Assembly: GCA_003635315.1 (NCBI GenBank)
Contig: PYJD01000041.1
Location: 62,001 to 126,000, forward strand
DNA length: 64,000 nt
Direction: 5' to 3'
From: Candidatus Poribacteria bacterium
Lineage (GTDB): Bacteria > Poribacteria > WGA-4E > WGA-3G
This document shows, piece by piece, positions 1 through 64,000 of the stretch; the first letter of the stretch is position 1, and each line of letters starts with the position of its first letter. The translations under genes were made by a program, and so were the position numbers. The notes beneath the pieces were generated by a model. That model did not search any database. It was not told the DNA's origin and saw nothing but the letters and a program-made list of their open reading frames with translations.

Positions 1-174
1 ATTATATGTTTTTGGAATACCAAACTCATCAGCAACTGCTTGGGATGATTCTTTACTCCTATTGCATACTCCAATAATTTCCACACCATCAATTGCTTGT
101 AAACCGGGTATGTGGCGCGATTTAGTGTTTCTACCTGCTCCTATGATTCCAACTCTAATGGGTTCTGTTATCAC
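1..174 (-). CDS. Gfo/Idh/MocA-family oxidoreductase, N-terminal part (gene runs off the left edge)
   Basis: Only the first 58 codons are in the window, read leftward from a GTG at 174-172. The start is set by an AAGGAG ribosome site about seven bases upstream. The visible residues read as a Rossmann NAD(P)-binding fold: a beta strand followed by GIIGAGRNT, then HIPGL and EIIGVCNRS, the usual opening of Gfo/Idh/MocA dehydrogenases. These enzymes oxidise or reduce sugar-like substrates using NAD(P). The substrate cannot be told because the C-terminal substrate-binding domain lies outside. The gene diverges from coaE across a 219-base gap. Confidence 0.8.
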   Translation of the reverse strand, partial: MITEPIRVGIIGAGRNTKSRHIPGLQAIDGVEIIGVCNRSKESSQAVADEFGIPKTYN

Positions 175-323
175 TCCTGTACTCCTTTTGTGTGTACTAC
201 TACTTAGATACAATCGTAGCAGATAAGGAGCATCCTGTCAAGAATAGATTGGGTTTTTGTAGATTCATTTCAATATATATAATGTCAGATTGTTAATATC
301 ATTATTCCACTGAAACATATCAT

Positions 324-386
324 TTGACACTCTAACACCATTACAATTATTATTGAATTGATATATTCAAACTTATGAAGTATACT
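324..386 (+). promoter_or_regulatory. Two overlapping candidate promoters of coaE
   Basis: Two sigma70-like hexamer pairs lie directly upstream of coaE. TTGACA (324-329) is followed after 18 bases by TATTAT (348-353). TTGATA (358-363) is followed after exactly 17 bases by TATACT (381-386). The second would start transcription at about 393-394, on the A of the coaE ATG, giving a leaderless message. No Shine-Dalgarno site is present between this -10 box and the start codon. Predicted from spacing and consensus only. Confidence 0.5.
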
Positions 387-393
387 CAATTGT

Positions 394-1074
394 ATGAAAT
401 CCAAATACGATAAAGAAAATGGTATCATTATAGGAATCACTGGTGGAATTGCTTGTGGCAAGACAACTGTCTCAAAATTACTTGCCAAGAAAGGAGCAAT
501 ACCTATCAATGCTGATGAGATTGGACATCAACTTTTATTAGCTGATAGTCCTGTTTTAGATCAGCTTACTGATACCTTTGGGTTTGAAATTCTTGAGGAG
601 TCTGGAGATGTTAGTAGAGAGAAATTGGGATCCATTGTTTTTAAGGATGATAAAGCACGTAAGAAATTAAATAACATACTTCATCCAATAATAATTGAAA
701 GATCACGTACAGAAGCAAGAAAACTGGTTTCTAATAATCCAGAATGCGTGGTTTTATTGGATGCACCACTACTGATTGAAGCTGGTGCATACGATTCTGT
801 TGATCTAATTATCGTTGTATATGCTTCACAGGAAATACAATTAGAGAGAATCATTGGGAGAAGTCATTTATTAGATAAACCTTTTAATCGAGAAGAAGCA
901 CAAGCCAGGATTGATTCACAAATGCCTGTGTCAGAAAAACTTAAATATGCTGATATTGTGATAGAGAATGAAGGAAATCTAACTGAACTTAAGGATCAGG
1001 TTGATGATCTGTGGGAGCAGATACAGACAAGTCTAAAGAATCCTGCAGGAGTAGATTCACTGCGTTTGCTTTGA
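394..1074 (+). CDS. coaE: Dephospho-CoA kinase
   Basis: Catalyses the last step of coenzyme A synthesis, ATP-dependent 3'-phosphorylation of dephospho-CoA in the cytoplasm. The P-loop GGIACGKT lies at residues 17-24. The downstream stretches NADEIGHQLL, LNNILHPIII and VVLLDAPLLIEAG follow the CoaE family order (CoA domain, HP motif, core strand). At 226 residues it is slightly longer than the usual ~200. The extra C-terminal ~25 residues lie over the 3' end of modC on the other strand (86-base convergent overlap). There is no Shine-Dalgarno site before the ATG, and the best -10 box ends seven bases upstream, so a leaderless message is possible. Family assignment is firm. Confidence 0.93.
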   Translation: MKSKYDKENGIIIGITGGIACGKTTVSKLLAKKGAIPINADEIGHQLLLADSPVLDQLTDTFGFEILEESGDVSREKLGSIVFKDDKARKKLNNILHPIIIERSRTEARKLVSNNPECVVLLDAPLLIEAGAYDSVDLIIVVYASQEIQLERIIGRSHLLDKPFNREEAQARIDSQMPVSEKLKYADIVIENEGNLTELKDQVDDLWEQIQTSLKNPAGVDSLRLL

Positions 1075-2128
1075 TAACACAATATACATCGGTGTTTTGA
1101 GATAAATTTAGTTGTTCTTTTGCACTATGTGTAATTTTTACTGATAGATGAAAACCTTCTACAATAATAGACAATATTGTCTTATCGCCAATTTTCTCTA
1201 TTTTGTCTATACACCCTTTTAATGAATTACGTGCACTTATCGGTAGATTGGGTTCAAGTGAAATTATAATATCTTCAGCACGAATTCCAATTGGAATAGA
1301 ATCCCCTGTATTCCTATCAATATAAGGTATTATAAGAGTTTGTTTACCAATTTCTAATTCAGTTATTCCTTTCTCTTTATCAACTTTCGACACAGGTAAT
1401 GTGAAGACATTTTCCACACCTGTCATATTTGCAATTGGCATTGCAGATGGAGAAGTAAGCAGTTGATGGGGATCTCCATGTGCTGTTATTTTTCCATCAG
1501 ATAAAATATATGCTTCATCAGCAAGTGCCATTGCTTCTGATATCGTATGCGTGACATACAAGATTTGTATCTCAAACCTTTCTTTTATATGATGCAAATA
1601 AGGTATGATTCTGTTTTTCAGTCCTGAGTCAAGTGAAGCAAGGGGTTCATCCATAAGTAGGAGCGATGGTTCCATAGCAATGGATCGTGCTATTGCTACC
1701 CTTTGACGTTGACCCCCTGATAACTGCTTGGGGTATCGCTTTAGAAGATCTTCTATTTCAAGTATATCGATAATTTCTCTAACATCCGCATACTGCTTTT
1801 GTTTTCTTCGCGATTGTCCATATCGAATGTTTCCGGCTATATTTATATGTGGGAAAAGGTGTCCTTCCTGAAAAACATACCCAATTCTTCTCTTTTCTGG
1901 TGGTAAATTAATTTTATGTTTAGATGAATAAAGTTTTCGGTCTTGATATACAATTTCTCCCTGGTCGGGACTTAGAATCCCACTAATACAATTTAGAAGT
2001 GTCGTTTTACCACTTCCAGATGCACCTAAGAATGCAGTAACTTTTTCTTTAAGAATACAATCAATTTCGAATGAAAAACCATTGTACTGTTTTATGAATT
2101 GAAGGGTTAAATTCGTATTGTTTGACAT
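989..2128 (-). CDS. modC: Molybdate ABC transporter ATP-binding protein
   Basis: ATPase subunit powering molybdate import. Visible motifs in order are Walker A GASGSGKTT (near residue 35), Q-loop VFQEGHLFPH, signature LSGGQRQR, Walker B LLLMDEP and the H-loop VTH. A TOBE-like C-terminal region ending in a VIKANAVNLL segment is typical of ModC. I start it at the ATG at 2128 (379 residues) because homologues begin at this point. A TTG at 2173 would add 15 residues that look unlike the family. Neither start has a good ribosome site. It is the last gene of modA-modB-small ORF-modC, and its end overlaps coaE on the opposite strand. Confidence 0.9.
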   Translation of the reverse strand: MSNNTNLTLQFIKQYNGFSFEIDCILKEKVTAFLGASGSGKTTLLNCISGILSPDQGEIVYQDRKLYSSKHKINLPPEKRRIGYVFQEGHLFPHINIAGNIRYGQSRRKQKQYADVREIIDILEIEDLLKRYPKQLSGGQRQRVAIARSIAMEPSLLLMDEPLASLDSGLKNRIIPYLHHIKERFEIQILYVTHTISEAMALADEAYILSDGKITAHGDPHQLLTSPSAMPIANMTGVENVFTLPVSKVDKEKGITELEIGKQTLIIPYIDRNTGDSIPIGIRAEDIIISLEPNLPISARNSLKGCIDKIEKIGDKTILSIIVEGFHLSVKITHSAKEQLNLSQNTDVYCVIKANAVNLLLQDSLDLSVSAPTDHQPDP

Positions 2129-2209
2129 TATTTGTTGGTAAACTATTGAGATTATTTGAGGAGAATCTGTCAATACCCACTAATTCAAATGGGGTCTTAT
2201 CATTTCCAT

Positions 2210-2470
2210 TTAGAATAAGTCACTATCATAACTATCATCATATATTTCTTCACTCGTTTCCTCTTCTGAAGTATCATCATCCAACACATCACCAAGCACC
2301 AAGCCAGTCAATAGAATATCCTCAAAATCGTCATTCTCATTAACATTTTCATCAGAATCCTTTCTTTCTTTTGTAGAACGTCCGTTCTTTGTTTTTCGTT
2401 GAGATGATATAACTTTGAATAGTATGAATATAATCAATAGAATGACAAGTATAAGAATTAGTTGTGTCAT
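2210..2470 (-). CDS. Small acidic single-span membrane protein inside the mod operon
   Basis: An 86-residue protein with a strong AAGGAG ribosome site just before its ATG. Residues 4-22 form one very hydrophobic helix rich in Ile and Leu. A short basic stretch (SSQRKTKNGRSTKERK) follows, then a highly acidic tail full of Asp and Glu. The basic segment after the helix suggests the tail faces the cytoplasm. I do not recognise a family. It sits between modB and modC in the same direction, with short spacing, so it is probably co-transcribed with the transporter. A role in transporter assembly or metal handling would be a guess. The acidic low-complexity tail could also be lineage-specific filler. 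Confidence 0.65.
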   Translation of the reverse strand: MTQLILILVILLIIFILFKVISSQRKTKNGRSTKERKDSDENVNENDDFEDILLTGLVLGDVLDDDTSEEETSEEIYDDSYDSDLF

Positions 2471-2520
2471 AATTCTCCTTTAGGAGATAGGTAAATTCAT
2501 TAGAATATTAATTCTATAAA

Positions 2521-3201
2521 TTAATAGACATCATTGTGGTGATAAATATAACGTTCAGTTACCCAAATTGCAATGAAAGCAATTATTGTGGAAATTAAAA
2601 CCAATCGAAAGACAGCAATATCATTCCCTAATTGGACAGCATCAAAAATTGATAGAGCAATAGTCTGTGTTTTTCCTGGAATGTTACCAGCAACCATATA
2701 TGTAGCCCCAAACTCACCAAGAGATTTTGTAAATCCGAGAATTACACCACCCAAAATACCTTTATATGCTAAAGGAAGAGTGATTGTAAGAAACACTTTA
2801 AATGGATTCGATCCGAGTGTTCGAGCAGCATTTTCAAGTTCCATGGGAACTGAAGCAATACCTGTCATTATTCCTCTTACTAATAGTGGAAAAGATATGA
2901 TGGAGACTGCTATTACCACTGCTATAGGGGAAAATACGATATCCAGTTTTAGAGTTCTATATAATATACTTCCAATGAGTCCTTGTTTACTTAGTAGTAT
3001 TAACAGTAGATATCCAGTCACCACTGGAGGAAGTACTAAGGGAGACATGACAATCGTATTTAGCAATGTCTTACCAATAAAATCACGTCTTACCAATAGC
3101 CAACCAATAAATAGTCCGGGAGGTAACATTATAATAAGACTTAGCAGTGCGACCTTTACTGATAAAGTAAGTGCCGCGACTTCTACAGATGTAATCCGCA
3201 T
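2521..3201 (-). CDS. modB: Molybdate ABC transporter permease
   Basis: Inner-membrane channel of the molybdate importer. The 226-residue length, five to six hydrophobic segments and the EAA-type loop (ENAARTLGSNPFKVFLTITLPLA, here near residues 123-145) match ModB. Further family landmarks are SPLVLPPVVTGY and KSLGEFGATYMVAGNIPGKTQT near residue 165. It lies 28 bases downstream of modA and points the same way. The closest alternatives are sulfate or tungstate permeases of the same superfamily. The ModA-like partner favours molybdate, but tungstate cannot be excluded from sequence alone. Confidence 0.92.
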   Translation of the reverse strand: MRITSVEVAALTLSVKVALLSLIIMLPPGLFIGWLLVRRDFIGKTLLNTIVMSPLVLPPVVTGYLLLILLSKQGLIGSILYRTLKLDIVFSPIAVVIAVSIISFPLLVRGIMTGIASVPMELENAARTLGSNPFKVFLTITLPLAYKGILGGVILGFTKSLGEFGATYMVAGNIPGKTQTIALSIFDAVQLGNDIAVFRLVLISTIIAFIAIWVTERYIYHHNDVY

Positions 3202-3229
3202 TCTTTATACGTATGTGAGTTTATGGTAG

Positions 3230-4009
3230 CTACTTAGAAGTTAGAGTGGTAAAACCGTAACGATCAAATATATCCGATGCATCTTTCGATCTTAAGTATG
3301 AAATAAATACTTCTGCCAATTGTTTGTGTGTTGTATTCCTGATTACAGCAGCAGGATATCTAATTTTAGAATGGGTTTCGGGTGGTATGTCAAGTATAAC
3401 CTTTATGTTATTACTTATTACAACATCCGTTTGATATACTATCCCTAAATCTACGTTTCTTGATGCAACAAACGCAAGTGTTGATCGCACATTATTTCCA
3501 AATATAAGCTTAGAGTGTATCTTATCCCATAAATTCTGTTGAGTGAACGCCTCTTTTGTATATGTACCTGCAGGAACTATTCCAGGTTGTCCAATTGCAA
3601 TTTTTGTGATTTTTCGGTCTGTAAGATCATTCAAATTATTAATCAATAATATACTATCCTTATGTGAAACAACTACGAGCTTATTTGTAAGCAAGTCCTG
3701 CCGGGTAGTCGTTTCAATTAACCCCTCTTGCTGTAGTTCGTATATCTGATGGGAACTTGCAGAAATGTATATATCAACAGATGCACCTTTCTCAATTTGT
3801 CTTTGTAAGGTTGTTGAAGCACCAAAACTGTAATAGATTTTTACTTTGTGCTTATCGGTGAAACCAGCACCAATTTCAGTTAAGGCATCCTTCAAACTAA
3901 CGGCTGCAAAAACAGATAGTTCGTCTTGTTTATTGGATACACAACCCAAAAATAGAATGGTACATATAAAGAATCCAATTAAAATGATAGGGACAATACA
4001 TCGATACAT
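3230..4009 (-). CDS. modA: Molybdate-binding lipoprotein
   Basis: Periplasmic substrate-binding component that captures molybdate and delivers it to ModB. The N-terminus has a hydrophobic signal segment ending in the lipobox LFLGC, so the mature protein is probably lipid-anchored at the Cys near residue 22. The mature part opens LSVFAAVSLKDALTEIG and continues with YYSFGASTTLQRQIEKGASVDIYISAS, the classical ModA binding-site strands. GQPGIVPAGTYTKEAF and GIVYQTDVV complete the fold. It is the first gene of the mod operon, read from a consensus promoter about 30 bases upstream. Confidence 0.92.
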   Translation of the reverse strand: MYRCIVPIILIGFFICTILFLGCVSNKQDELSVFAAVSLKDALTEIGAGFTDKHKVKIYYSFGASTTLQRQIEKGASVDIYISASSHQIYELQQEGLIETTTRQDLLTNKLVVVSHKDSILLINNLNDLTDRKITKIAIGQPGIVPAGTYTKEAFTQQNLWDKIHSKLIFGNNVRSTLAFVASRNVDLGIVYQTDVVISNNIKVILDIPPETHSKIRYPAAVIRNTTHKQLAEVFISYLRSKDASDIFDRYGFTTLTSK

Positions 4010-4040
4010 CAGATCTCATTGACCAGTGTTAATACTGAGA

Positions 4041-4069
4041 AGTTTATCAAATTCTATCGGGCATGTCAA
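4041..4069 (-). promoter_or_regulatory. Promoter of the modA-modB-modC operon
   Basis: On the minus strand TTGACA (4069-4064) is separated by exactly 17 bases from TAAACT (4046-4041). Transcription would begin near 4034, giving a leader of about 25 bases before the modA ATG. The leader is too short for a molybdenum-cofactor riboswitch, and no such fold or obvious ModE-type palindrome is visible. Confidence 0.6.
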
Positions 4070-4386
4070 GGAAGGACTTTGACAACAACACGGCTTCCTA
4101 ATTCACCTGAAAATAATAGTCGTTTAAAGTGAAACATAGCAGAGATAGTGAAAAACACATTATATCTGTTCTTAATCAAAGATAAAGATAAAATACTGAA
4201 AACTAAATGAACCTGCTATAATCACCAAAAATATGAAGATTAATGATATAAATGTAACCTTTATCTATTTATTGCATTCTTCATATAATATCTAAAGTGT
4301 AGAAGTCTAAGTTTATTTATAATTAGTGGTAATTTCAACCTAATCATGTCATTATAATATACAAAAAATTGAATTAGGAGAGCCAA
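4070..4386. other. Intergenic region between divergent modA and mrp
   Basis: About 300 bases of very AT-rich sequence. Apart from the modA promoter at its left edge and a TAATTAGGAGA ribosome site just before the mrp TTG start, I see no ORF, repeat or clear hairpin. A TATAAT-like hexamer lies near 4350 but lacks a convincing -35 partner. Confidence 0.5.
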
Positions 4387-5334
4387 TTGAAGTTTTTTAA
4401 GAAAGGTGAAGATCCTAAAAAACAGGAAAATACACCATCAAAACCACATCCTGAGCTACAGGTTATTAGTGGATCAGAAATTTCTGGTGGTAAAACCCCG
4501 CAGCCCGGTGTGCAGTCACAACAACAACCCCAACAAAATATTGTACTCCCTAATATTAAATATAAAATCGCTATTGCGAGTGGAAAGGGTGGAGTTGGTA
4601 AATCTACTGTTGCAACAAATTTAGCGATTTCTCTGGCACAAAATGGTTTCAATGTTGGGTTGATGGATGCTGATGCATACGGTCCAAGTATACCGACGAT
4701 GATGGGTATACAAGAAAAACCTGTTACCAGTCCAGAACGGAAACTTATTCCGCTCATTAGACATGATATTAGATTGATGTCTATTGGGTTTATGGTACCT
4801 GAAGAGCAGGCAATGATTTGGCGAGGTCCTATGTTACATAGTGCTATACGTCAATTTTTAAGTGATGTGGAGTGGGGTGAATTGGATTATCTCATAATTG
4901 ATTTACCCCCTGGAACAGGTGATGTCGCACTAACCCTAACCCAAGCACTTCCTTTGACAGGGGCAGTCATCGTTACTACGCCTCAAGATGTTGCTTTGGC
5001 AGATGTCCGTCGTGGTGTAGCAATGTTTGAAAGACTTGGCGTGCCAATTCTTGGTGTGATTGAAAATATGAGCTATTTTCTTTGTCCACATTGTAATGAG
5101 AAAACAGAGATATTTAGAGCAGATGGTGGGAAAAAGACAAGTGAGAGACTTGGCGTAGCATTCTTAGGGGATATACCTCTTGATGCAGAAGTCTGCACAG
5201 CTGGAGATTTAGGTGTTCCGATTGTTGCTGGACAACCCGATTCACCACAATCAAGTGCTTTTGGATCTGTTGTATCTGAACTGGAAAATGTCCTTATTGA
5301 GAGTGATGATGATGACGAACTGACTATATTATAG
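4387..5334 (+). CDS. mrp: Mrp/ApbC-type iron-sulfur cluster carrier ATPase
   Basis: A P-loop ATPase of the Mrp/NBP35 group that binds and hands over Fe-S clusters in the cytoplasm. The deviant Walker A GKGGVGKST lies at residues 66-74 and is followed by MDADAYGPS and IIDLPPGTGD. The cluster-binding CPHC pair follows ENMSYFL near residue 235. The start is a TTG at 4387, chosen because TAGGAGA lies at the right distance upstream and no ATG fits. Unlike many Mrp proteins, it has no N-terminal DUF59 domain. In its place is a Gln/Pro-rich linker (residues ~10-55). It stands alone between mod and a leftward gene. Confidence 0.9.
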   Translation: MKFFKKGEDPKKQENTPSKPHPELQVISGSEISGGKTPQPGVQSQQQPQQNIVLPNIKYKIAIASGKGGVGKSTVATNLAISLAQNGFNVGLMDADAYGPSIPTMMGIQEKPVTSPERKLIPLIRHDIRLMSIGFMVPEEQAMIWRGPMLHSAIRQFLSDVEWGELDYLIIDLPPGTGDVALTLTQALPLTGAVIVTTPQDVALADVRRGVAMFERLGVPILGVIENMSYFLCPHCNEKTEIFRADGGKKTSERLGVAFLGDIPLDAEVCTAGDLGVPIVAGQPDSPQSSAFGSVVSELENVLIESDDDDELTIL

Positions 5335-5382
5335 TGATTCTTGTACTGACATTGTATAAGGATTTTTCGAGATCACAGGAAA

Positions 5383-5853
5383 TTACAGTTCCAGACCCAA
5401 TGATTCAGCAATTAATTGGATTGAAACCTCTACCTGGTCTTTTCTAACTGATCTATTTTGAATAGGTGGATTTCCAAGGTTCTGGTTTAATGTCTCAATT
5501 GGAGATAATTCAAAATGTTCCATGCCTACAAGCATACCTTCCAGATAACCATGAGCTGGAAATTCTAACTCTCTGGTTCCGTCTCTCATTCGATAGAACA
5601 TTATATCATCTTGATATTCTTTTTTATATAAATCTGGATAACCTTCATACCTATCAAGTTTTTCTTCGTCTTCTGTCGTAATTTCCCACAATCCACCTAT
5701 AACTGACTTTCCTTCAACGGGTATAATATCAGCATAGTATCGAAATGTCAGTTGATATCCTTCCAGCGTATATACACCTAAATCTTTAGCATCCTTACAT
5801 CGCCATTTCATGTGTTTCTTATTTAGATTTGAACCGTATGCAAAATATCTCAT
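5383..5853 (-). CDS. Gamma-glutamylcyclotransferase-like (AIG2/GGCT) protein
   Basis: A 156-residue protein of the GGCT fold. The diagnostic substrate-binding YGSNL sits at residues 6-10. The acidic residue expected to be catalytic, Glu70, lies in KLDRYEGYP, as in the family. Known members cyclise gamma-glutamyl or epsilon-(gamma-glutamyl)lysine peptides to 5-oxoproline. Which substrate is used here cannot be told. A GGAGA ribosome site precedes the ATG. It is followed on the same strand by nothing of obvious related function, and it converges on mrp. Confidence 0.82.
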   Translation of the reverse strand: MRYFAYGSNLNKKHMKWRCKDAKDLGVYTLEGYQLTFRYYADIIPVEGKSVIGGLWEITTEDEEKLDRYEGYPDLYKKEYQDDIMFYRMRDGTRELEFPAHGYLEGMLVGMEHFELSPIETLNQNLGNPPIQNRSVRKDQVEVSIQLIAESLGLEL

Positions 5854-5926
5854 AGTATTATTCTCCGGTTCAAGAAGTACGAACTGTTTTAGTTAATCAA
5901 TTGAGATAGTTTATGATAGAATCCAG

Positions 5927-6559
5927 TTATTCCAATTCTGTGGGACTATGGGATATAGTATCATCTTTCTTTGTTTTATATCCATAAATTTCAATTTCAC
6001 CTATCCTTGCATTATTATATCTTCGATTAAACATTCTTGATCCCGCTGCCCCAAAAGCTAAGTTCCCAAACCCCTGTCTTGAGAATTCAGCTTTCTGCTT
6101 TCTTGCTACAGCTCCATCATCAGTTGTATCAGTGATAACGATTCTCAGTTTATCTGTTGGATGTGAATACAAAATAGGAATCTCAAGTGGATATGATTTT
6201 ACAGTCTTAAGTTCTTTAAGTAGCTGCCAATCTGTCTTAGAATGTATTGTCCCACCTTTATCTGCAAATATGACCAATTTCTTTAGATTATCGGAATGTA
6301 TAACTATTTTTCGTATTACCTTTTTTTCTGGTAGTGTGATGATGATTTCAGGAGATGCAAACCGACCACTTGAATTCATTGGTAATTTCGCTTCCCCAAT
6401 TGTTTCAATATTACCGTCAATGGCTAATGGACTATTTGACCTTACACCATCCATAAGCGCATAGTTTTCACTCCACTCTTGTTGAGTAAATAGGACACAT
6501 CCAGTAAGAGATAATAAAATTATCACTACAAACATCAAAACTAACTTTTGATAATTCAT
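5927..6559 (-). CDS. Predicted lipoprotein with a discoidin-like beta domain
   Basis: A 210-residue exported protein. The first ~20 residues are a signal segment ending LSLTGC, a good lipobox. The remainder is rich in beta-forming segments. Phrases such as PLAIDGNIETIGEA, ITLPEKKVIRKIVIHSDNLKKLVIFAD and ARIGEIEIYG recall carbohydrate- or surface-binding F5/8 type C (discoidin) domains. In that fold the DGN..T start and the closing EIEIYG strand are characteristic. The similarity is my reading of the pattern, not a search result. An AGGAG ribosome site supports the start. It probably follows or stands apart from the GGCT-like gene on the same strand. Confidence 0.6.
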   Translation of the reverse strand: MNYQKLVLMFVVIILLSLTGCVLFTQQEWSENYALMDGVRSNSPLAIDGNIETIGEAKLPMNSSGRFASPEIIITLPEKKVIRKIVIHSDNLKKLVIFADKGGTIHSKTDWQLLKELKTVKSYPLEIPILYSHPTDKLRIVITDTTDDGAVARKQKAEFSRQGFGNLAFGAAGSRMFNRRYNNARIGEIEIYGYKTKKDDTISHSPTELE

Positions 6560-6962
6560 TGTAGTCTCCTGAAGCTGATAATTGGAAGTTAATATTTAGT
6601 ATAGAAATCTAACTAAACTATCTATAGCCAGAATCAAATCCGACGACTCCGCTATTTATAGGAATAGTAGTATCATAGAAAAACTATATTTGGATGGAAC
6701 ATCCTGTTGAGAATAGATATGATTATTTCAATATACTATTTATATTAAAACAATATATCATACAACTATAGTATAACATAGACTTAAGGCACATTCAAGG
6801 TATTGATAAGATAGCATAATCGATTCCAAATGTCTGGTTTATCAAAACAATTTTTCATATTTTATTCTATTTATAAATTATGCTCTCTTTGTAAAATGAA
6901 ATGTGAATTGCAACCATAGTATATTTGATTAGTAGAATAGTATGATCTAATTCACAAATTGA
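6560..6962. other. AT-rich intergenic region
   Basis: Upstream of two divergent genes. No ORF of significance. A short stretch at about 6698-6735 (CATCCTGT..AGAATAGAT followed by TTTCAATATA) resembles one at about 229-278, upstream of coaE, hinting at a short dispersed motif. Otherwise I see only A/T runs until the promoter at 6963. Confidence 0.4.
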
Positions 6963-6991
6963 TTGACATAAATATAATTTGAAACTACAAT
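6963..6991 (+). promoter_or_regulatory. Promoter of the amidohydrolase gene
   Basis: TTGACA (6963-6968), a 17-base spacer and TACAAT (6986-6991). Transcription should begin near 6998. A GGAGG ribosome site lies 7 bases before the ATG at 7021, so the leader is about 23 bases. Confidence 0.65.
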
Positions 6992-7020
6992 AGGGTTATT
7001 TCCAAGATTGGAGGTGGGTT

Positions 7021-7872
7021 ATGGACAATTTCCCGATTGTTGATACACATGTTCATCTTTGGCATCCAAAACAGCTAAGATATCCTTGGCTAAAGGATGT
7101 TCCTGACCTAAATAAACCATTCTTATTACAGGACTACTCAGATGCACATCAGGGTTTGAAGATTGAATCCATCGTCTTTGTTCAATGTGATACGCATCCT
7201 GATGATGGTTTTAAGGAAACCACTTGGGTTACATCACTTGCAATTGTTGAATCTCGAATTAAAGGAATTGTCGCATGGGCACCACTTGAAGAAGGTAGGC
7301 AGGTAGCACCATTCGTCGAAAAATTAGCAGAAGAGTCTCTTGTAAAAGGGATACGACGTCTTATCCAAACCGAAGATATAGATTTCTGTATACAGCCTAA
7401 CTTTGTAAATGGCGTGAAGACGCTCTCAAGATTCAATCTAAGCTTTGATCTATGTATCTTTCACCCACAACTTGCCAATACAATTAGTCTTGTTGAACAG
7501 TGTCCAAATGTGCAGTTTATTTTAGATCATATTGGGAAACCGGATATAAAAAACCAACTATTTGATCCTTGGAAACAGGAAATTACAACATTGGCATCCT
7601 TTGAAAATGTCTACTGTAAAATATCTGGATTAGTGACAGAAGCTGACCATAATTCATGGAATCCTGCAGACTTAAAACCTTATATTGATCATGTGATAGA
7701 AGCATTCAGTTTTGATCGTGTCATTTATGGGAGTGATTGGCCTGTGTCCACACTGGCTTCAGATTATCCACGATGGGTTCACACCCTAAAAGATGCAGTT
7801 GCTGGTTGTTCTACAGATGAATTGAATAAATTATTTCATGATAATGCGAAGACGTTTTACAGACTAACATAG
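7021..7872 (+). CDS. Amidohydrolase-2 family TIM-barrel metal hydrolase (fuconolactonase-like)
   Basis: A 283-residue cytoplasmic hydrolase. The metal-binding HxH (His10, His12 in VDTHVHLWHP) is followed by QCDTHPDD, KGIRRLIQ, FILDHIGKPDI and VIYGSDWPVS, the order seen in the COG3618 group of lactonases and decarboxylases. Some characterised relatives open L-fucono- or L-rhamnono-lactones, so sugar-acid metabolism is plausible but not shown. It has a strong promoter and a GGAGG ribosome site and appears monocistronic. It converges on the malate synthase gene with 24 bases between stops. Confidence 0.85.
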   Translation: MDNFPIVDTHVHLWHPKQLRYPWLKDVPDLNKPFLLQDYSDAHQGLKIESIVFVQCDTHPDDGFKETTWVTSLAIVESRIKGIVAWAPLEEGRQVAPFVEKLAEESLVKGIRRLIQTEDIDFCIQPNFVNGVKTLSRFNLSFDLCIFHPQLANTISLVEQCPNVQFILDHIGKPDIKNQLFDPWKQEITTLASFENVYCKISGLVTEADHNSWNPADLKPYIDHVIEAFSFDRVIYGSDWPVSTLASDYPRWVHTLKDAVAGCSTDELNKLFHDNAKTFYRLT

Positions 7873-7896
7873 TGGTATGTGTAGGTATGAAAATAT

Positions 7897-10095
7897 CTAT
7901 ATATCTTGATCTTTCTGCTTTGCCTTAACCTCTCGTCTCCTTGGATGTAATACAAATTCAGTATAACCGTTCGGTAATTCACAACCCTTAAATACCAAAT
8001 CTAAGGCAGCTTGAAATGCGATACTCTCATCAAAGTTTGATGACATGGTAATATAATTTGGATCACCCTCATTCTGTGTATCGACAATTTTTGCCATCCT
8101 CTTAAATGTGTTAATTATCTGTTCTTTAGAAACAATTCCATGGTGTAACCAATTTGCAATATGTTGACTTGAAATCCGAAGAGTAGCTCTGTCCTCCATT
8201 AGTCCAACATTGTTTATATCTGGGATTTTTGAACAACCTATCCCTTGATCTACCCACCTAACTACATAACCAATAATTCCTTGTGCATTATTATCTAATT
8301 CACGCTGAATTTCTTCTGCATTTAACTCTCGATTTCCTAATAAGGGAGGGGTTAACAGGTCTGTTAAACTTGCCCTTTCTCGTAATGCTAACTCTTGTAA
8401 CCATCCGGAGACATCTATCTTATGATAATGGATCGCGTGTAGTGTTGCAGCTGTAGGGGATGGAACCCATGCAGTAGTCGCACCTGCCATTGGATGATTT
8501 ACTTTTGTTTCAAGCATCTCTGCCATTTCATCTGGTTTAGTCCACATCCCTTTTCCTATCTGCGTAATTCCCGGTAAACCTGTCTCAATACCAATATCTA
8601 CATTCCAATCCTCATAAGCACGCATCCACGGTTCGTTTCGTATTTCCATTTTTGGTATCATGGCACCAGCAACCATACTCGTGTGAATCTCATCTCCTGT
8701 CCTATCCAAGAATCCTGTATTGATGAATACAAGCCGTTCTGCTGCGATACGTAGTACTTCTTTAAGGTTCACCGTTGTACGGCGCTCCTCATCCATTATT
8801 CCGATCTTTAGCGTGTTATGCGGGATTCCTAAGGCCGACTCAATTCTTGAAAATAATCGGATCGTCATATCAACTTCTTCTGGTCCATGAAACTTAGGTT
8901 TGACAATATAGATACTACCCGTTTTACTATTAGAATATTTACTATTACCTTGTAAATCATGGATGGCAGCAAATGATGTAATCATTGCATCCAAAATACC
9001 TTCTGGTATTTCTTGATCATCAGATACTAAAACTACATCTGTATACATATGTAAACCTACATTACGAATTAACAGTAAACTCCTTCCAGATAGTGTAAAG
9101 GGTGTTCCATCAGGAGAGGTATAGGATTTATCAGAGACAAGTTTTCGAGTGATTGTTTCACCATTTTTCTCAAAGGTCGTCTCAAGTGTCCCCTTCATTA
9201 TCCCATTCCAGTTTCTATATACACGCACTTTATCCTCAGCATCCACAGCAGCAACAGAATCTTCACAATCTTGTATTGTCGTAATTGCTGATTCAAGAAT
9301 TACATCCGAGATTCCTGCAGGATGTACTTTACCGATGGGGTGTTCCTGGTCAATCTGTATTTCAATATGTAATCCGTTATTTTGTAATAGAATGGTAGAA
9401 AGATCATCCTTATTTAGATTAAATCCTACAAACTTTTTAGGATCTTCCAATCCTACCTCAAGACCATTTTTTAATTGTGCTCTTAGTGCTAAAATACCAC
9501 CAATAGTCTTTAAGAAATAGCGAGTTATGTCTGCATAGCTACCCTTTTCAAAAGGTACGATTTCATCCAAAAGATTCTCTGTATATTCAATTACTTTTGT
9601 CCCCCGAACAGGATTATATTCAGTTCCTTTTGTTGCCCCGTCACTTTCATCTATGACATCCGTTCCATATAATGCATCGTATATACTACCCCAACGTGCA
9701 TTTGTAGCATTTAAAGCATAACGTGCATTATCCACTGGTACAACCAATTGAGGTCCAGCAATAATTGCGATTTCCAAATCGACATTCTCAGTACTAACAA
9801 TAAAATTACCACTTTCTGGTACAAGATAACCGATTTCAGTTAGGAATTCCTTATATTCAACATTGTCAATAGGTTTATCTGTTCTTTCGATATACCATGC
9901 ATCAATTTGCTCCTGTAGTGAATCACGTTTATTCAGCAGTCTCTTATTTTCATCTGCAAACTCGTGTATAATTTCATCAAATGAATTCCAAAATTGTATA
10001 GCGTTGATCCCAGTTCCCGGCGCTATTTCATTATTAACAAGAGCAAAGAGTTCTTTATCTATTTTGATACCACCGATTTCAACATATTCTTGCAT
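7897..10095 (-). CDS. glcB: Malate synthase G
   Basis: Condenses glyoxylate with acetyl-CoA to malate in the cytoplasm. The 732-residue length fits the single-chain G isoform (about 720-730), not the shorter A isoform. Recognisable family stretches include [76 protein letters not shown] and [18 protein letters not shown]. An AGGAGA ribosome site precedes the ATG. No isocitrate lyase is nearby. The glyoxylate may instead come from glycolate or purine breakdown, as is usual for the G isoform. It is transcribed leftward, just downstream of the secreted WD40 protein gene (52 bases). Confidence 0.96.
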
Positions 10096-10147
10096 AGATT
10101 ATCTCCTGAAGACGGTATGTTTGATAATAATATCGCTTTCATTAATT

Positions 10148-12658
10148 CTATTTTCTCAATAACATTTTATGAGTAAATTGATGTCGATTAGTTCTTAATG
10201 TATAAAAATATAAACCACTTCCTACAGATTCACCTATATCATTCTTACCATCCCAATATGCTGCCCGATTTCGATTAATATATGTCCCTTCTGGTTTATA
10301 CCCAAGCTCTAATGTTCTGATTACATTACTATGTATATCATAGATCGTAATAACGATGTCTGATGGATTAGCCAATTGATATGGAATCCAGGTTTCAGGA
10401 TTAAATGGATTTGGGTAGTTTCTAAATAGGGTGGTCTCTTTAGGTGACATAGATTTAAGAATATTCTCTAAACGTAGTATACCATTCTCAATGACAGAAT
10501 CTTTTGTTGCTAATTGTTTTGCTTGACTAATCCATCCTTGAACGGTAGATGTACTAAAGGGTAGATTTATGCTTTTAATTGATGGGGCAGCCGCTGAATC
10601 TATATCCAGTTCATGTACCACTAATAGTAGATCAAGGATATCTACTTTACCATCTCTATTAACATCAGGATTTGGGAAAATATCATTAATAATTGTTTTA
10701 CCAAAATTTACTGCCACAATTACAAGGTCATTTACATCAATTATACCATCACCATTTACATCTAAGAAGTTATCTGTAGAAATTGATGCGTCGGCTCTTA
10801 TAACATACTCCTGTTTTGTTATATTACCATAAACATCTATTACTTGAAGAGCGATCGTGTTATTCTGATTCGATGTAAGGAAAGATAGGTCAAATTCTAT
10901 TGCTTTACTTATAGCATCAATACGATGACAACTTTGAAGTTTTATCCCGTCTGATGGATCATTAGCTGAAGTAGGAATCAGGAGTTGAACTTGGTGTAAT
11001 CCATCAAGGTCAGTAATTTGAAAAATCAAGGAGTATTTATCAGATGAAGGATAATAGACTAAAGGAGTAAGAGATTGCAGGGATGTTGGATTATTGTAAC
11101 CAACTGTATCAGTATTGAAAAAGCGACTTACACTTAGCCATTCTGCTGCACAATATGATAACCTATCAGGAGATTCACCGTAGGACATCATATATTTGTC
11201 ATCGCGAAAATCATGTTCTAAACCAAATGCATGACCAAGTTCATGTGCCGTTACATATATACCTACCTTATCATCAAAACACTTCCCTGATGCAGGTATC
11301 AAGGCATAACCCCCATGTGTTTTGACCTTAAGTTCACTCTCAAACCAAAGACTACCTCCAACACCACAAGTATTTTGAGTTTCGACATTTTGTGAACTCA
11401 AGTCAGCAACTATCAGATATACATCCTTAGTCATATCAAACTGTGATCTTATTTCTTGCTGTATCTTATTATTTGTATCAGAATGATAATACCAGTCATT
11501 AAAGACGCCATTGACATGATGAATGATTGTATTCCCAAATTCATCTGTTTCGAAGGTGAAACTCTTTCTACCAAATCCATTGATTTCTAATTGATCTGCA
11601 TAAAACTGCTGCACTCTCCTTATTAGACTATTGAGTTTAATCCAAATATCATATTGTCCAGTACGGTCTCTTGGTACAAAATAGATAATACGAACAAGGT
11701 CTTGTTCATGTTCATGGTACGATTCAATATTCCAAAAACGAATAGTTCCATCATTCCCGCCACTGGATATTGATTGACCATCAGGAGAAAATACAGCACT
11801 ATTAACCCATCCTTTATGTCCTGTTAAAGTAGTGATTTTTTCTCCATTCTCAATCTTCCATAAATTAACCGCTTCATAATCAGAATTTGCCAGTATACTC
11901 CCATCTGGTGAATAATTTATGTCTGTCACTGTACCATTGGTTGGGAGGGTACCGATCAATTCCCAGTTCTTTATATTCCACAATTTTATTCCACCATTTA
12001 ATCCTCCACTTGCAAGGGTATTGTTATCTGGTGAGAATCTAACTGAGGTAATTAAATCAGCATCCGCTTCAAATTGGGTTATTTCTTGATGAGTTCTGAT
12101 ATTCCGGACAACTATCTTCCCTGCAGTATCTCCATAGGCAAGCAACTCCCCATCAGAAGAAAAAGCAAGTGTATAGATCCATTCATCATGTCTTATTGTT
12201 AAGATCTCTTTAAAAGTATAGATATCCCATATTTTTAAATGAAATCCTGCAGATATAATCTTTTGTCCATCAGGAGAAAAAGCCACTTTCTTAATTTGGG
12301 ATTGGGCATAATCAGTGATATGTTTAAGTGTCGCTATATGACGTTTTTCTTCAATATCCCAAAGTTTCAACGTGTAATCATCACTTCCACTAACTAAACG
12401 TTGTCCATCCGGTGAAAAAGCTATAGAATTCACTGTATCCGTGTGATTGCCTAACACTGTTTCTTCACTATCCTCCAAATTCCATAATTTTATGGAGTGG
12501 TTTCCACCAGCACTTACTATAAGAGTAGATGAAATAGGAGAATAAGCAACTGCTTGAACACTACCACCATGTGTTAGGTAGGTCGGTTCTTGAGATGATG
12601 AATTAGATATAAAATACGTTAAGATGAGGAGAATGAAGAATATGTAAGAATTGCGCAT
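10148..12658 (-). CDS. Secreted WD40 propeller - zinc metalloprotease - dockerin - sorting-domain protein
   Basis: An 836-residue exported multidomain protein. Residues 1-22 form a signal peptide. Residues ~28-315 hold about seven WD40 repeats (FSPDGQ..SGS...LWD pattern). A metzincin-type protease follows, with HELGHAFGLEHD at about 468-479 and a Met-turn-like YMMSYG. Two calcium-binding dockerin-like loops (DVNGDGIIDVNDL, DVNRDGKVDILDL) lie at about 631-686. The C-terminus is a FlgD/T9SS-like domain beginning NYPNPFNPETW near 744 and ending with a basic KMLLRK. The last domain is typical of Poribacteria-like genomes and suggests secretion or surface attachment. There is no clear ribosome site. 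The combination of propeller and protease is unusual. Confidence 0.85.
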   Translation of the reverse strand: MRNSYIFFILLILTYFISNSSSQEPTYLTHGGSVQAVAYSPISSTLIVSAGGNHSIKLWNLEDSEETVLGNHTDTVNSIAFSPDGQRLVSGSDDYTLKLWDIEEKRHIATLKHITDYAQSQIKKVAFSPDGQKIISAGFHLKIWDIYTFKEILTIRHDEWIYTLAFSSDGELLAYGDTAGKIVVRNIRTHQEITQFEADADLITSVRFSPDNNTLASGGLNGGIKLWNIKNWELIGTLPTNGTVTDINYSPDGSILANSDYEAVNLWKIENGEKITTLTGHKGWVNSAVFSPDGQSISSGGNDGTIRFWNIESYHEHEQDLVRIIYFVPRDRTGQYDIWIKLNSLIRRVQQFYADQLEINGFGRKSFTFETDEFGNTIIHHVNGVFNDWYYHSDTNNKIQQEIRSQFDMTKDVYLIVADLSSQNVETQNTCGVGGSLWFESELKVKTHGGYALIPASGKCFDDKVGIYVTAHELGHAFGLEHDFRDDKYMMSYGESPDRLSYCAAEWLSVSRFFNTDTVGYNNPTSLQSLTPLVYYPSSDKYSLIFQITDLDGLHQVQLLIPTSANDPSDGIKLQSCHRIDAISKAIEFDLSFLTSNQNNTIALQVIDVYGNITKQEYVIRADASISTDNFLDVNGDGIIDVNDLVIVAVNFGKTIINDIFPNPDVNRDGKVDILDLLLVVHELDIDSAAAPSIKSINLPFSTSTVQGWISQAKQLATKDSVIENGILRLENILKSMSPKETTLFRNYPNPFNPETWIPYQLANPSDIVITIYDIHSNVIRTLELGYKPEGTYINRNRAAYWDGKNDIGESVGSGLYFYTLRTNRHQFTHKMLLRK

Positions 12659-12872
12659 GTGATAAAACCAAACAGATAATTAAAAGATTCTCTATCTAAA
12701 ATGATCGTTAATTGAAGTTTTCGTTTTATAACATGGTTATAGTTAATGCTGCAATCCTATTTATAGTAAAGTATGTAAATAGGTTCGCATATATTCTGTA
12801 GGAGTGAACTCCGATACACAACTAAACCACTGGAAATCAGAGTTCCATCTATACATTAATTACAACTTGGTC

Positions 12873-13946
12873 TTAGGGATGGTATCTTTTCGTATCTTCA
12901 GTTTGTATAATATCTGTACCAATTGAGACACTATATTGGTCTGCACATTCATGTAATTGTTGATTGATAGAATCGGGTATTTCAATACCTGATTTAACTC
13001 GATCGGAATAAAATCTGGCTTCAAAATCACCCGGTACTAAAACTTCATCAAAACCGTTGGCTGGCGGAGTAGATTTAATCACATCTAAGAATGCTCGTAC
13101 ACCTTTCTGATATTCACCAACTGGGGTAAATGCATCAACATTGATTACTTGCATATAGATACCCCGCATACCCCCATCATCAATATTGAACGTTCCCGCT
13201 AACCCTCCAAGTAAACATGTAAACATAGCAAGAGCATACCCTTTATGACGACCAAAGGTAAGGAGTGAACCACCATCATAAAAATCAGCAGGGTCAATAC
13301 TCGGTGAACCATTCTTATCCAATATACATCCTTCGGGAAGTTCTGAGCCTTTACTACGAGCAACCTGTATTTTACCTTCAGCAATCACACTCGTGGCATA
13401 ATCAACTATAAAGGGGGATTTATCCCCTGTAGGAACTCCTAACGCAATTGGATTCGTGCTAAATCTACCTTCAGACCCACCGAAAGGAACTACAGGTCCT
13501 GCCCCTTTACCACCCATTCCAACAGAGATTAGACCTATACATCCAGAATATGCTGCTTCCTCTGCATACTCACCTAAACGACCAATATGACCAGTATTGA
13601 AAATGCTCACACAACATGAACCAGAGTCCTTTGCCCTTACAATTGCTTTACGTATTGACCATCGAGAAACATAATGTCCAAAACTGGAATTTCCATCAAC
13701 TCTGATAATATTATCAGATTCATCAACAATTTCAGGTTCATTAGATGGTTTTATACTACCATCATTAATTCCTCTAATATATGCGGGGATGCGTAACACG
13801 CCATGTGAATCATGACCAGAGAGATTTGCCTTTATAAGAATTTCCGCTACATCATTCGCAATATGTTCAGATGCACCTGCTGCAACAAAGATTGTTCGTG
13901 TAATTGCATGAAGATGTGAAGGTTCAAATAGGTGGGTTTTTTCCAT
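12873..13946 (-). CDS. Ldh-family (malate/L-lactate/ureidoglycolate-type) NAD(P)-dependent dehydrogenase
   Basis: A 357-residue enzyme of the LDH2/MDH2 fold, unrelated to classical Rossmann lactate dehydrogenases. Typical stretches are LSGHDSHGVLRIPAYI near residue 52, VDGNSSFGHY, SIFNTGHIGRLGEYAE, FGGSEGRFSTNPIALGVPTG and LTFGRHKGYALAMFTCLLGGLAG. Members oxidise various 2-hydroxy acids (malate, lactate, sulfolactate, ureidoglycolate, 2,3-diketogulonate reductase). The substrate cannot be read from the sequence. In this sugar-rich neighbourhood a sugar-acid substrate is possible. It is preceded by a weak AAGGAC ribosome site and flanked by a divergent sialidase-like gene. Confidence 0.87.
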   Translation of the reverse strand: MEKTHLFEPSHLHAITRTIFVAAGASEHIANDVAEILIKANLSGHDSHGVLRIPAYIRGINDGSIKPSNEPEIVDESDNIIRVDGNSSFGHYVSRWSIRKAIVRAKDSGSCCVSIFNTGHIGRLGEYAEEAAYSGCIGLISVGMGGKGAGPVVPFGGSEGRFSTNPIALGVPTGDKSPFIVDYATSVIAEGKIQVARSKGSELPEGCILDKNGSPSIDPADFYDGGSLLTFGRHKGYALAMFTCLLGGLAGTFNIDDGGMRGIYMQVINVDAFTPVGEYQKGVRAFLDVIKSTPPANGFDEVLVPGDFEARFYSDRVKSGIEIPDSINQQLHECADQYSVSIGTDIIQTEDTKRYHP

Positions 13947-14061
13947 TTAATGTGTCCTTGAATAGGATTGAATACTACTATCATATTTTATGATTATTGA
14001 TGAATTTGTCAAGGAAAACCTATGGTAGATACATAGTGATTATAGAATCCTTCAATCACTA

Positions 14062-14090
14062 TTGAATAGATATCATTGTGTTGGTATACT
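14062..14090 (+). promoter_or_regulatory. Promoter of the sialidase-like gene
   Basis: TTGAAT (14062-14067), a 17-base spacer and TATACT (14085-14090). The predicted transcription start, about 14097, lies downstream of the GTG at 14078. This argues that the longer reading frame start is not used. Confidence 0.55.
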
Positions 14091-14119
14091 ATGACAAATT
14101 AATAATATGGAGTTATATC

Positions 14120-15208
14120 TTGAAACAAGTAACAATTTATAGAGAAGACGGACGTTTTGGTGGCTGGCCAGCAAACTATGGAATCTGGTCATGGGGTAAT
14201 GAGATAGTCGTTGGTTTTACTATAGGACATCACAAATCGGATGCTGGATTCCATAAAAGAGATGGAAGTAAACCGTTCATTGCCACACAGGCACGGAGTT
14301 TAGATGGTGGAGAAACATGGGAATTAGTTAATACTCCATGTAGGCTTCCAGGTAAAGGTACACTATCTGCTAATGAACATGTTGCTGGAAAACATCAGTC
14401 AAATGGGGATTCCGATTATGAAATACCTAAAAGTTATGACTTATCTGATCCAGATTTAGCTATTATGTGTAGCCGTTCTGGATTGAGAGGTGGGGCAGAA
14501 TCATGGTTTTATGTATCTTTAAATCGTTGCCATACTTGGGAAGGTCCGTACAAGCTACCAATGTTCGGTTATACTGGAATCGCAGCACGAACTGATTATC
14601 TCATATCTAATTCAGATGAAGCGTTATTTTTTCTTACTGCATCAAAAGCCGATGGACAAGAAGGATTAGTTTTCTGTGCTCAGACAAAAGATGGAGGTCA
14701 GTCATTTTCATTATTATCTCAAATTGGTCCTGAGCCTGAAGGTTTTGCTATTATGCCGGCAAGTGTAAGGTTATCTGATACCGACATTCTGGTGGCAGTA
14801 CGATGTAGAGGTAGAGGAAAGAATGCAGATGCGAATTGGGATGAACTTCAGAATTGGATAGACCTGTATATTTCTAAGGATAATGGACATTCATGGGAGT
14901 TTATGAATGAACCCGTTGATAATACTGGAATTGGTGGAAATCCACCAACTTTGACGCTCCTTAATGATGGTAGGTTGTGTATGATATATGGATATAGAGA
15001 TGCACCGCACAGAATGTGTGCAAAACTCAGTAGTGATAACGGACTATCATGGGGAGATGAGATTGTTATTCGTGATAATGGTGGAGATCCGGATATCGGT
15101 TATCCCAGAACCGTTCAACGACCTGATGGCAAAATTGTGACTGTATATTATTTCGATGAAGAACCAGATGGAGAAAGATACATTGAAGCAACTATATGGA
15201 AACCTTAG
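14120..15208 (+). CDS. Sialidase/neuraminidase-like BNR-repeat protein
   Basis: A 362-residue six-bladed propeller of the exo-sialidase superfamily. At least four Asp-box signatures are visible: SLDGGETW, TKDGGQSF, SKDNGHSW and SSDNGLSW. An RTVQRPDGKIVTVYYF segment near the end completes the last blade. I start it at the TTG at 14120 because GGAG lies eight bases upstream and the predicted promoter lies between this codon and the more distal GTG at 14078. There is no signal peptide, so it looks cytoplasmic, unlike most secreted sialidases. True sialic-acid cleavage is not assured, since many BNR proteins in such genomes have unknown glycan substrates. Confidence 0.78.
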   Translation: MKQVTIYREDGRFGGWPANYGIWSWGNEIVVGFTIGHHKSDAGFHKRDGSKPFIATQARSLDGGETWELVNTPCRLPGKGTLSANEHVAGKHQSNGDSDYEIPKSYDLSDPDLAIMCSRSGLRGGAESWFYVSLNRCHTWEGPYKLPMFGYTGIAARTDYLISNSDEALFFLTASKADGQEGLVFCAQTKDGGQSFSLLSQIGPEPEGFAIMPASVRLSDTDILVAVRCRGRGKNADANWDELQNWIDLYISKDNGHSWEFMNEPVDNTGIGGNPPTLTLLNDGRLCMIYGYRDAPHRMCAKLSSDNGLSWGDEIVIRDNGGDPDIGYPRTVQRPDGKIVTVYYFDEEPDGERYIEATIWKP

Positions 15209-15236
15209 TAATAAAACTATAGTGTCAGATCAAGAA

Positions 15237-16571
15237 CTATCGTATCCTAAAACAGATTAGTCGATTATTTCCGCGAAGGTAGAGTTGTCCATTGGAAATT
15301 ACAGGCGCAGCCCAAGCTGGATAAGTTATGAGTTGCATCCCATTCTTTGTCTTGGGTATGGATTCTACTATTAGCTTAAATTCTTCGTGAGTTAATTTTA
15401 GGAGCATTAAGCGTCCATATTCACCAAGATAAATGAAATAATCATCTACCCACAATAGAGATCCCCTTTCATTTACCTGATGTCTCCACATAATTTTACC
15501 TGTTTTTAATGCTATACACCGTATGTCTGCATTTCCAGCATGTCTACCACTACTTCCATAAAGATAACCTTCGTGATGTATTGCTGTATTCCAGTGTAAT
15601 TCCATCGATTTTAATCTGCTTCGCGGTTTATCTTTCCAAACTACATTGTAGCCATCTGGTTTGACTTGTATAACTGAACTACCAACACCATAGGATTCAC
15701 TGATGAATACATGATCATCTGCGATTACCGGACATGATGCATTTACAGATTCTATCTTAGGACTACGCCAAGGATAATGAAAATCAATCTTACCAGATCG
15801 TGGTTCAAATCCAACCAATCCACCTCGTAAGAAAGCAAACCCCCATCGTCTATTATCAATTGTTGTGAAAATAGGACTTGCATAACTTGCTAATTCATCA
15901 ATAGTTTCATATTCAACCGATCCAGTATATTTGTTAAATGCGACAATTCCACTCCCATTGGGTTTTGGCTTTCCATTTGAAGCCCATATATTCTTCGGTG
16001 TGCCGGGTGGTGAACCCCCAATCTGGACAATGAGTAAATCACCTTCTACTGCTGGCGCAGAAGCTACACCGAAGAAATTCTGAATAACATTAAACTTCTC
16101 AAATGTATCAACCATCCAAACTCTTTTTCCAGTATCGGAGTTAACGCAATGGAGCATTCCCTCTGCCCCATAAATATAGACCCTATCACCATCAACAACA
16201 GGACAGCATCTTGGACCGTTATTATATCCGTACATATCCTCGTAATCAGTTGAATATTCATAATTCCAGAGATCATCACCCGTTTTACTATCTAAACAGG
16301 TCAGTCGTGCCATATCACCATGACGTGCGAAGATATATACTTTTTGATCTGAAATTGTTGGAGATCCGTAACTTGTACCGATCTCTTTTACCCATACAAT
16401 AGGAGGACCATTCTTATCCCATAAAGATGAATCAATCTTTTCAGTAGATTTACCATTTCTTTTAGGTCCAAGAAAATCATTCCAATCTTCTGAAAATGTG
16501 TCTGCAATTGGATGTAATAGGATGAGTATTATGAATAGGAAAGGATGGGATACTATAATGAGTCTATGCAT
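15237..16571 (-). CDS. PQQ-like beta-propeller protein, exported
   Basis: A 444-residue protein with an N-terminal hydrophobic signal segment (LIIVSHPFLFIILILLHPIA). Repeated propeller blades of the PQQ/quinoprotein-like type follow (for example VYIFARHGDMARLTCLDSKTGDDLWNY, IYGAEGMLHCVNSDTGKRVWM and IRCIALKTGKIMWRHQV). The opening WNDFLGPKRNGKS is a hallmark of the outer-membrane-associated PQQ-like proteins common in Planctomycetes and Poribacteria. No catalytic dehydrogenase residues are evident, so PQQ binding is not implied. No clear ribosome site. It converges on the sialidase-like gene. Confidence 0.8.
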   Translation of the reverse strand: MHRLIIVSHPFLFIILILLHPIADTFSEDWNDFLGPKRNGKSTEKIDSSLWDKNGPPIVWVKEIGTSYGSPTISDQKVYIFARHGDMARLTCLDSKTGDDLWNYEYSTDYEDMYGYNNGPRCCPVVDGDRVYIYGAEGMLHCVNSDTGKRVWMVDTFEKFNVIQNFFGVASAPAVEGDLLIVQIGGSPPGTPKNIWASNGKPKPNGSGIVAFNKYTGSVEYETIDELASYASPIFTTIDNRRWGFAFLRGGLVGFEPRSGKIDFHYPWRSPKIESVNASCPVIADDHVFISESYGVGSSVIQVKPDGYNVVWKDKPRSRLKSMELHWNTAIHHEGYLYGSSGRHAGNADIRCIALKTGKIMWRHQVNERGSLLWVDDYFIYLGEYGRLMLLKLTHEEFKLIVESIPKTKNGMQLITYPAWAAPVISNGQLYLRGNNRLICFRIR

Positions 16572-16713
16572 AAATTAGGTGGGAATGATACAGACTTATA
16601 CTTTTCCTAATGACAGTTTGAAATATTATAGTGTAATATGAAAATAAATACTTACTTCCAAAACACCATAGGTGACAACTTAAGAAGATTATTCCATTTT
16701 ATGAATGTACTTC

Positions 16714-16777
16714 AGTCCTGTAGGGACGGAATGTTTATAATCGGGTTGTGGTATACACATTCCGTTCCTACGGGACT
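16714..16777. repeat. Inverted pair of a dispersed 21-base palindromic repeat
   Basis: AGTCCTGTAGGGACGGAATG starts at 16714, and its near-perfect reverse complement ends at 16777 (ACATTCCG..GGGACT from 16757). The two arms are 22 bases apart and could form a long hairpin. The core is itself palindromic (GTCC..GGAC). Further copies of the same unit lie at 16803-16833, 26761-26791 and, shortened, 60694-60709. Confidence 0.75.
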
Positions 16778-16802
16778 CAAGAAAGGTCAGGATAACGACT
16801 TG

Positions 16803-16833
16803 CTATAAACATATCGTCCCTATGGGACTAAAG
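16803..16833 (-). repeat. Third copy of the GTCC-GGGAC dispersed repeat
   Basis: Reads CTTTAGTCCCATAGGGACG followed by ATATGTTTATAG on the minus strand. It matches the copy at 26761-26791 over the whole 31 bases with few changes, including the flanking CTTT and the trailing ATGTTTATAG. Confidence 0.7.
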
Positions 16834-16860
16834 ACATCAATATCAGACAACTATAAACCT

Positions 16861-16897
16861 CTAAGTTGACACCTATGGAGCGATTTTAAACCGCTCC
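16861..16897. repeat. TTGACAC..GGAGCG hairpin repeat
   Basis: A TAAGTTGACACCTATGGAG stretch runs into a hairpin with GGAGCG (16877-16882) and CGCTCC (16892-16897) arms. Related sequences occur at 54451-54471 (GGAGCG..CGCTTC) and 60802-60840 (CCTAAATTGACACATATAGG). This makes it a second short dispersed family. Confidence 0.55.
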
Positions 16898-17053
16898 GAA
16901 TATAATATAACATGTGTATTTATCACACCAATTCATTTAGAATTAGTATGATCACTAATTGACACTTATGGTTTTAATTTTAATGTATCCATGCATGAAA
17001 TCGACGAATCATTTAAAACCGGTAGACTTAGATTTCTGTCAAATTGCATGTAT

Positions 17054-17090
17054 GAATTCTGCATTGATTCGACACACCAATGCAGAATTC
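17054..17090. terminator. 13-bp perfect hairpin downstream of the uxuA-like gene
   Basis: GAATTCTGCATTG (17054-17066) and CAATGCAGAATTC (17078-17090) form a perfect 13-base-pair stem with an 11-base loop. It begins 17 bases past the stop codon of the uxuA-like gene. There is no U-tract after it on the minus strand, so it is not a canonical intrinsic terminator. It may act as a 3' stabiliser, a factor-dependent stop, or a DNA-level palindrome. Confidence 0.5.
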
Positions 17091-17107
17091 GTAAGTCCAA
17101 ACTATTC

Positions 17108-18133
17108 TCAATTTAACATTGCTACTTCTTCATTTGCTCGTTTTACCAAAGCATTCATATATGCAATTGTATAAGCAGTTCCTACACGGTGATCTCCAGC
17201 CATACTTGGGATATGATCTGGAATCATCACTCCGTTGAAATCAACTTCGCGTAACACTTTGGCGACTTGATACATATCTTGATAACCATTATCAACAAAT
17301 GTTTCGACAAAATGGGGTAGAGGTTGATCTACATTTCTAAAGTGAACTTTGAATATCTTACCGCGTTCACCGAAATATCTAATAGATTCAATAACATCTT
17401 TACCCATGAGATCCCCACCTTCAAGCCAGCATCCAACACAAAAACACATCCCAACATTTGGACTGTCTGCAATTTCAAGTGCACGTTTGTATCCCTCAAA
17501 ACTACTAAAGATACATCTTGGAATTCCAGCAAGGTGTAATGCAGGAGGATCATCCGGATGAATACCAATCATCACACCTGCTTCCTCAGCCACAGGTGCA
17601 GCTTGTTTGATGAAGTAGGTATAATTATCCCAGATTTCTTCTTCACTATATTCACGTCCATGAGACAGAGGCATTCCATATTTCTGACCACCCCAATGAC
17701 CGACGGAAGCATTATCAAGGTTAAAGGCACGGGCACTTGCACCACCGCGTGTCGTCTCCCTATCTGTACTCCAAATACCATTACCCATGTGTGCATAAGT
17801 TGTATAGGGGATACCTGCTCTACCTAAATCCCTAATATACTGTTTGTATTGTTCAATCTTGGCATCTCGATTTTCTAAATTCAGAACAATACCGTCCTGA
17901 TTATGGACATCACCATTACCAAACCCATATATCTTTAATCCAGCATTTTCAAAGATTTCACGACGACTCATGAAATAATCGTAATTTGCATTTGCACCAT
18001 TTGTCCAGAGTACAACATAATCTACAATCATCTGTTTTGCAAATTCCAAATCTGCTTCACTGGGTTCAGGTGACATTTGTGCTGTAACCTTCATACCCGG
18101 ATCAATATTATCTAACGGATTATTCTTTGGCAC
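17108..18133 (-). CDS. UxuA-type mannonate dehydratase-like TIM-barrel enzyme
   Basis: A 341-residue protein of the UxuA group (xylose-isomerase-like barrel). Metal and active-site segments are visible: GIHPDDPP near residue 195, NVGMCFCVGCWLEGG, KVHFRNVDQP and VMIPDHIPSMAGD near 300. True UxuA dehydrates D-mannonate to 2-keto-3-deoxygluconate in hexuronate catabolism and is about 390 residues. This one is shorter, as is common in Poribacteria-like paralogues whose substrates are unproven. The start is a GTG with an excellent GGAGG site upstream. It lies 48 bases downstream of the sulfatase on the same strand, so the two likely form an operon acting on sulfated uronate-containing glycans. Confidence 0.85.
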   Translation of the reverse strand: MPKNNPLDNIDPGMKVTAQMSPEPSEADLEFAKQMIVDYVVLWTNGANANYDYFMSRREIFENAGLKIYGFGNGDVHNQDGIVLNLENRDAKIEQYKQYIRDLGRAGIPYTTYAHMGNGIWSTDRETTRGGASARAFNLDNASVGHWGGQKYGMPLSHGREYSEEEIWDNYTYFIKQAAPVAEEAGVMIGIHPDDPPALHLAGIPRCIFSSFEGYKRALEIADSPNVGMCFCVGCWLEGGDLMGKDVIESIRYFGERGKIFKVHFRNVDQPLPHFVETFVDNGYQDMYQVAKVLREVDFNGVMIPDHIPSMAGDHRVGTAYTIAYMNALVKRANEEVAMLN

Positions 18134-18181
18134 TTTTAACCTCCATAGAATTCTGTAGAAATTGAAATAAATTTAGTCCTT

Positions 18182-19579
18182 CTATTCCTCATCTAAAGCT
18201 TCTTCTTTTAGTCGATAAAGTTCTGAAGTTAATTCAGCGACGACATCAGCATAAGCTGGATCATCATAAACACTACACATTTCATCTGGATCTTTTTCCA
18301 GATCAAATAGTTCCCATTCCGGTTCTTTCGGTTCGTCAACTGAACCTGTAGTACCAAGTGCTTCACCATAGTAATAGATCAGTTTGTGCTGATGTGTTCT
18401 TATACCGTAGTGAGCAGGAACATAGTGGTGCGATAAGTGCATCCAATAACGGTAATACATAGATGTACGCCAATCATCAGGTGTATTTCCTTCAAGAACT
18501 GGTCGTAAACTTGTGCCTTGCATATCATCTGGAGTGTCTATACCAGCATAATCAAGCCAAGTTTCCGCAAAATCTATATTCAATGACATGGCATCTGAAG
18601 AACTACCTGCTTCAATTGATCTTGGATAACGGATAATAAAAGGCATACGTAAGGATTCTTCATACATGAATCGTTTATCATACCAACCGTGATCTCCAAG
18701 GAAGAAACCTTGGTCAGAGGTATATATGATCATTGTATCCTCAGCAATCCCATCCTCATCAAGATAATCGAGTATTCTACCGACATTCTCGTCAATGGAT
18801 GTTACACATCGCAGATATTCTTTGATATATCTTTGATAATTCCAATTTGCTTGTTCTTCGTCTGATAATCCTTCAGGTGGCGCACCAAGTTTTTCAATCT
18901 TTAAATCTCTATCGTTCATATGTCCAAAAACACGCATTTTTGCTTCTTTCGCAGCATTTGACCGGTTAGAATAATCATCGAAAAAGTTATCAGGCATAGG
19001 AACATCACCATCTTCAAACAGATCAGCGTGTTTAGGATCAGAATCCCATGGACGGTGTGGTGCTTTGTGGTGACACATCAGAAAAAAGGGTTGGTCTTTA
19101 TCTCTGTGTTGAAGCCAATCTAATGAAAAGTCTGTGATAAGGGTGGTTGCATATCCATCATACTTTGTTCTTCCACTTTCTTCAATCAAAACAGGATTAT
19201 AGTAATCCCCTTGACCCGGTAATACATTCCAATAGTCGAAACCCGTTGGGTCAGCATCGCCACCATGTCCCAAGTGCCATTTACCAATCATTGCTGTCTG
19301 GTATCCATCTGCTCGAAGCAATTTGGCGACATTGGGTTTTCTACCATCCAGTGGATCACCTAAAGTTTTGACACCATTAAGATGACTATGTTTTCCTGTT
19401 AATATGTTGGCACGACTTGGGGTACATATAGAATTTACGCAGAAACAGTTTTCTAAAATCATACCACCATCTGCAATACGGTCAAGATTTGGGGTTTGGT
19501 TAATACGACTACCATAACAGCTCATAGCATGAGATGCATGATCGTCAGACATAATAAATATTATATTAGGTCTACTCAA
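18182..19579 (-). CDS. Sulfatase of the CxPxR (formylglycine) type
   Basis: A 465-residue alkaline-phosphatase-fold sulfatase that hydrolyses sulfate esters. The catalytic Cys52 lies in CTPSR (residues 52-56), where Cys is converted to formylglycine by a separate maturase not seen in this window. Metal-binding residues are visible in MSDDHASH (Asp12, Asp13), MIGKWHLGHGGD and YTSDQGFFLGDHGW. No signal peptide is present, suggesting an intracellular enzyme. The start is a TTG at 19579 with AAGGAG upstream. First gene of a probable operon with the uxuA-like gene. Choline, heparan or algal polysaccharide sulfates are all possible substrates. Confidence 0.92.
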   Translation of the reverse strand: MSRPNIIFIMSDDHASHAMSCYGSRINQTPNLDRIADGGMILENCFCVNSICTPSRANILTGKHSHLNGVKTLGDPLDGRKPNVAKLLRADGYQTAMIGKWHLGHGGDADPTGFDYWNVLPGQGDYYNPVLIEESGRTKYDGYATTLITDFSLDWLQHRDKDQPFFLMCHHKAPHRPWDSDPKHADLFEDGDVPMPDNFFDDYSNRSNAAKEAKMRVFGHMNDRDLKIEKLGAPPEGLSDEEQANWNYQRYIKEYLRCVTSIDENVGRILDYLDEDGIAEDTMIIYTSDQGFFLGDHGWYDKRFMYEESLRMPFIIRYPRSIEAGSSSDAMSLNIDFAETWLDYAGIDTPDDMQGTSLRPVLEGNTPDDWRTSMYYRYWMHLSHHYVPAHYGIRTHQHKLIYYYGEALGTTGSVDEPKEPEWELFDLEKDPDEMCSVYDDPAYADVVAELTSELYRLKEEALDEE

Positions 19580-19731
19580 TTCTAACTCCTTATTGAAATT
19601 GAATATATAACTGAATCTAATGAATTACGCTTATAGTGCTCTCATAACCTAAAACCATATTATCCATGCTTTTAGTAGTAAGTCAATGATTTTATAGGGA
19701 ACACCAACACCCGACTTTACATTCTCTTTTC

Positions 19732-19815
19732 TTCTGTGTGAGGGGATTCCGATCCCCAATCTTATATTCTCTTATATTCTCTTCTGTGGGAGGGGATTCC
19801 GCTCCCCGATTCTTA
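19732..19815. repeat. Two tandem copies of a ~34-base hairpin unit
   Basis: TTCTGTGTGAGGGGATTCCG at 19732 and TTCTGTGGGAGGGGATTCCG at 19782 each continue into a CCCC-containing arm, then TCTTA. GGGGATTCCG.TCCCC can fold as a short hairpin. The unit length is about 50 bases including a TTCTCTTATA spacer. No ORF accompanies it. Confidence 0.65.
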
Positions 19816-20031
19816 CATTGACCTTCCTTCTCCGCGTAATCTGTGTAATCTGTGATTCAGACAACTCAAAACAAACCTAAAAAGATACGAATCTCACGTA
19901 ATTGACCCCCATGGATAATTCTTCATCCGTACCAGCTCACGGTGTATCCGCTACTGGTGAGTGATGACGTGCAGTTTGCTTTGGGATATAAACAGGAATT
20001 AGAGGATAATTATGAGATTTCCATATATAAC

Positions 20032-20060
20032 TTGACATATATAAACTGTGATAATACTAT
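20032..20060 (+). promoter_or_regulatory. Promoter of the LamG protein gene
   Basis: TTGACA (20032-20037), 17 bases, TACTAT (20055-20060). Transcription should begin near 20067, giving a leader of about 105 bases before the ATG at 20172. The 19830-20030 stretch upstream holds no other recognisable feature beyond a loose ACCAG..CTGGT inverted pair near 19930-19955. Confidence 0.5.
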
Positions 20061-20171
20061 TAGTACGTACTTTGTGGAAGGGCTTTGATCAACCCAACGA
20101 CCAAATTTAGTTTGTTCAATCAAGAGGACAACGGCAAACATCTGCAGTTGCTGAACAAAAAGGAGTTCAAA

Positions 20172-20948
20172 ATGTATAACAAAATGCTGGTCATAGTTTT
20201 TGCCATTATAGCAACCTTTTTAATGTATGCAAATATGGCGAATGCTCAACTGGTTACTAAAGGTTTGGTTAGTTACTGGACGTTTGATAAAACTAATATA
20301 GATGATGATACAGTTCAAGACGTTTCTGGTGAAAATGACGGAACCATGAAGGGAGACCCAAAAGTAGTTGAAGGTAAGGTCGGTCAAGCTCTGGAGTTGG
20401 ATGGTGATGATTATGTGGATTTTGGAGATCCAGAGAGCTTGAATATAGATCCACCACTTACAGTTACAATGTATATAAATAACAAGGATGCGTCCCCCAG
20501 TTTTATATGGCAGGGCGGTGAAAAGAGTGGATCAACTAAGAACTATATTTACATGAGAAATGATGGTGGGATGAACGTCGGCCAATGGCCTCCTGGCGGT
20601 GGAGATCTGAATTCTCCCAAAGGGCTTCTTGAAACGCGGGGTGAATGGTATTACATCACTGCTGTTTTTGATGACAAATATCTTCTTTATGTTGATGGAT
20701 CTTTAGAGAGTGAACTCAAATCAGAAGTTTATTCAGGTCCTACCCCTACAGCTTGGTTACTTGGAACAAGGCTATTTCCTGCTAATGCTGCTTATTACTT
20801 CATAGGCATCGTTGATGAACTTGGTGTTTATGATCGAGCGCTAAGCGAAGATGAAATCAACCAGAACAGGAATGCAGGAGGATGGGCAGACGTAAAACCT
20901 ACTAATAAGTTAGCTCTCACTTGGGCAGATCTAAAAGTTTCAAGATAA
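20172..20948 (+). CDS. Secreted LamG/concanavalin-like domain protein
   Basis: A 258-residue exported protein starting at the ATG at 20172, which has AAGGAG seven bases upstream. The reading frame is open further back to 20085, but that part lacks signal-peptide character. Residues 1-25 are a signal peptide ending in ANA. The rest is one LamG jelly-roll: GLVSYWTFDK at the start, DVSGENDGTMKG, GQALELDGDDYVDFGDPESLN, GEWYYITAVFD, LYVDG and the closing GIVDELGVYDRALSEDEI. Such domains bind glycans or act as surface modules. No enzyme domain is attached. It is monocistronic, followed by a transposase remnant. Confidence 0.86.
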   Translation: MYNKMLVIVFAIIATFLMYANMANAQLVTKGLVSYWTFDKTNIDDDTVQDVSGENDGTMKGDPKVVEGKVGQALELDGDDYVDFGDPESLNIDPPLTVTMYINNKDASPSFIWQGGEKSGSTKNYIYMRNDGGMNVGQWPPGGGDLNSPKGLLETRGEWYYITAVFDDKYLLYVDGSLESELKSEVYSGPTPTAWLLGTRLFPANAAYYFIGIVDELGVYDRALSEDEINQNRNAGGWADVKPTNKLALTWADLKVSR

Positions 20949-21005
20949 CCTAATCTCAACTTAACATTACCTTTTTTAGGCAGGGCTATTTAGTTTTACG
21001 TATTC

Positions 21006-21592
21006 TCATTTTATCATGTTTACTGCGAGTATAGGTCTTGAAGCATAATATCTCATCTTATCAGCGATACGCGTTATTCCTGCAAATCTGAATACCGATA
21101 ACACTGTATTTCGCATAGCAGCCATGACTTGTGGAATAGAACCGCATCGGACAGACGAGGCATCTTCTCCAAGCAGCATATCCCGCATCCAATGGGATTT
21201 GTTCTCTATTGGCCAATGTCCACGCCGTAAAGCAAGCAAGTCTTCAGCAGATGCTTCACTCGGTTTCAAACTTGTAATACCATATTGGATTACGGTTGTT
21301 TCTTCTCCTGTGTTCAGGTTTTTGTAAGTATTGCGTCAGCATCTAATATCTTCAAGAGATTGTGTAGTGTTGCGGCACAAGGTGTTTTCTTATGTGTAAA
21401 ACCGAGGGCTTTTGCTATTTTTGGTTGTGTGCGAACCCAAGTTGCTATAGATGTATATCCTTTATCTCACATCAATCCGATCACGATAAGAGCAAGAATA
21501 GATTCTAATGGATGTCGTTTTCCTTTATTCTTGCGAGGATCTGGAACTTCTGTAAACATGTCTATCAAGTGGTAGGACGATTTTCTTACCAT
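21006..21592 (-). pseudogene. ISAs1-family transposase remnant with a central deletion
   Basis: Read leftward from an ATG at 21592, the first ~90 codons give the N-terminal domain of ISAs1/H-repeat transposases (MFTEVPDPRKNKGKRHPLES, then ATWVRTQPKIAKALGFTH). An in-frame TGA interrupts them after LIVIGLM. Near 21320 the reading frame shifts and the C-terminal domain follows (NTGEETTVIQYG, then LRRGHWPIENKSHWMRDML). The middle of the protein, with most of the DDE catalytic core, is missing. An intact family member is about 370 residues, so roughly half is lost. It cannot be active. No terminal inverted repeats could be fixed. Confidence 0.85.
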
Positions 21593-21989
21593 TATTCACC
21601 TCAAAAAGTGGTTTAAGGTGAATCATAGCATAAAATAAACACTTGTGAAAAAATAGTGAAAACTAAATATCCCTGTGATTTTGTATGGTAAAAATACTCG
21701 TCATGATATTAATGGTGATTCCACAATTCTACAATCTTAGGATAAGTAGTTCTTACACTATAAAAATATTCAACCAAGGGTTATCAACTGAAATTATCGC
21801 TCTTCATTCACAATAGTTTTACCATTTCTAAATTATGATTACCATTATTTAGACTATGTATAAATGGAAATAAAGTAATTTATACCCGATACCCTTTGAA
21901 AGATTTATTATTACTAATTACTATAACGTTAATTTATTTTAGGTGTCAACATCCTTTCAGAATTTTCGATTCATAAGTTTAAAATGTAT
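21593..21989. other. AT-rich intergenic stretch
   Basis: About 400 bases with no credible ORF and no recognisable repeat. It lies between the transposase remnant and the repeat element that follows. Confidence 0.4.
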
Positions 21990-22131
21990 TGAAAAACCGG
22001 AAAATGTTACACTTTTTCCTACATTCTGTAGGATTAATTTTCGGTGAAATTACGGCTTTTAGACCAGTGCTGGACTGGGTTTTGTACCATTGATTAGAAG
22101 AAAGCACAATTATGCATTTTCTTATTTTGTG

Positions 22132-22440
22132 TTATTTCTGTTGTTGTGTTATATTTTCACAATAGTTAATATTGTGTTGGCAATTCTTTTCTTTTTGGAG
22201 ATTATCCGATACAGACATTCGAAATACATTTTCTAAATAGTAATGTCTCATTATTTTAACATAACCTTCTAAGGTGTATCCTATCAGATGACATCCCCAT
22301 AAACCAGCATTGCAGCTTTTTTTCTCAGAAATGGTATAAGTAATGTTGTTTTTAAGATTATTATGAATGTATTGGATAGTCATTTGATAGTTTCCTGTTT
22401 TTATGTAAAAAGTTACGAAATCGTAACTTTTTTCTGTCAC
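22132..22440 (-). CDS. Possible small ORF within repeat element C
   Basis: A 102-codon frame starting at a GTG, with no homologue that I recognise. The first ~40 residues (VTEKSYDFVTFYIK, then MTIQYIHNNLKNN) are conserved in copy B, but there a one-base change breaks the frame. The remainder has several Cys and His residues (CNAGLWGCHLIGY, CQHNINYCEN). Upstream, the same frame is open past a TGA conserved in both copies. It may be a decayed gene whose remnant has been spread with the element. Weak evidence for an expressed protein. Confidence 0.2.
   Translation of the reverse strand: MTEKSYDFVTFYIKTGNYQMTIQYIHNNLKNNITYTISEKKSCNAGLWGCHLIGYTLEGYVKIMRHYYLENVFRMSVSDNLQKEKNCQHNINYCENITQQQK
22407..22432 (-). 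terminator. Conserved 11-bp hairpin with U-tract (copy C)
   Basis: AAAAAGTTACG and CGTAACTTTTT pair perfectly around a 4-base loop. The right arm ends in a T-run in either direction, so it could act as a bidirectional intrinsic terminator. It lies about 230 bases downstream of the conserved promoter. The equivalent in copy B (60055-60080) keeps the stem with one mismatch. Confidence 0.45.
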
Positions 22441-22667
22441 CCCAATTTTAGTGTAGTCGCTATAAAGTCAGTGTTCATATATGTTTACAGCCAATTTACG
22501 ATTTTCTGTAAAAAAAGTAAAAAAGCCTCTATTGATTTCTTATCACATTATTTCTTAATAAGAGGAGTAATATTGAAATTTGTATAGTTGTGTACATTTT
22601 CTTTAATCATAATGATTTATCCAATATTAAGTATTAGTATGCGTATAATAATTATTCTCTATATGTT

Positions 22668-22696
22668 ATTGTAACGTATGTTTACTCTTGTGTCAA
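22668..22696 (-). promoter_or_regulatory. Conserved promoter of repeat element C
   Basis: Minus strand TTGACA (22696-22691), 17 bases, TACAAT (22673-22668). The hexamers and the last 12 spacer bases are identical in copies A and B. Predicted start near 22661. Confidence 0.7.
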
Positions 22697-22833
22697 TGTC
22701 TTTTCGTATATGTGATGTTTGTTTTTTATATTTCTTCAATTTATTTTTAGACTACATAGAAATTATAATGAAAATCTTTGGGGAAGGTATTGAAACTATA
22801 TGATGAAGATTAAGTTTTTCATTCGGTAATATA

Positions 22834-22858
22834 CGGACGGGGAAACCCCGCCCCTACG
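22834..22858. repeat. G/C-rich short palindrome
   Basis: GGACGGGGAAACCCCGCCCC is a strikingly GC-rich island in an AT-rich gap, with GGGG/CCCC arms around AAA. It resembles widely dispersed short palindromes of bacterial intergenic regions. Only this copy is in the window. Confidence 0.4.
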
Positions 22859-23051
22859 ATACTTTTATGTACTGAATTAGCAAAATAATTATTCAATATT
22901 CATAATTATAGTATAAAAAACGATGGCATTTCACATTCCTAATAATTGCTAATAGGATCATTTGCTGCTATAATAGTTCATTGGATTCTGGTTACCTAAT
23001 TAAGTCTATATTTAGATCTCATTTATACATCAACATTACCCAAGGAGAGGA

Positions 23052-24071
23052 ATGAATACAAATGTAAACATAGTTGAAGATGCCTTTTTTATTAATGGAG
23101 AAATCACCTATGCTGGACGTTATTTTGAAGATAAAAAGATAGAAGGTTTACTGCTAAACAGTCGGATGGTACAAGGTATCTTTGATGATAGAAATCCTGA
23201 AACAGTTAGTTTATGGGATTATCCTGATACAGGAAAATGGGATGCTGAACGGAATACAAGAGAATTCTTAGCTGCTATGCCGATATGGCGTGCCTATGGA
23301 ATTTTAGCTTTTACCATTAATCTACAAGGTGGAAGTCCCGAAGGATATTCCAAAAAACAACCTTGGCACAATTCTGGGATCGAAACTGATGGCAGCCTCA
23401 ACCAAGACTATCTATCTCGGTTAAAACGAATAATTGATTTTTCTGACGAATTAGGTATGGTTGTTATTCTTGGGTATTTTTATTTTGGACAAGATCACAG
23501 AATTAAGGACGAGAATACTGTAATACAAGCTGTCGATAATATCACCAATTGGTTGTTTGATAATAACTACACGAATGTAATTATTGAAGTAAATAACGAA
23601 TGTAATGTAAGATACACACATGAGATATTACAACCTGAGAGAGTACATGAATTGATAGAACAAGTTAAATCGAACACCCGAGATGGGAAGAGATACTTAG
23701 TCGGTACGAGTTATGGTGGTGGACGAATTCCGCAGGAGAATGTTGTAGGTTCCTCAGATTTTATCTTAATTCATGGAAATGGTGTCAGTGATCCAAATTG
23801 CATCGTTGAAATGGTAAAACAAACAAGGCAAGTTTCAGGTTATCGACCTATGCCTATACTCTTTAATGAAGATGACCACTTTGATTTCGATAAACCATTC
23901 AACAACTGTGTCGCTGCCATAAGTGAATATGCTTCATGGGGTTATTTTGACCCCGGTGAAAATGACTATTGTCATGGGTATCAATCTGTTCCTGTACAAT
24001 GGCAAATAAACACAGATCGGAAACAGGCTTTCTTTAATAAGATAAAACAGATTACAGGAATTACAGAATAG
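23052..24071 (+). CDS. Cellulase-like (GH5-type) TIM-barrel protein
   Basis: A 339-residue protein with the layout of clan GH-A glycosidases. A strand ending IIEVNNECN places an Asn-Glu pair near residues 182-183 (putative acid/base). A later PILFNEDDH supplies a second Glu near 273 (putative nucleophile). SYGGGRIP, LIHGNGVSD and a closing ASWGYFDPG segment fit other barrel strands. There is no signal peptide. Family number and substrate are uncertain, and it may be a divergent member. An AAGGAGAGGA ribosome site lies immediately before the ATG. The SPFH gene follows after 15 bases on the same strand, so the two are probably co-transcribed. Confidence 0.65.
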   Translation: MNTNVNIVEDAFFINGEITYAGRYFEDKKIEGLLLNSRMVQGIFDDRNPETVSLWDYPDTGKWDAERNTREFLAAMPIWRAYGILAFTINLQGGSPEGYSKKQPWHNSGIETDGSLNQDYLSRLKRIIDFSDELGMVVILGYFYFGQDHRIKDENTVIQAVDNITNWLFDNNYTNVIIEVNNECNVRYTHEILQPERVHELIEQVKSNTRDGKRYLVGTSYGGGRIPQENVVGSSDFILIHGNGVSDPNCIVEMVKQTRQVSGYRPMPILFNEDDHFDFDKPFNNCVAAISEYASWGYFDPGENDYCHGYQSVPVQWQINTDRKQAFFNKIKQITGITE

Positions 24072-24086
24072 AAAGGATATCTAATA

Positions 24087-24869
24087 ATGCCAGAACAAAT
24101 ACCACCATATGTTTTCGCAATTGCAATTGGTGTGGTCGTAATGATCTTAACAAGCGTGAGGATAATGAAGGAATATGAACGGGCAGTTGTCTTTCGATTA
24201 GGACGGCTTGTTGGAACACGTGGTCCTGGTTTTATCTTATTGATACCCTTCTGGATTGAACGGGTTCAACGTGTAAGTTTAAGGGTGATTGTCAACGATG
24301 TCCCTCCCCAGGATATCATAACAAAAGATAATGTATCTGTATCAGTTAATGCTGTCCTCACTTTCAGAGTACAGACTCCTGATAAAGCTGTAATAGAGGT
24401 AGAAGATTTTGGATTTGCTATATCCCAAGTAGCACAAACAACTCTACGGAGTGTACTGGGACGTGCAGAATTGGATGATCTACTTTCCGAACGTGATAAA
24501 CTCAATGAAGATCTAAAAAATATTATTAAGGAACAATGTGATCCATGGGGGATTGAAGTTCATACCATGGAAATTAAACAGGTGGATCTCCCAGCAGAGA
24601 TGCAACGCGCAATGGCAAAACAGGCTGAAGCTGAAAGGGAAAGACGGGCAAAGGTAACACATGCTGAAGGAGAATTTGAGTCTGCCGAGATTCTAACGGA
24701 TGCAGCTGAATTCCTTAGTAAGAAACCTACCGCTGTTCAATTACGATTCCTACAGGCAATGGTTGAGGTGAGCGCGGAGAAAAATTCTACAATTATATTC
24801 CCTATCCCAATTGATCTATTAAGCCCATTTATAAATCAACAAAATAAAAATAAGGATGAAGACAATTAA
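24087..24869 (+). CDS. SPFH/Band 7 (slipin/stomatin-like) membrane protein
   Basis: A 260-residue protein with an N-terminal membrane segment ([20 protein letters not shown]) and a Band 7 domain. Diagnostic stretches are [63 protein letters not shown] and [19 protein letters not shown], in that order. Such proteins form membrane microdomain scaffolds and regulate proteases or channels. Slipins are commonly paired with an NfeD-type protease, which is absent here. The gene follows the cellulase-like gene by 15 bases, with an AAGGAT ribosome site. Confidence 0.92.
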
Positions 24870-24896
24870 TTTGAATGATAGGTCGCAGGAGAGAAA

Positions 24897-25952
24897 CTAC
24901 CAGTCTTCATCATAAAAGGGTGTACTGGGATAACTATATACATTCCCTTCATAATTCTGTAATTGAATTTCTTCGTCATCAAATGTAACAACAGGATTAG
25001 GTGTTAGGGCAATTTTACCACCCCCACCAGGAGCATCAATCACATAGTGTGGTACACCCAGTCCAGATATATGACCCCTCAAGGCTGTCACAATATCCAA
25101 ACCTGTTTGAACTGCGGTACGAAAATGGTCAGTCCCAACAACAAGATCTGCTTGGTAGATGTAATAAGGTCTTACACGAATCCGTAATAAACCTTTCATC
25201 AGTTCAACCATCACTTCTGAATCATCATTCACACCCTTTAGAAGTACTGCCTGATTTCCAAGAGGTATTCCTGCATCTGCCAACATACCACAGGCTTTCT
25301 CCGTTTCTGGTGTAATTTCCCGCGGATGATTAAAATGGGTGTTTATGTAAAATGGATGATATTTCTTTAATATCCCACACAACTCAGGAGTAATTCTCTG
25401 AGGGAGTGTAACCGGTACTCTGGATCCAATACGAATTATCTCTATATGATCAATATTCCGAAGACCATCCACTATCATCTCTATCTTTTTATCTGTCAAC
25501 ATGAGTGGATCACCACCTGAAATTATCACATCTCGAATTTCAGGATGCGATCTAATATAGGACAAACCTATTTCAACATTATCTTCTGAAATAGAATGTG
25601 GATCTCCTACTTTACGTTTTCTTGTACAGAAACGACAATAGATTGGGCACATATAATTCACATAGAAAAGAGCTCTATCAGGATATCGGTGTGTCACATT
25701 TGGAACTTCACTATCATCTTCTTCGTGTAGTGGATCTTCAACACCAGTACTAATTAATTCGCGTGGATCAGGAACTACTTGTTTCCATATAGGATCACCA
25801 GGTTTCTCAATTAAACTAAGATAATAAGGATTAATTCGGATAGGAAATTCTTTGTGTATACGTCTTAGTTCTTCAATGTCCACATCAAAAACTGATGCAA
25901 GTTTCTCAGGTGTATTAACTGTATCTCTAACCAGTTGTTTCCATTCTTCCAT
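24897..25952 (-). CDS. KamA-family radical SAM aminomutase (lysine 2,3-aminomutase/EpmB-like)
   Basis: A 351-residue radical SAM enzyme. The [4Fe-4S] motif CPIYCRFC sits near residue 110 and is followed by TRKRKVGD, as in the family. ISGGDPLMLTD matches the SAM-binding GGDPL. The PLP-binding Lys is expected in DAPGGGGKIAL near residue 318, and DHFRTAVQTGLDIVTALRGH is also family-typical. Possible roles are lysine 2,3-aminomutase (beta-lysine), glutamate 2,3-aminomutase or EpmB for elongation factor P. No epmA or efp gene is adjacent, so I leave the substrate open. It converges on the SPFH gene and has only a distant AAAGG ribosome site. Confidence 0.88.
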   Translation of the reverse strand: MEEWKQLVRDTVNTPEKLASVFDVDIEELRRIHKEFPIRINPYYLSLIEKPGDPIWKQVVPDPRELISTGVEDPLHEEDDSEVPNVTHRYPDRALFYVNYMCPIYCRFCTRKRKVGDPHSISEDNVEIGLSYIRSHPEIRDVIISGGDPLMLTDKKIEMIVDGLRNIDHIEIIRIGSRVPVTLPQRITPELCGILKKYHPFYINTHFNHPREITPETEKACGMLADAGIPLGNQAVLLKGVNDDSEVMVELMKGLLRIRVRPYYIYQADLVVGTDHFRTAVQTGLDIVTALRGHISGLGVPHYVIDAPGGGGKIALTPNPVVTFDDEEIQLQNYEGNVYSYPSTPFYDEDW

Positions 25953-26025
25953 ATTTATAAACCTTTAATCACCATCAATAGAAAATGTTATCAACTCAAA
26001 GTAGGGTCAATTTTTCTCTCTACTT

Positions 26026-26523
26026 CTAACATTTAACACCTTCTCGAAGTTTATCAACAATATCAATTCCATCTATGACTCTACCAAATGTGGTGTAATT
26101 TCCATCCAAATGGGTATATCCGTTTGTATTTTCATTTAGGCAAATATAGAATTGACTACCCGCAGAATCTGGAGTTGGTTTTCTTGCCATTGCAATAACA
26201 CCTTTTTCATGGTTAGGCATTTTATCTCGTAAAGTCTTATCCTGAAATTCACCCGGAATAGTCCAACCTGGTCCACCGGTTCCATTACCATCAGGATCAC
26301 CACCCTGAATTACGAAATTTTTTACATAACGATGAAAAAGTAAACCATTATAAAAGCCTGAATCGACTAATTTTAGGAAATTCGCTACGGTAAGTGGAGC
26401 ACACTCTGGATACAGTTCAATAATTATGTTTCCTTTGTCAGTTTTTAGCGTTACAATAGGTAATTTATCAACAGTTTCTGAATATACCAGTGTTAGATAT
26501 TTAAACAAAGTTGAAATTGGCAT
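26026..26523 (-). CDS. Cyclophilin-type peptidyl-prolyl cis-trans isomerase
   Basis: A 165-residue single-domain cyclophilin that speeds prolyl isomerisation during folding. The core begins at VTLKTDKGNIIIELYPECAP. It continues with GLLFHRYVKNFVIQGGDPDGNGTGG, which includes the catalytic Arg in FHR and the following IQGGD. It ends with GSQFYICLNENTNGYTHLDGNYTTFGRVIDG. There is no signal peptide, so it is cytoplasmic. The ~20 residues before the core are atypical. An internal start cannot be excluded, but AAGGAA precedes the first ATG. It lies 73 bases downstream of nothing on its strand and shares direction with the kamA-like gene. Confidence 0.93.
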   Translation of the reverse strand: MPISTLFKYLTLVYSETVDKLPIVTLKTDKGNIIIELYPECAPLTVANFLKLVDSGFYNGLLFHRYVKNFVIQGGDPDGNGTGGPGWTIPGEFQDKTLRDKMPNHEKGVIAMARKPTPDSAGSQFYICLNENTNGYTHLDGNYTTFGRVIDGIDIVDKLREGVKC

Positions 26524-26760
26524 TGAATTCCTTAATTACATTGATTATTCGAGAATAGGGATCTGGATGGGAAATAATACTATTTTGAAAATCAATATTT
26601 TCTTATGTCAACATTAAAATTGGTTATAATGACTACCAAATACTGATTTAATGATACATCTGAATAGTAGTTAAGTCAAGAATTTCTAAAATCTCTCAGG
26701 GTTATTTAGCTTTCTAAATTTCCAATAAACCCTATCTATTCCGTTATTGATTATATAGGT

Positions 26761-26791
26761 CTTTAGTCCTATCGGGACGGAATGTTTATAG
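26761..26791 (+). repeat. Copy of the GTCC-GGGAC dispersed repeat
   Basis: CTTTAGTCCTATCGGGACGG followed by AATGTTTATAG. It matches 16803-16833 (minus strand) and both arms of 16714-16777. It lies in the gap between the cyclophilin gene and disA, about 110 bases from repeat element A. Confidence 0.7.
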
Positions 26792-26898
26792 AAAAAATAT
26801 GATCCGCCTCTATTCTGTAGCCGAAAATCCAATAACGTCATAAAGAAGCATATTTTCGAAGTTTACCCCATAAGGCAGCAATTCTGGATATAGATGGC

Positions 26899-27497
26899 AA
26901 AATAAATTGAAGAAATTTAAACAATCAAACATCACATATATTAAAAGAGTTGACAGAATAGTAAACATACGTTACAATAACATATAGAGAATAAATATAA
27001 TACTCATACTAATATATTTATTGTAGGATAAAACAAAAGATTATTGAATATATACGGATATACAAATCACAATAATATAACACATACTTATTCGGCAATT
27101 AAGGTATCCATTAAGAGAACTTTTTAAATATAAAATTAGAGAAATAAATGATGACTATCTGCAAAAACGATCCTAAATACAAGAAAATATTTACGTCAAA
27201 AAATCGACATTATTTACCGGTTGGAATTGTCTAATTCTGAAAGGACACAAGAAACACAAAATCACACTTTTTGGAAATTCTTATAAAGTCAGTTCAAAGT
27301 GGCGTAAAGTCAGTCTATGACAGCGGTTAGAGGGGTAATTTAGACCAATTTCAATGACACACAATGTGTCAAAAAGTGTAACTTTCTTCACTTTTTCGAT
27401 GCATGGAGAAATTCCATATTTTCACGATTTATCATCAGGGAATTTAGGATTAAAAGTCTGTTTTTGCACCTTATTTGGTTGTCGTATATTAGGATTA
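26899..27497 (+). mobile_element. Mosaic repeat element, copy A
   Basis: The reverse complement of 27100-27497 matches 59572-59972, and 26899-27050 matches the right end of copies B and C. The element is therefore inverted relative to them and lacks their middle section. In the direction of its promoter (26950-26978) it holds a decayed two-frame coding stretch starting near 27148 (MMTICKNDPKYKKIF), then the covarying hairpin 27356-27370. It ends about 25 bases before the disA promoter. No transposase, target duplication or terminal inverted repeat could be recognised. Confidence 0.65.
26950..26978 (+). promoter_or_regulatory. Conserved promoter of repeat element A
   Basis: TTGACA (26950-26955), 17 bases, TACAAT (26973-26978), reading into the element and towards disA. 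Predicted start near 26986. Hexamers and most of the spacer are identical to copies B and C. Confidence 0.7.
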
Positions 27498-27522
27498 AAC
27501 ACCCTCATATAATTACAATGCA

Positions 27523-27551
27523 TTGACAATCGCAATTTTGTATGTTACACT
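27523..27551 (+). promoter_or_regulatory. Promoter of disA
   Basis: TTGACA (27523-27528), 17 bases, TACACT (27546-27551). Predicted transcription start about 27558, only 12 bases before the GTG at 27570, with no good Shine-Dalgarno site between (only GATGGGG next to the start). It lies just outside the end of repeat element A. Confidence 0.6.
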
Positions 27552-27569
27552 TTAAAAAATATTGATGGG

Positions 27570-28679
27570 GTGATTAAACTGCGTAATTTCAATTTAATAA
27601 AGCTAAAAGAAAACGATTTTGATAAAACTCTAAAATTAGTTTCTCCTGGGACATCTTTAAGAGAAGGAATTGATTATATAATTCAAGGTAAGAATGGAGG
27701 ATTAATTGTTATAGGTGATACACCTGAAGTTCTAAATTTAACTGAAGGTGGTTTCAGAATAAATTGCCAATTTAGTCCAACACAATTGGCTGAACTTGCC
27801 AAAATGGACGGAGCAATTATCCTTTCTTCCGACATGAAGAGAATTGTTCGAGCGAATGTAACATTAAGAATTAATCCTTCGATTTCATCTAATGAAACTG
27901 GTCTACGGCACAAAGCTGCTGAGAAATTCTCTAAGGATACAGGTCAGATAGTTCTCGCTGTTTCCCGACGACGCAATACGTTAACTTTGTATTCTCAGAC
28001 TCAGAGATATCAATTCAGGGATCGTACAATACTATTATCAGGTGCTAATCAGGCTTTCTTATCACTTAGTCTTTATATAAAGGCTATGCAGAATTCCGCT
28101 TCTTCTTTAAATTGGGCTGAATTAAACGATAGTGTCACCTTAGAAAATGTAGTCACCGCAATTTGCGATTGTGAACGTGTAAGACGTACTGAAGAGGAAC
28201 TGAACAGATATAGAATAGAATTAGGAACTGAAGCACAATCACTACATTTAGTTCCATCTGATTTGACCCAAGAAATTGATCGTGGATTGTTATCAATTAA
28301 GGATTATTATATACAAGATATTCATGAAGAGAATGAAGTATATGAAAAGATATTTGGTTTAGATGCATCTCAATTGACTTCAAAATCAGAAATAATTAAT
28401 GCACTTGGTTTTTCAAATTTAGATTTATCTGATAATTACGCTTTTGAACCCCGTGGATATCGAATGCTCAGTCAGATACCACACATTTCTATGAAGGTTG
28501 TTGAGAGAATTGTCGATCATTTTAAATCTCTGTATTCCATCCGTACAGCCAATATAGATGAATTACAAAATGTAGATGGAATTGGAGAAACACGGGCATT
28601 GGCAATTAAAGAATCACTTACACAAATGAAAACAGGGGCATCCCAACCTACAATAATGACGTTACCGGTATTTGAATAA
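27570..28679 (+). CDS. disA: DNA integrity scanning diadenylate cyclase
   Basis: Makes cyclic di-AMP from two ATP and scans DNA for branched structures. The DAC domain carries DGA at residues 80-82 and GLRHKAAEK near 111-119. The canonical motif is RHRTAE, so the third residue is Lys here and the fourth Ala. The linker is followed by a C-terminal helix-hairpin-helix region (LSQIPHISMKVVERIVDHF, then LQNVDGIGETRALAIKESL). At 369 residues it has full family length. The start is GTG with a weak ribosome site and a close promoter. It heads a long same-strand series. No c-di-AMP phosphodiesterase is in the window. Confidence 0.93.
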   Translation: MIKLRNFNLIKLKENDFDKTLKLVSPGTSLREGIDYIIQGKNGGLIVIGDTPEVLNLTEGGFRINCQFSPTQLAELAKMDGAIILSSDMKRIVRANVTLRINPSISSNETGLRHKAAEKFSKDTGQIVLAVSRRRNTLTLYSQTQRYQFRDRTILLSGANQAFLSLSLYIKAMQNSASSLNWAELNDSVTLENVVTAICDCERVRRTEEELNRYRIELGTEAQSLHLVPSDLTQEIDRGLLSIKDYYIQDIHEENEVYEKIFGLDASQLTSKSEIINALGFSNLDLSDNYAFEPRGYRMLSQIPHISMKVVERIVDHFKSLYSIRTANIDELQNVDGIGETRALAIKESLTQMKTGASQPTIMTLPVFE

Positions 28680-28800
28680 CATACATTTTTCTTGGTAAGG
28701 ATTATTCATCTGGAATATAGGCAATTTAAATTAAATGTTGATTCTACTGGATAAAGAATATGAAATGTCAATATAGAGAATATAGGAGCATAGAGGCAAA

Positions 28801-30150
28801 ATGAAAAGATCAAACACATCTGTAATAAAGCAAGAGAAATTCCAAATCCAAATGAATTCTAACAGAATATTTCTTTTAGGATGTATTTTGTTTGGTATCG
28901 TTCTAATGGGTTGTGGCGGAAAACTTGGAAAAGTTGAAATAGTCGATGTACAGAATGCTATTACACAGGCAGAAAAAGCAATAAATGATGCTCTTGATGT
29001 AAAAGCAGATTCACTCGCTTTTGAACAATTTGAAAGGGCTGAAACTGAACTTGAAAAGTCAAAAGAGGCATTAAAAAACAAAGAGGGTATTCCTGCATTA
29101 AGATTTGCAAATCTCGCATATTCACATGCAAGAATGGCGAAATATGAAGCAATTCAAAATTCTAAAAATGCTGTTGCCTATGGAAATCTCTTAGCAAAAG
29201 ATGCAGTAATTGTTGAATTAAAGGGTGATCTGGAGAATCAAAATAACAAAATCAAAGATCTGGAAAAAGGATTACAATCATTAGAGAATACTGAGAGAAA
29301 TCTAAACAATTCCATCACAACTCTCAATAATGAAAAGCAAGAAATTGTTCGCAAGAACAGACTTAATGTTGATAGGTTATCCGAAGTTAATGATGAACTG
29401 AAAACTCTACAAAACCGTATTACACAGTCTGAGACTGAAGTGCGGAATTATGGAAATGAAGTCAAAGATCTAACACGAAAACTTGAGGCAGCCGATGCAA
29501 TTGCACAATCAGCAAGTCGGCAAAAAAGAACAGCTTATGCAGAGGTGGAATCACTCAAAAAACAAATTCGTGAACAAGCTAAGAATTATACTACCAAACT
29601 TGCTGAAGCTCAAAAACGAAATATTGCTGTTGAACATTCTGAGTATCTAAAAAAGCAAGCTGAGGAAGCCAGAGAGTATGTTCGACAACTCGATAGTCAG
29701 AAACCTGTTCGCACTGGAAGAACTACTCTATCCACACAACAAATCAATGGTGGGAAAGCTGCATTAAAACGTTGGGAAAATGAATGGAGTCGTAAAAATA
29801 TAAAAGCACACCTTGCTTTTTATTCTCCAAATGTAGTAATAAATAAAGTCCATACGGTGGAAAGTAAAGAGAATCCATCTAAGTTAAATAGAAACCAGTT
29901 TGAATCTGAACTAAACGATATGAGTAAACATCCTTGGCAAAAGACCCAAGAAAAAGATCTGTTTGAAGTGGAACAGAATAGTGTAATTGGTACATATCGG
30001 TATAGTAGATTGGTTACTCCAGCATTAACTGAGGATGATACAGCCTTGTATCAGATATGGATCCGAGAAATCTGGGCACATCAGATTCAGAATGAATGGA
30101 AAATATATCGTGAAACTTGGCAGATATTTGAAAATATACCAAAATTCTAA
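28801..30150 (+). CDS. Coiled-coil lipoprotein with an NTF2-like C-terminal domain
   Basis: A 449-residue exported protein. A hydrophobic signal segment ends at a lipobox LMGC near residue 40. The signal is preceded by a 17-residue extension, so translation may instead begin at the ATG at 28852. Residues ~50-120 form a helical DUF4398-like segment (AITQAEKAINDALDVKADSLAFEQFERAE). Residues ~125-300 are a long coiled coil with heptad Leu/Ile. From ~310 a SnoaL/NTF2-like domain begins (AALKRWENEWSRKNIKAHLAFYSPNV). Such lipoproteins are thought to act at the envelope, but no function is known. The next gene carries three more domains of the same kind. Confidence 0.7.
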   Translation: MKRSNTSVIKQEKFQIQMNSNRIFLLGCILFGIVLMGCGGKLGKVEIVDVQNAITQAEKAINDALDVKADSLAFEQFERAETELEKSKEALKNKEGIPALRFANLAYSHARMAKYEAIQNSKNAVAYGNLLAKDAVIVELKGDLENQNNKIKDLEKGLQSLENTERNLNNSITTLNNEKQEIVRKNRLNVDRLSEVNDELKTLQNRITQSETEVRNYGNEVKDLTRKLEAADAIAQSASRQKRTAYAEVESLKKQIREQAKNYTTKLAEAQKRNIAVEHSEYLKKQAEEAREYVRQLDSQKPVRTGRTTLSTQQINGGKAALKRWENEWSRKNIKAHLAFYSPNVVINKVHTVESKENPSKLNRNQFESELNDMSKHPWQKTQEKDLFEVEQNSVIGTYRYSRLVTPALTEDDTALYQIWIREIWAHQIQNEWKIYRETWQIFENIPKF

Positions 30151-30161
30151 GGAGAGGGTTG

Positions 30162-31577
30162 ATGAATAACACGCAAAATGACCAATCAAATAGTACAAAT
30201 AAAAGGATTCCTGACTCCATTAAATGGGGAAGTATAGCTGCTGCTATTATCATTTTGTTGGTCTGTGGTATATTATTAACACGGACGGATGAATCCTCTG
30301 TTGCATTCTTAGGTAGATGGAAGAACGCCTTAGAATCAGGTGATATACAAAAGTACGATGTCTTATGGGGTAAGAATGCACGAAACAAATCAAATGCCGG
30401 GTATCAAGATACTGCACAACTCTTTAAGGAGAACTCCCGGATTGATGTAAAAATTGCAAATGCTGAAAATAGAACAAGAAAAGATCCTCAAAATCCACAT
30501 TATCTACGGATAGAAGATATTCCATTACTCATTCAAACGCCTGGTGAACCTTTACAACAATTACGAACCCTAACTATTGCCAAGACTGGAATAATACAGC
30601 AACGCTGGAAACTAATTAGAGATGAAGTGACAAGCGAAGAAATAGCCACTGATATTACTTCATTTGAACCCGAAGAATCTGTTGTGGAAAGAAAATCTTC
30701 ATCTGATAGTCCGGTTGTGCCATTTGTTTTAAAGTGGAAAAATGCACTTGAAACTAAAGATGTCAAGAAGTATACATCACTCTGGGATAAAAAAGCACGG
30801 AAAGCAAAAAATGACAACTACCAGTTGGCTGTTGTTCAAATTTCTCAAGATCTAACTGTTGATCTTAGTCAGGCAATTTATACATCAATTGCATTTTCTA
30901 AAACACGATACTTGGTTGATAATATCAGTGTTACAATTCATAGTAATGGCAATTTCATCGAAACCCATTCACGAACGCTAACAATAGATAAACGAGGATT
31001 CTTATTTAGAAATTGGAAACTTATCAATGATGAAGTTGGTGGAGATTTCATCTCCGATATACCTCTTACACAGGAAGATCCAATTACTGTTGACCCTTTA
31101 CCTGTTGAACACGATTCGGATATCTTCAATGGAACTGCACCACTGGATACCAAACTGAAGGTTAGTCAGATTCTGGCAAAATGGCAACAGGCATGGGAAG
31201 ACAAAGATCTTGATACATATATGTCCATATATGCAGAAAAAGCATTAATTACCCGTGTTACTGTCAGAGGTGGGAGAGAAACATCTACATATCTAAATAA
31301 GAGTCAATTGAAACAGAAAATGAAAAAGTTGAATCTCATGTATTCTGAAATTCAAGTCAAGATTTCTAATCTTGTAATTAACGGTGATCGTGCAGTGGCA
31401 GATGTTACATTCCTACAAAAATTCAAAGGGACACCTGCATCTGGTTCACGTCCTGCATATTCAGATATAGGCACAAAAAAATTAGATCTCATTGTTGATC
31501 CAACAGATGGATATTGGAAAATCCATTCTGAAACTTGGAGTCGATATGAAGATGTTCCTGAATTTCCAAAGAATTAA
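30162..31577 (+). CDS. Membrane-anchored protein with three NTF2-like domains
   Basis: A 471-residue protein beginning at the ATG at 30162 after AAGGAGAGG (an in-frame TTG lies directly before it). One membrane helix lies at about residues 21-40 (IAAAIIILLVCGILL). Three tandem repeats of one fold follow: FLGRWKNALESGDIQKY near 47, FVLKWKNALETKDVKKY near 188 and ILAKWQQAWEDKDLDTY near 338. Each closes with a KLI/KIH..W strand. The repeats match the C-terminal domain of the preceding lipoprotein, so a fourfold expansion is shared by the pair. The third repeat resembles the upstream copy most. The domains would be periplasmic. Ligand unknown. Confidence 0.72.
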   Translation: MNNTQNDQSNSTNKRIPDSIKWGSIAAAIIILLVCGILLTRTDESSVAFLGRWKNALESGDIQKYDVLWGKNARNKSNAGYQDTAQLFKENSRIDVKIANAENRTRKDPQNPHYLRIEDIPLLIQTPGEPLQQLRTLTIAKTGIIQQRWKLIRDEVTSEEIATDITSFEPEESVVERKSSSDSPVVPFVLKWKNALETKDVKKYTSLWDKKARKAKNDNYQLAVVQISQDLTVDLSQAIYTSIAFSKTRYLVDNISVTIHSNGNFIETHSRTLTIDKRGFLFRNWKLINDEVGGDFISDIPLTQEDPITVDPLPVEHDSDIFNGTAPLDTKLKVSQILAKWQQAWEDKDLDTYMSIYAEKALITRVTVRGGRETSTYLNKSQLKQKMKKLNLMYSEIQVKISNLVINGDRAVADVTFLQKFKGTPASGSRPAYSDIGTKKLDLIVDPTDGYWKIHSETWSRYEDVPEFPKN

Positions 31578-31669
31578 CAAGTCCTAAATGTGCACATTTT
31601 GAATGGTAATACAAAGCTACTAACGACTGAATTGAATGTATTGACCTGAATATTCATTGTATAATTTAT

Positions 31670-32080
31670 ATGCCTACTGAATACAGAACAAAAAGGAAAA
31701 TTGAATTTTCTGATACAGACATGGCAGGTATCGTCCACTTTACGCGTTTTTTCATCTATATGGAGTCCGTAGAACACGAATTTCTACGTAGTTTAGGTAC
31801 AAGTGTTTCTACTACAATTGATGGAAAGGAAATTGGGTGGCCAAGACTTACGGCTTCTTGTGAGTATCTCAGTCCGTTAAAATTTGAAGATGAAGTAGAC
31901 ATACTTCTAAGTGTTAAAAAGAAAGGAACTAAATCCATTACATATCAATTCCATTTTACACTTGAAGGTTGTGATATTGCCAGGGGGGAAGTAACAACTG
32001 TATGTTGTATTACAAATCTTGGAGATAAATTACAACCTATTTCTATTCCAGACATTATATCAAATAAAATTTCAATATAA
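31670..32080 (+). CDS. Hotdog-fold acyl-CoA thioesterase (4HBT/YbgC-like)
   Basis: A 136-residue hotdog protein that hydrolyses acyl-CoA thioesters. The family signature is intact: FSDTDMAGIVHFTRFFIYMES, in which the second Asp (residue 17) corresponds to the catalytic position and a Tyr/Phe-rich helix follows. LTASCEYLSPLKFEDEVDI and a central beta strand complete the fold. The substrate (short-chain acyl-CoA, or an acyl-ACP in the Tol-Pal context for YbgC) is unknown, and no tol genes are adjacent. There is no ribosome site. A TATAAT box at 31660-31665 ends only four bases before the ATG, which could indicate a leaderless message if a -35 element is present. Confidence 0.85.
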   Translation: MPTEYRTKRKIEFSDTDMAGIVHFTRFFIYMESVEHEFLRSLGTSVSTTIDGKEIGWPRLTASCEYLSPLKFEDEVDILLSVKKKGTKSITYQFHFTLEGCDIARGEVTTVCCITNLGDKLQPISIPDIISNKISI

Positions 32081-32119
32081 ATGGACATCAGGTTGTAATA
32101 GATTCATTTTTCCATTTCT

Positions 32120-32842
32120 ATGAGTATTAGTCAAGAGAACAATCAAAGGACACATACACTAAATATCAGCAGCTTATATAAATCCTACGGTTCATTACAA
32201 GTTCTTCAGGACATATCATTTAGTTATCAGTCCGGTTCTTCAGTTGCAATAACGGGTCCTTCAGGTTCTGGTAAAAGTACATTATTACATATTATCGGTA
32301 CATTAGAATCTCCATCGAAAGGAAAAATTGAAATAGATGGAACAGACCCATTTCAATTTTCTGAACTGGATTTAGCCAAATATCGTAACTCGATGATTGG
32401 TTTTGTTTTTCAAGATCATCATTTACTCCCCCAGTATTCAGTGCTGGAAAATATCCTTCTCCCCACCCTTGCCTTTACAAAAAAAACTAATGCAGCTGAA
32501 TATGCCGAGAATCTTATAAATAAAGTTGGTTTATCTGGACGTATTTCACACCGTCCAGGAGAATTGTCTGGTGGTGAACGTCAACGTGTAGCCATCGCTC
32601 GTGCACTGATCAATAATCCAAGTATCCTTCTATGTGATGAACCAACAGGTAATCTTGATAACTCAACTACTGAAGAAATTGGAAAATTACTCTTCGAATT
32701 ACATAAAACTCAAAATACACTCTTAATCGTTGTAACACACAATCTTAATTTCGCTTCACAATTTACTCATCAACTACAATTAGAAAACGGTCGTTGTAAA
32801 GTAGAGACACCAACTAATTTTGAAGATGAACATACCTTGTAG
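32120..32842 (+). CDS. LolD/MacB-type ABC transporter ATP-binding protein
   Basis: A 240-residue ATPase of the lipoprotein-release/antimicrobial-export group. Motifs in order are Walker A GPSGSGKST, IGFVFQDHHLLPQYSVLEN (Q-loop and the family-typical LLPQ..VLEN), signature LSGGERQR, Walker B LLCDEPTGNLD and H-loop VVTHN. It is followed after 19 bases by a large FtsX-type permease on the same strand, so the pair probably forms one transporter for lipoproteins, lipids or peptides. No clear ribosome site precedes the ATG. Confidence 0.9.
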   Translation: MSISQENNQRTHTLNISSLYKSYGSLQVLQDISFSYQSGSSVAITGPSGSGKSTLLHIIGTLESPSKGKIEIDGTDPFQFSELDLAKYRNSMIGFVFQDHHLLPQYSVLENILLPTLAFTKKTNAAEYAENLINKVGLSGRISHRPGELSGGERQRVAIARALINNPSILLCDEPTGNLDNSTTEEIGKLLFELHKTQNTLLIVVTHNLNFASQFTHQLQLENGRCKVETPTNFEDEHTL

Positions 32843-32861
32843 TCCTACCACTTAATCAGTA

Positions 32862-35800
32862 ATGAATTCCTTTTGGTCAACTATCAAATACTATAGGGGT
32901 ATTAACCTGACTCTAATGCTATGTATTGCATTAGCAACAGGTGTCCTTGTTGGATCATTGATTGTTGGGGATTCAATGCGTGGAAGTTTACAGGATATAA
33001 CCTTAGAACGGCTTGGAAGGATTCACCATGCTGTTGTTGCTAATCACTACTTTGACCCCAAAATGGTAAAGGTTGCTGATACACATGCAGCGATTATCCT
33101 AAATGGAACTATTAATGTACCATCTTCACAAACCCGCGCATCAAAGGTGAATGTTTTTGGGGTTGATGACTCTTTCTTCTCTTCTTGGGATAGTGCAACT
33201 CCAAATTGGAGTAATACACAGAATCAAGTATTTCAAAATATAATAATCAATGAATTTCTGAGAAAAGAACTGAATGTCAATACTGGAGATTCTATTATCG
33301 TTAGGATACCAAATACTGGTCTCATACACCCAGAATTCCTATTAGGTAAAACTGATCCAAATGATGTTGTGGATTCTATGCGTGTAGTCATTAGCGATAT
33401 AATTACAGCAGATCAAGGGGGAAGATTCAGTCTTAATGCACATCAGAGTTTACCATTAAATGTTTATATACCACTCAGTGTTTTACAACAAAAACTTGGT
33501 CAACAGGATAAAGTTAATGCTGTATTTACTACGAATCCAAATATTACGATACAAGATCTGATAGAATTGAATATAGAAGGTTTACGACTTAGTATTAACC
33601 AGAATAACAATCATTTTGATTTGCAAACAGACCAGTACATACTATCTCCATACATTGCAAGTATTGCAAGTGAAATTGCATCAGATAACAATATACCTAT
33701 CTTACCTACCTTCACCTATCTTGCCAATAGTATTACCTACATTGGATCAGAAACTGGAATTGACGAAAATGAACCTAAGATTGTTCCTTATTCTACAACC
33801 TTGGCAGTTTCATTTGAACAAGGGGATTTTGCAGATACATTCAATGATAATACCACTATAGAAGATGATAGGACTTTTTCTAATAGACAAATCAAAGAGG
33901 AAGAACTCTATAAGGAAAAAAGTATAGCAATTAGGAAAGAATATAATGAACAAATCAAAGAACTACAGAAGGAATTATCAGAATTATCAGAAAGCAATCT
34001 AAGACAAACGATAGAATATAAAACTATCGCCTCAAGATTGGATAATTTGTTTGCAGAAATCAATAGAAAACAGGATCAGATTAAGAATTTTTATACTACT
34101 GATGGAATCTATCTTAATAGATGGACGGCGGAAGATCTTGGAGTAAAAATCGGCGATAAGGTAAGCATGAGTTATTTCACCATATCTCACCAAGAGGAGT
34201 ATATTACGCAGACTTCATACTTTTTAGTAAAAGGAATTATACCAATTGAAGGGATTACAGCAGATACAAAGGTAATACCACAATTTCCGGGTATTCATGA
34301 AACTGATAATATATCTGAATGGAATCCACCATTTCCTCTGGATTATTCATTAATACGAGAAAAAGACGAAGAATATTGGGATAAATATAAGACAACACCT
34401 AAAGCCTTTATCTCTTTAAAGACTGGAATGAAAATTTGGAAGAATAGATTTGGTGAACTTACATCTATCAGACTTGGACGTATTACAGGTAAAGACATTG
34501 AACAGACACGAAATATATTTGAAACCGAATTCCTCAAGAAATTGGATACAGTCCAATTAGGATTTGAATTCATACCGATTAGATCCAATGGATTAAAATC
34601 CGCAAAAGGTTCATCTGACTTTGCAATGTTATTTAGTAGTATGAGTGGATTCATCATCATTGCTGCTGCAGTTTTGATTGGATTGGTATTCAAGTTAGGT
34701 GTTGAGCAAAGATTACGAGAAATCGGTATACTCCAATCTATGGGATATACAATTAAGAAAATACGTAGACGGCTATTATATGAAGGAATAATACTAACAT
34801 TTTTCGGCAGTTTGGGTGGGTGTCTTATCGCTGTTGGTTATGCACAATTATTAATCTATGGATTACACACATGGTGGTTGCCAGCAATCGGAACTCCCTT
34901 TATTAGTCTTCATGTTCGTAGTTTAAGTCTGATCATAGGGGTAGTGATTACAATTGCTGTTTCTATATTCTCAATATTTTTAGCAGTTAGAAAAATCGGA
35001 AAATCCTCAATAGTTGGACAATTAAATAGGTCTACAGTATATGCCTCAGATGGATCAATGGTTCATTCTAAAAGAACGAGTAAGTCTATAAGAATGATTT
35101 TGTATTCAACCATTCTGCTCTGTCCATTATTCACTGGTGTATTTCTCGTTGATGTTATGACTGGTGGTTTGGGTGAGATATTATTATCATATATCTTTAT
35201 AGGGATTGTCTTAATTTTATTCCTTCTAATATTAAGGAAAACGCTAACAACACATTTCGATTTCTCAATTTATAGTTTTATAATATTAGTATTTGTCAGT
35301 TTTATAGGTTTAACTATTGGTATTTTGATTAATTTTATACTATCAATTAATGAGATAAATTTACAGGAATACACTTTGAGTAAGAATCCAGTATCCCGAT
35401 TTCTATTTATTACTGTTGGAATTCTATCATTGTGTTTTGGATTATTCCGTAACTGGTTGAATTCTGATAGTATCACTCAAAACCTGAGTAGAATACGTTT
35501 CTCCTTTAAGAACATAGCAAGACAAACTACAAGAAGTGAAAGTTGTGTTATGACGATTAGTTTAGCATGTTGTATTATTGTCGCTGTAGGAGCGAATAGA
35601 CAAGACACAATTCCGGATAGTGAATACTCTCTTGTAGCTGAATCATCCTTACCGATACATCATGACCTAAATTCAATTGAAGGTAGAAATAAATTAGGAT
35701 TTTCTAAAGAAGATTCTACAATACTCTCAAAATCGCAGATTCTATTATTTCGCTTACTACCAGGAGAAGATATCAGTTGTCTCAATCTATACAAACCAGA

Positions 35801-36596
35801 AAAACCCCAAATACTTGGTGCACCTACTGCTATGTTGAATAAAGAGCCATGGACTTATTTGGATCAGAAGACTTTTTCTAATCTGACGATACCAGCAATT
35901 GGTGATAATAACTCTCTGAGGTGGATATTACAACATAATCCTAAAGAGGATTTTCTTATTCATGATGAACTGGGTAAACCAGTAAGTCTTAGAATTGACA
36001 CAATAGAGAATAGTCTATACCAAAGTCAATTAATCATTTCTGAAACGAATTTTCTTAAGTTATTTCCAAGTATAAGTGGTTACCAATTCTTTCTCATAAG
36101 AACACCTGAGACCTATCTTAGTGAAACTGCTGAAATACTTGAGAAAACTTTAGCTGACTTCGGTTTTGATGTAACTTATGCATCGGATCGCTTAGCAAGT
36201 TTTCGTTCTGTTCAAAACACATATATATCAACTTTTCAAAGTCTTGGGGGTTTAGGATTGTTGATTGGAACCTTTGGAATGGCATTAGTGATGATACGAA
36301 ATATAATTGAAAGGAAAGGGGAATTAGCCACACTAAGAGCATTTGGATATAGTCGCAAACTGTTATCAGGTCTATTATTCTTAGAGAGTAGTTTTCTCCT
36401 GATAATTGGTATGGTTATTGGGATAGTATCCGGTCTTGTAGGTATTATCGGAATGGAAGCAAGTCTTCCATCCTTCCCCTGGCTATCCTTATCTATCACC
36501 TTGCTTTTTGTACTAATCTTCGGTATAATTGCTAATATGCTTGCAGTAAGTATTGCTCTTCGGAGTCCTTTAATTTCTACATTAAAATCAGAATAA
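32862..36596 (+). CDS. Large FtsX-family ABC transporter permease (ten-helix type)
   Basis: A 1244-residue membrane protein. Residues ~15-35 form the first helix. A long extracytoplasmic part follows, including a coiled coil at ~345-400 (KEYNEQIKELQKELSELSES). An FtsX core of three helices lies at ~590-710 (IGLVFKLGVEQRLREIGILQSMGY). Another four helices follow at ~745-880. A second extracytoplasmic part and a second FtsX core end the protein near 1130-1240 (KGELATLRAFGYSRKLLSGLLFLESS). It partners the adjacent LolD-like ATPase. Unlike LolC/E (about 410 residues), it is one fused long chain with both halves. It uses no visible ribosome site. Confidence 0.87.
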   Translation: MNSFWSTIKYYRGINLTLMLCIALATGVLVGSLIVGDSMRGSLQDITLERLGRIHHAVVANHYFDPKMVKVADTHAAIILNGTINVPSSQTRASKVNVFGVDDSFFSSWDSATPNWSNTQNQVFQNIIINEFLRKELNVNTGDSIIVRIPNTGLIHPEFLLGKTDPNDVVDSMRVVISDIITADQGGRFSLNAHQSLPLNVYIPLSVLQQKLGQQDKVNAVFTTNPNITIQDLIELNIEGLRLSINQNNNHFDLQTDQYILSPYIASIASEIASDNNIPILPTFTYLANSITYIGSETGIDENEPKIVPYSTTLAVSFEQGDFADTFNDNTTIEDDRTFSNRQIKEEELYKEKSIAIRKEYNEQIKELQKELSELSESNLRQTIEYKTIASRLDNLFAEINRKQDQIKNFYTTDGIYLNRWTAEDLGVKIGDKVSMSYFTISHQEEYITQTSYFLVKGIIPIEGITADTKVIPQFPGIHETDNISEWNPPFPLDYSLIREKDEEYWDKYKTTPKAFISLKTGMKIWKNRFGELTSIRLGRITGKDIEQTRNIFETEFLKKLDTVQLGFEFIPIRSNGLKSAKGSSDFAMLFSSMSGFIIIAAAVLIGLVFKLGVEQRLREIGILQSMGYTIKKIRRRLLYEGIILTFFGSLGGCLIAVGYAQLLIYGLHTWWLPAIGTPFISLHVRSLSLIIGVVITIAVSIFSIFLAVRKIGKSSIVGQLNRSTVYASDGSMVHSKRTSKSIRMILYSTILLCPLFTGVFLVDVMTGGLGEILLSYIFIGIVLILFLLILRKTLTTHFDFSIYSFIILVFVSFIGLTIGILINFILSINEINLQEYTLSKNPVSRFLFITVGILSLCFGLFRNWLNSDSITQNLSRIRFSFKNIARQTTRSESCVMTISLACCIIVAVGANRQDTIPDSEYSLVAESSLPIHHDLNSIEGRNKLGFSKEDSTILSKSQILLFRLLPGEDISCLNLYKPEKPQILGAPTAMLNKEPWTYLDQKTFSNLTIPAIGDNNSLRWILQHNPKEDFLIHDELGKPVSLRIDTIENSLYQSQLIISETNFLKLFPSISGYQFFLIRTPETYLSETAEILEKTLADFGFDVTYASDRLASFRSVQNTYISTFQSLGGLGLLIGTFGMALVMIRNIIERKGELATLRAFGYSRKLLSGLLFLESSFLLIIGMVIGIVSGLVGIIGMEASLPSFPWLSLSITLLFVLIFGIIANMLAVSIALRSPLISTLKSE

Positions 36597-36618
36597 TGGT
36601 TTAAAAAATAATTTCTTC

Positions 36619-37221
36619 ATGTCCGATTTTTTCAATATGAATCTTTTGAGTAGACTCCGATTTACATTTATATCCTTACTAATTCTATCCCATCTCGCAT
36701 GCTCTAATGACACTGACTCTGAACAGACGACTACCTTAAGACATACACAGATTGGATGGTCGGCATATAATTCAGGTAACTTTACACAAGCCCTACTTTC
36801 TTTTGAAAGAGCATTAAAAGTTGATCCTGAATTTGCAGATGCACATAACGGTGTTGGTTGGTCAAATCTAAGTTTATCCCTTTCACTACAATTCTCTCAA
36901 GAATCATTTCAAAATGCAGTGAAGATAGATCCAACAAATGCTGATGCTTGGGTAGGATTAGCAAATGTCCTATATCTACGAAATAAGAACCAAACTGATT
37001 TTGAATCCGCTATTCGTGCTATAGATAATGCATTACAAGGTGATGAGCAATATTTGTATCGACATGATTACTTTTCAAAAGCAAATTTATTCGCGCTAAA
37101 GGCAGCATGTTATTACTATCTTAGGGATAATGACAAAGCAAAAAACGAAATAAACAATACATTAAGTTTGGATGATAAAAATAGTACGGCAATAGCATTA
37201 CAAAGTTTGATTAGAGACTAA
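36619..37221 (+). CDS. TPR-repeat lipoprotein
   Basis: A 200-residue exported protein with a signal segment ending in the lipobox LSHLAC near residue 28. Translation may start at the ATG at 36637 rather than 36619. Three to four tetratricopeptide repeats follow: IGWSAYNSGNFTQALLSFERALKVDPEFADAHNGVGW and a second unit with QESFQNAVKIDPTNADAWVGLANVLY are clear. It lies 22 bases after the FtsX permease and 20 before purC. It may act in the same envelope process as the transporter, probably as a protein-binding scaffold. Confidence 0.78.
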   Translation: MSDFFNMNLLSRLRFTFISLLILSHLACSNDTDSEQTTTLRHTQIGWSAYNSGNFTQALLSFERALKVDPEFADAHNGVGWSNLSLSLSLQFSQESFQNAVKIDPTNADAWVGLANVLYLRNKNQTDFESAIRAIDNALQGDEQYLYRHDYFSKANLFALKAACYYYLRDNDKAKNEINNTLSLDDKNSTAIALQSLIRD

Positions 37222-37241
37222 TATTTTGATTGGAGGGTTAA

Positions 37242-38138
37242 ATGTCTAATAATGTTATTACATCAACAGAATTATCTGATATAAAACCAGCACATAGTGG
37301 GAAAGTTCGGGATCTTTATGATTTAGGGGATGAATATCTAATTGTCTCAACCGACAGAATATCGGCTTTTGATGTTGTATTACCTAATGGAATACCTGAT
37401 AAAGGGAGAGTTTTAACTGGATTGTCTACATTCTGGTTTAATTTTACGAGATCTGTTGTAGAGAATCATCTTATTACTACTAATGTAGCAGAATACCCAG
37501 GTATTGTTCAGAAGGATCATGAATTATTAAAAGGACGTTCTATGTTAGTACGCAAGGCTAAACGGGTAGATATAGAATGTGTTGTACGTGGGTATCTTGC
37601 TGGATCTGGATGGTCTTCCTATCAAAAGTCAGGAGAAATATGTGGGCAGAAACTTCCAGCTGGTTTAAAAGAATCGGATCGTTTACCTGAATTACTCTTC
37701 ACCCCTACTACAAAAGCTGAACAAGGGGAACATGATGAACCCATATCCATAGATGAAATGCGTAATCAAGTGGGATCAGAATTAACAGATCAGTTAATCG
37801 ATATTAGTTTTAACTTATTTAATGCTGCAAGTAAACACGCTGAAGATACAGGGATAATTTTATGTGATACAAAGTTTGAATTTGGAGAACGAAATGGTGA
37901 TTTAATTCTTATTGATGAAGTTTTCACCCCAGATTCCTCACGATTCTGGCCAGCGGATCAATATGAACCCGGTAAATCACAACAAAGTTTTGATAAACAA
38001 TTTGTCCGGGATTATCTCTCTGAAATTGGTTGGAACAAAGAACCACCTGCACCACAATTACCTGATGATGTCATTACTAAAACAAGTGAAAAATATCGTG
38101 AAGCGTATAAACTTATTGTTGGTAAAGAACTGGAGTAA
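37242..38138 (+). CDS. purC: Phosphoribosylaminoimidazole-succinocarboxamide synthase
   Basis: Purine biosynthesis step joining aspartate to CAIR, ATP-dependent, cytoplasmic. The 298-residue chain contains AHSGKVRDLYDLGDEYLIVSTDRISAFDVVLPNGIPDKG near residue 15-55, CVVRGYLAGSGWSSYQKSG, FTPTTKAEQGEHDEPI and IDEVFTPDSSRFWPADQY. All are hallmarks of SAICAR synthetase of the ~300-residue class. A GGAGGG ribosome site precedes the ATG. No other pur gene is in the window, so this is an isolated copy within an unrelated gene series. Confidence 0.96.
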   Translation: MSNNVITSTELSDIKPAHSGKVRDLYDLGDEYLIVSTDRISAFDVVLPNGIPDKGRVLTGLSTFWFNFTRSVVENHLITTNVAEYPGIVQKDHELLKGRSMLVRKAKRVDIECVVRGYLAGSGWSSYQKSGEICGQKLPAGLKESDRLPELLFTPTTKAEQGEHDEPISIDEMRNQVGSELTDQLIDISFNLFNAASKHAEDTGIILCDTKFEFGERNGDLILIDEVFTPDSSRFWPADQYEPGKSQQSFDKQFVRDYLSEIGWNKEPPAPQLPDDVITKTSEKYREAYKLIVGKELE

Positions 38139-38159
38139 TGCAGTACGGTAAGTAAGTGA

Positions 38160-38630
38160 TTATTCCATATAGAAAATATGACTACGTTCAAATAACCCAT
38201 CAAGGAATACTTCAACAAACCATTCACCTTGAGCAAATTGGTCAAGATCTAATCTTCTATTTGGGGCATCTATAAAAAACCAGGTAATTTTTTCACCTGT
38301 TGATGAAGATATTGTCCTTTCCTCTGTCCAAAATGGAGGATCATCTACATCATCTTCCGGTGAAAACCATGAGACTTCAACCGTATGGGCTTTATTGATA
38401 TTCTCCCAAAGTAGCCATAAATAAACTTTATCATTTACTGTAGATACGAACGTATCAGTAATACCATCAGGTCTGTCATCATGAACTGATAGTGCTAATA
38501 CAGATTCAACAATATTTGGTTCTCCGCGTCCAAGGTCAATTGCCCCACTTCCTCCAGATGTTGATTCTTCACATCCTGTTATAATAATTAGAAAAAGAAA
38601 TAATCCTAATAATGATGTATATTTATACAT
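38160..38630 (-). CDS. Predicted lipoprotein, beta-rich
   Basis: A 156-residue exported protein. A signal peptide ends in the lipobox IIITGC (Cys at residue 20), followed by a Ser/Gly-rich linker (EESTSGGSGAIDLGRG). The remainder is a beta-sandwich-like stretch with regular aromatic residues (VYLWLLWENINKAHTVEVSWFSPEDD, GEWFVEVFLDGLFERSHIFYME). A GGAGAG ribosome site supports the start. I recognise no family. It converges on purC with only 21 bases between stops. Confidence 0.65.
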   Translation of the reverse strand: MYKYTSLLGLFLFLIIITGCEESTSGGSGAIDLGRGEPNIVESVLALSVHDDRPDGITDTFVSTVNDKVYLWLLWENINKAHTVEVSWFSPEDDVDDPPFWTEERTISSSTGEKITWFFIDAPNRRLDLDQFAQGEWFVEVFLDGLFERSHIFYME

Positions 38631-38936
38631 TACAAACTCTCCTATGTGTTATATAGGTTCAATTAATCACACTTCAATTAATTTTGTGATAAATTGCCTA
38701 TTAATTGTACTTACATATGCCAATATTGGATAGATATAATCTCCAATAAGTCAGTAGATGGTGAAAATTACACAATCGAATTATACATAGTAAGCCTTTA
38801 TCTTAGTGTTTATAGGCTATTAGCTTTATATATTGTAAGAACTAATTATGTATAACGATACGTATATATCATAGTTTACACTGCTGATAGACAGACTAAA
38901 TTATTGGAAGGATCTATTTTCAATCAATGTTATTTT
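38631..38936. other. Intergenic region upstream of the membrane metallopeptidase-like gene
   Basis: About 300 bases of AT-rich sequence between divergent genes. Holds no ORF, repeat or hairpin that I can support. A GGAAGG at 38905-38910 is the best ribosome-like site but is poorly spaced for the ATG at 38937. Confidence 0.4.
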
Positions 38937-41267
38937 ATGACTATTTTTAAAGCCATTTCCTATTGGTTATGGGTAATATTCATTTGTATAGTCTCACTGT
39001 TTCTTTGTACAATACCTCTATTTAACATACTTGGTTTTGAATTCTGTGCTGTAATAACTATATGTATCACCTTTGCAGGGGCACATGTTGCGATGATACA
39101 GTTACATGCTATGTTAATGAATCCAGGTAATCTTCAAGGTTCCAGTAGTCAATTTATTTTAAGATGGTTTTATAATACGCTGAAGTCCAATATCCTATTA
39201 TTAATTATTCCACTTATCATTATATTACTCAATTCACTTCGAATAAAAAACTGTAATTATACTGATGGTTTCTTTTATTTCTTTACGCTTCCGTTTATCA
39301 GCTGTTTGATTGTATCTGCTGCAGGTATATTCTTTAATGTATTGATACAAAAAAGGGGATTAGCATATCTTGCTTATCTTGGGTTTCTCATCCTATCCTG
39401 TATACCTGTAGTAATTAATCTCATCTTTCATCCGCCAGTATTTGCATACCATCCGATTATTGGATACTTCCCAGGTCCTATCTACGATTTTCTCATTACC
39501 ATCTCACCAGCTTATTATATTTCACGTATTATAGGTGTATTATGGGGAGTGGTTTTTTTATATATTACTATAACTACATGTGAAGTGAGTAGAATTACAG
39601 ATTTTATACCGAAACTTAATGTGAGGAAACTATTTTGGATAGAATCTGATCATCTACATATAGGAAAAACAGGGATATGTTTATCCTTATTAGTCCTTGT
39701 CATTTGTGCTGAAGTTTTCTCAGGACATTTCGGAATACGACCTACACGAGATGATATATCAAAAGAATTAGGAGGATATAGAGAAACAAGACATTTTGAG
39801 ATTATCTATGCGCGAGAGTTAGAATTGGAGATAGATCAATTTAGTGAAGATTGTGAGTTTCGATACAAACAATTATCTGAATACTTGAAAACAGAGATCT
39901 CAAGGAAAGTTCGTGTTTATCTTTATTCCACACCTGAACAAAAGAAAAAGTTAATTGGAGCAGGTTCGACATATGTAGAAGATCCATTCGGTTATGGATT
40001 TCATGTACATACACAAGGCTTTCCACATCCAGTGATAAAGCATGAACTTGCTCATGTGCTTACATCTGATTGGTCACCTTGGAAAGTTAGCCTAAATGTA
40101 GGGGTACATGAAGGAGTAGCTGTTGCAGCAGACTGGAGTGAGGAGGGATTGTCAGTCCACCAATGGGTTAAGGCAATGCATCACTTAAAAGTTGCACCAC
40201 CATTGGATAGTGTCATGGGACTTGGATTTTGGAGACATGCAGGGTCAAGAAGTTATCTTCTTGCCGGTTCATTTATTCGATTTCTTATAGATTCATATGG
40301 ATTAGAAAAACTAAAAAGTAGTTTTCCTATTGGGAATTTAGAAAGTGTTTATGAGAAAGACATAAAGTCACTTGAAACAGAATGGAAGCAATTTCTATCC
40401 AACAATATTCATCTAACTGAATATGATATCAAGTATGCTGAGAGACGATTAATGCGTGGGGGTATTTTCGAGCAGGTCTGTGCACATGAAATGGCAGCAC
40501 AACGGAGTAAGGCTTGGAGGGCATATTTCAGCAAAGACTATCATACAGCAGTAGACACTTTCTATAAAATGCTTGATGATGAACGAAGTAATCCAAGAAC
40601 AATGGTTGGCTTGATGTATAGTGCATACATGAAAGGTGATATTCCTCTTACAATCTCAATTGCCAAAAAGATTGTAAACGATATGAATTCATACTATAAG
40701 ATAGAAGCAACACAATTACTCGGAGATATCCATTGGTCAAAGGGTGAATCACAACAAGCATTGCAGTTGTATAATAGTGTAGTAGACGAACATTTACCTT
40801 ATCTTCGACAAATAAATATACATAAGAGAATCGCCGCTCTATCAAATTCAATTACTTCAAAGTCTCAAGAAAGATTAAGAGATATACTTACACTAAAAAG
40901 TAATTCATCAATAGGAAATGGATCTAAAACTGCAATTTTATTACAAATTATAGAATCCGAATCAGAAGAATGGTTCCCCTATATATTAGTTGGTGAGTTA
41001 TTACATAAAGAAAAATCATGGGAGTTAAGTACACAGTATCTGTTATATGGTCTAAGTCTAAATCAGACAATTGAGACTAAACCCATACCTAATCAATTGA
41101 AATTATATTCACAGATTTTAACTGGTAAGAATACTTTTCAATTAAATGATTTCGAAAATGCAGAAAACCGTTTTACAGAAATCTTGGAGGATAGAAATCT
41201 ATCTTTAGGTACGGTACTAAATATAGAAGATTGGATTGAAAGGTGTGAATGGATGATGAATAAATGA
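38937..41267 (+). CDS. Multi-span membrane protein with gluzincin-like HExxH domain and TPR-like tail
   Basis: A 776-residue protein from the ATG at 38937 (a TTG at 38904 would add 11 residues). About seven membrane helices fill residues 1-260. A soluble part contains HELAH at 369-373 (HExxH zinc motif). About 20 residues later comes HEGVAVAADW, where Glu would be the third zinc ligand, as in gluzincins/Peptidase_MA-like proteins. From ~500 the chain is helical and TPR-like (KAWRAYFSKDYHTAVDTFYKMLDDE). This suggests a membrane-bound metallopeptidase. The combination with TPR-like repeats is family-like in some environmental bacteria. Function not established. No ribosome site near either start. 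Confidence 0.7.
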   Translation: MTIFKAISYWLWVIFICIVSLFLCTIPLFNILGFEFCAVITICITFAGAHVAMIQLHAMLMNPGNLQGSSSQFILRWFYNTLKSNILLLIIPLIIILLNSLRIKNCNYTDGFFYFFTLPFISCLIVSAAGIFFNVLIQKRGLAYLAYLGFLILSCIPVVINLIFHPPVFAYHPIIGYFPGPIYDFLITISPAYYISRIIGVLWGVVFLYITITTCEVSRITDFIPKLNVRKLFWIESDHLHIGKTGICLSLLVLVICAEVFSGHFGIRPTRDDISKELGGYRETRHFEIIYARELELEIDQFSEDCEFRYKQLSEYLKTEISRKVRVYLYSTPEQKKKLIGAGSTYVEDPFGYGFHVHTQGFPHPVIKHELAHVLTSDWSPWKVSLNVGVHEGVAVAADWSEEGLSVHQWVKAMHHLKVAPPLDSVMGLGFWRHAGSRSYLLAGSFIRFLIDSYGLEKLKSSFPIGNLESVYEKDIKSLETEWKQFLSNNIHLTEYDIKYAERRLMRGGIFEQVCAHEMAAQRSKAWRAYFSKDYHTAVDTFYKMLDDERSNPRTMVGLMYSAYMKGDIPLTISIAKKIVNDMNSYYKIEATQLLGDIHWSKGESQQALQLYNSVVDEHLPYLRQINIHKRIAALSNSITSKSQERLRDILTLKSNSSIGNGSKTAILLQIIESESEEWFPYILVGELLHKEKSWELSTQYLLYGLSLNQTIETKPIPNQLKLYSQILTGKNTFQLNDFENAENRFTEILEDRNLSLGTVLNIEDWIERCEWMMNK

Positions 41268-41440
41268 CAAAACAGGCTATACTATTTATTTCTAAACTCA
41301 ATAGAATTTTGTCGGTATCTTTATATGTAAAAAAACAGATTCTAAGTTTTTTTAAAGATTGATGTTTGAAACTGTGAAATATCAATAATGGAATAGGTAG
41401 TAACAGCATAGAATTTATATTCTTTACGTGAAATGTCATG

Positions 41441-41469
41441 TTGACCTAATGTAGTTTGCATATTATAAT
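41441..41469 (+). promoter_or_regulatory. Promoter of the GNAT gene, probably leaderless
   Basis: TTGACC (41441-41446), 17 bases, perfect TATAAT (41464-41469). The first base of the ATG is 41476, exactly seven bases past the -10 box. Translation would begin at or next to the first transcribed base. No Shine-Dalgarno sequence exists here. Confidence 0.65.
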
Positions 41470-41475
41470 ATAATA

Positions 41476-42336
41476 ATGGGTTATATAGTAAAATACACCA
41501 AAGATCCTAACTTAATATTGAATGAAGCGGAGAGGTTTTTAAATACAGATCCCGTCCAAAATAATTTAATTCTAACTATATTAAAATATGGTGTAGATGA
41601 AGATAAGGTGGGTGGATATTGGATAGTATATGATGGTTCGAATGTCGTTGGAGTTTGCGTTCAGCCACATGTCGGCTCCCGTGGAATTACTTCATCAATG
41701 CCATTTGAAGCAGTTCAGAGTTTAGTTGAAGATATAGTTGTATCAAACATACACTTTACAGGGATAGGTGGAGAAGTTTCAGTAACAGCAAATTTCGCAG
41801 GGGAATGGGGAGAAAAAAATAAAAGTCCAGTCATTCCGTTTCTTGGGTTACGTTTGTATAAATTAGAATGTGTTAAACCTATAACCAGCAATAACGGATA
41901 TCTTCGTAATGCATCAAGTGATAATAGAGAACTTCTTGTTGATTGGTTATATGATTTTACTGTAGAAATTGGAGTATATCAGGAAAGTTCTGATCCACAA
42001 ATACTGCTTACACGAAAAAATGAAACTTCTGAATTTATTGACAGGAATATATCTGCAGGAAATGTCTGGTTATGGGAGAATGAAGAACCAGTATCAATGG
42101 TAATCCGAACTCCAGAAGTCTATGGTGTTGTACGTCTTGAAAAAATTTATACACCCGCAGAGCAGCGAAATATGGGTTATGCCACTTCTTGTGTTGGTCA
42201 AATCTCAGAAATAATTCATAATGAAGGATATCAATGTATACTCTATACCGATCTTAATAATCCTGTTTCAAATACTATTTATCGTAAAATAGGTTACAAT
42301 GCAATTGCAGAAATCTTACAATACCGATTTGAATGA
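41476..42336 (+). CDS. GNAT-family N-acetyltransferase
   Basis: A 286-residue protein whose C-terminal half is a GNAT fold. LEKIYTPAEQRNMGYATSCVGQISEIIHNEGYQ contains the acetyl-CoA-binding Q/R-x-x-G-x-A-like motif (QRNMGYA). It is followed by CILYTDLNNPVSNTIYRKIGY, the classical final strand and N-x-x-S-x-x-x-Y motif. The first ~140 residues form a second, weaker domain (perhaps a degenerate GNAT repeat) with GGYWIVYDGSNVVGVCV. The acyl acceptor is unknown. It lies 38 bases upstream of the kinase fusion on the same strand. Start codon at the predicted transcription start. Confidence 0.85.
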   Translation: MGYIVKYTKDPNLILNEAERFLNTDPVQNNLILTILKYGVDEDKVGGYWIVYDGSNVVGVCVQPHVGSRGITSSMPFEAVQSLVEDIVVSNIHFTGIGGEVSVTANFAGEWGEKNKSPVIPFLGLRLYKLECVKPITSNNGYLRNASSDNRELLVDWLYDFTVEIGVYQESSDPQILLTRKNETSEFIDRNISAGNVWLWENEEPVSMVIRTPEVYGVVRLEKIYTPAEQRNMGYATSCVGQISEIIHNEGYQCILYTDLNNPVSNTIYRKIGYNAIAEILQYRFE

Positions 42337-42374
42337 ATTTTGTAATTAAAAAAGATCATTAATTAGGATTCACT

Positions 42375-44294
42375 ATGAAACTTTTTGTACCTGGTAGAAT
42401 ATGCCTGTTTGGTGAACATACTGATTGGGCTGCTCGTTATAGGCAGAATAATGCTGAACTTGAGAAAGGTTACACCATTATAACCAGTACGAATCAAGGT
42501 GTATATGCGGAAGTTCAACCCCATCCAACAAGTCTTATCCTAAAGACAACTCTTAGTGATGGAACAAGACATGGTCCATATACACTACCAATGGATCCAG
42601 CTGAACTCTTGACTGAAGCAGAAAAAGGTAGTTTCTTTAGTTATGCGGCAGGTGTAGCCTATCAGATTCTTACTGATTACAAAGTTCAAGGTTTAGAGGT
42701 CGATAATTATTTGACGGATTTACCTGTTAAAAAAGGACTCTCTTCAAGTGCAGCTATTTGTGTGATGATAGCAAGAGCATTTAATAGAATATATGAATTA
42801 AAAATGACTACACGGGACGAGATGGAATATGCATACCGTGGCGAAACTACGACTCCATCTCGATGTGGAAGAATGGATCAAGGATGTGCATATCAGCATC
42901 CAATTTTCATGAGTTTTGATGGAGATCTAATTGATGTAATGGAGTTTAGTGTTCGTTCAAATATATATATGGTTATTGTTGATTTGGGTGCTGGTAAGGA
43001 CACACGCTTAATTCTTAATCAACTAAATCATTGTTTCCCTTTTGCTGAAAATGATTTACAGGAAAAAGTTCAGTATTTTCTTGGTCCCTTAAGTGCTGAG
43101 ATTACAAAAGCCGCTTATGAGGCACTTCGACAAGGTGACGCTGAATCAGTTGGGAAGTTAATGACACGAGCACAACAAGAATTTGATAAACACCTCATTC
43201 CCGCTTGTCCTACACAATTAACTGCCCCTATTCTACATAAGGTGCTTAACTATGAACCTATACAACCATATATATTTGGAGGAAAGGGGGTAGGATCACA
43301 AGGTGATGGAAGTGCTCAATTCATCGTTAAGGATGAAGACGCCCAAAAACGTGTGATTGAAATTTTTGAACAAGACTTAAAAATGTCATGTCTGGAATTA
43401 GTAATTCAAGCAAGCCGAAATGTTCGAAAAGCTGTTATCCCAGCTGCAGGTTACGGTACCAGACTATTTCCTGCCTCAAAAGCAATGAAGAAAGAATTGT
43501 TCCCTGTAATAGATAATTCAGGGAGGGCTAAACCAGCTATAATGGCTATAATTGAAGAGGCAGTCAATGCCGGTATTGAGGAGGTATGTCTAATTGTACA
43601 GAAGAGGGATATAGAACTATTTGAATCATTCTTTAAGACACCACCGCGCATTGAACATTATAACAAACTAAGTAAAGAAAACCAAAAATATTGTGATTAT
43701 TTGTTAGAATTGGGAAGTAAGATTTCTTTTGTAACACAAGATGTTCAAGAAGGTTTTGGACATGCAGTTTACTGTGCCCGTGAATGGGTTGGTAATGAAC
43801 CGTTTCTCTTAATGTTAGGTGACCATCTTTACGGTTCGAATGAGCAAGAGTCATGTACACAACAAGTATTAGATGCTTATGAACGGGTCAATCATAGTGT
43901 TGTAGGACTAAAAGAAACCTTAATTGATGAGTTGTCAAATTTTGGATGTGTAACAGGTGTATGGAATGAAGAAGGTTCGATGTTATCTGTAACTGAATTC
44001 TATGAAAAACCGGATCCAGATTATGCCAGAGAACACTTACATGTTGATGGAATGGATGACAAAATGTTTCTATCAGTTTTTGGGATTTATGTAATCGAAC
44101 CCCAAATTTTTGGATATCTTGAACAGAACATTAAGCATAACTTTAGGGAAAGAGGGGAATTTCAACTAACTTCATGCTTAGATGATTTAAGAAAAACGGA
44201 AGGATTCTCTGGGTATGTAGTAAAAGGACACAGATTCGATATTGGACTACCCGAAGAATATCGTCAAACAATTATTGATTTTAGAAATGCATAA
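42375..44294 (+). CDS. GHMP sugar kinase fused to a GalU-type nucleotidyltransferase
   Basis: A 639-residue two-domain protein. Residues 1-~345 form a GHMP kinase: the galactokinase-like PGRICLFGEHTDW at ~5-17, the ATP loop PVKKGLSSSAA near 115-125 and a GGKGVGSQGDGSAQF segment near 300. Residues ~350-639 form a UTP-sugar-1-phosphate uridylyltransferase: AVIPAAGYGTRLFPASKAM at ~353-371, then KKELFPVID, MLGDHLYGS and NFRERGEFQLTSCL. Together they could phosphorylate a free sugar and convert it to a nucleotide sugar, as FKP does for fucose, but with the domains in the other order. The sugar is unknown. An AGGA ribosome site precedes the ATG. Confidence 0.85.
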   Translation: MKLFVPGRICLFGEHTDWAARYRQNNAELEKGYTIITSTNQGVYAEVQPHPTSLILKTTLSDGTRHGPYTLPMDPAELLTEAEKGSFFSYAAGVAYQILTDYKVQGLEVDNYLTDLPVKKGLSSSAAICVMIARAFNRIYELKMTTRDEMEYAYRGETTTPSRCGRMDQGCAYQHPIFMSFDGDLIDVMEFSVRSNIYMVIVDLGAGKDTRLILNQLNHCFPFAENDLQEKVQYFLGPLSAEITKAAYEALRQGDAESVGKLMTRAQQEFDKHLIPACPTQLTAPILHKVLNYEPIQPYIFGGKGVGSQGDGSAQFIVKDEDAQKRVIEIFEQDLKMSCLELVIQASRNVRKAVIPAAGYGTRLFPASKAMKKELFPVIDNSGRAKPAIMAIIEEAVNAGIEEVCLIVQKRDIELFESFFKTPPRIEHYNKLSKENQKYCDYLLELGSKISFVTQDVQEGFGHAVYCAREWVGNEPFLLMLGDHLYGSNEQESCTQQVLDAYERVNHSVVGLKETLIDELSNFGCVTGVWNEEGSMLSVTEFYEKPDPDYAREHLHVDGMDDKMFLSVFGIYVIEPQIFGYLEQNIKHNFRERGEFQLTSCLDDLRKTEGFSGYVVKGHRFDIGLPEEYRQTIIDFRNA

Positions 44295-44354
44295 GCTGAC
44301 AAGAATGATATTTCCAAATGATATTTTCATTTCGTAATTTGAACCAATCCCAAT

Positions 44355-47300
44355 CTATACTCTTTTTACAACAACAAGCGTCAAATCATCGTATTGTTCA
44401 GCTTCCTGAACAAAATTCTGTATTTCGTCTACAATCATCTGAATGACTTCCTCAGCAGTACTCTCATCAGGTATAGCTGAAATGAATTCCTTCAATCGAT
44501 CTGTTCCATACATATCTTCATCCATATTCAATGCCTCAATGAGTCCATCAGTATGGAAAATCAAGAAATCCCCAACTAACAAATCAAAGGACGTTGATTC
44601 GTAATTCACTAAGTTCCTACTTCCGAGAGGTAGATCACTTGTTTCAATTTCAATCGCATCGGAACCACGTTTTAATATAGGATATGGTTGTCCACCATTG
44701 GCATAATCCACTGTATTATCTGAATCACTAAAAATAGCTAAATTAAGTGCAATAAAACTTGGACCGTACATACGAGGTGATAAGCCAGAATTCAATTCTC
44801 TGAGTATAATATCAGCCTTATTATTAACTCGAGCGACTTCATGTAGCATTCCATTTGTTAATACAGCATTCATAGCACCACGAATGCCCTTCCCAGCTGC
44901 ATCAGCAACTGCTATCGCAGTCAGACCATTGTCTAATGTTAGATAATCAAAGAAATCACCTCCAACTTGAGTCGCAGGTATCGACATCGCAGCTATATCA
45001 AATGTGTCTGATTCAGGTGGTTCTGTAGGCAGAAGTCCCATTTGGATGTTTTGTGCTTCATTTAACTCAGCCCTAATCCTGATCATTTCAGCTTCTTCTT
45101 TTTCTCTCATTTCAAGACGTAATTGAGCAGTTTGTCTACGATTAACAATGAGCCTAAAACCTAATGATGCAACTGCTAATAGAAATACTACTGTAGGCAG
45201 GTATCTTTTCCATCTGCTCCAAATTGGTTGGTCTATTGTAAAGTTCAGAATCGCAGGACGTTGCGTATATGGCCACCCTTTACGAAATGCAGTAATTAGG
45301 AAACTATATTTTCCAGATTTCAATCCTTCGTATCTTACGTTTGGTGATATCATTCTATTTCCATTATCCTGTGTTTGGAAATATGCAACAACATGGTCAT
45401 TGATTTGTGTTTCTGATCCAGCTTTCTGATCGGCTCTGTATGTTGTCCAAATATTTTTACCAACCCCTATTAGTTTGAACTTATAGTCAACCTCATCTCT
45501 TAATGGACTAATACCCTTAAAATTTATTGTAAGATCTTTCAGATTGGAAGGTAATGGTGAATTAATATCTGATAGGGTGAATTTCGTAGTTTCTATCGTA
45601 TCTTGTTCGGAATGTTGTTTTCCATCAATTGATATTGATTCAATCTTACAGAAAGGTAATGCGCCAAGACTCGGTCTATATTGTGTTGCACCACCTTCTG
45701 TTGCAAACCATAATTCTTGGGATTCTGAAGCATATATATCCGAAACATTATTATGGATAAGACCATCTTTAGTCGTTATGGATTGGAAAGTATCTCCATC
45801 AAATCTAACTACACCACCACCCCATGTTGCAAACCAAATATTACCCCAATTATCTTCATGTACATCCCTTAAATCGTCTACAAGAAAACCATTTGAAGTT
45901 GTATAGGTGGTAGCTGTTTCACCATCATAATGAATAGCTCCTTGTGAGGTAGCTAACCACAAGTCTCCATCATTCGTAGTAAGTGCACCTTCAATATTCG
46001 TTAAGGTAACTGAGGCTGAATTCTTTAACTCTGTACCGTGATAGGTCTTAATACTGTCAGAAAATATAAAAGTAGTTTGATGTAATTGGGAATCTGAATT
46101 TTGATTTGTAGATATAGATTTTTGTACAGATAGTAATGGTTTACCACTTGCAGCACCTGGTACCTCTGTCAATACATTACTGATATTAGGATTTTCTAAA
46201 TACATCAATTGTCCACTGATAGTATTATAAAACCATCTTACTTCATCTGTATTGGAAATACTTGGTATAGGAACTAAAGACTGATATGGTAATACCTCTG
46301 CCTGGATAGAAGCAGAATATTGCTGAAATTTACTCTTTATATTATTGAATCTTTTTATTTCTCCCGAGTCATAATAACACCATAAACGATTTCTATTATC
46401 ATTATATAATGCCATGATTGCGTTTGAAGGGGTTGATATAATTTCAGAAGTATTGAAAGAAGTAGTTCTAACAGAACCCTCAGTTGTTAATCGATAGAGA
46501 CCATTATTATTCGGGTAAAATAATATCCCTCCAATTACAATCCATGGATTAACGTTTGAAGTTATAAGTGGATCCAAATCTGAAAAAACTATATCTCCAC
46601 CTGGTCCAAATTCAGCTTGTATTTGGATTGATATACTGTCAAATCCATCTGTATTCCGACGATAAAATCTATAGAGTGTAAACCCATCTTGATGTCGAAT
46701 CGGTTTATCCATCAACCAAAGTTCTCCCTCTACTTCAAATATCTTTATAATTTCAGTACGTCTATATGATCTTTGATTTCTTAAGGATTCATTGGCGGGA
46801 ATAGTACTTTTTCCTAATGCAATTGGAGAAAGAATCTCATCATTTGGAAGGTATTTAGCAATCCCACCGGGAATACTAAACCATAGATTTCCAGAGCTAT
46901 CAGGATATATCAGTCGAACACTATTACTTCCTAAAACAGTTCGTGTTGTATGATTTACAATAGCAGGTTGTGGTTCAAAAACCGTAACTCCATTGTCATG
47001 ACCAAACCATATCTTACCATCCATAGATTCAAAAATGGTCTGAATATTATCACTACCAAGACCATTATCAACACGATAAGTATTTTGTAATAATTCTGAT
47101 GTACCTGTTAGAGTTGGATCAAATTGGAAGATAGTATTGGTATTTGGTTCAAAATACTTAGTATCGAATGAATATGCTCCATTCTCCGTTGCGAACCAAA
47201 GTTTATCCCAGGCATCCTCTATTTCAAACTTTCCTTGTAGATAAAAGGCTTGATTAATTTCACGAGAGTAATTTCTTAATCGTTGAAGAGTTCTACCATC

Positions 47301-48188
47301 CCACCAACTCAACTGATTATTGTCGTTATACCATATTCTCCCATGCCTATCAATTTTTACTGAGATTGTCCCTCTATCTAATATACCAGATTGACTTGAT
47401 GTAGACTGTATAGATGCAAGATTAGTACTTACAATTTCTTCAAATTGTATCTTGTTAAATCTAAGTAATAACTCTCTACCAGCGAACCATAAATTACCAT
47501 CTTGATCTTCCGTTATAGCATTAATACTACGATCTTTAGGTATATCGGGTAGGTTACCTAAACGTTCAAAATTGGTTGTTTGCCAAGCGTCAATTTCATC
47601 TTTAAATCGAAGAATAATGACACCTTGTGCATCATTCCCTCCTATCCAAAGTGTTCCTTCTTTTGTTGGATAGATTACATTTATCTTTGCTACAGATGAA
47701 CTGGTAATATTATAAGGGTAAGGTTGTGGTGCATCTTCATTGTTTAAAGAAATGAATTGTGTGATAGAATTATTACCACCTACCCATATATCTCCATCTT
47801 TATCTACCGCCATACAGTTCCCATTGGAGATATATTCAAAAGAAGTACCATTATATCTACTGATGACGCCTTCACCTTCAGAGTGATGTTTGCTGAAGAA
47901 CCAAATATGACCCCATTTATCCTCTACGATGTTAATTGTGCTCCCACGAAAAACTTCAGAATTTCCTGAAAAAGGATAGAAGGTCGTGCCATCAAAGTAA
48001 CTAACCCCACCACGATCTGATCCAAACCATAATGTTCCGCGACTGTCTTGGTATATTATAGGAACAATTGGACCAACCAAACCGTCAGCAACCGTATATG
48101 TATGCATCTGTTCGTATGCAAACATAGAACTCATTGGGAAAATACAGAAGATGAGAATTGAAGTAAGAACTGTCCTAATTCGTATCAC
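44355..48188 (-). CDS. Propeller sensor protein with PP2C-type (SpoIIE) phosphatase domain
   Basis: A 1277-residue predicted receptor. Residues 1-24 are a signal peptide. Residues ~28-850 contain many regulator-propeller repeats (DSRGTLWFGSDRGGV, DRHGRIWYNDNNQL). Residues ~880-965 resemble the Y_Y_Y domain, with RDEVDYKFKLIGVGKNIWTTY. One membrane helix lies near 995-1015, then a short linker helix (RLEMREKEEAEMIRIRAELNEAQN). Residues ~1050-1277 are a SpoIIE/RsbU phosphatase with QVGGDFFDYL, VADAAGKGIRGAMNAVLTNG, FLIFHTDGLIEA and YDDLTLVVV. So an extracytoplasmic propeller may control a Ser/Thr phosphatase. The output partner is not visible. Start GTG, with no ribosome site. Confidence 0.88.
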   Translation of the reverse strand: MIRIRTVLTSILIFCIFPMSSMFAYEQMHTYTVADGLVGPIVPIIYQDSRGTLWFGSDRGGVSYFDGTTFYPFSGNSEVFRGSTINIVEDKWGHIWFFSKHHSEGEGVISRYNGTSFEYISNGNCMAVDKDGDIWVGGNNSITQFISLNNEDAPQPYPYNITSSSVAKINVIYPTKEGTLWIGGNDAQGVIILRFKDEIDAWQTTNFERLGNLPDIPKDRSINAITEDQDGNLWFAGRELLLRFNKIQFEEIVSTNLASIQSTSSQSGILDRGTISVKIDRHGRIWYNDNNQLSWWDGRTLQRLRNYSREINQAFYLQGKFEIEDAWDKLWFATENGAYSFDTKYFEPNTNTIFQFDPTLTGTSELLQNTYRVDNGLGSDNIQTIFESMDGKIWFGHDNGVTVFEPQPAIVNHTTRTVLGSNSVRLIYPDSSGNLWFSIPGGIAKYLPNDEILSPIALGKSTIPANESLRNQRSYRRTEIIKIFEVEGELWLMDKPIRHQDGFTLYRFYRRNTDGFDSISIQIQAEFGPGGDIVFSDLDPLITSNVNPWIVIGGILFYPNNNGLYRLTTEGSVRTTSFNTSEIISTPSNAIMALYNDNRNRLWCYYDSGEIKRFNNIKSKFQQYSASIQAEVLPYQSLVPIPSISNTDEVRWFYNTISGQLMYLENPNISNVLTEVPGAASGKPLLSVQKSISTNQNSDSQLHQTTFIFSDSIKTYHGTELKNSASVTLTNIEGALTTNDGDLWLATSQGAIHYDGETATTYTTSNGFLVDDLRDVHEDNWGNIWFATWGGGVVRFDGDTFQSITTKDGLIHNNVSDIYASESQELWFATEGGATQYRPSLGALPFCKIESISIDGKQHSEQDTIETTKFTLSDINSPLPSNLKDLTINFKGISPLRDEVDYKFKLIGVGKNIWTTYRADQKAGSETQINDHVVAYFQTQDNGNRMISPNVRYEGLKSGKYSFLITAFRKGWPYTQRPAILNFTIDQPIWSRWKRYLPTVVFLLAVASLGFRLIVNRRQTAQLRLEMREKEEAEMIRIRAELNEAQNIQMGLLPTEPPESDTFDIAAMSIPATQVGGDFFDYLTLDNGLTAIAVADAAGKGIRGAMNAVLTNGMLHEVARVNNKADIILRELNSGLSPRMYGPSFIALNLAIFSDSDNTVDYANGGQPYPILKRGSDAIEIETSDLPLGSRNLVNYESTSFDLLVGDFLIFHTDGLIEALNMDEDMYGTDRLKEFISAIPDESTAEEVIQMIVDEIQNFVQEAEQYDDLTLVVVKRV

Positions 48189-48217
48189 AATTATATCTTT
48201 AAATCATATTCTATGAG

Positions 48218-49402
48218 TTATAACTTCTTTGAGGAAAACTCTTGAATTCTATTAATGGCTGTTTCAATGATATCATCAGGATATGTGAGTGATATTCTAA
48301 AATATCCTTCACTCCATTGACCATAACCAAGTCCTGGTGTTACGACAACCCCTGCATCATCAAGCAACTCAGTTGCAAATGCCCGACTTGAACCATCAAA
48401 ACGTTCGGGTACGGGTGCCCAAACATACATAGTTGCTTTGGGTTTGTCCAATGACCAACCACTATCTACTAAAGTGTCAACAACAATATCACGACGTTTT
48501 TGATAAATATCGTTCAGTCTCGGTGTAATTTCATCAGCAATTGATAATGCTTTTGCCCCTGCATATTGTAGTGCCCTCAGGGATCCATTATCAATATTAT
48601 CTTTAACTTTTTTTACGGCTTGAACAGCAGTAGAATTCCCTACAACAAAACCTAATCTCCAACCTGTCATATTAAATGCTTTACTTAATGAAAAGAATTC
48701 AACTGCAACTTCATCTGCTCCATCTACTTGAAGTATACTATCTGATTTATATCCATCGTATGTATTTTCACTATATGCATTGTCATGTGCAATCAAAATG
48801 TCATTTTGACGTCCGAATTCAATTGCACGCTTAAAAAAGTCTAAATCAGCTGTCGCGGTAGTAGGATTATTTGGATAATTAATCCATAGAACTTTGGCAA
48901 GTCGCTTTACTTCAACAGGAATTGCATCAAAATCTACATAAAAATCGTTCTCTCTCAAAATTGGAGCATAGTATGTTGTTGCACTTGAAAAAACATGACC
49001 TATATTATAGGTGGGATAACCTGGACTTGCAGCAATTCCGATATCACCAGGATTTAGGATTCCTAATGATAATTTTACGATAGCATCTTTACTCCCCATG
49101 GTTATTGCTACTTGTTCTTCTGTTAAGTTGACATTGAATCTCCTATTATAATAATCAATGATTTCATTTGGAAATTCGTCAACTGGATTATCGCAACCGT
49201 AACGATGTCTATCCAGATCCTCAGCATTACATATATTCTGACATAGTGTATCAACAATAGGATCAGGAGTTGGATGATCAGGATCTCCTATTCCAAGACT
49301 TATTACATCAACCCCTTTTTCCTTTGCATCAACAATCTTCTGTCGAATATCTACAAAAAGATATGGTGGTAATTTATCTAATCTATCTGCAAATGTAATC
49401 AA
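48218..49402 (-). CDS. dapL: LL-diaminopimelate aminotransferase
   Basis: A 394-residue fold-type I PLP aminotransferase. The opening RLDKLPPYLFVDIRQKIVDAKEKGVDVISLGIGDPDHPTP is typical of DapL, as are HRYGCDNPVDEFPNEIIDYYNRRFNV and PNNPTTA. The PLP Lys lies in FFSLSKAFNMTGWRLGF near residue 237. It converts tetrahydrodipicolinate directly to LL-diaminopimelate. The presence of dapB on the same strand nearby supports this role against a general aspartate aminotransferase. The start is a TTG with GGAG about ten bases upstream. Only PhyH-like and YCF48-like genes separate it from dapB. Confidence 0.88.
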   Translation of the reverse strand: MITFADRLDKLPPYLFVDIRQKIVDAKEKGVDVISLGIGDPDHPTPDPIVDTLCQNICNAEDLDRHRYGCDNPVDEFPNEIIDYYNRRFNVNLTEEQVAITMGSKDAIVKLSLGILNPGDIGIAASPGYPTYNIGHVFSSATTYYAPILRENDFYVDFDAIPVEVKRLAKVLWINYPNNPTTATADLDFFKRAIEFGRQNDILIAHDNAYSENTYDGYKSDSILQVDGADEVAVEFFSLSKAFNMTGWRLGFVVGNSTAVQAVKKVKDNIDNGSLRALQYAGAKALSIADEITPRLNDIYQKRRDIVVDTLVDSGWSLDKPKATMYVWAPVPERFDGSSRAFATELLDDAGVVVTPGLGYGQWSEGYFRISLTYPDDIIETAINRIQEFSSKKL

Positions 49403-49521
49403 TGTAAGTATACTCCAATCTTCAATTTACTTTCTAATTTTAGACAAAATATAAAATCTAATGGTATGTATAGAAAATTAAAAACAGTTATTTGTATGGT
49501 AATTAAATAAGGATGTCAGGA

Positions 49522-50265
49522 TTATTTTAGTTGAAGTATTGCTTGTTGTGATTCTGATAGTTGTCCCATTACATTTGGACTAAAGTGTAATCCTTGACCA
49601 CCCCAGTCTGGCATATAACCAATACTATAACAATAATATAGTGTTCTTCGTGGATTACCAGATACGTTAATGACTGATCCATGTGTTAATGCTTCAGTAA
49701 AAATTATCGCATCTCCAGCCTTAGCAGGTATAGGTGCCAATACAGGATTTTCATCTGGATGACTTCCCCATGGTTTTATAAAATTACTTTTATGTGCCCC
49801 TGGGATTACAGCAAAGCAACCATCCTCAACATCGCAATCCAACATAGGGAAAACTGCCTTGGTTAATGTAGATACCATTTCACCATTCTTACAGTGATAT
49901 TGGCACTTAGGAATTATAGGTGTCCCATGCATATGTAACCCCGTATAACCTCCACCCCATCGATAGATCGTGTAGGTGTGATTCAATCGATATGGACCAC
50001 CCGTTACACCTTCAATAACATCTAATACTTCTGGAATATCTACAAGTGCAGTGAAAGCATTATCACCCTCTAATATATTAGAGATATAGAGTTCTTTATC
50101 GGTTTTTTCAGTACCAAGGCAAAGTGGCTCGGGATAATCAGTTGGTTCCATTGTTTCATATCGGTCTAATGCTAAATTACATGCATCAATCACATCATCT
50201 GGAATAACATTTTTCAATACAATAAAACCCTGTAAATCAAATAGGTATTTCTGTTCTCCAGTCAT
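49522..50265 (-). CDS. Phytanoyl-CoA dioxygenase (PhyH)-like protein
   Basis: A 247-residue protein of the Fe(II)/2-oxoglutarate oxygenase superfamily. Recognisable parts are the N-terminal LFDLQGFIVLKNVIPDDVI, the DGCFAVIPGAHKSNF segment and a C-terminal LTHGSVINVSGNPRRTLYYCYS, which supplies the second metal His and the 2-oxoglutarate-binding Arg. The expected HxD metal pair is not plain. The corresponding region reads GLHMHGTPI, with His where Asp would be expected, so activity is uncertain. Such genes are unusually numerous in Poribacteria. It is 119 bases from dapL. The substrate is unknown. Confidence 0.82.
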   Translation of the reverse strand: MTGEQKYLFDLQGFIVLKNVIPDDVIDACNLALDRYETMEPTDYPEPLCLGTEKTDKELYISNILEGDNAFTALVDIPEVLDVIEGVTGGPYRLNHTYTIYRWGGGYTGLHMHGTPIIPKCQYHCKNGEMVSTLTKAVFPMLDCDVEDGCFAVIPGAHKSNFIKPWGSHPDENPVLAPIPAKAGDAIIFTEALTHGSVINVSGNPRRTLYYCYSIGYMPDWGGQGLHFSPNVMGQLSESQQAILQLK

Positions 50266-50276
50266 AATTATAACCC

Positions 50277-52361
50277 CTAATTTATGTTGGTTACCATATA
50301 TTTAAGTATAGTTCCATACTGCCCAGCAACAAATCCATTACTTGAATTATACATATGTATCGAAGTTAAATCCGTTCGAGTATCTGTCCGTTGAGGTCTC
50401 CAGCTTTTTCCACTATCTTTTGAATGAAGAACTATACCATCTTTACCTACTATCCACCCTTCAGATTTAGAAATAAAATGTACATCATATAGGAAATTAT
50501 CTGTATTACTTTGTTGTCGATACCAACTTACTCCGTTGTCGTTAGTATGGAATACCGTTCCATTTTCACCAACGACCCATCCGTAAGACATGTCAAAAAA
50601 ATATACAGCATTGAACCAGATATTACTGTTTTCACTCAATTCAGAAAGGCGTTGGCTTAATTTCGATGTCTTCCAATGTTTTCCACTATCAGTTGTGTGT
50701 AGAAGCGTGCCGAAAATGCCTGTAACCCATCCTTCAAATCGTGATGTAAAATGTATATCGAAGAGATTAGAGGATACCCCACTATTTTGTGTCTCCCAAG
50801 TTAGTCCACCATTTTTAGTATGTAGTATTTCTCCACCACTACCAGCACACCATCCTGTCAATTCATCAATAAAAAAGACAGTAAGTAGATCCTGATTACT
50901 GTTGGATGTCTGCTTTTCCCACACCACACCACCATTTGTTGTATGAAGAATCACACCTGCTTCAGCTACTGCCCACCCTTCATCAGGTGTTATAAAAAAA
51001 GTTCCACCAAAACATTCTGGGGTACGACTATCCTGAGACTTCCATTCAGCCCCACTATCGTTAGTTTGGAGTATAGTTCCTCTATCTCCAACAACATAAA
51101 CCATAGCTTCAGATACGGTACAAATATCAAATAATAAATGTGTTGGATTGGATTGAGACTCCCATGTTACACCACCATTTCGTGTATGTAGAATAGTTCC
51201 GTTCTCACCAACAACCCAACCATTTTTATTTGATATAAAATCCAAACCTAATAACAACCCGTCGGCACTGTTATGAAATCGTGGACCACCTCGTTGATGT
51301 TTCCATTTCCTTACGTTATCTTTATCAATCTCAAAAGTAGAATGTAGAATTACTCCTAAATCTCCAACGATCCACCCATTTTCATTATCAAAAAAGTCTA
51401 CATTATATAATGTAAATGTATGTAATGGTTCATTTCCAAGATATTCTGGTTGTCCATACTCCGTCCTATGTCTTGTATTACTTCCCTGTGCAATGTCTAT
51501 CCAATTTTTTCCACCATCTGAAGTAGAATATATTGCCCGTTTGTCACCAACAACATAGCCTATGTTCCTATCAATGAAGTGTAATCCAAAAAGGGCACGG
51601 TCAGTTTTAAGCTGATTTAACCATGTTTTGCCACCATCAATGGTATGAAATATATTACCTGGATGATCTATATCTTCAGGATTACTTGATGTTATAATCC
51701 AACCTTGGAATTGATCTATAAAATGTACTGCTTTTAAAGACTCTTTCTGTATTGAGTTCGATTCATATATCTGAAATGAATTCCCTCCGTCTGTGGTTTT
51801 TAGCAGTGTACCCCAATCTCCAACAATCCATCCTGTCTCTTCATCTATGTAAATACCATTTAGGTTAGATTTTGTATTTGATTGAATTCTTTTCCAGTTT
51901 TCCCCACCATCGGTCGTGTGAATTATTGTACCATCTTCACCAATACACCAACCAATCTCTAGTGATTTAAAAAACACTTTTTTTAGGGGTTTTCCAAAAA
52001 TACCACTATGTTGTATTTTCCATTCTTCACCACCATTCAGCGTATGGAGAATAATACTTTCTGTTTCATCAGAAAAAGAGTTTTCTTCATCAATTGAGAG
52101 ATTGTATATATCGTGTCGTGGCGTAATTCCAACTGAATTGCCAACAACCCACCCCTCTTTTTCAGATATAAAGAACACATCGTAAAGATGTGCACTCCAA
52201 TCTCCTTTTAAGACAGTTTTCCATTCGCCTCTTACATTCTTATGAGTATTAGAACAACCAACAATTAATAACAAACAGCATAAATTGACCAGCAATATAG
52301 AAAGATGTAATAGATTAGTGTGCCTGTTTTTATTGATTCTCAAAAAGGACTTCGCTGACAT
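50277..52361 (-). CDS. YCF48/BNR-repeat lipoprotein
   Basis: A 694-residue exported propeller. I start at the ATG at 52361, with AGAGG nine bases upstream. An ATG at 52382 would overlap dapB further. The signal segment ends at LLLIVGC, a lipobox near residue 36. The mature part holds about ten repeats of the form G(W/I)..G..G(T/V)(I/L)LHT.(N/D)GG..W, as in the photosystem II assembly factor YCF48 and other BNR-like propellers. The repeats are extracytoplasmic. No photosynthesis genes are nearby, so a role in photosystem assembly is not suggested. It overlaps the 3' end of dapB by 32 bases on the same strand, so the two are translationally coupled. Confidence 0.83.
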   Translation of the reverse strand: MSAKSFLRINKNRHTNLLHLSILLVNLCCLLLIVGCSNTHKNVRGEWKTVLKGDWSAHLYDVFFISEKEGWVVGNSVGITPRHDIYNLSIDEENSFSDETESIILHTLNGGEEWKIQHSGIFGKPLKKVFFKSLEIGWCIGEDGTIIHTTDGGENWKRIQSNTKSNLNGIYIDEETGWIVGDWGTLLKTTDGGNSFQIYESNSIQKESLKAVHFIDQFQGWIITSSNPEDIDHPGNIFHTIDGGKTWLNQLKTDRALFGLHFIDRNIGYVVGDKRAIYSTSDGGKNWIDIAQGSNTRHRTEYGQPEYLGNEPLHTFTLYNVDFFDNENGWIVGDLGVILHSTFEIDKDNVRKWKHQRGGPRFHNSADGLLLGLDFISNKNGWVVGENGTILHTRNGGVTWESQSNPTHLLFDICTVSEAMVYVVGDRGTILQTNDSGAEWKSQDSRTPECFGGTFFITPDEGWAVAEAGVILHTTNGGVVWEKQTSNSNQDLLTVFFIDELTGWCAGSGGEILHTKNGGLTWETQNSGVSSNLFDIHFTSRFEGWVTGIFGTLLHTTDSGKHWKTSKLSQRLSELSENSNIWFNAVYFFDMSYGWVVGENGTVFHTNDNGVSWYRQQSNTDNFLYDVHFISKSEGWIVGKDGIVLHSKDSGKSWRPQRTDTRTDLTSIHMYNSSNGFVAGQYGTILKYMVTNIN

Positions 52362-53136
52362 CGTGTAATCCTCTTGAGGCATTTACAACCCATCTTGCTG
52401 CCCGTATTGCACCTTTTGCAAAAGCTTCGGGACTGTGGGCACGATGAACAACACTTAATGTTTCTCCTTCTGTAGCAAACATAACAGTATGATCACCAGC
52501 TATATCGCCGCCACGAATTGCGTGTATACCTATCTGTTTATGTGGGCGCGCGCCAACAATACCATGTCGTCCATACACACCTACCTCTGATAAATCCCTA
52601 TCCAGTGCATTTGCGACAGTTTCAGCCAATCTTAACGCAGTACCACTTGGAGAATCTGCTTTGTGGTTGTGATGTGCTTCAATCACCTCAATATCATAGT
52701 CATCACCCAATGCCTTCGCAACCAATTCTAACGCTTGTATCATGACATTAATACCCAGACTCATGTTGGGAGCCATTACGCACCTAATCTTTGAGGCTAA
52801 TTCTTGAACTGTGGTTTGTTCATCAGGACTAAATCCTGTGGTAGCAATTACCATTGCTTTGTCAGCATCTACAACCTGCCGTAGGTGTTTGATTGTAACA
52901 TCGGGTTTAGAGAATTCGATGATAACATCTGACGAATCAATTACATTTCTTAGATCATCAGAAATAGGAACTCCGATTTCATTGATTCCTGCTATCACAC
53001 CTGCATCACTTCCAAGATTTGGATGTCCAGGAAATTCAATTGCACCGACTATTTCCATATCTTCCTGTACTGATACCCCTTGGATAATTAATCTACCCAT
53101 TCTACCACATGCGCCGTTAATAACTACATTTACCAT
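52330..53136 (-). CDS. dapB: 4-Hydroxy-tetrahydrodipicolinate reductase
   Basis: NAD(P)H-dependent step of lysine and diaminopimelate biosynthesis. The 268-residue chain has the Rossmann opening INGACGRMGRLIIQGV and IIEFSKPDVTIKHL. The catalytic EAHHNHKADSPSGTALRLAE lies near residue 155, with the active-site His-His and Lys. GRHGIVGARPHKQIGIHAIRGGDIAGDHTVMFA follows. The family start is clear. It acts just upstream of DapL in the same pathway. No dapA, dapF or lysA is in the window. The gene's 3' end overlaps the following lipoprotein gene. Confidence 0.96.
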   Translation of the reverse strand: MVNVVINGACGRMGRLIIQGVSVQEDMEIVGAIEFPGHPNLGSDAGVIAGINEIGVPISDDLRNVIDSSDVIIEFSKPDVTIKHLRQVVDADKAMVIATTGFSPDEQTTVQELASKIRCVMAPNMSLGINVMIQALELVAKALGDDYDIEVIEAHHNHKADSPSGTALRLAETVANALDRDLSEVGVYGRHGIVGARPHKQIGIHAIRGGDIAGDHTVMFATEGETLSVVHRAHSPEAFAKGAIRAARWVVNASRGLHDVSEVLFENQ

Positions 53137-53462
53137 TGTCTTGTCCTATACAAACGTAAATTATATCCATTTGAATTGTGTGTTAAGGTCACAATCTCTA
53201 TATATTTTATGTACTTATTCAGTATATCACAAAGGACTTAAAACAACAACAAAACTAACAGATACATTGACGAATTTTGGATTCTTCTGAGTGATTCCTA
53301 AACGCGACTTAACACTATTGTTCCGGTATCAGATTTCTATACTACAAAGACCTAAAGACAGTAAATTACATCAAATCAATTAAAGGGATGGAATAACCTG
53401 ATAATTATCAGTAGTTCATATAAATCTGGATATCCATTTTACAAACAATTGTGTGAGGTATA
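53137..53462. other. Intergenic gap between lipA and dapB
   Basis: About 325 bases without a credible ORF. On the minus strand a TATAAT box (53165-53160) lies 24 bases before the dapB ATG, with TTAACA as a poor -35 at 15 bases spacing. A dapB promoter is possible but weak. Nothing else is recognised. Confidence 0.4.
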
Positions 53463-54365
53463 CTACACCAATTTTGTACTTCTTGCTTGTTCACCAGCGT
53501 GATATGAGCTACGAACCAGAGGACCAGATTCTACATGTTGGAATCCCATTGTCAATCCTGTTTCTTTAAGTTCATCAAATTCATCTGGGGTGTAGTATCG
53601 ATGTATCGGTAAGTGTTGTGAGGAAGGTGAGAGATATTGTCCAATAGTTAGTATATCACATCCAGTATTACATATATCCTGCATAGTTTCGAGTAGTTCG
53701 ACAACTGTTTCTCCTAATCCAACCATCAAACCTGATTTTGTTAGCATTTCTGGTTTGATTTCTTTACTCCTTTTTAAGAGAGTTAGAGATTGTTGGTAAT
53801 CTGCATGTGGACGTGCACGTCGATAAAGTCTTTGGACTGTTTCAGTATTATGATTGAGTATTTCAGGTTTAGCATCAATTATGATGTTTAAGGCATCCCA
53901 ATTACCTTCAAGATCTGGTATCAATACCTCAATAGTACAACTTGGTCGTTTTTCTCGGGCAGTTTTTATGCATTCAGCAAAAATACTTGCCCCACCATCT
54001 TGTAAATCATCTCTGTTAACAGATGTAATGACGACATGATTGAGCATTAAATATTCGACTGCTTCACCAAGTCTCCGTGGTTCATCAGAATCAACGACAC
54101 CCTCCGGTTTACCTTTCTGCACTGCACAGAACATGCAACGACGTGTACAAATATCCCCTAAGATCATGAATGTCGCTGTTCGGCTATTCCAACATTCACC
54201 AATATTTGGACAACGTGCTTCTTCACAAACTGTGTGGAGTTGTAAATCACGCATTAAGCTTTTTAACTCAGTATAGTTTTCACCACTTGGTATTCGAGCT
54301 TTAATCCATGATGGATGTCTTCTAATTGGTGTGTTTGATTCAATAATTGGAAGGCTTTTATCCAT
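53463..54365 (-). CDS. lipA: Lipoyl synthase
   Basis: A 300-residue radical SAM enzyme that inserts two sulfurs into octanoyl chains on lipoyl-dependent enzymes. Both cluster sites are visible: the auxiliary cluster Cys set in CEEARCPNIGECW near residue 42, and the SAM cluster CTRRCMFC near 73. Family stretches ATFMILGDICTRRC, VVITSVNRDDLQDGGA, NHNTETVQRLYRRARPHADY and KSGLMVGLGET fit. No lipB is in the window. It has no ribosome site before the ATG. It is the first gene transcribed leftward from the tRNA-Sec side. Confidence 0.96.
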   Translation of the reverse strand: MDKSLPIIESNTPIRRHPSWIKARIPSGENYTELKSLMRDLQLHTVCEEARCPNIGECWNSRTATFMILGDICTRRCMFCAVQKGKPEGVVDSDEPRRLGEAVEYLMLNHVVITSVNRDDLQDGGASIFAECIKTAREKRPSCTIEVLIPDLEGNWDALNIIIDAKPEILNHNTETVQRLYRRARPHADYQQSLTLLKRSKEIKPEMLTKSGLMVGLGETVVELLETMQDICNTGCDILTIGQYLSPSSQHLPIHRYYTPDEFDELKETGLTMGFQHVESGPLVRSSYHAGEQARSTKLV

Positions 54366-54450
54366 TATAAATATTGATATTTTTCTAAGTATGAATTCTT
54401 ATACCATTCTAAATGAATAGTTTTCTTGAAAACACATATATAATCTATTC

Positions 54451-54471
54451 GGAGCGATTCCAAACCGCTTC
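54451..54471 (+). repeat. Copy of the GGAGCG hairpin repeat
   Basis: GGAGCGATTCCAAACCGCTTC, with GGAGCG and CGCTTC arms (one G-U pair). Related to 16877-16897 and 60802-60840. It lies just 3' of the tRNA-Sec gene in the lipA upstream gap. Confidence 0.5.
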
Positions 54472-54497
54472 AACTGGGGTTGGTGGATGTTGTTTAA

Positions 54498-54591
54498 TGG
54501 CGGGAGAGGGTGGGAATCGAACCCACCTATCCACTTGCATGGACAAGCCGGTTTTGAAGACCGGTAGAGACACCAGACCCTATCCTCCCCC
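54498..54591 (-). tRNA. selC: Selenocysteine tRNA, UCA anticodon
   Basis: Read on the minus strand, 94 bases including an encoded CCA end (54500-54498). The acceptor is 8 base pairs (GGGGGAGG with CCTCTCCC, one G-U pair), longer than the usual seven. The anticodon stem CCGGT/ACCGG encloses CTTCAAA with anticodon TCA. A long variable arm has a 5-bp stem (TGTCC/GGATA). The T-arm GTGGG TTCGATT CCCAC gives the bacterial 8+5 architecture. The D-stem is six pairs with one mismatch. It follows selB by 18 bases, so it is probably processed from a shared transcript. This supplies the selenocysteine charged on UGA. Confidence 0.95.
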
Positions 54592-54609
54592 ATATATAAT
54601 AGATAGAAA

Positions 54610-56544
54610 TCAACTTAGTCTTGTAGACAATCTCCTAACATTACCATCTCTGACTGTAATATTCTGAGTGTCACAATACTCAAGAAAAGGAACTGCATAT
54701 TTTCTGGATGTTTGTCCCAATTCACGAAATTCTCCGACAGAAATCGTATCATTATTAACCAAGTATTCTTTTAGTGTTTCTACAGTCTCATCAAAAACTT
54801 TCCTGTGAATAAAGTAATTATCGGCTATTTTGATGAAGTATCCAAGATTCAATAAGGCGTAGAATGTAGATTCAACCAGATCGGGATTATATTCTGAGAG
54901 TTGTATCTTTAATTCATTCAATGCGGGTGTATTAATTCCTGCGTCGATTAATAATTTTTCTAAAGTTTCTTTTGCAATGGACTCTTCTTCGGTGAATTGT
55001 ATTTGGTGTGATGCCAATCTTATGAGATTACCATCTTTAATTACACGATCAAGGGTTATCATTTTATCAATTATTTTCTCAAAACCGATTTCGTCAACAG
55101 ATATATCCTTACATAATTGGGCAGCGTTTTGACCAGTCAATAATGGCTGTTGTTGATGAAATAGTTCAAGAACTGAAATCAGTTTTTCTTCAATATTAGC
55201 AGTGCGTTTAGCATCAGAAACGAGTGGGGTTTTACCTGAAACATCCCATCTGACAATTTTACCTTCTGACTCCAAATTTTCTAATATATCTCTAACTTCC
55301 GTCTGTGAATAGGGTAAATAATAGTATAGAAAAGATTCCTCAATGCATAATGACTTACTGGTCTCTAAAATGGCAGTCACTACAGATTCGTCATTTGCTT
55401 CTTCCCATTGTGCTAAGATAGAAATAGTCTCTTGAGTAAAGCGTTTATGCTTTGGTGCAAATGGGTTTATGACTTCTCCTCCGCCAACAGTATATTGTGC
55501 AGAGAAATCTCGAAGTATAATTCGGTCCCCACGGAATGTTAGAATTGGTTGTTCTAAACGGAGTTGTACTTGGACTGTATCTCCAGGAAGAATTGCCTCG
55601 TCAACCAATAGAATCATTCTACAGAATATCTCACGCGTACCCAGATATACTCTGAACCGACTCCAATGTTCTATCATTTTTGGATATGAGGTGAGGACTT
55701 GTAATGATATATCAATATTATCAGTAGCACGCGAAAATTCTACTGGACACAATACATCTCCTCGCTGAATTTCATTTGCAGATGTACCAGATAAGTTCAA
55801 TGCAGTTCTTTGTCCTGCTTGGGCAACATTAGCGGGTTCATTATGTACTTGAATACCACGTACTCTTACTTCATTCCCTTGTGGTAAAATCACCATTCTT
55901 TGATCCCGATTAACTACACCACCTATCAAAGTTCCAGTAACAACTACCCCAAAACCTTGAACAGTAAATACCCGATCAATATATAAACGTGGAATTCCAT
56001 TATGGTCTTGTTTCTTTGAAACTTGATTAACCTGTTCAACAATCATCTGCTTAAGTTTGTCTATTCCCTGCCCAGTGATTGATGAGACACTTACAGATGG
56101 AATACCTTCAAGTGACGTACCAACTAACATTTCCTGTGTCATTTCAGTTGCATCGGTCAATTCCTCAGGTGTAGCTAAATCCGATTTAGTCATTACAAGA
56201 ATACCATTGGAGATTCCGATTAAATCTAATATAGCCAGATGTTCAAGTGTTTGCTCTTGTACTCCCTCCTTAGCATCCACGACAAATAATACAATATCCA
56301 TCCCATAAGCTCCTGATAACATATTTCGGATGAATTTCTCATGTCCTGGAACATCAACAATTCCAGCTCTGGAACTATCAGGTAGATCGAAATAGGCAAA
56401 TCCCAATTCAATAGATAAACCTCTTTCACGTTCTTCTTTTAATCTATCGGTCTCTATACCAGTAAGAGTTCCTACTAATGCCGTTTTGCCGTGATCAACG
56501 TGTCCAGCGGTACCGATGATGAGATGTCTATTTGCTTTATCCAT
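54610..56544 (-). CDS. selB: Selenocysteine-specific elongation factor
   Basis: A 644-residue GTPase that brings selenocysteyl-tRNA to UGA at a SECIS hairpin. The G domain starts with GTAGHVDHGKTALVGTLTG and continues with ERERGLSIELGFAYF, VDVPGHEKFIRNM and MTKSDL. EF-Tu-like domains follow (FTVQGFGVVVTGTL), and from about residue 380 the C-terminal winged-helix domains that bind SECIS RNA (CRMILLVDEA, AQLCKDISVDEI, FLEYCDTQNITVRDG). It directly neighbours the tRNA-Sec gene. Its ATG overlaps the lepB stop by one base (TGATG), so they are translationally coupled. No selA, selD or selenoprotein is in the window. Confidence 0.96.
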   Translation of the reverse strand: MDKANRHLIIGTAGHVDHGKTALVGTLTGIETDRLKEERERGLSIELGFAYFDLPDSSRAGIVDVPGHEKFIRNMLSGAYGMDIVLFVVDAKEGVQEQTLEHLAILDLIGISNGILVMTKSDLATPEELTDATEMTQEMLVGTSLEGIPSVSVSSITGQGIDKLKQMIVEQVNQVSKKQDHNGIPRLYIDRVFTVQGFGVVVTGTLIGGVVNRDQRMVILPQGNEVRVRGIQVHNEPANVAQAGQRTALNLSGTSANEIQRGDVLCPVEFSRATDNIDISLQVLTSYPKMIEHWSRFRVYLGTREIFCRMILLVDEAILPGDTVQVQLRLEQPILTFRGDRIILRDFSAQYTVGGGEVINPFAPKHKRFTQETISILAQWEEANDESVVTAILETSKSLCIEESFLYYYLPYSQTEVRDILENLESEGKIVRWDVSGKTPLVSDAKRTANIEEKLISVLELFHQQQPLLTGQNAAQLCKDISVDEIGFEKIIDKMITLDRVIKDGNLIRLASHQIQFTEEESIAKETLEKLLIDAGINTPALNELKIQLSEYNPDLVESTFYALLNLGYFIKIADNYFIHRKVFDETVETLKEYLVNNDTISVGEFRELGQTSRKYAVPFLEYCDTQNITVRDGNVRRLSTRLS

Positions 56545-57323
56545 CAGTCTTGTATATGTTCTGTATTTATCATTTTACCGATTCGATTATAACGAATTCT
56601 ACCAAGAATCTTCCATAATTCCCATATTTTAATTCCTTTACCATTATATGACCAATACACCATAAAAGCTTGTCCTTTAATTCTGTTTACTTCCACAGGT
56701 CCCCATGTTCGACTATCGCTACTCTGGTCTCGATTATCTCCCATGGCAAAAACCATCCCTTTAGGTACAACATATGGATTCCCTTCTGGGAATCTCCTTT
56801 TGAATTGATTTTCTGAGAGTGTGAAGTCCTTGAAGGTTTCATTATTGTACATGTATGGCGGAGGTAAACGAAAGGGTGGAAAGTTTCCCCTTCTTCTAAA
56901 ATGTGATTCTAAATGCTTTGTATATTCACTATCTTCTACTGCAATACCATTGACATAGAGTGTTTTACCATTTGTATAAACAGAATCCCCTTCTACTGCT
57001 ACAATACGTTTGATGAAATTCCTATTTGTTTCATGTGGAGGTATAAAAACAAAGACATCTCCCCGTGTAGGTTTATGGAAATCAAAAACTCTGATATCTG
57101 TTCCTGGAATCTTTATACCATAAATGAATTTACATACCAAGATACGATCCCCAACTAAAAGCGTATCTTCCATTGAACCTGAAGGAATCTTAAATGCCTC
57201 TACAACGAATGGACGTATAAACCCAAATACCAGTATTAGGGCAACAACAATTACTTGTGTATATTCCCATACTATGGTGTTGCGAAATTTCTGCCATTTT
57301 GACTTTTGTTCTTCAGTATTCAT
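56544..57323 (-). CDS. lepB: Signal peptidase I
   Basis: A 259-residue membrane protease that removes signal peptides. A membrane anchor lies at residues ~19-40 (YTQVIVVALILVFGFIRPF). The catalytic Ser is in IPSGSMEDTL (near residue 49) and the Lys is in FIKRIVAVEGDSV (near 112). GDNRDQSSDSRTWGPV near 194 is the family signature. A 60-residue insertion with FRRRGNFPPFRLPPPYMYN separates the last two blocks. It is coupled to selB by a one-base overlap, which is a conserved-looking but functionally unrelated operon partner. No ribosome site before its ATG. Confidence 0.95.
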   Translation of the reverse strand: MNTEEQKSKWQKFRNTIVWEYTQVIVVALILVFGFIRPFVVEAFKIPSGSMEDTLLVGDRILVCKFIYGIKIPGTDIRVFDFHKPTRGDVFVFIPPHETNRNFIKRIVAVEGDSVYTNGKTLYVNGIAVEDSEYTKHLESHFRRRGNFPPFRLPPPYMYNNETFKDFTLSENQFKRRFPEGNPYVVPKGMVFAMGDNRDQSSDSRTWGPVEVNRIKGQAFMVYWSYNGKGIKIWELWKILGRIRYNRIGKMINTEHIQD

Positions 57324-57484
57324 TCAATTCAACTATCATCAATACCCGATGATTACCCTTTCTGATTAATATAAATTTAAATGATCAATACAACCTAATT
57401 ATAAATTGATTTCTATGTATGTATGTTGGATATCCCTTATTTTAATGTGGTTACATATCGTAATATTAATGTATATAGGTAGAT

Positions 57485-59290
<1,806 letters not shown>

Positions 59291-59571
59291 GATATTAAAG
59301 TATACTACAAATAGGGTCATAATTCCATTAAAAGATAGCAGTGATGAGGTTAATATTAATTGTGAATTTCTCATATTAATAATGACATATTATTACACAG
59401 AGTTCAATTCTTATACATACTTTTATCTTAAACCATTTCTAAGAAATGATGATGTATTACAGGTTTATTTCGGATGTTATCCGATACTGCATAACCTAAA
59501 GGTGATGATAGAAAAATGAGATATTTTCATTTAGATATTGTATTAAAACTCATAGTCGTAAATTTGACTTT
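59291..59571. other. Gap upstream of lepA
   Basis: AT-rich, with no ORF that I trust, no clear ribosome site and no recognised repeat until element B begins at about 59572. Confidence 0.35.
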
Positions 59572-59698
59572 TAATCCTAATATACGACAACTTAATAAGG
59601 TGCAAAAACAGACCTTTAATCCTAAATTCCCTGTTGATAAATCGTGAAAATGTTGATTTTCTCCAAGCGTTGAAAAAGTGAAAAAAGTTACACTTTTT

Positions 59699-59713
59699 GA
59701 CACATTCTGTGTC
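59699..59713 (-). other. Covarying short hairpin in element B
   Basis: GACACA-TTC-TGTGTC, followed on the minus strand by AAAAAGTGTAAC. Copy C has CCTACA-TTC-TGTAGG (22018-22032) and copy A GACACA-CAA-TGTGTC (27356-27370, plus). The outer three pairs of the stem differ in C, yet all pair. Confidence 0.55.
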
Positions 59714-59738
59714 ATTGAAATTGGTGTAAATTACCTCT

Positions 59739-59921
59739 CTAACCTCTGTCATAGCCTGACTTTACGCCACTTTGAATTGACTTTATAAGAATTTCTAAAA
59801 AATGTGATTTTGTGTTTTTTGTGTCCTTACGGATTTTGACAATTCCAAATGGAGAATAATGTCGATTTTTTGACATAAATATTTTTTTGTATTTAGGATC
59901 GTTTTTGTATATAGTCATCAT
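59739..59921 (-). pseudogene. Small ORF of the repeat element (intact here, broken in copy A)
   Basis: A 60-codon frame beginning MMTIYKNDPKYKKIFMSKN and ending in a basic SGVKSGYDRG. The same frame is readable in copy A from 27148 with few changes, but two stops follow GIV there. An overlapping downstream frame (59752-59543) is also similar between copies. I recognise no family. The frame conservation indicates that an ancestor was coding. Neither copy has a ribosome site, so current expression is doubtful. Confidence 0.3.
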
Positions 59922-60054
59922 TTGTTTTTGTTTTATATTTATTAAGTTCTCTTAATGGATACCTTAATTGCAGAATTAGATGGTATAAGTTATGTTGTTT
60001 TTAAGATTATAATGAATGTATTGGATAGTCATTTCATAGTTTGCTGTTTTATGT

Positions 60055-60080
60055 AAAATGTTACGAAATCGTAACTTTTT
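60055..60080 (-). terminator. Conserved hairpin with T-run (copy B)
   Basis: GTTACG (60060-60065) and CGTAAC (60070-60075) around a 4-base loop, extended by A/T pairs with one mismatch and a T-run. Counterpart of 22407-22432 in copy C. About 240 bases downstream of the element promoter. Confidence 0.4.
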
Positions 60081-60317
60081 TCTGTCACCCCAATTTTAGC
60101 ATAGTCTCTATAAAGTCAGTGTTCATATATGTTTACAGCCATTTTACGAATTTCTAATAAAAAAATAAAAAGTTCTCTTAATGGATTTCATAACGCATTA
60201 TTTCTTAATAAGATGTGGGAGATTGACATTTGTATAACTGTGTGTATTCTCTATAATCATATTGATTTATCCAATATTAAGTATTAGTATGTGTATAATA
60301 ATTATTCTCTATATGTT

Positions 60318-60346
60318 ATTGTAACGTATGTTTACGTTGGTGTCAA
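60318..60346 (-). promoter_or_regulatory. Conserved promoter of repeat element B
   Basis: Minus strand TTGACA (60346-60341), 17 bases, TACAAT (60323-60318), reading leftward into the element. Predicted start near 60311. Confidence 0.7.
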
Positions 60347-60510
60347 TCTCTTTTCGTATATGTGATGTCTGTTTTTTAAATTTCTTCAATTTATTTTTAA
60401 AACTACGTAGAAATTACTAACGATAATAATCTTGTTTTTTCTGGTTGTAGGTGCGGTTTCCTAACCTCACTTGCCGAGATGGATCGCGTTAATTTCGTAT
60501 AAGAACAGTG

Positions 60511-60624
60511 ACATTTTTCATAGTTACGAGAAATATGTAATCAAGTAATTTTCTTGAAAACGCTTACTATGACAGGCTTTACAGATAAATTATAGACATA
60601 CATTTTTCATAGTTACTATGAAAA
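60511..60624. repeat. Repeated ACATTTTTCATAGTTAC and a perfect palindrome
   Basis: ACATTTTTCATAGTTAC occurs at 60511-60527 and again at 60600-60616. The second copy extends into the palindrome TTTTCATAG-TTA-CTATGAAAA (60604-60624), a perfect 9-bp inverted repeat that looks like an operator. No gene starts immediately nearby. Confidence 0.55.
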
Positions 60625-60693
60625 TTTATTATAATAATCACGACTTGTGCGAGTTAACTAATTGATTTAAATTCCCAGATACCGTATTTAACA

Positions 60694-60840
60694 TATAAAC
60701 ATTCCGTCCTTACCAAATCAACCTATGGAATTCGTCGGGTTTCGTTCCTCTACCCGACCTACAAGAGGAGTGGACATCACCCAAATGTGATTGGAGATTC
60801 CCTAAATTGACACATATAGGGCGGATCCAAACCAATCCTA
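60694..60840. repeat. Cluster of short palindromic repeats
   Basis: Three families fall within 150 bases. TATAAACATTCCGTCC (60694-60709) matches the 3' half of the GTCC-GGGAC repeat. GTCGGGT (60734-60740) and ACCCGAC (60752-60758) form a hairpin around TTCGTTCCTCT. CCTAAATTGACACATATAGG (60801-60820) matches the repeat at 16861. The rest of 60840-61065 shows nothing notable. Confidence 0.55.
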
Positions 60841-61065
60841 CTGGGTGGGGTGAATGATTTTATTGTTGGTAGGATGTATGACTGAATACCAATCAATACC
60901 ATTGATGTTTGTTGGTATAGAGTACTATTCAAGGTTTATATCGAATTTCACAGAAAGGTCAGATTACTGTTGAGTTGGATATTTAGGAAGGTAAAACTGT
61001 GCCAATCTATAGACTTCTTTTATCAGGTACAATTTCATAATTCAGAAATGAAAGGGATACGTACA

Positions 61066-64000
61066 CTATTTCTTATTCGACTTTGGTAAGGAATACAACC
61101 CATGTTTAATTTTAACTATTTCACCCTCATCAAGAAGTCGACTAATTTCATTTTTAATTGCATTTGGGTGTCCGCTAATTGTCGAAACTAATTCCCCAGT
61201 TTTTTTCTCACCATCTTTAAGGAGTGAGAGAATTTGTTTGCGGAAAAGTTTACGTGGTTTATTTTCGTCTCTGAGTTGATTGAGAATGCGGTTTGCATGG
61301 CGTGAAGTGCATCCTAATATACGTTCTACCTCTTCTCTACTTGTCCGTGCTGTTATTTGACTACGTTCATTTTCAAAACGTTGACGCGTTTCAATTGTTT
61401 GGGATAAGTTTTCTAAACTACCAGCAACTTCAAGATCTTCCCAATCAAAAAGAAGAGTTTCTGGTCTTTCGGTAATACCCGATATATGAAAACCTGTTAA
61501 TAATACAATCTTCTTGTTCGTATTGTGTGTTAAGTTTGCATAGGATACAATCTCTCTGAATATACTACCAATAAAACGTGTATGTATTTTTTGAATACGA
61601 TCATCTTTAAAAGACTCTGTCTGTGTGTCTATTTCATAATCAATGTGTTTGTCGTTTCCATATAGGACTTTAGCCATTCTCCAATAGTTTCCAATCTCAT
61701 ATTTCGGCATTCCAATTACCCATATCACATCTACTTCATCAATTATACTTCCTAATGAATCTAATTTTGTAAAATCAATTGTAACACATACATTTTCCAC
61801 ATTTGATTTCTCTTTCATCCATTGAATAAGCTTGTTATATGTGATAATACAGTGTCTGACCTTTTGATCTCTCACAATTTCAGATTGAATACCTGTAATA
61901 AATCGCTGTCCGATTATTGATGGTGCAACTTGGTCAATGTCCACATAGTATTGACAAAGAGTATTGAATGAATAGAGTCCTGTGCGTATTTGAAATACAT
62001 GATTACCCTCTTTCCACACCAAAGGTGTTGTTTGGGTTACTTCAATTCTCTCATTTGGAAATGCAGCTTGTAGTTGTTCTTTCGTAAGTGTAGATGAAAT
62101 AATAAGTAGACGTTTTACATCTGAATGTATATCTGGAGGTAATTGAAAACTGATATACTCGTCATTCCATTGCATAGGGGCATCTGTATCTTGCGTGTAA
62201 TAATTAAAGAAACATTTAAGCTGATGAAAAAATGTCCAGTTTGGATGTCTATATACTGATGGAAATGTATCTATATTCTCAACAATACTTGCATCTAAAA
62301 TTTCTTTTCGCGTTGCCTCTTCCATCGTCATCTGAAACTGCATCGGTTCATTAACCAAGAAATTGTTGTGTTGGAAAATAGGTAGCCCCTTAGCAGTGAG
62401 TAAATTTTCAGCATTCTTGTTTAGTGGAATATGAGCAGATGCACCTCCTTCAAAGGTTATGGTAAAGTGTGCTAAATCTTTACCTGTTTCTGAATCAACG
62501 ACTTTATCTGGTATAACCTTACCATTAATATTGACTGAACACATTTGTTTAGCAAGTTCCTCTTCATACCTTCCAAAGGCTTGGGTTACTGCTCGGACAC
62601 GTCTAATTGATTCCCTAATTGTTTTGGATTGAATTTGTAACACATTTAACAATGCTGTTGCGAAGTTTCCTAAGATATGCCCTTCCCAATTCCTACACCA
62701 TTCCTTAATAATTCTAATCGGCATATCATATGATGGATATAAATCGTATGCGTGAAAATCATCAAGTATATGTAACTTATCCAGAATTGTGGGTATCCCA
62801 TCTTTATGATGCGTATTATTATCTGATTGTAAACTACGTTCAAATGATTCCATATAATGTGCTTCTAAACCAATTCGATAAATCGGTAATATCTGAACTC
62901 TTGCTTGTGAGAATATGTCCCTTTGTGCTAAATATCCTTGTTCAATACATTTGTTAAAAACAGGACAGTCCAAACATAATGCTTCATGAGGAATTCCACC
63001 CTTTTTTTCATAGGCATCAATCCGTATTGGATCTATACAGAGATTACCATGTATAAAAGGGTTCTCCCTTAGATCCTCTATAGGTAAATCCTTTACATGT
63101 TCCCAACCATACGACCGTGGTTTTAAGACAGCTACTGAGGATATGTCATTATTATGGAAGAACTTTTCTACTTTGAATGCTTCGCTCAGATTCTGTACAT
63201 TAATTCGTAATTTTCCGCGATTTAGTATATAGTTTTTTGGATCATAATATGTTCTATCATCACTCTCTGTGAATAGACCAAGTATGCGGACGTTCTTCTC
63301 AAATAGACTTTGAATCTGTAGTATTTGCTCATCAAGAGTATTATACTTCTGTGTATTCTGCTCAGCCTGATGTAATATCGGTTTAGGTCTTTTTATAGTC
63401 AAAGGACTTAACTTTTCTTGTCGTACTTGAAGATATTTCTCACTAACAGGAGCAACAATATTGGTATCGTGCCAGATTTCTGTGATGGGAGTTGGGGTGA
63501 TAGGAAGTCCTACAGCACTATCAGATGCACGGAAGTATACAATACTCTCCTCCTCCCATATTGAGATAAGTGTTTTATTATCAACATCATGGTTAAGACC
63601 CCAGAAATAAACATCTCCCACTTGTTTTACAAATGTAAACCCATGCTTTAGTAATGTTTCTTTCGAATGGTTAAGATTATGTGAACCTAAAGAGGTAGGG
63701 GTAGTCGCAACAATTGGAATTGACGGAGTGTGTGATTCTGCTTCTGCTGGAGTTGGTTCGTGTAGTTCTTCTCGAAGTGTGTCAAGATGTGCAAAAAGTA
63801 CTTCTGCTGATAAAACTGGAGGATCTAAGAAATCGCCACAGATGATTTCATAACGTGCATCCCAGCAACTATGTCCCTCTTTACCAAGAAGTTCAAGTAA
63901 TACAATGTCTTTACCAGAATATTCAGATGTGGGTTTATGTTTATATATATAATACCTATCCTCTTTCTTGTTTGCATGAAGGTAATCTGGTATCCTACAT
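61066..64000 (-). CDS. Large putative Fe-S-cluster (DinG/XPD-like) helicase with C-terminal winged helices; 5' end missing
   Basis: The frame is open from the right edge to a stop at 61066, 977 residues with no start in the window. Four Cys are spaced as in Fe-S helicases: NLCIDP, then ALCLDCPVFNKC. ILPIYRIGLEAHY follows, and then LHILDDFHAYDLYP, where DDFH stands for the DEAH box. Later blocks resemble helicase domain 2: LLIISSTLTKEQ, HCIITYNKLIQWM and VIWVIGMPKYEIGNYWRMAKVLYG. The last ~90 residues hold two helix-turn-helix segments (REEVERILGCTSRHANRIL, then GELVSTISGHPNAIKNEI). No Walker A is visible, so it may lie beyond the edge. The helicase reading is inference. It is an isolated gene beside repeat-rich DNA. 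Confidence 0.55.
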   Translation of the reverse strand, partial: CRIPDYLHANKKEDRYYIYKHKPTSEYSGKDIVLLELLGKEGHSCWDARYEIICGDFLDPPVLSAEVLFAHLDTLREELHEPTPAEAESHTPSIPIVATTPTSLGSHNLNHSKETLLKHGFTFVKQVGDVYFWGLNHDVDNKTLISIWEEESIVYFRASDSAVGLPITPTPITEIWHDTNIVAPVSEKYLQVRQEKLSPLTIKRPKPILHQAEQNTQKYNTLDEQILQIQSLFEKNVRILGLFTESDDRTYYDPKNYILNRGKLRINVQNLSEAFKVEKFFHNNDISSVAVLKPRSYGWEHVKDLPIEDLRENPFIHGNLCIDPIRIDAYEKKGGIPHEALCLDCPVFNKCIEQGYLAQRDIFSQARVQILPIYRIGLEAHYMESFERSLQSDNNTHHKDGIPTILDKLHILDDFHAYDLYPSYDMPIRIIKEWCRNWEGHILGNFATALLNVLQIQSKTIRESIRRVRAVTQAFGRYEEELAKQMCSVNINGKVIPDKVVDSETGKDLAHFTITFEGGASAHIPLNKNAENLLTAKGLPIFQHNNFLVNEPMQFQMTMEEATRKEILDASIVENIDTFPSVYRHPNWTFFHQLKCFFNYYTQDTDAPMQWNDEYISFQLPPDIHSDVKRLLIISSTLTKEQLQAAFPNERIEVTQTTPLVWKEGNHVFQIRTGLYSFNTLCQYYVDIDQVAPSIIGQRFITGIQSEIVRDQKVRHCIITYNKLIQWMKEKSNVENVCVTIDFTKLDSLGSIIDEVDVIWVIGMPKYEIGNYWRMAKVLYGNDKHIDYEIDTQTESFKDDRIQKIHTRFIGSIFREIVSYANLTHNTNKKIVLLTGFHISGITERPETLLFDWEDLEVAGSLENLSQTIETRQRFENERSQITARTSREEVERILGCTSRHANRILNQLRDENKPRKLFRKQILSLLKDGEKKTGELVSTISGHPNAIKNEISRLLDEGEIVKIKHGLYSLPKSNKK

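Follow-up and report, generated by a model that had tools for sequence, protein, structure and literature searches.

Three related elements, here called A, B and C, lie in the window, the 64-kb stretch of DNA analyzed (Table 1). B fills the gap between a cyclophilin gene and disA, C lies upstream of lepA, and A is flanked by two plus-strand genes, an arrangement contrary to the orientation rule described below. A sequence-only reading had noticed long, near-identical, mostly non-coding blocks shared among the three in both orientations, and pairwise alignment bore this out, with blocks of 49 to 358 nt at 86 to 94% identity. B and C align in inverted orientation over 358 nt (91%) and 49 nt (92%), A and C align directly over 240 nt (86%), 132 nt (90%) and 71 nt (94%), and inverted 65-nt blocks join A to B and B to C at 92% and 89%, respectively. 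The promoter TTGACA-17-TACAAT (P), also claimed in that reading, was found by eye in all three. The elements carry no codon-phase signal and their indels are mainly of 1 nt, which confirms that they are mostly non-coding and argues against a protein-coding reading, despite minus-strand open frames of 146 to 197 aa in some copies of the type II class introduced below.

Table 1. Coordinates of copies A, B and C, their parts and their neighbors in the window; P sites were identified by eye
Feature	Position	Strand	Description
Copy A	21907..22764 (ends approximate; start also placed at about 21990)	+	Hybrid: type I left module, MITE-like insert at ~22190-22330, V hairpin, P right module
Core of A	22006..22035	+	GTTACACTTTTT, palindrome CCTACA-TTC-TGTAGG, ATT; core model R1, 92.3 bits at 21992-22095
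V hairpin of A	22407..22432		AAAAAGTTACGA-AA-TCGTAACTTTTT; 12-nt arms, 100% complementary
Promoter P of A	22668..22696	-	TTGACA-17-TACAAT; conserved in family
Cyclophilin gene	26026..26523	-	Neighbor of B
Copy B	26904..27499 (start about 26899)	-	Type III left module and P right module
Promoter P of B	26950..26978	+	TTGACA-17-TACAAT; directed toward disA
Core of B	27353..27382	-	Palindrome GACACA-TTG-TGTGTC; core model, 109.7 bits at 27293-27396
Direct repeats of B, internal and terminal	27444..27499	-	TTAGGATTAAA in gene direction; gene-facing end of type III
disA's own promoter-like site	27523..27551	+	TTGACA-17-TACACT; outside element B
disA	27570..28679	+	Neighbor of B
lepA	57485..59374	-	Neighbor of C
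Copy C	59570..60412 (right end approximate, up to 60418)	+	Hybrid: type III left module, V hairpin and P right module
Core of C	59687..59716	+	Palindrome GACACA-TTC-TGTGTC; core model, 113.1 bits at 59673-59776
Promoter P of C	60318..60346	-	TTGACA-17-TACAAT; directed through the element toward lepA

Further copies were sought with a core pattern allowing up to 3 mismatches, the backward pattern serving as the control. The 4.33-Mb genome that holds the window (G000) contains at least 146 core copies, A, B and C among them, against a single match for the control. A core model was then used that had been built on copies from G000 and its congener G011. With 150 candidates scored per genome and E up to 0.01, it matched 145 sites in G000, 97 in G011 and 7 each in G007 and G013, and none in the other 14 of the 18 congeners. 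Copies are 82 to 91% identical to long parts of C, their flanks differ, and their bodies measure ~350 to 850 bp with ends that vary from copy to copy. Nothing was found in favor of chance or an assembly artifact as the source of the copies, G000 being a draft in 50 contigs; the dissimilarity of copies and flanks, the control count and the recurrence in three other genomes refute this explanation, which we regard as negligible. Neither was a phage or plasmid origin supported, since viral contigs did not match the core pattern and phages and plasmids did not match copy C. With many similar non-coding intergenic copies whose presence varies between relatives, these elements form a dispersed intergenic repeat family. 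The best reading is that A, B and C are members of a large group of non-coding, non-autonomous mobile elements present in four genomes of a single Poribacteria genus, a sponge-associated lineage. From the 146 cores and the 17 intergenic gaps of >100 bp in the 64-kb window, we estimate that roughly one in eight such gaps holds an element. No description of this family was found in open-licence PMC papers.

Each copy is a mosaic in which a left module of type I, II, III or IV is joined to one or more interchangeable right modules. The left module holds a core of ~100 bp, in which GTTACACTTTTT is accompanied by a palindrome with covarying arms and by a second motif close to CTGTCATAGACTG. The arms read GACACA/TGTGTC in 61 of 101 G000 copies and CCTACA/TGTAGG in 24; the G011 arms are GTCACA/TGTGAC in 9 of 18 copies, with CCTACA/TGTAGG in further ones. 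The spacing from palindrome to second motif is 10 nt longer in types I and III than in types II and IV, about one helical turn. Some loci carry two cores. The earlier reading took B for a fusion of A-type and C-type parts. Typing of 104 G000 copies did not bear this out: B falls in a regular class, III+P, with 9 copies, and it is A and C that are rare hybrids. The III+V+P class has 2 copies, one of them C, with 2 more that score for Q as well; the I+V+P class has 2, namely A and a copy (L078) that is type IV by eye.

P resides on one of the right modules. By a similarity rule it is present in 40 of the 104 typed copies and missing from 64, and 36 P-like copies were counted when 120 G000 loci were scanned separately, so that the description "promoter-bearing" holds for A, B and C and fails for the family as a whole. 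Where present, P is well conserved, with TTGACA in 34 of 36, TACAAT in 31 of 36 and a 17-bp spacer in 34 of 36. The V hairpin has perfect 12-bp arms in at least 37 of 54 cases, and that of A resembles, by eye, a bidirectional terminator. Conservation of P and V would suit multicopy small-RNA genes producing either a plus-strand RNA of ~100 nt that starts close to the core or one of ~250 nt that runs from P to the V hairpin. Sigma70-like plus-strand sites are likewise enriched upstream of the core in type II (10/33, 3.0 expected) and in G007/G013 (8/19, 1.1 expected), and consensus folds on the two strands reach -59 and -62 for type III (-26 to -41 when columns were shuffled) and -42 and -54 for G007/G013 (-7 to -35). 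However, such sites are absent before type III cores (0/47 against 2.3) and G011 cores (0/54 against 3.6), and most copies lack P. Convincing RNA covariation in types I, II and III was limited to the core palindrome, and for type II the palindrome itself fell outside the top scores, below poorly aligned edge columns. A 5-bp hairpin considered at the second motif was rejected, its pairing being lost across types (481 Watson-Crick, 67 G-T, 21 A-C and 216 other pairs, from copies that are not independent). Rfam 15 returned only tRNA-Sec in the window and, for 10 element loci at E up to 1, no family above the gathering score at the core; two weak snoRNA matches (E 0.26 and 0.5) were judged to be chance, and a CRISPR repeat lay away from the core. 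We consider small-RNA genes unlikely. The sequence-only reading had left open a non-autonomous mobile family or a multicopy RNA; the number of cores, the mosaic modules and an empty site for B (see below) favor the former, while the Rfam and covariation results speak against the latter.

The strongest feature of the family, absent from the earlier reading, is that its direction relative to gene starts is nearly fixed. Of the 119 copies counted in G000 (126 examined), 110 have the left side of the core turned to a gene start, leaving nine exceptions, as do 49 of 50 in G011 (54 examined); left modules I, II and III all follow this rule. Gaps between co-directional genes show the same bias, 51:4 in G000 (binomial P value, 1e-11) and 10:0 in G011 (1e-3), although the gaps are partly non-independent because several loci hold two cores. 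Among the typed G000 copies the co-directional bias was 14:2 with P and 27:2 without it, so that the orientation cannot be ascribed to P. Placement in divergent versus convergent gaps was dropped as an argument because convergent gaps of >100 bp are scarce in any case (0/17 in the window and 2/27 on the G011 contig). The 19 cores of G007/G013 lean the opposite way, the right gene facing in 16 and non-facing in 1 and the left gene facing in 10 and non-facing in 5; their co-directional gaps (0:3) were not significant.

P is directed through the element toward the gene, as expected of a 5' leader (a riboswitch or attenuator) co-transcribed with the downstream gene, and at L085 the gap to the gene is only 52 bp, with the best promoter-like site there carrying 6 mismatches. 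Against this, the orientation bias persists without P, and some elements lie upstream of the gene's own promoter: between type III elements and start codons, a sigma70-like site with no more than 2 mismatches occurs in 12 of 43 copies, compared with 2.2 expected by shuffling. G011, which lacks the element at disA, also keeps the promoter-like site of that gene. A leader function thus appears very improbable.

Comparison of the two genomes, as judged from sequence, shows that B is absent from the syntenic site in G011; the flanks have diverged and no target-site duplication was seen there. Convincing terminal inverted repeats were found in none of the three copies; near the ends of C, the longest inverted pair is 25 nt at 72%. 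The search for a mobilizing enzyme covered the Y1 transposase family and did not find one. None of the four Y1-type genes in G000 has a significant core within ~1.5 kb (best match 19.7 bits, E 0.12), and mobilization by RAYT proteins is unsupported, these genes not being delimited by copies of the core palindrome.

High-copy bacterial repeats are usually viewed as insertions that the genome tolerates or as occasional sources of promoters. A direction that is nearly fixed in two species, irrespective of the element's own promoter, would, if true, imply either promoter-aimed integration or widespread selection for an effect in cis, and these data suggest that either targeting or selection fixes it. 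Mobile DNA in front of genes may thus be aimed at gene switches or retained there for its effect on them. To the explanation that we favor we give an even chance: a trans-acting enzyme would spread the copies, recombination among them would produce the mosaics, and a cis effect of the core on the neighboring promoter would maintain the orientation. The core would be an operator, an insulator or a site of transcription control, recognized either as DNA or in its transcript, and P and the V hairpin would be optional promoter and terminator cargo. Counting against this explanation are the variable ends, the Y1 search that yielded no mobilizing enzyme, the lack of convincing terminal inverted repeats and of a duplication at the B site, the opposite lean in G007/G013, and the exceptions to the orientation rule, such as A. 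In addition, six G011 loci have a neighboring gene orthologous to a neighbor of a G000 element, which we estimate to be about the chance expectation from element density. A possible but less probable alternative is that the elements are selfish and their integration machinery is guided to promoter regions, for example by RNA polymerase bound there or by the AT-rich DNA upstream, and inserts one way with no gain to the gene. The similarity of the bias with and without P and across types I, II and III is consistent with this, as is the position of the element end, which at disA in G000 and at one G011 gene, taken to be rpsB, precedes a conserved -35-like site by roughly 20 to 40 bp. Different element types, assigned partly by eye, also precede the same gene in the two species. 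However, the best promoter lies anywhere from 21 to about 400 bp from the type III border, the Y1 search yielded no enzyme link, and conservation of the core palindrome and P would require another cause. Cis action by the core could go further, and here we are doubtful: the element might be a portable, direction-locked control cassette whose palindrome allele (GACACA, CCTACA or GTCACA type) is an interchangeable address for a host factor, such that module swaps would rewire many promoters at once.

Known repeats offer partial parallels. Correia elements, Neisseria MITEs described in passages of PMC10969869, share high copy number (>120), a position mostly immediately upstream of genes, sigma70-like promoters and mobility; they differ in having terminal inverted repeats, which were not found in A, B and C, and the Poribacteria elements have bodies of several hundred base pairs and a facing direction that is nearly fixed and does not depend on P. 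REP/BIME repeats with their RAYT transposases, as passages of PMC2817692 describe them, are likewise numerous, intergenic and composite, with complementary palindrome changes, but they form inverted pairs where the present family has one core per module, and the Y1-type genes of G000 lack a core nearby. The direction rule has no counterpart in these passages or in those of PMC3049150 on pneumococcal BOX, RUP and SPRITE repeats. The latter are also modular, dispersed and RNA-foldable, SPRITE being terminator-like, but they are over-represented between convergent genes, whereas the Poribacteria elements precede gene starts in one direction.

Pairwise comparison of the three window copies, A, B, and C, revealed long near-identical blocks common to all of them in both orientations, and the promoter TTGACA-17-TACAAT was read in each, as the sequence-only reading had proposed. 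Further copies were also found elsewhere in the genome. Across the genome holding the window (G000; 4.33 Mb in 50 contigs), the core pattern, consisting of GTTACACTTTTT, the palindrome, and ATT with up to 3 mismatches allowed, occurred at 146 places versus 1 with a backward control, and copy C used as a query gave at least 68 matches (first pass, 40 of 174 candidates scored). The family is thus both genuine and extensive. Membership tests place the elements among the dispersed intergenic repeats and not with the REP/RAYT systems or, as no convincing terminal inverted repeats were found, with the MITEs.

Positions of features in the window
Feature	Position	Strand	Remark
Copy A	about 21907-22764		
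Copy B	about 26904-27499	-	upstream of disA
Copy C	about 59570-60412		upstream of lepA
Neighbor of copy A	20085-20948	+	laminin-G-like domain
Neighbor of copy A	23052-24071	+	
MITE-like repeat	~22190-22340		by eye
MITE-like repeat	near 59460-59560		copy C flank; by eye
Selenocysteine tRNA gene	54498-54591	-	
Synteny with G011 contig C203	4307-59339		

The elements are mosaic. Comparison of the fetched loci distinguished left modules I, II, and III and a minor IV, each containing the core (a conserved part of about 100 bp), and right modules V, P, and Q, where V is a palindromic hairpin with arms AAAAAGTTACGA/TCGTAACTTTTT and P is the promoter. Module typing of 104 G000 copies, with type IV pooled with type I, gave II+V+P (25), III without V, P, or Q (19), III+Q (15), I+V (12), III+P (9), II+V (8), I alone (8), I+V+P (2, one being copy A), III+V+P (2, one being copy C), and III+V+P+Q (2), with 2 untyped; summed over the joint classes, P was present in 40/104. 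Copy B had been read as a hybrid, a view that is reversed here because it is a plain III+P element. The gene-facing end of type III carries two direct repeats, approximately AAAAACAGAC-N-TTTAATCCTAA, about 45 nt apart, and many copies have a MITE-like insert inside or adjoining them. Distinct from the elements but often adjoining them is a MITE-like repeat about 140 bp long, whose imperfect ends were identified by eye as TTATACCATTTCTAA, and a tandem array with a unit like AGCACAATCTAACAGAATGTGCTACAAACACG lies to the right of the element at loci L016 and L094. The minus strand of some type II copies (e.g., L012, L018, and L020) stays open for up to 197 aa along the AT-rich element, and these frames lack codon-phase conservation.

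In G000 and its congener G011, the elements have a nearly fixed orientation relative to genes. Genes were predicted by a simple search for ORFs of at least 110 aa, from which those mostly within an element were dropped. The start of the gene on the left side of the core pointed at the element in 110 of 126 distinct G000 copies (not facing, 9; absent, 7) and in 49 of 54 copies from the congener G011 (not facing, 1; absent, 4), counts that cover this family alone and are not fully independent because some loci hold two cores. In co-directional gaps, the ratio was 51:4 in G000 (binomial P, 1e-11) and 10:0 in G011 (binomial P, 1e-3); among the 104 typed G000 copies it was 14:2 with P and 27:2 without P. 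The divergent/convergent contrast was set aside because few gaps are convergent in any case. Copy A does not follow the rule: both of its window neighbors are on the plus strand, a setting visible in the window and not in its 3-kb locus. For the 19 cores of the congeners G007 and G013, the left gene was facing in 10 and not in 5, and the right gene was facing in 16 and not in 1; their co-directional gaps (0:3) run in the reverse sense, with numbers too small to weigh. We regard it as an even call that these are cis-acting mobile elements whose direction is kept. That they are instead selfish elements with targeted insertion is possible but less likely.

In type III, 43 copies had a left gene and a usable gap; for 12 of them, the best sigma70-like site in that gap showed 2 mismatches or fewer, versus 2.2 expected from mononucleotide shuffles. 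Where P is present, the -35 (34/36), -10 (31/36), and spacing (34/36) are strongly conserved. Plus-strand sigma70-like sites upstream of the core were enriched in type II (10/33 versus 3.0 expected) and in G007/G013 (8/19 versus 1.1) and were not enriched in type III (0/47 versus 2.3), type I (1/22 versus 1.4), or G011 (0/54 versus 3.6).

The six palindrome pairs of the core, compared in 101 G000 copies, were Watson-Crick in 589/606 cases (G-T, 1; A-C, 2; others, 14). The arms vary as a set: GACACA/TGTGTC in 61/101 and CCTACA/TGTAGG in 24/101 G000 copies, the latter also in many additional G011 copies, and GTCACA/TGTGAC in 9/18 G011 stretches. No convincing covariation was found in column pairs outside the core palindrome. 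Taken alone, the palindrome would fit an operator, a single-stranded DNA hairpin, or an RNA hairpin. It is followed by a second motif, approximately CTGTCATAGACTGNGTTTA, at a spacing 10 nt longer in types I and III than in II and IV, and 10- to 11-nt insertions recur in type III (31). Since the spacing differs by one helical turn, it hints at a protein that would bind double-stranded DNA.

At E values up to 0.01, a core model of 104 positions, built from 52 G000 and G011 stretches and used to score 150 candidates per genome, gave 145 matches in G000, 97 in G011, and 7 each in G007 and G013; the remaining 14 of the 18 congeners gave none. G007/G013 retain the second motif along with the flanking GTTACACTTT and have an A/T palindrome in place of the usual one. 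At their loci L191 to L210, a second hairpin adjoins the core; its arms are either AAATGTTTTC..GAAAACATTT or AAATGTTACC..GGTAACATTT, and the two versions are sometimes mixed. No match was found for the core pattern in viral contigs or for copy C in phages and plasmids. At the G011 locus L240 (105-471), the Rfam CRISPR-DR2 repeat matched six times at regular intervals, slightly under its cut-off.

Turnover is seen at copy B, whose site spans about 80 nt in G011 versus about 825 in the window; a promoter-like TTGACA-17-TACACT precedes disA in both genomes, about 20 bp past the element end. A G011-specific pair of elements occupies a site that is empty in the window, and the G011 counterpart of the copy A gap contains a type IV-like element pointing the usual way. 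At six G011 loci, the neighboring gene is orthologous (at least 60% identity) to that of a G000 element, which, because elements are dense, is compatible with chance. A gene that we take to be rpsB has an element upstream in each species, on the far side of a conserved promoter-like site; the G000 element is of type II and the G011 element of type III.
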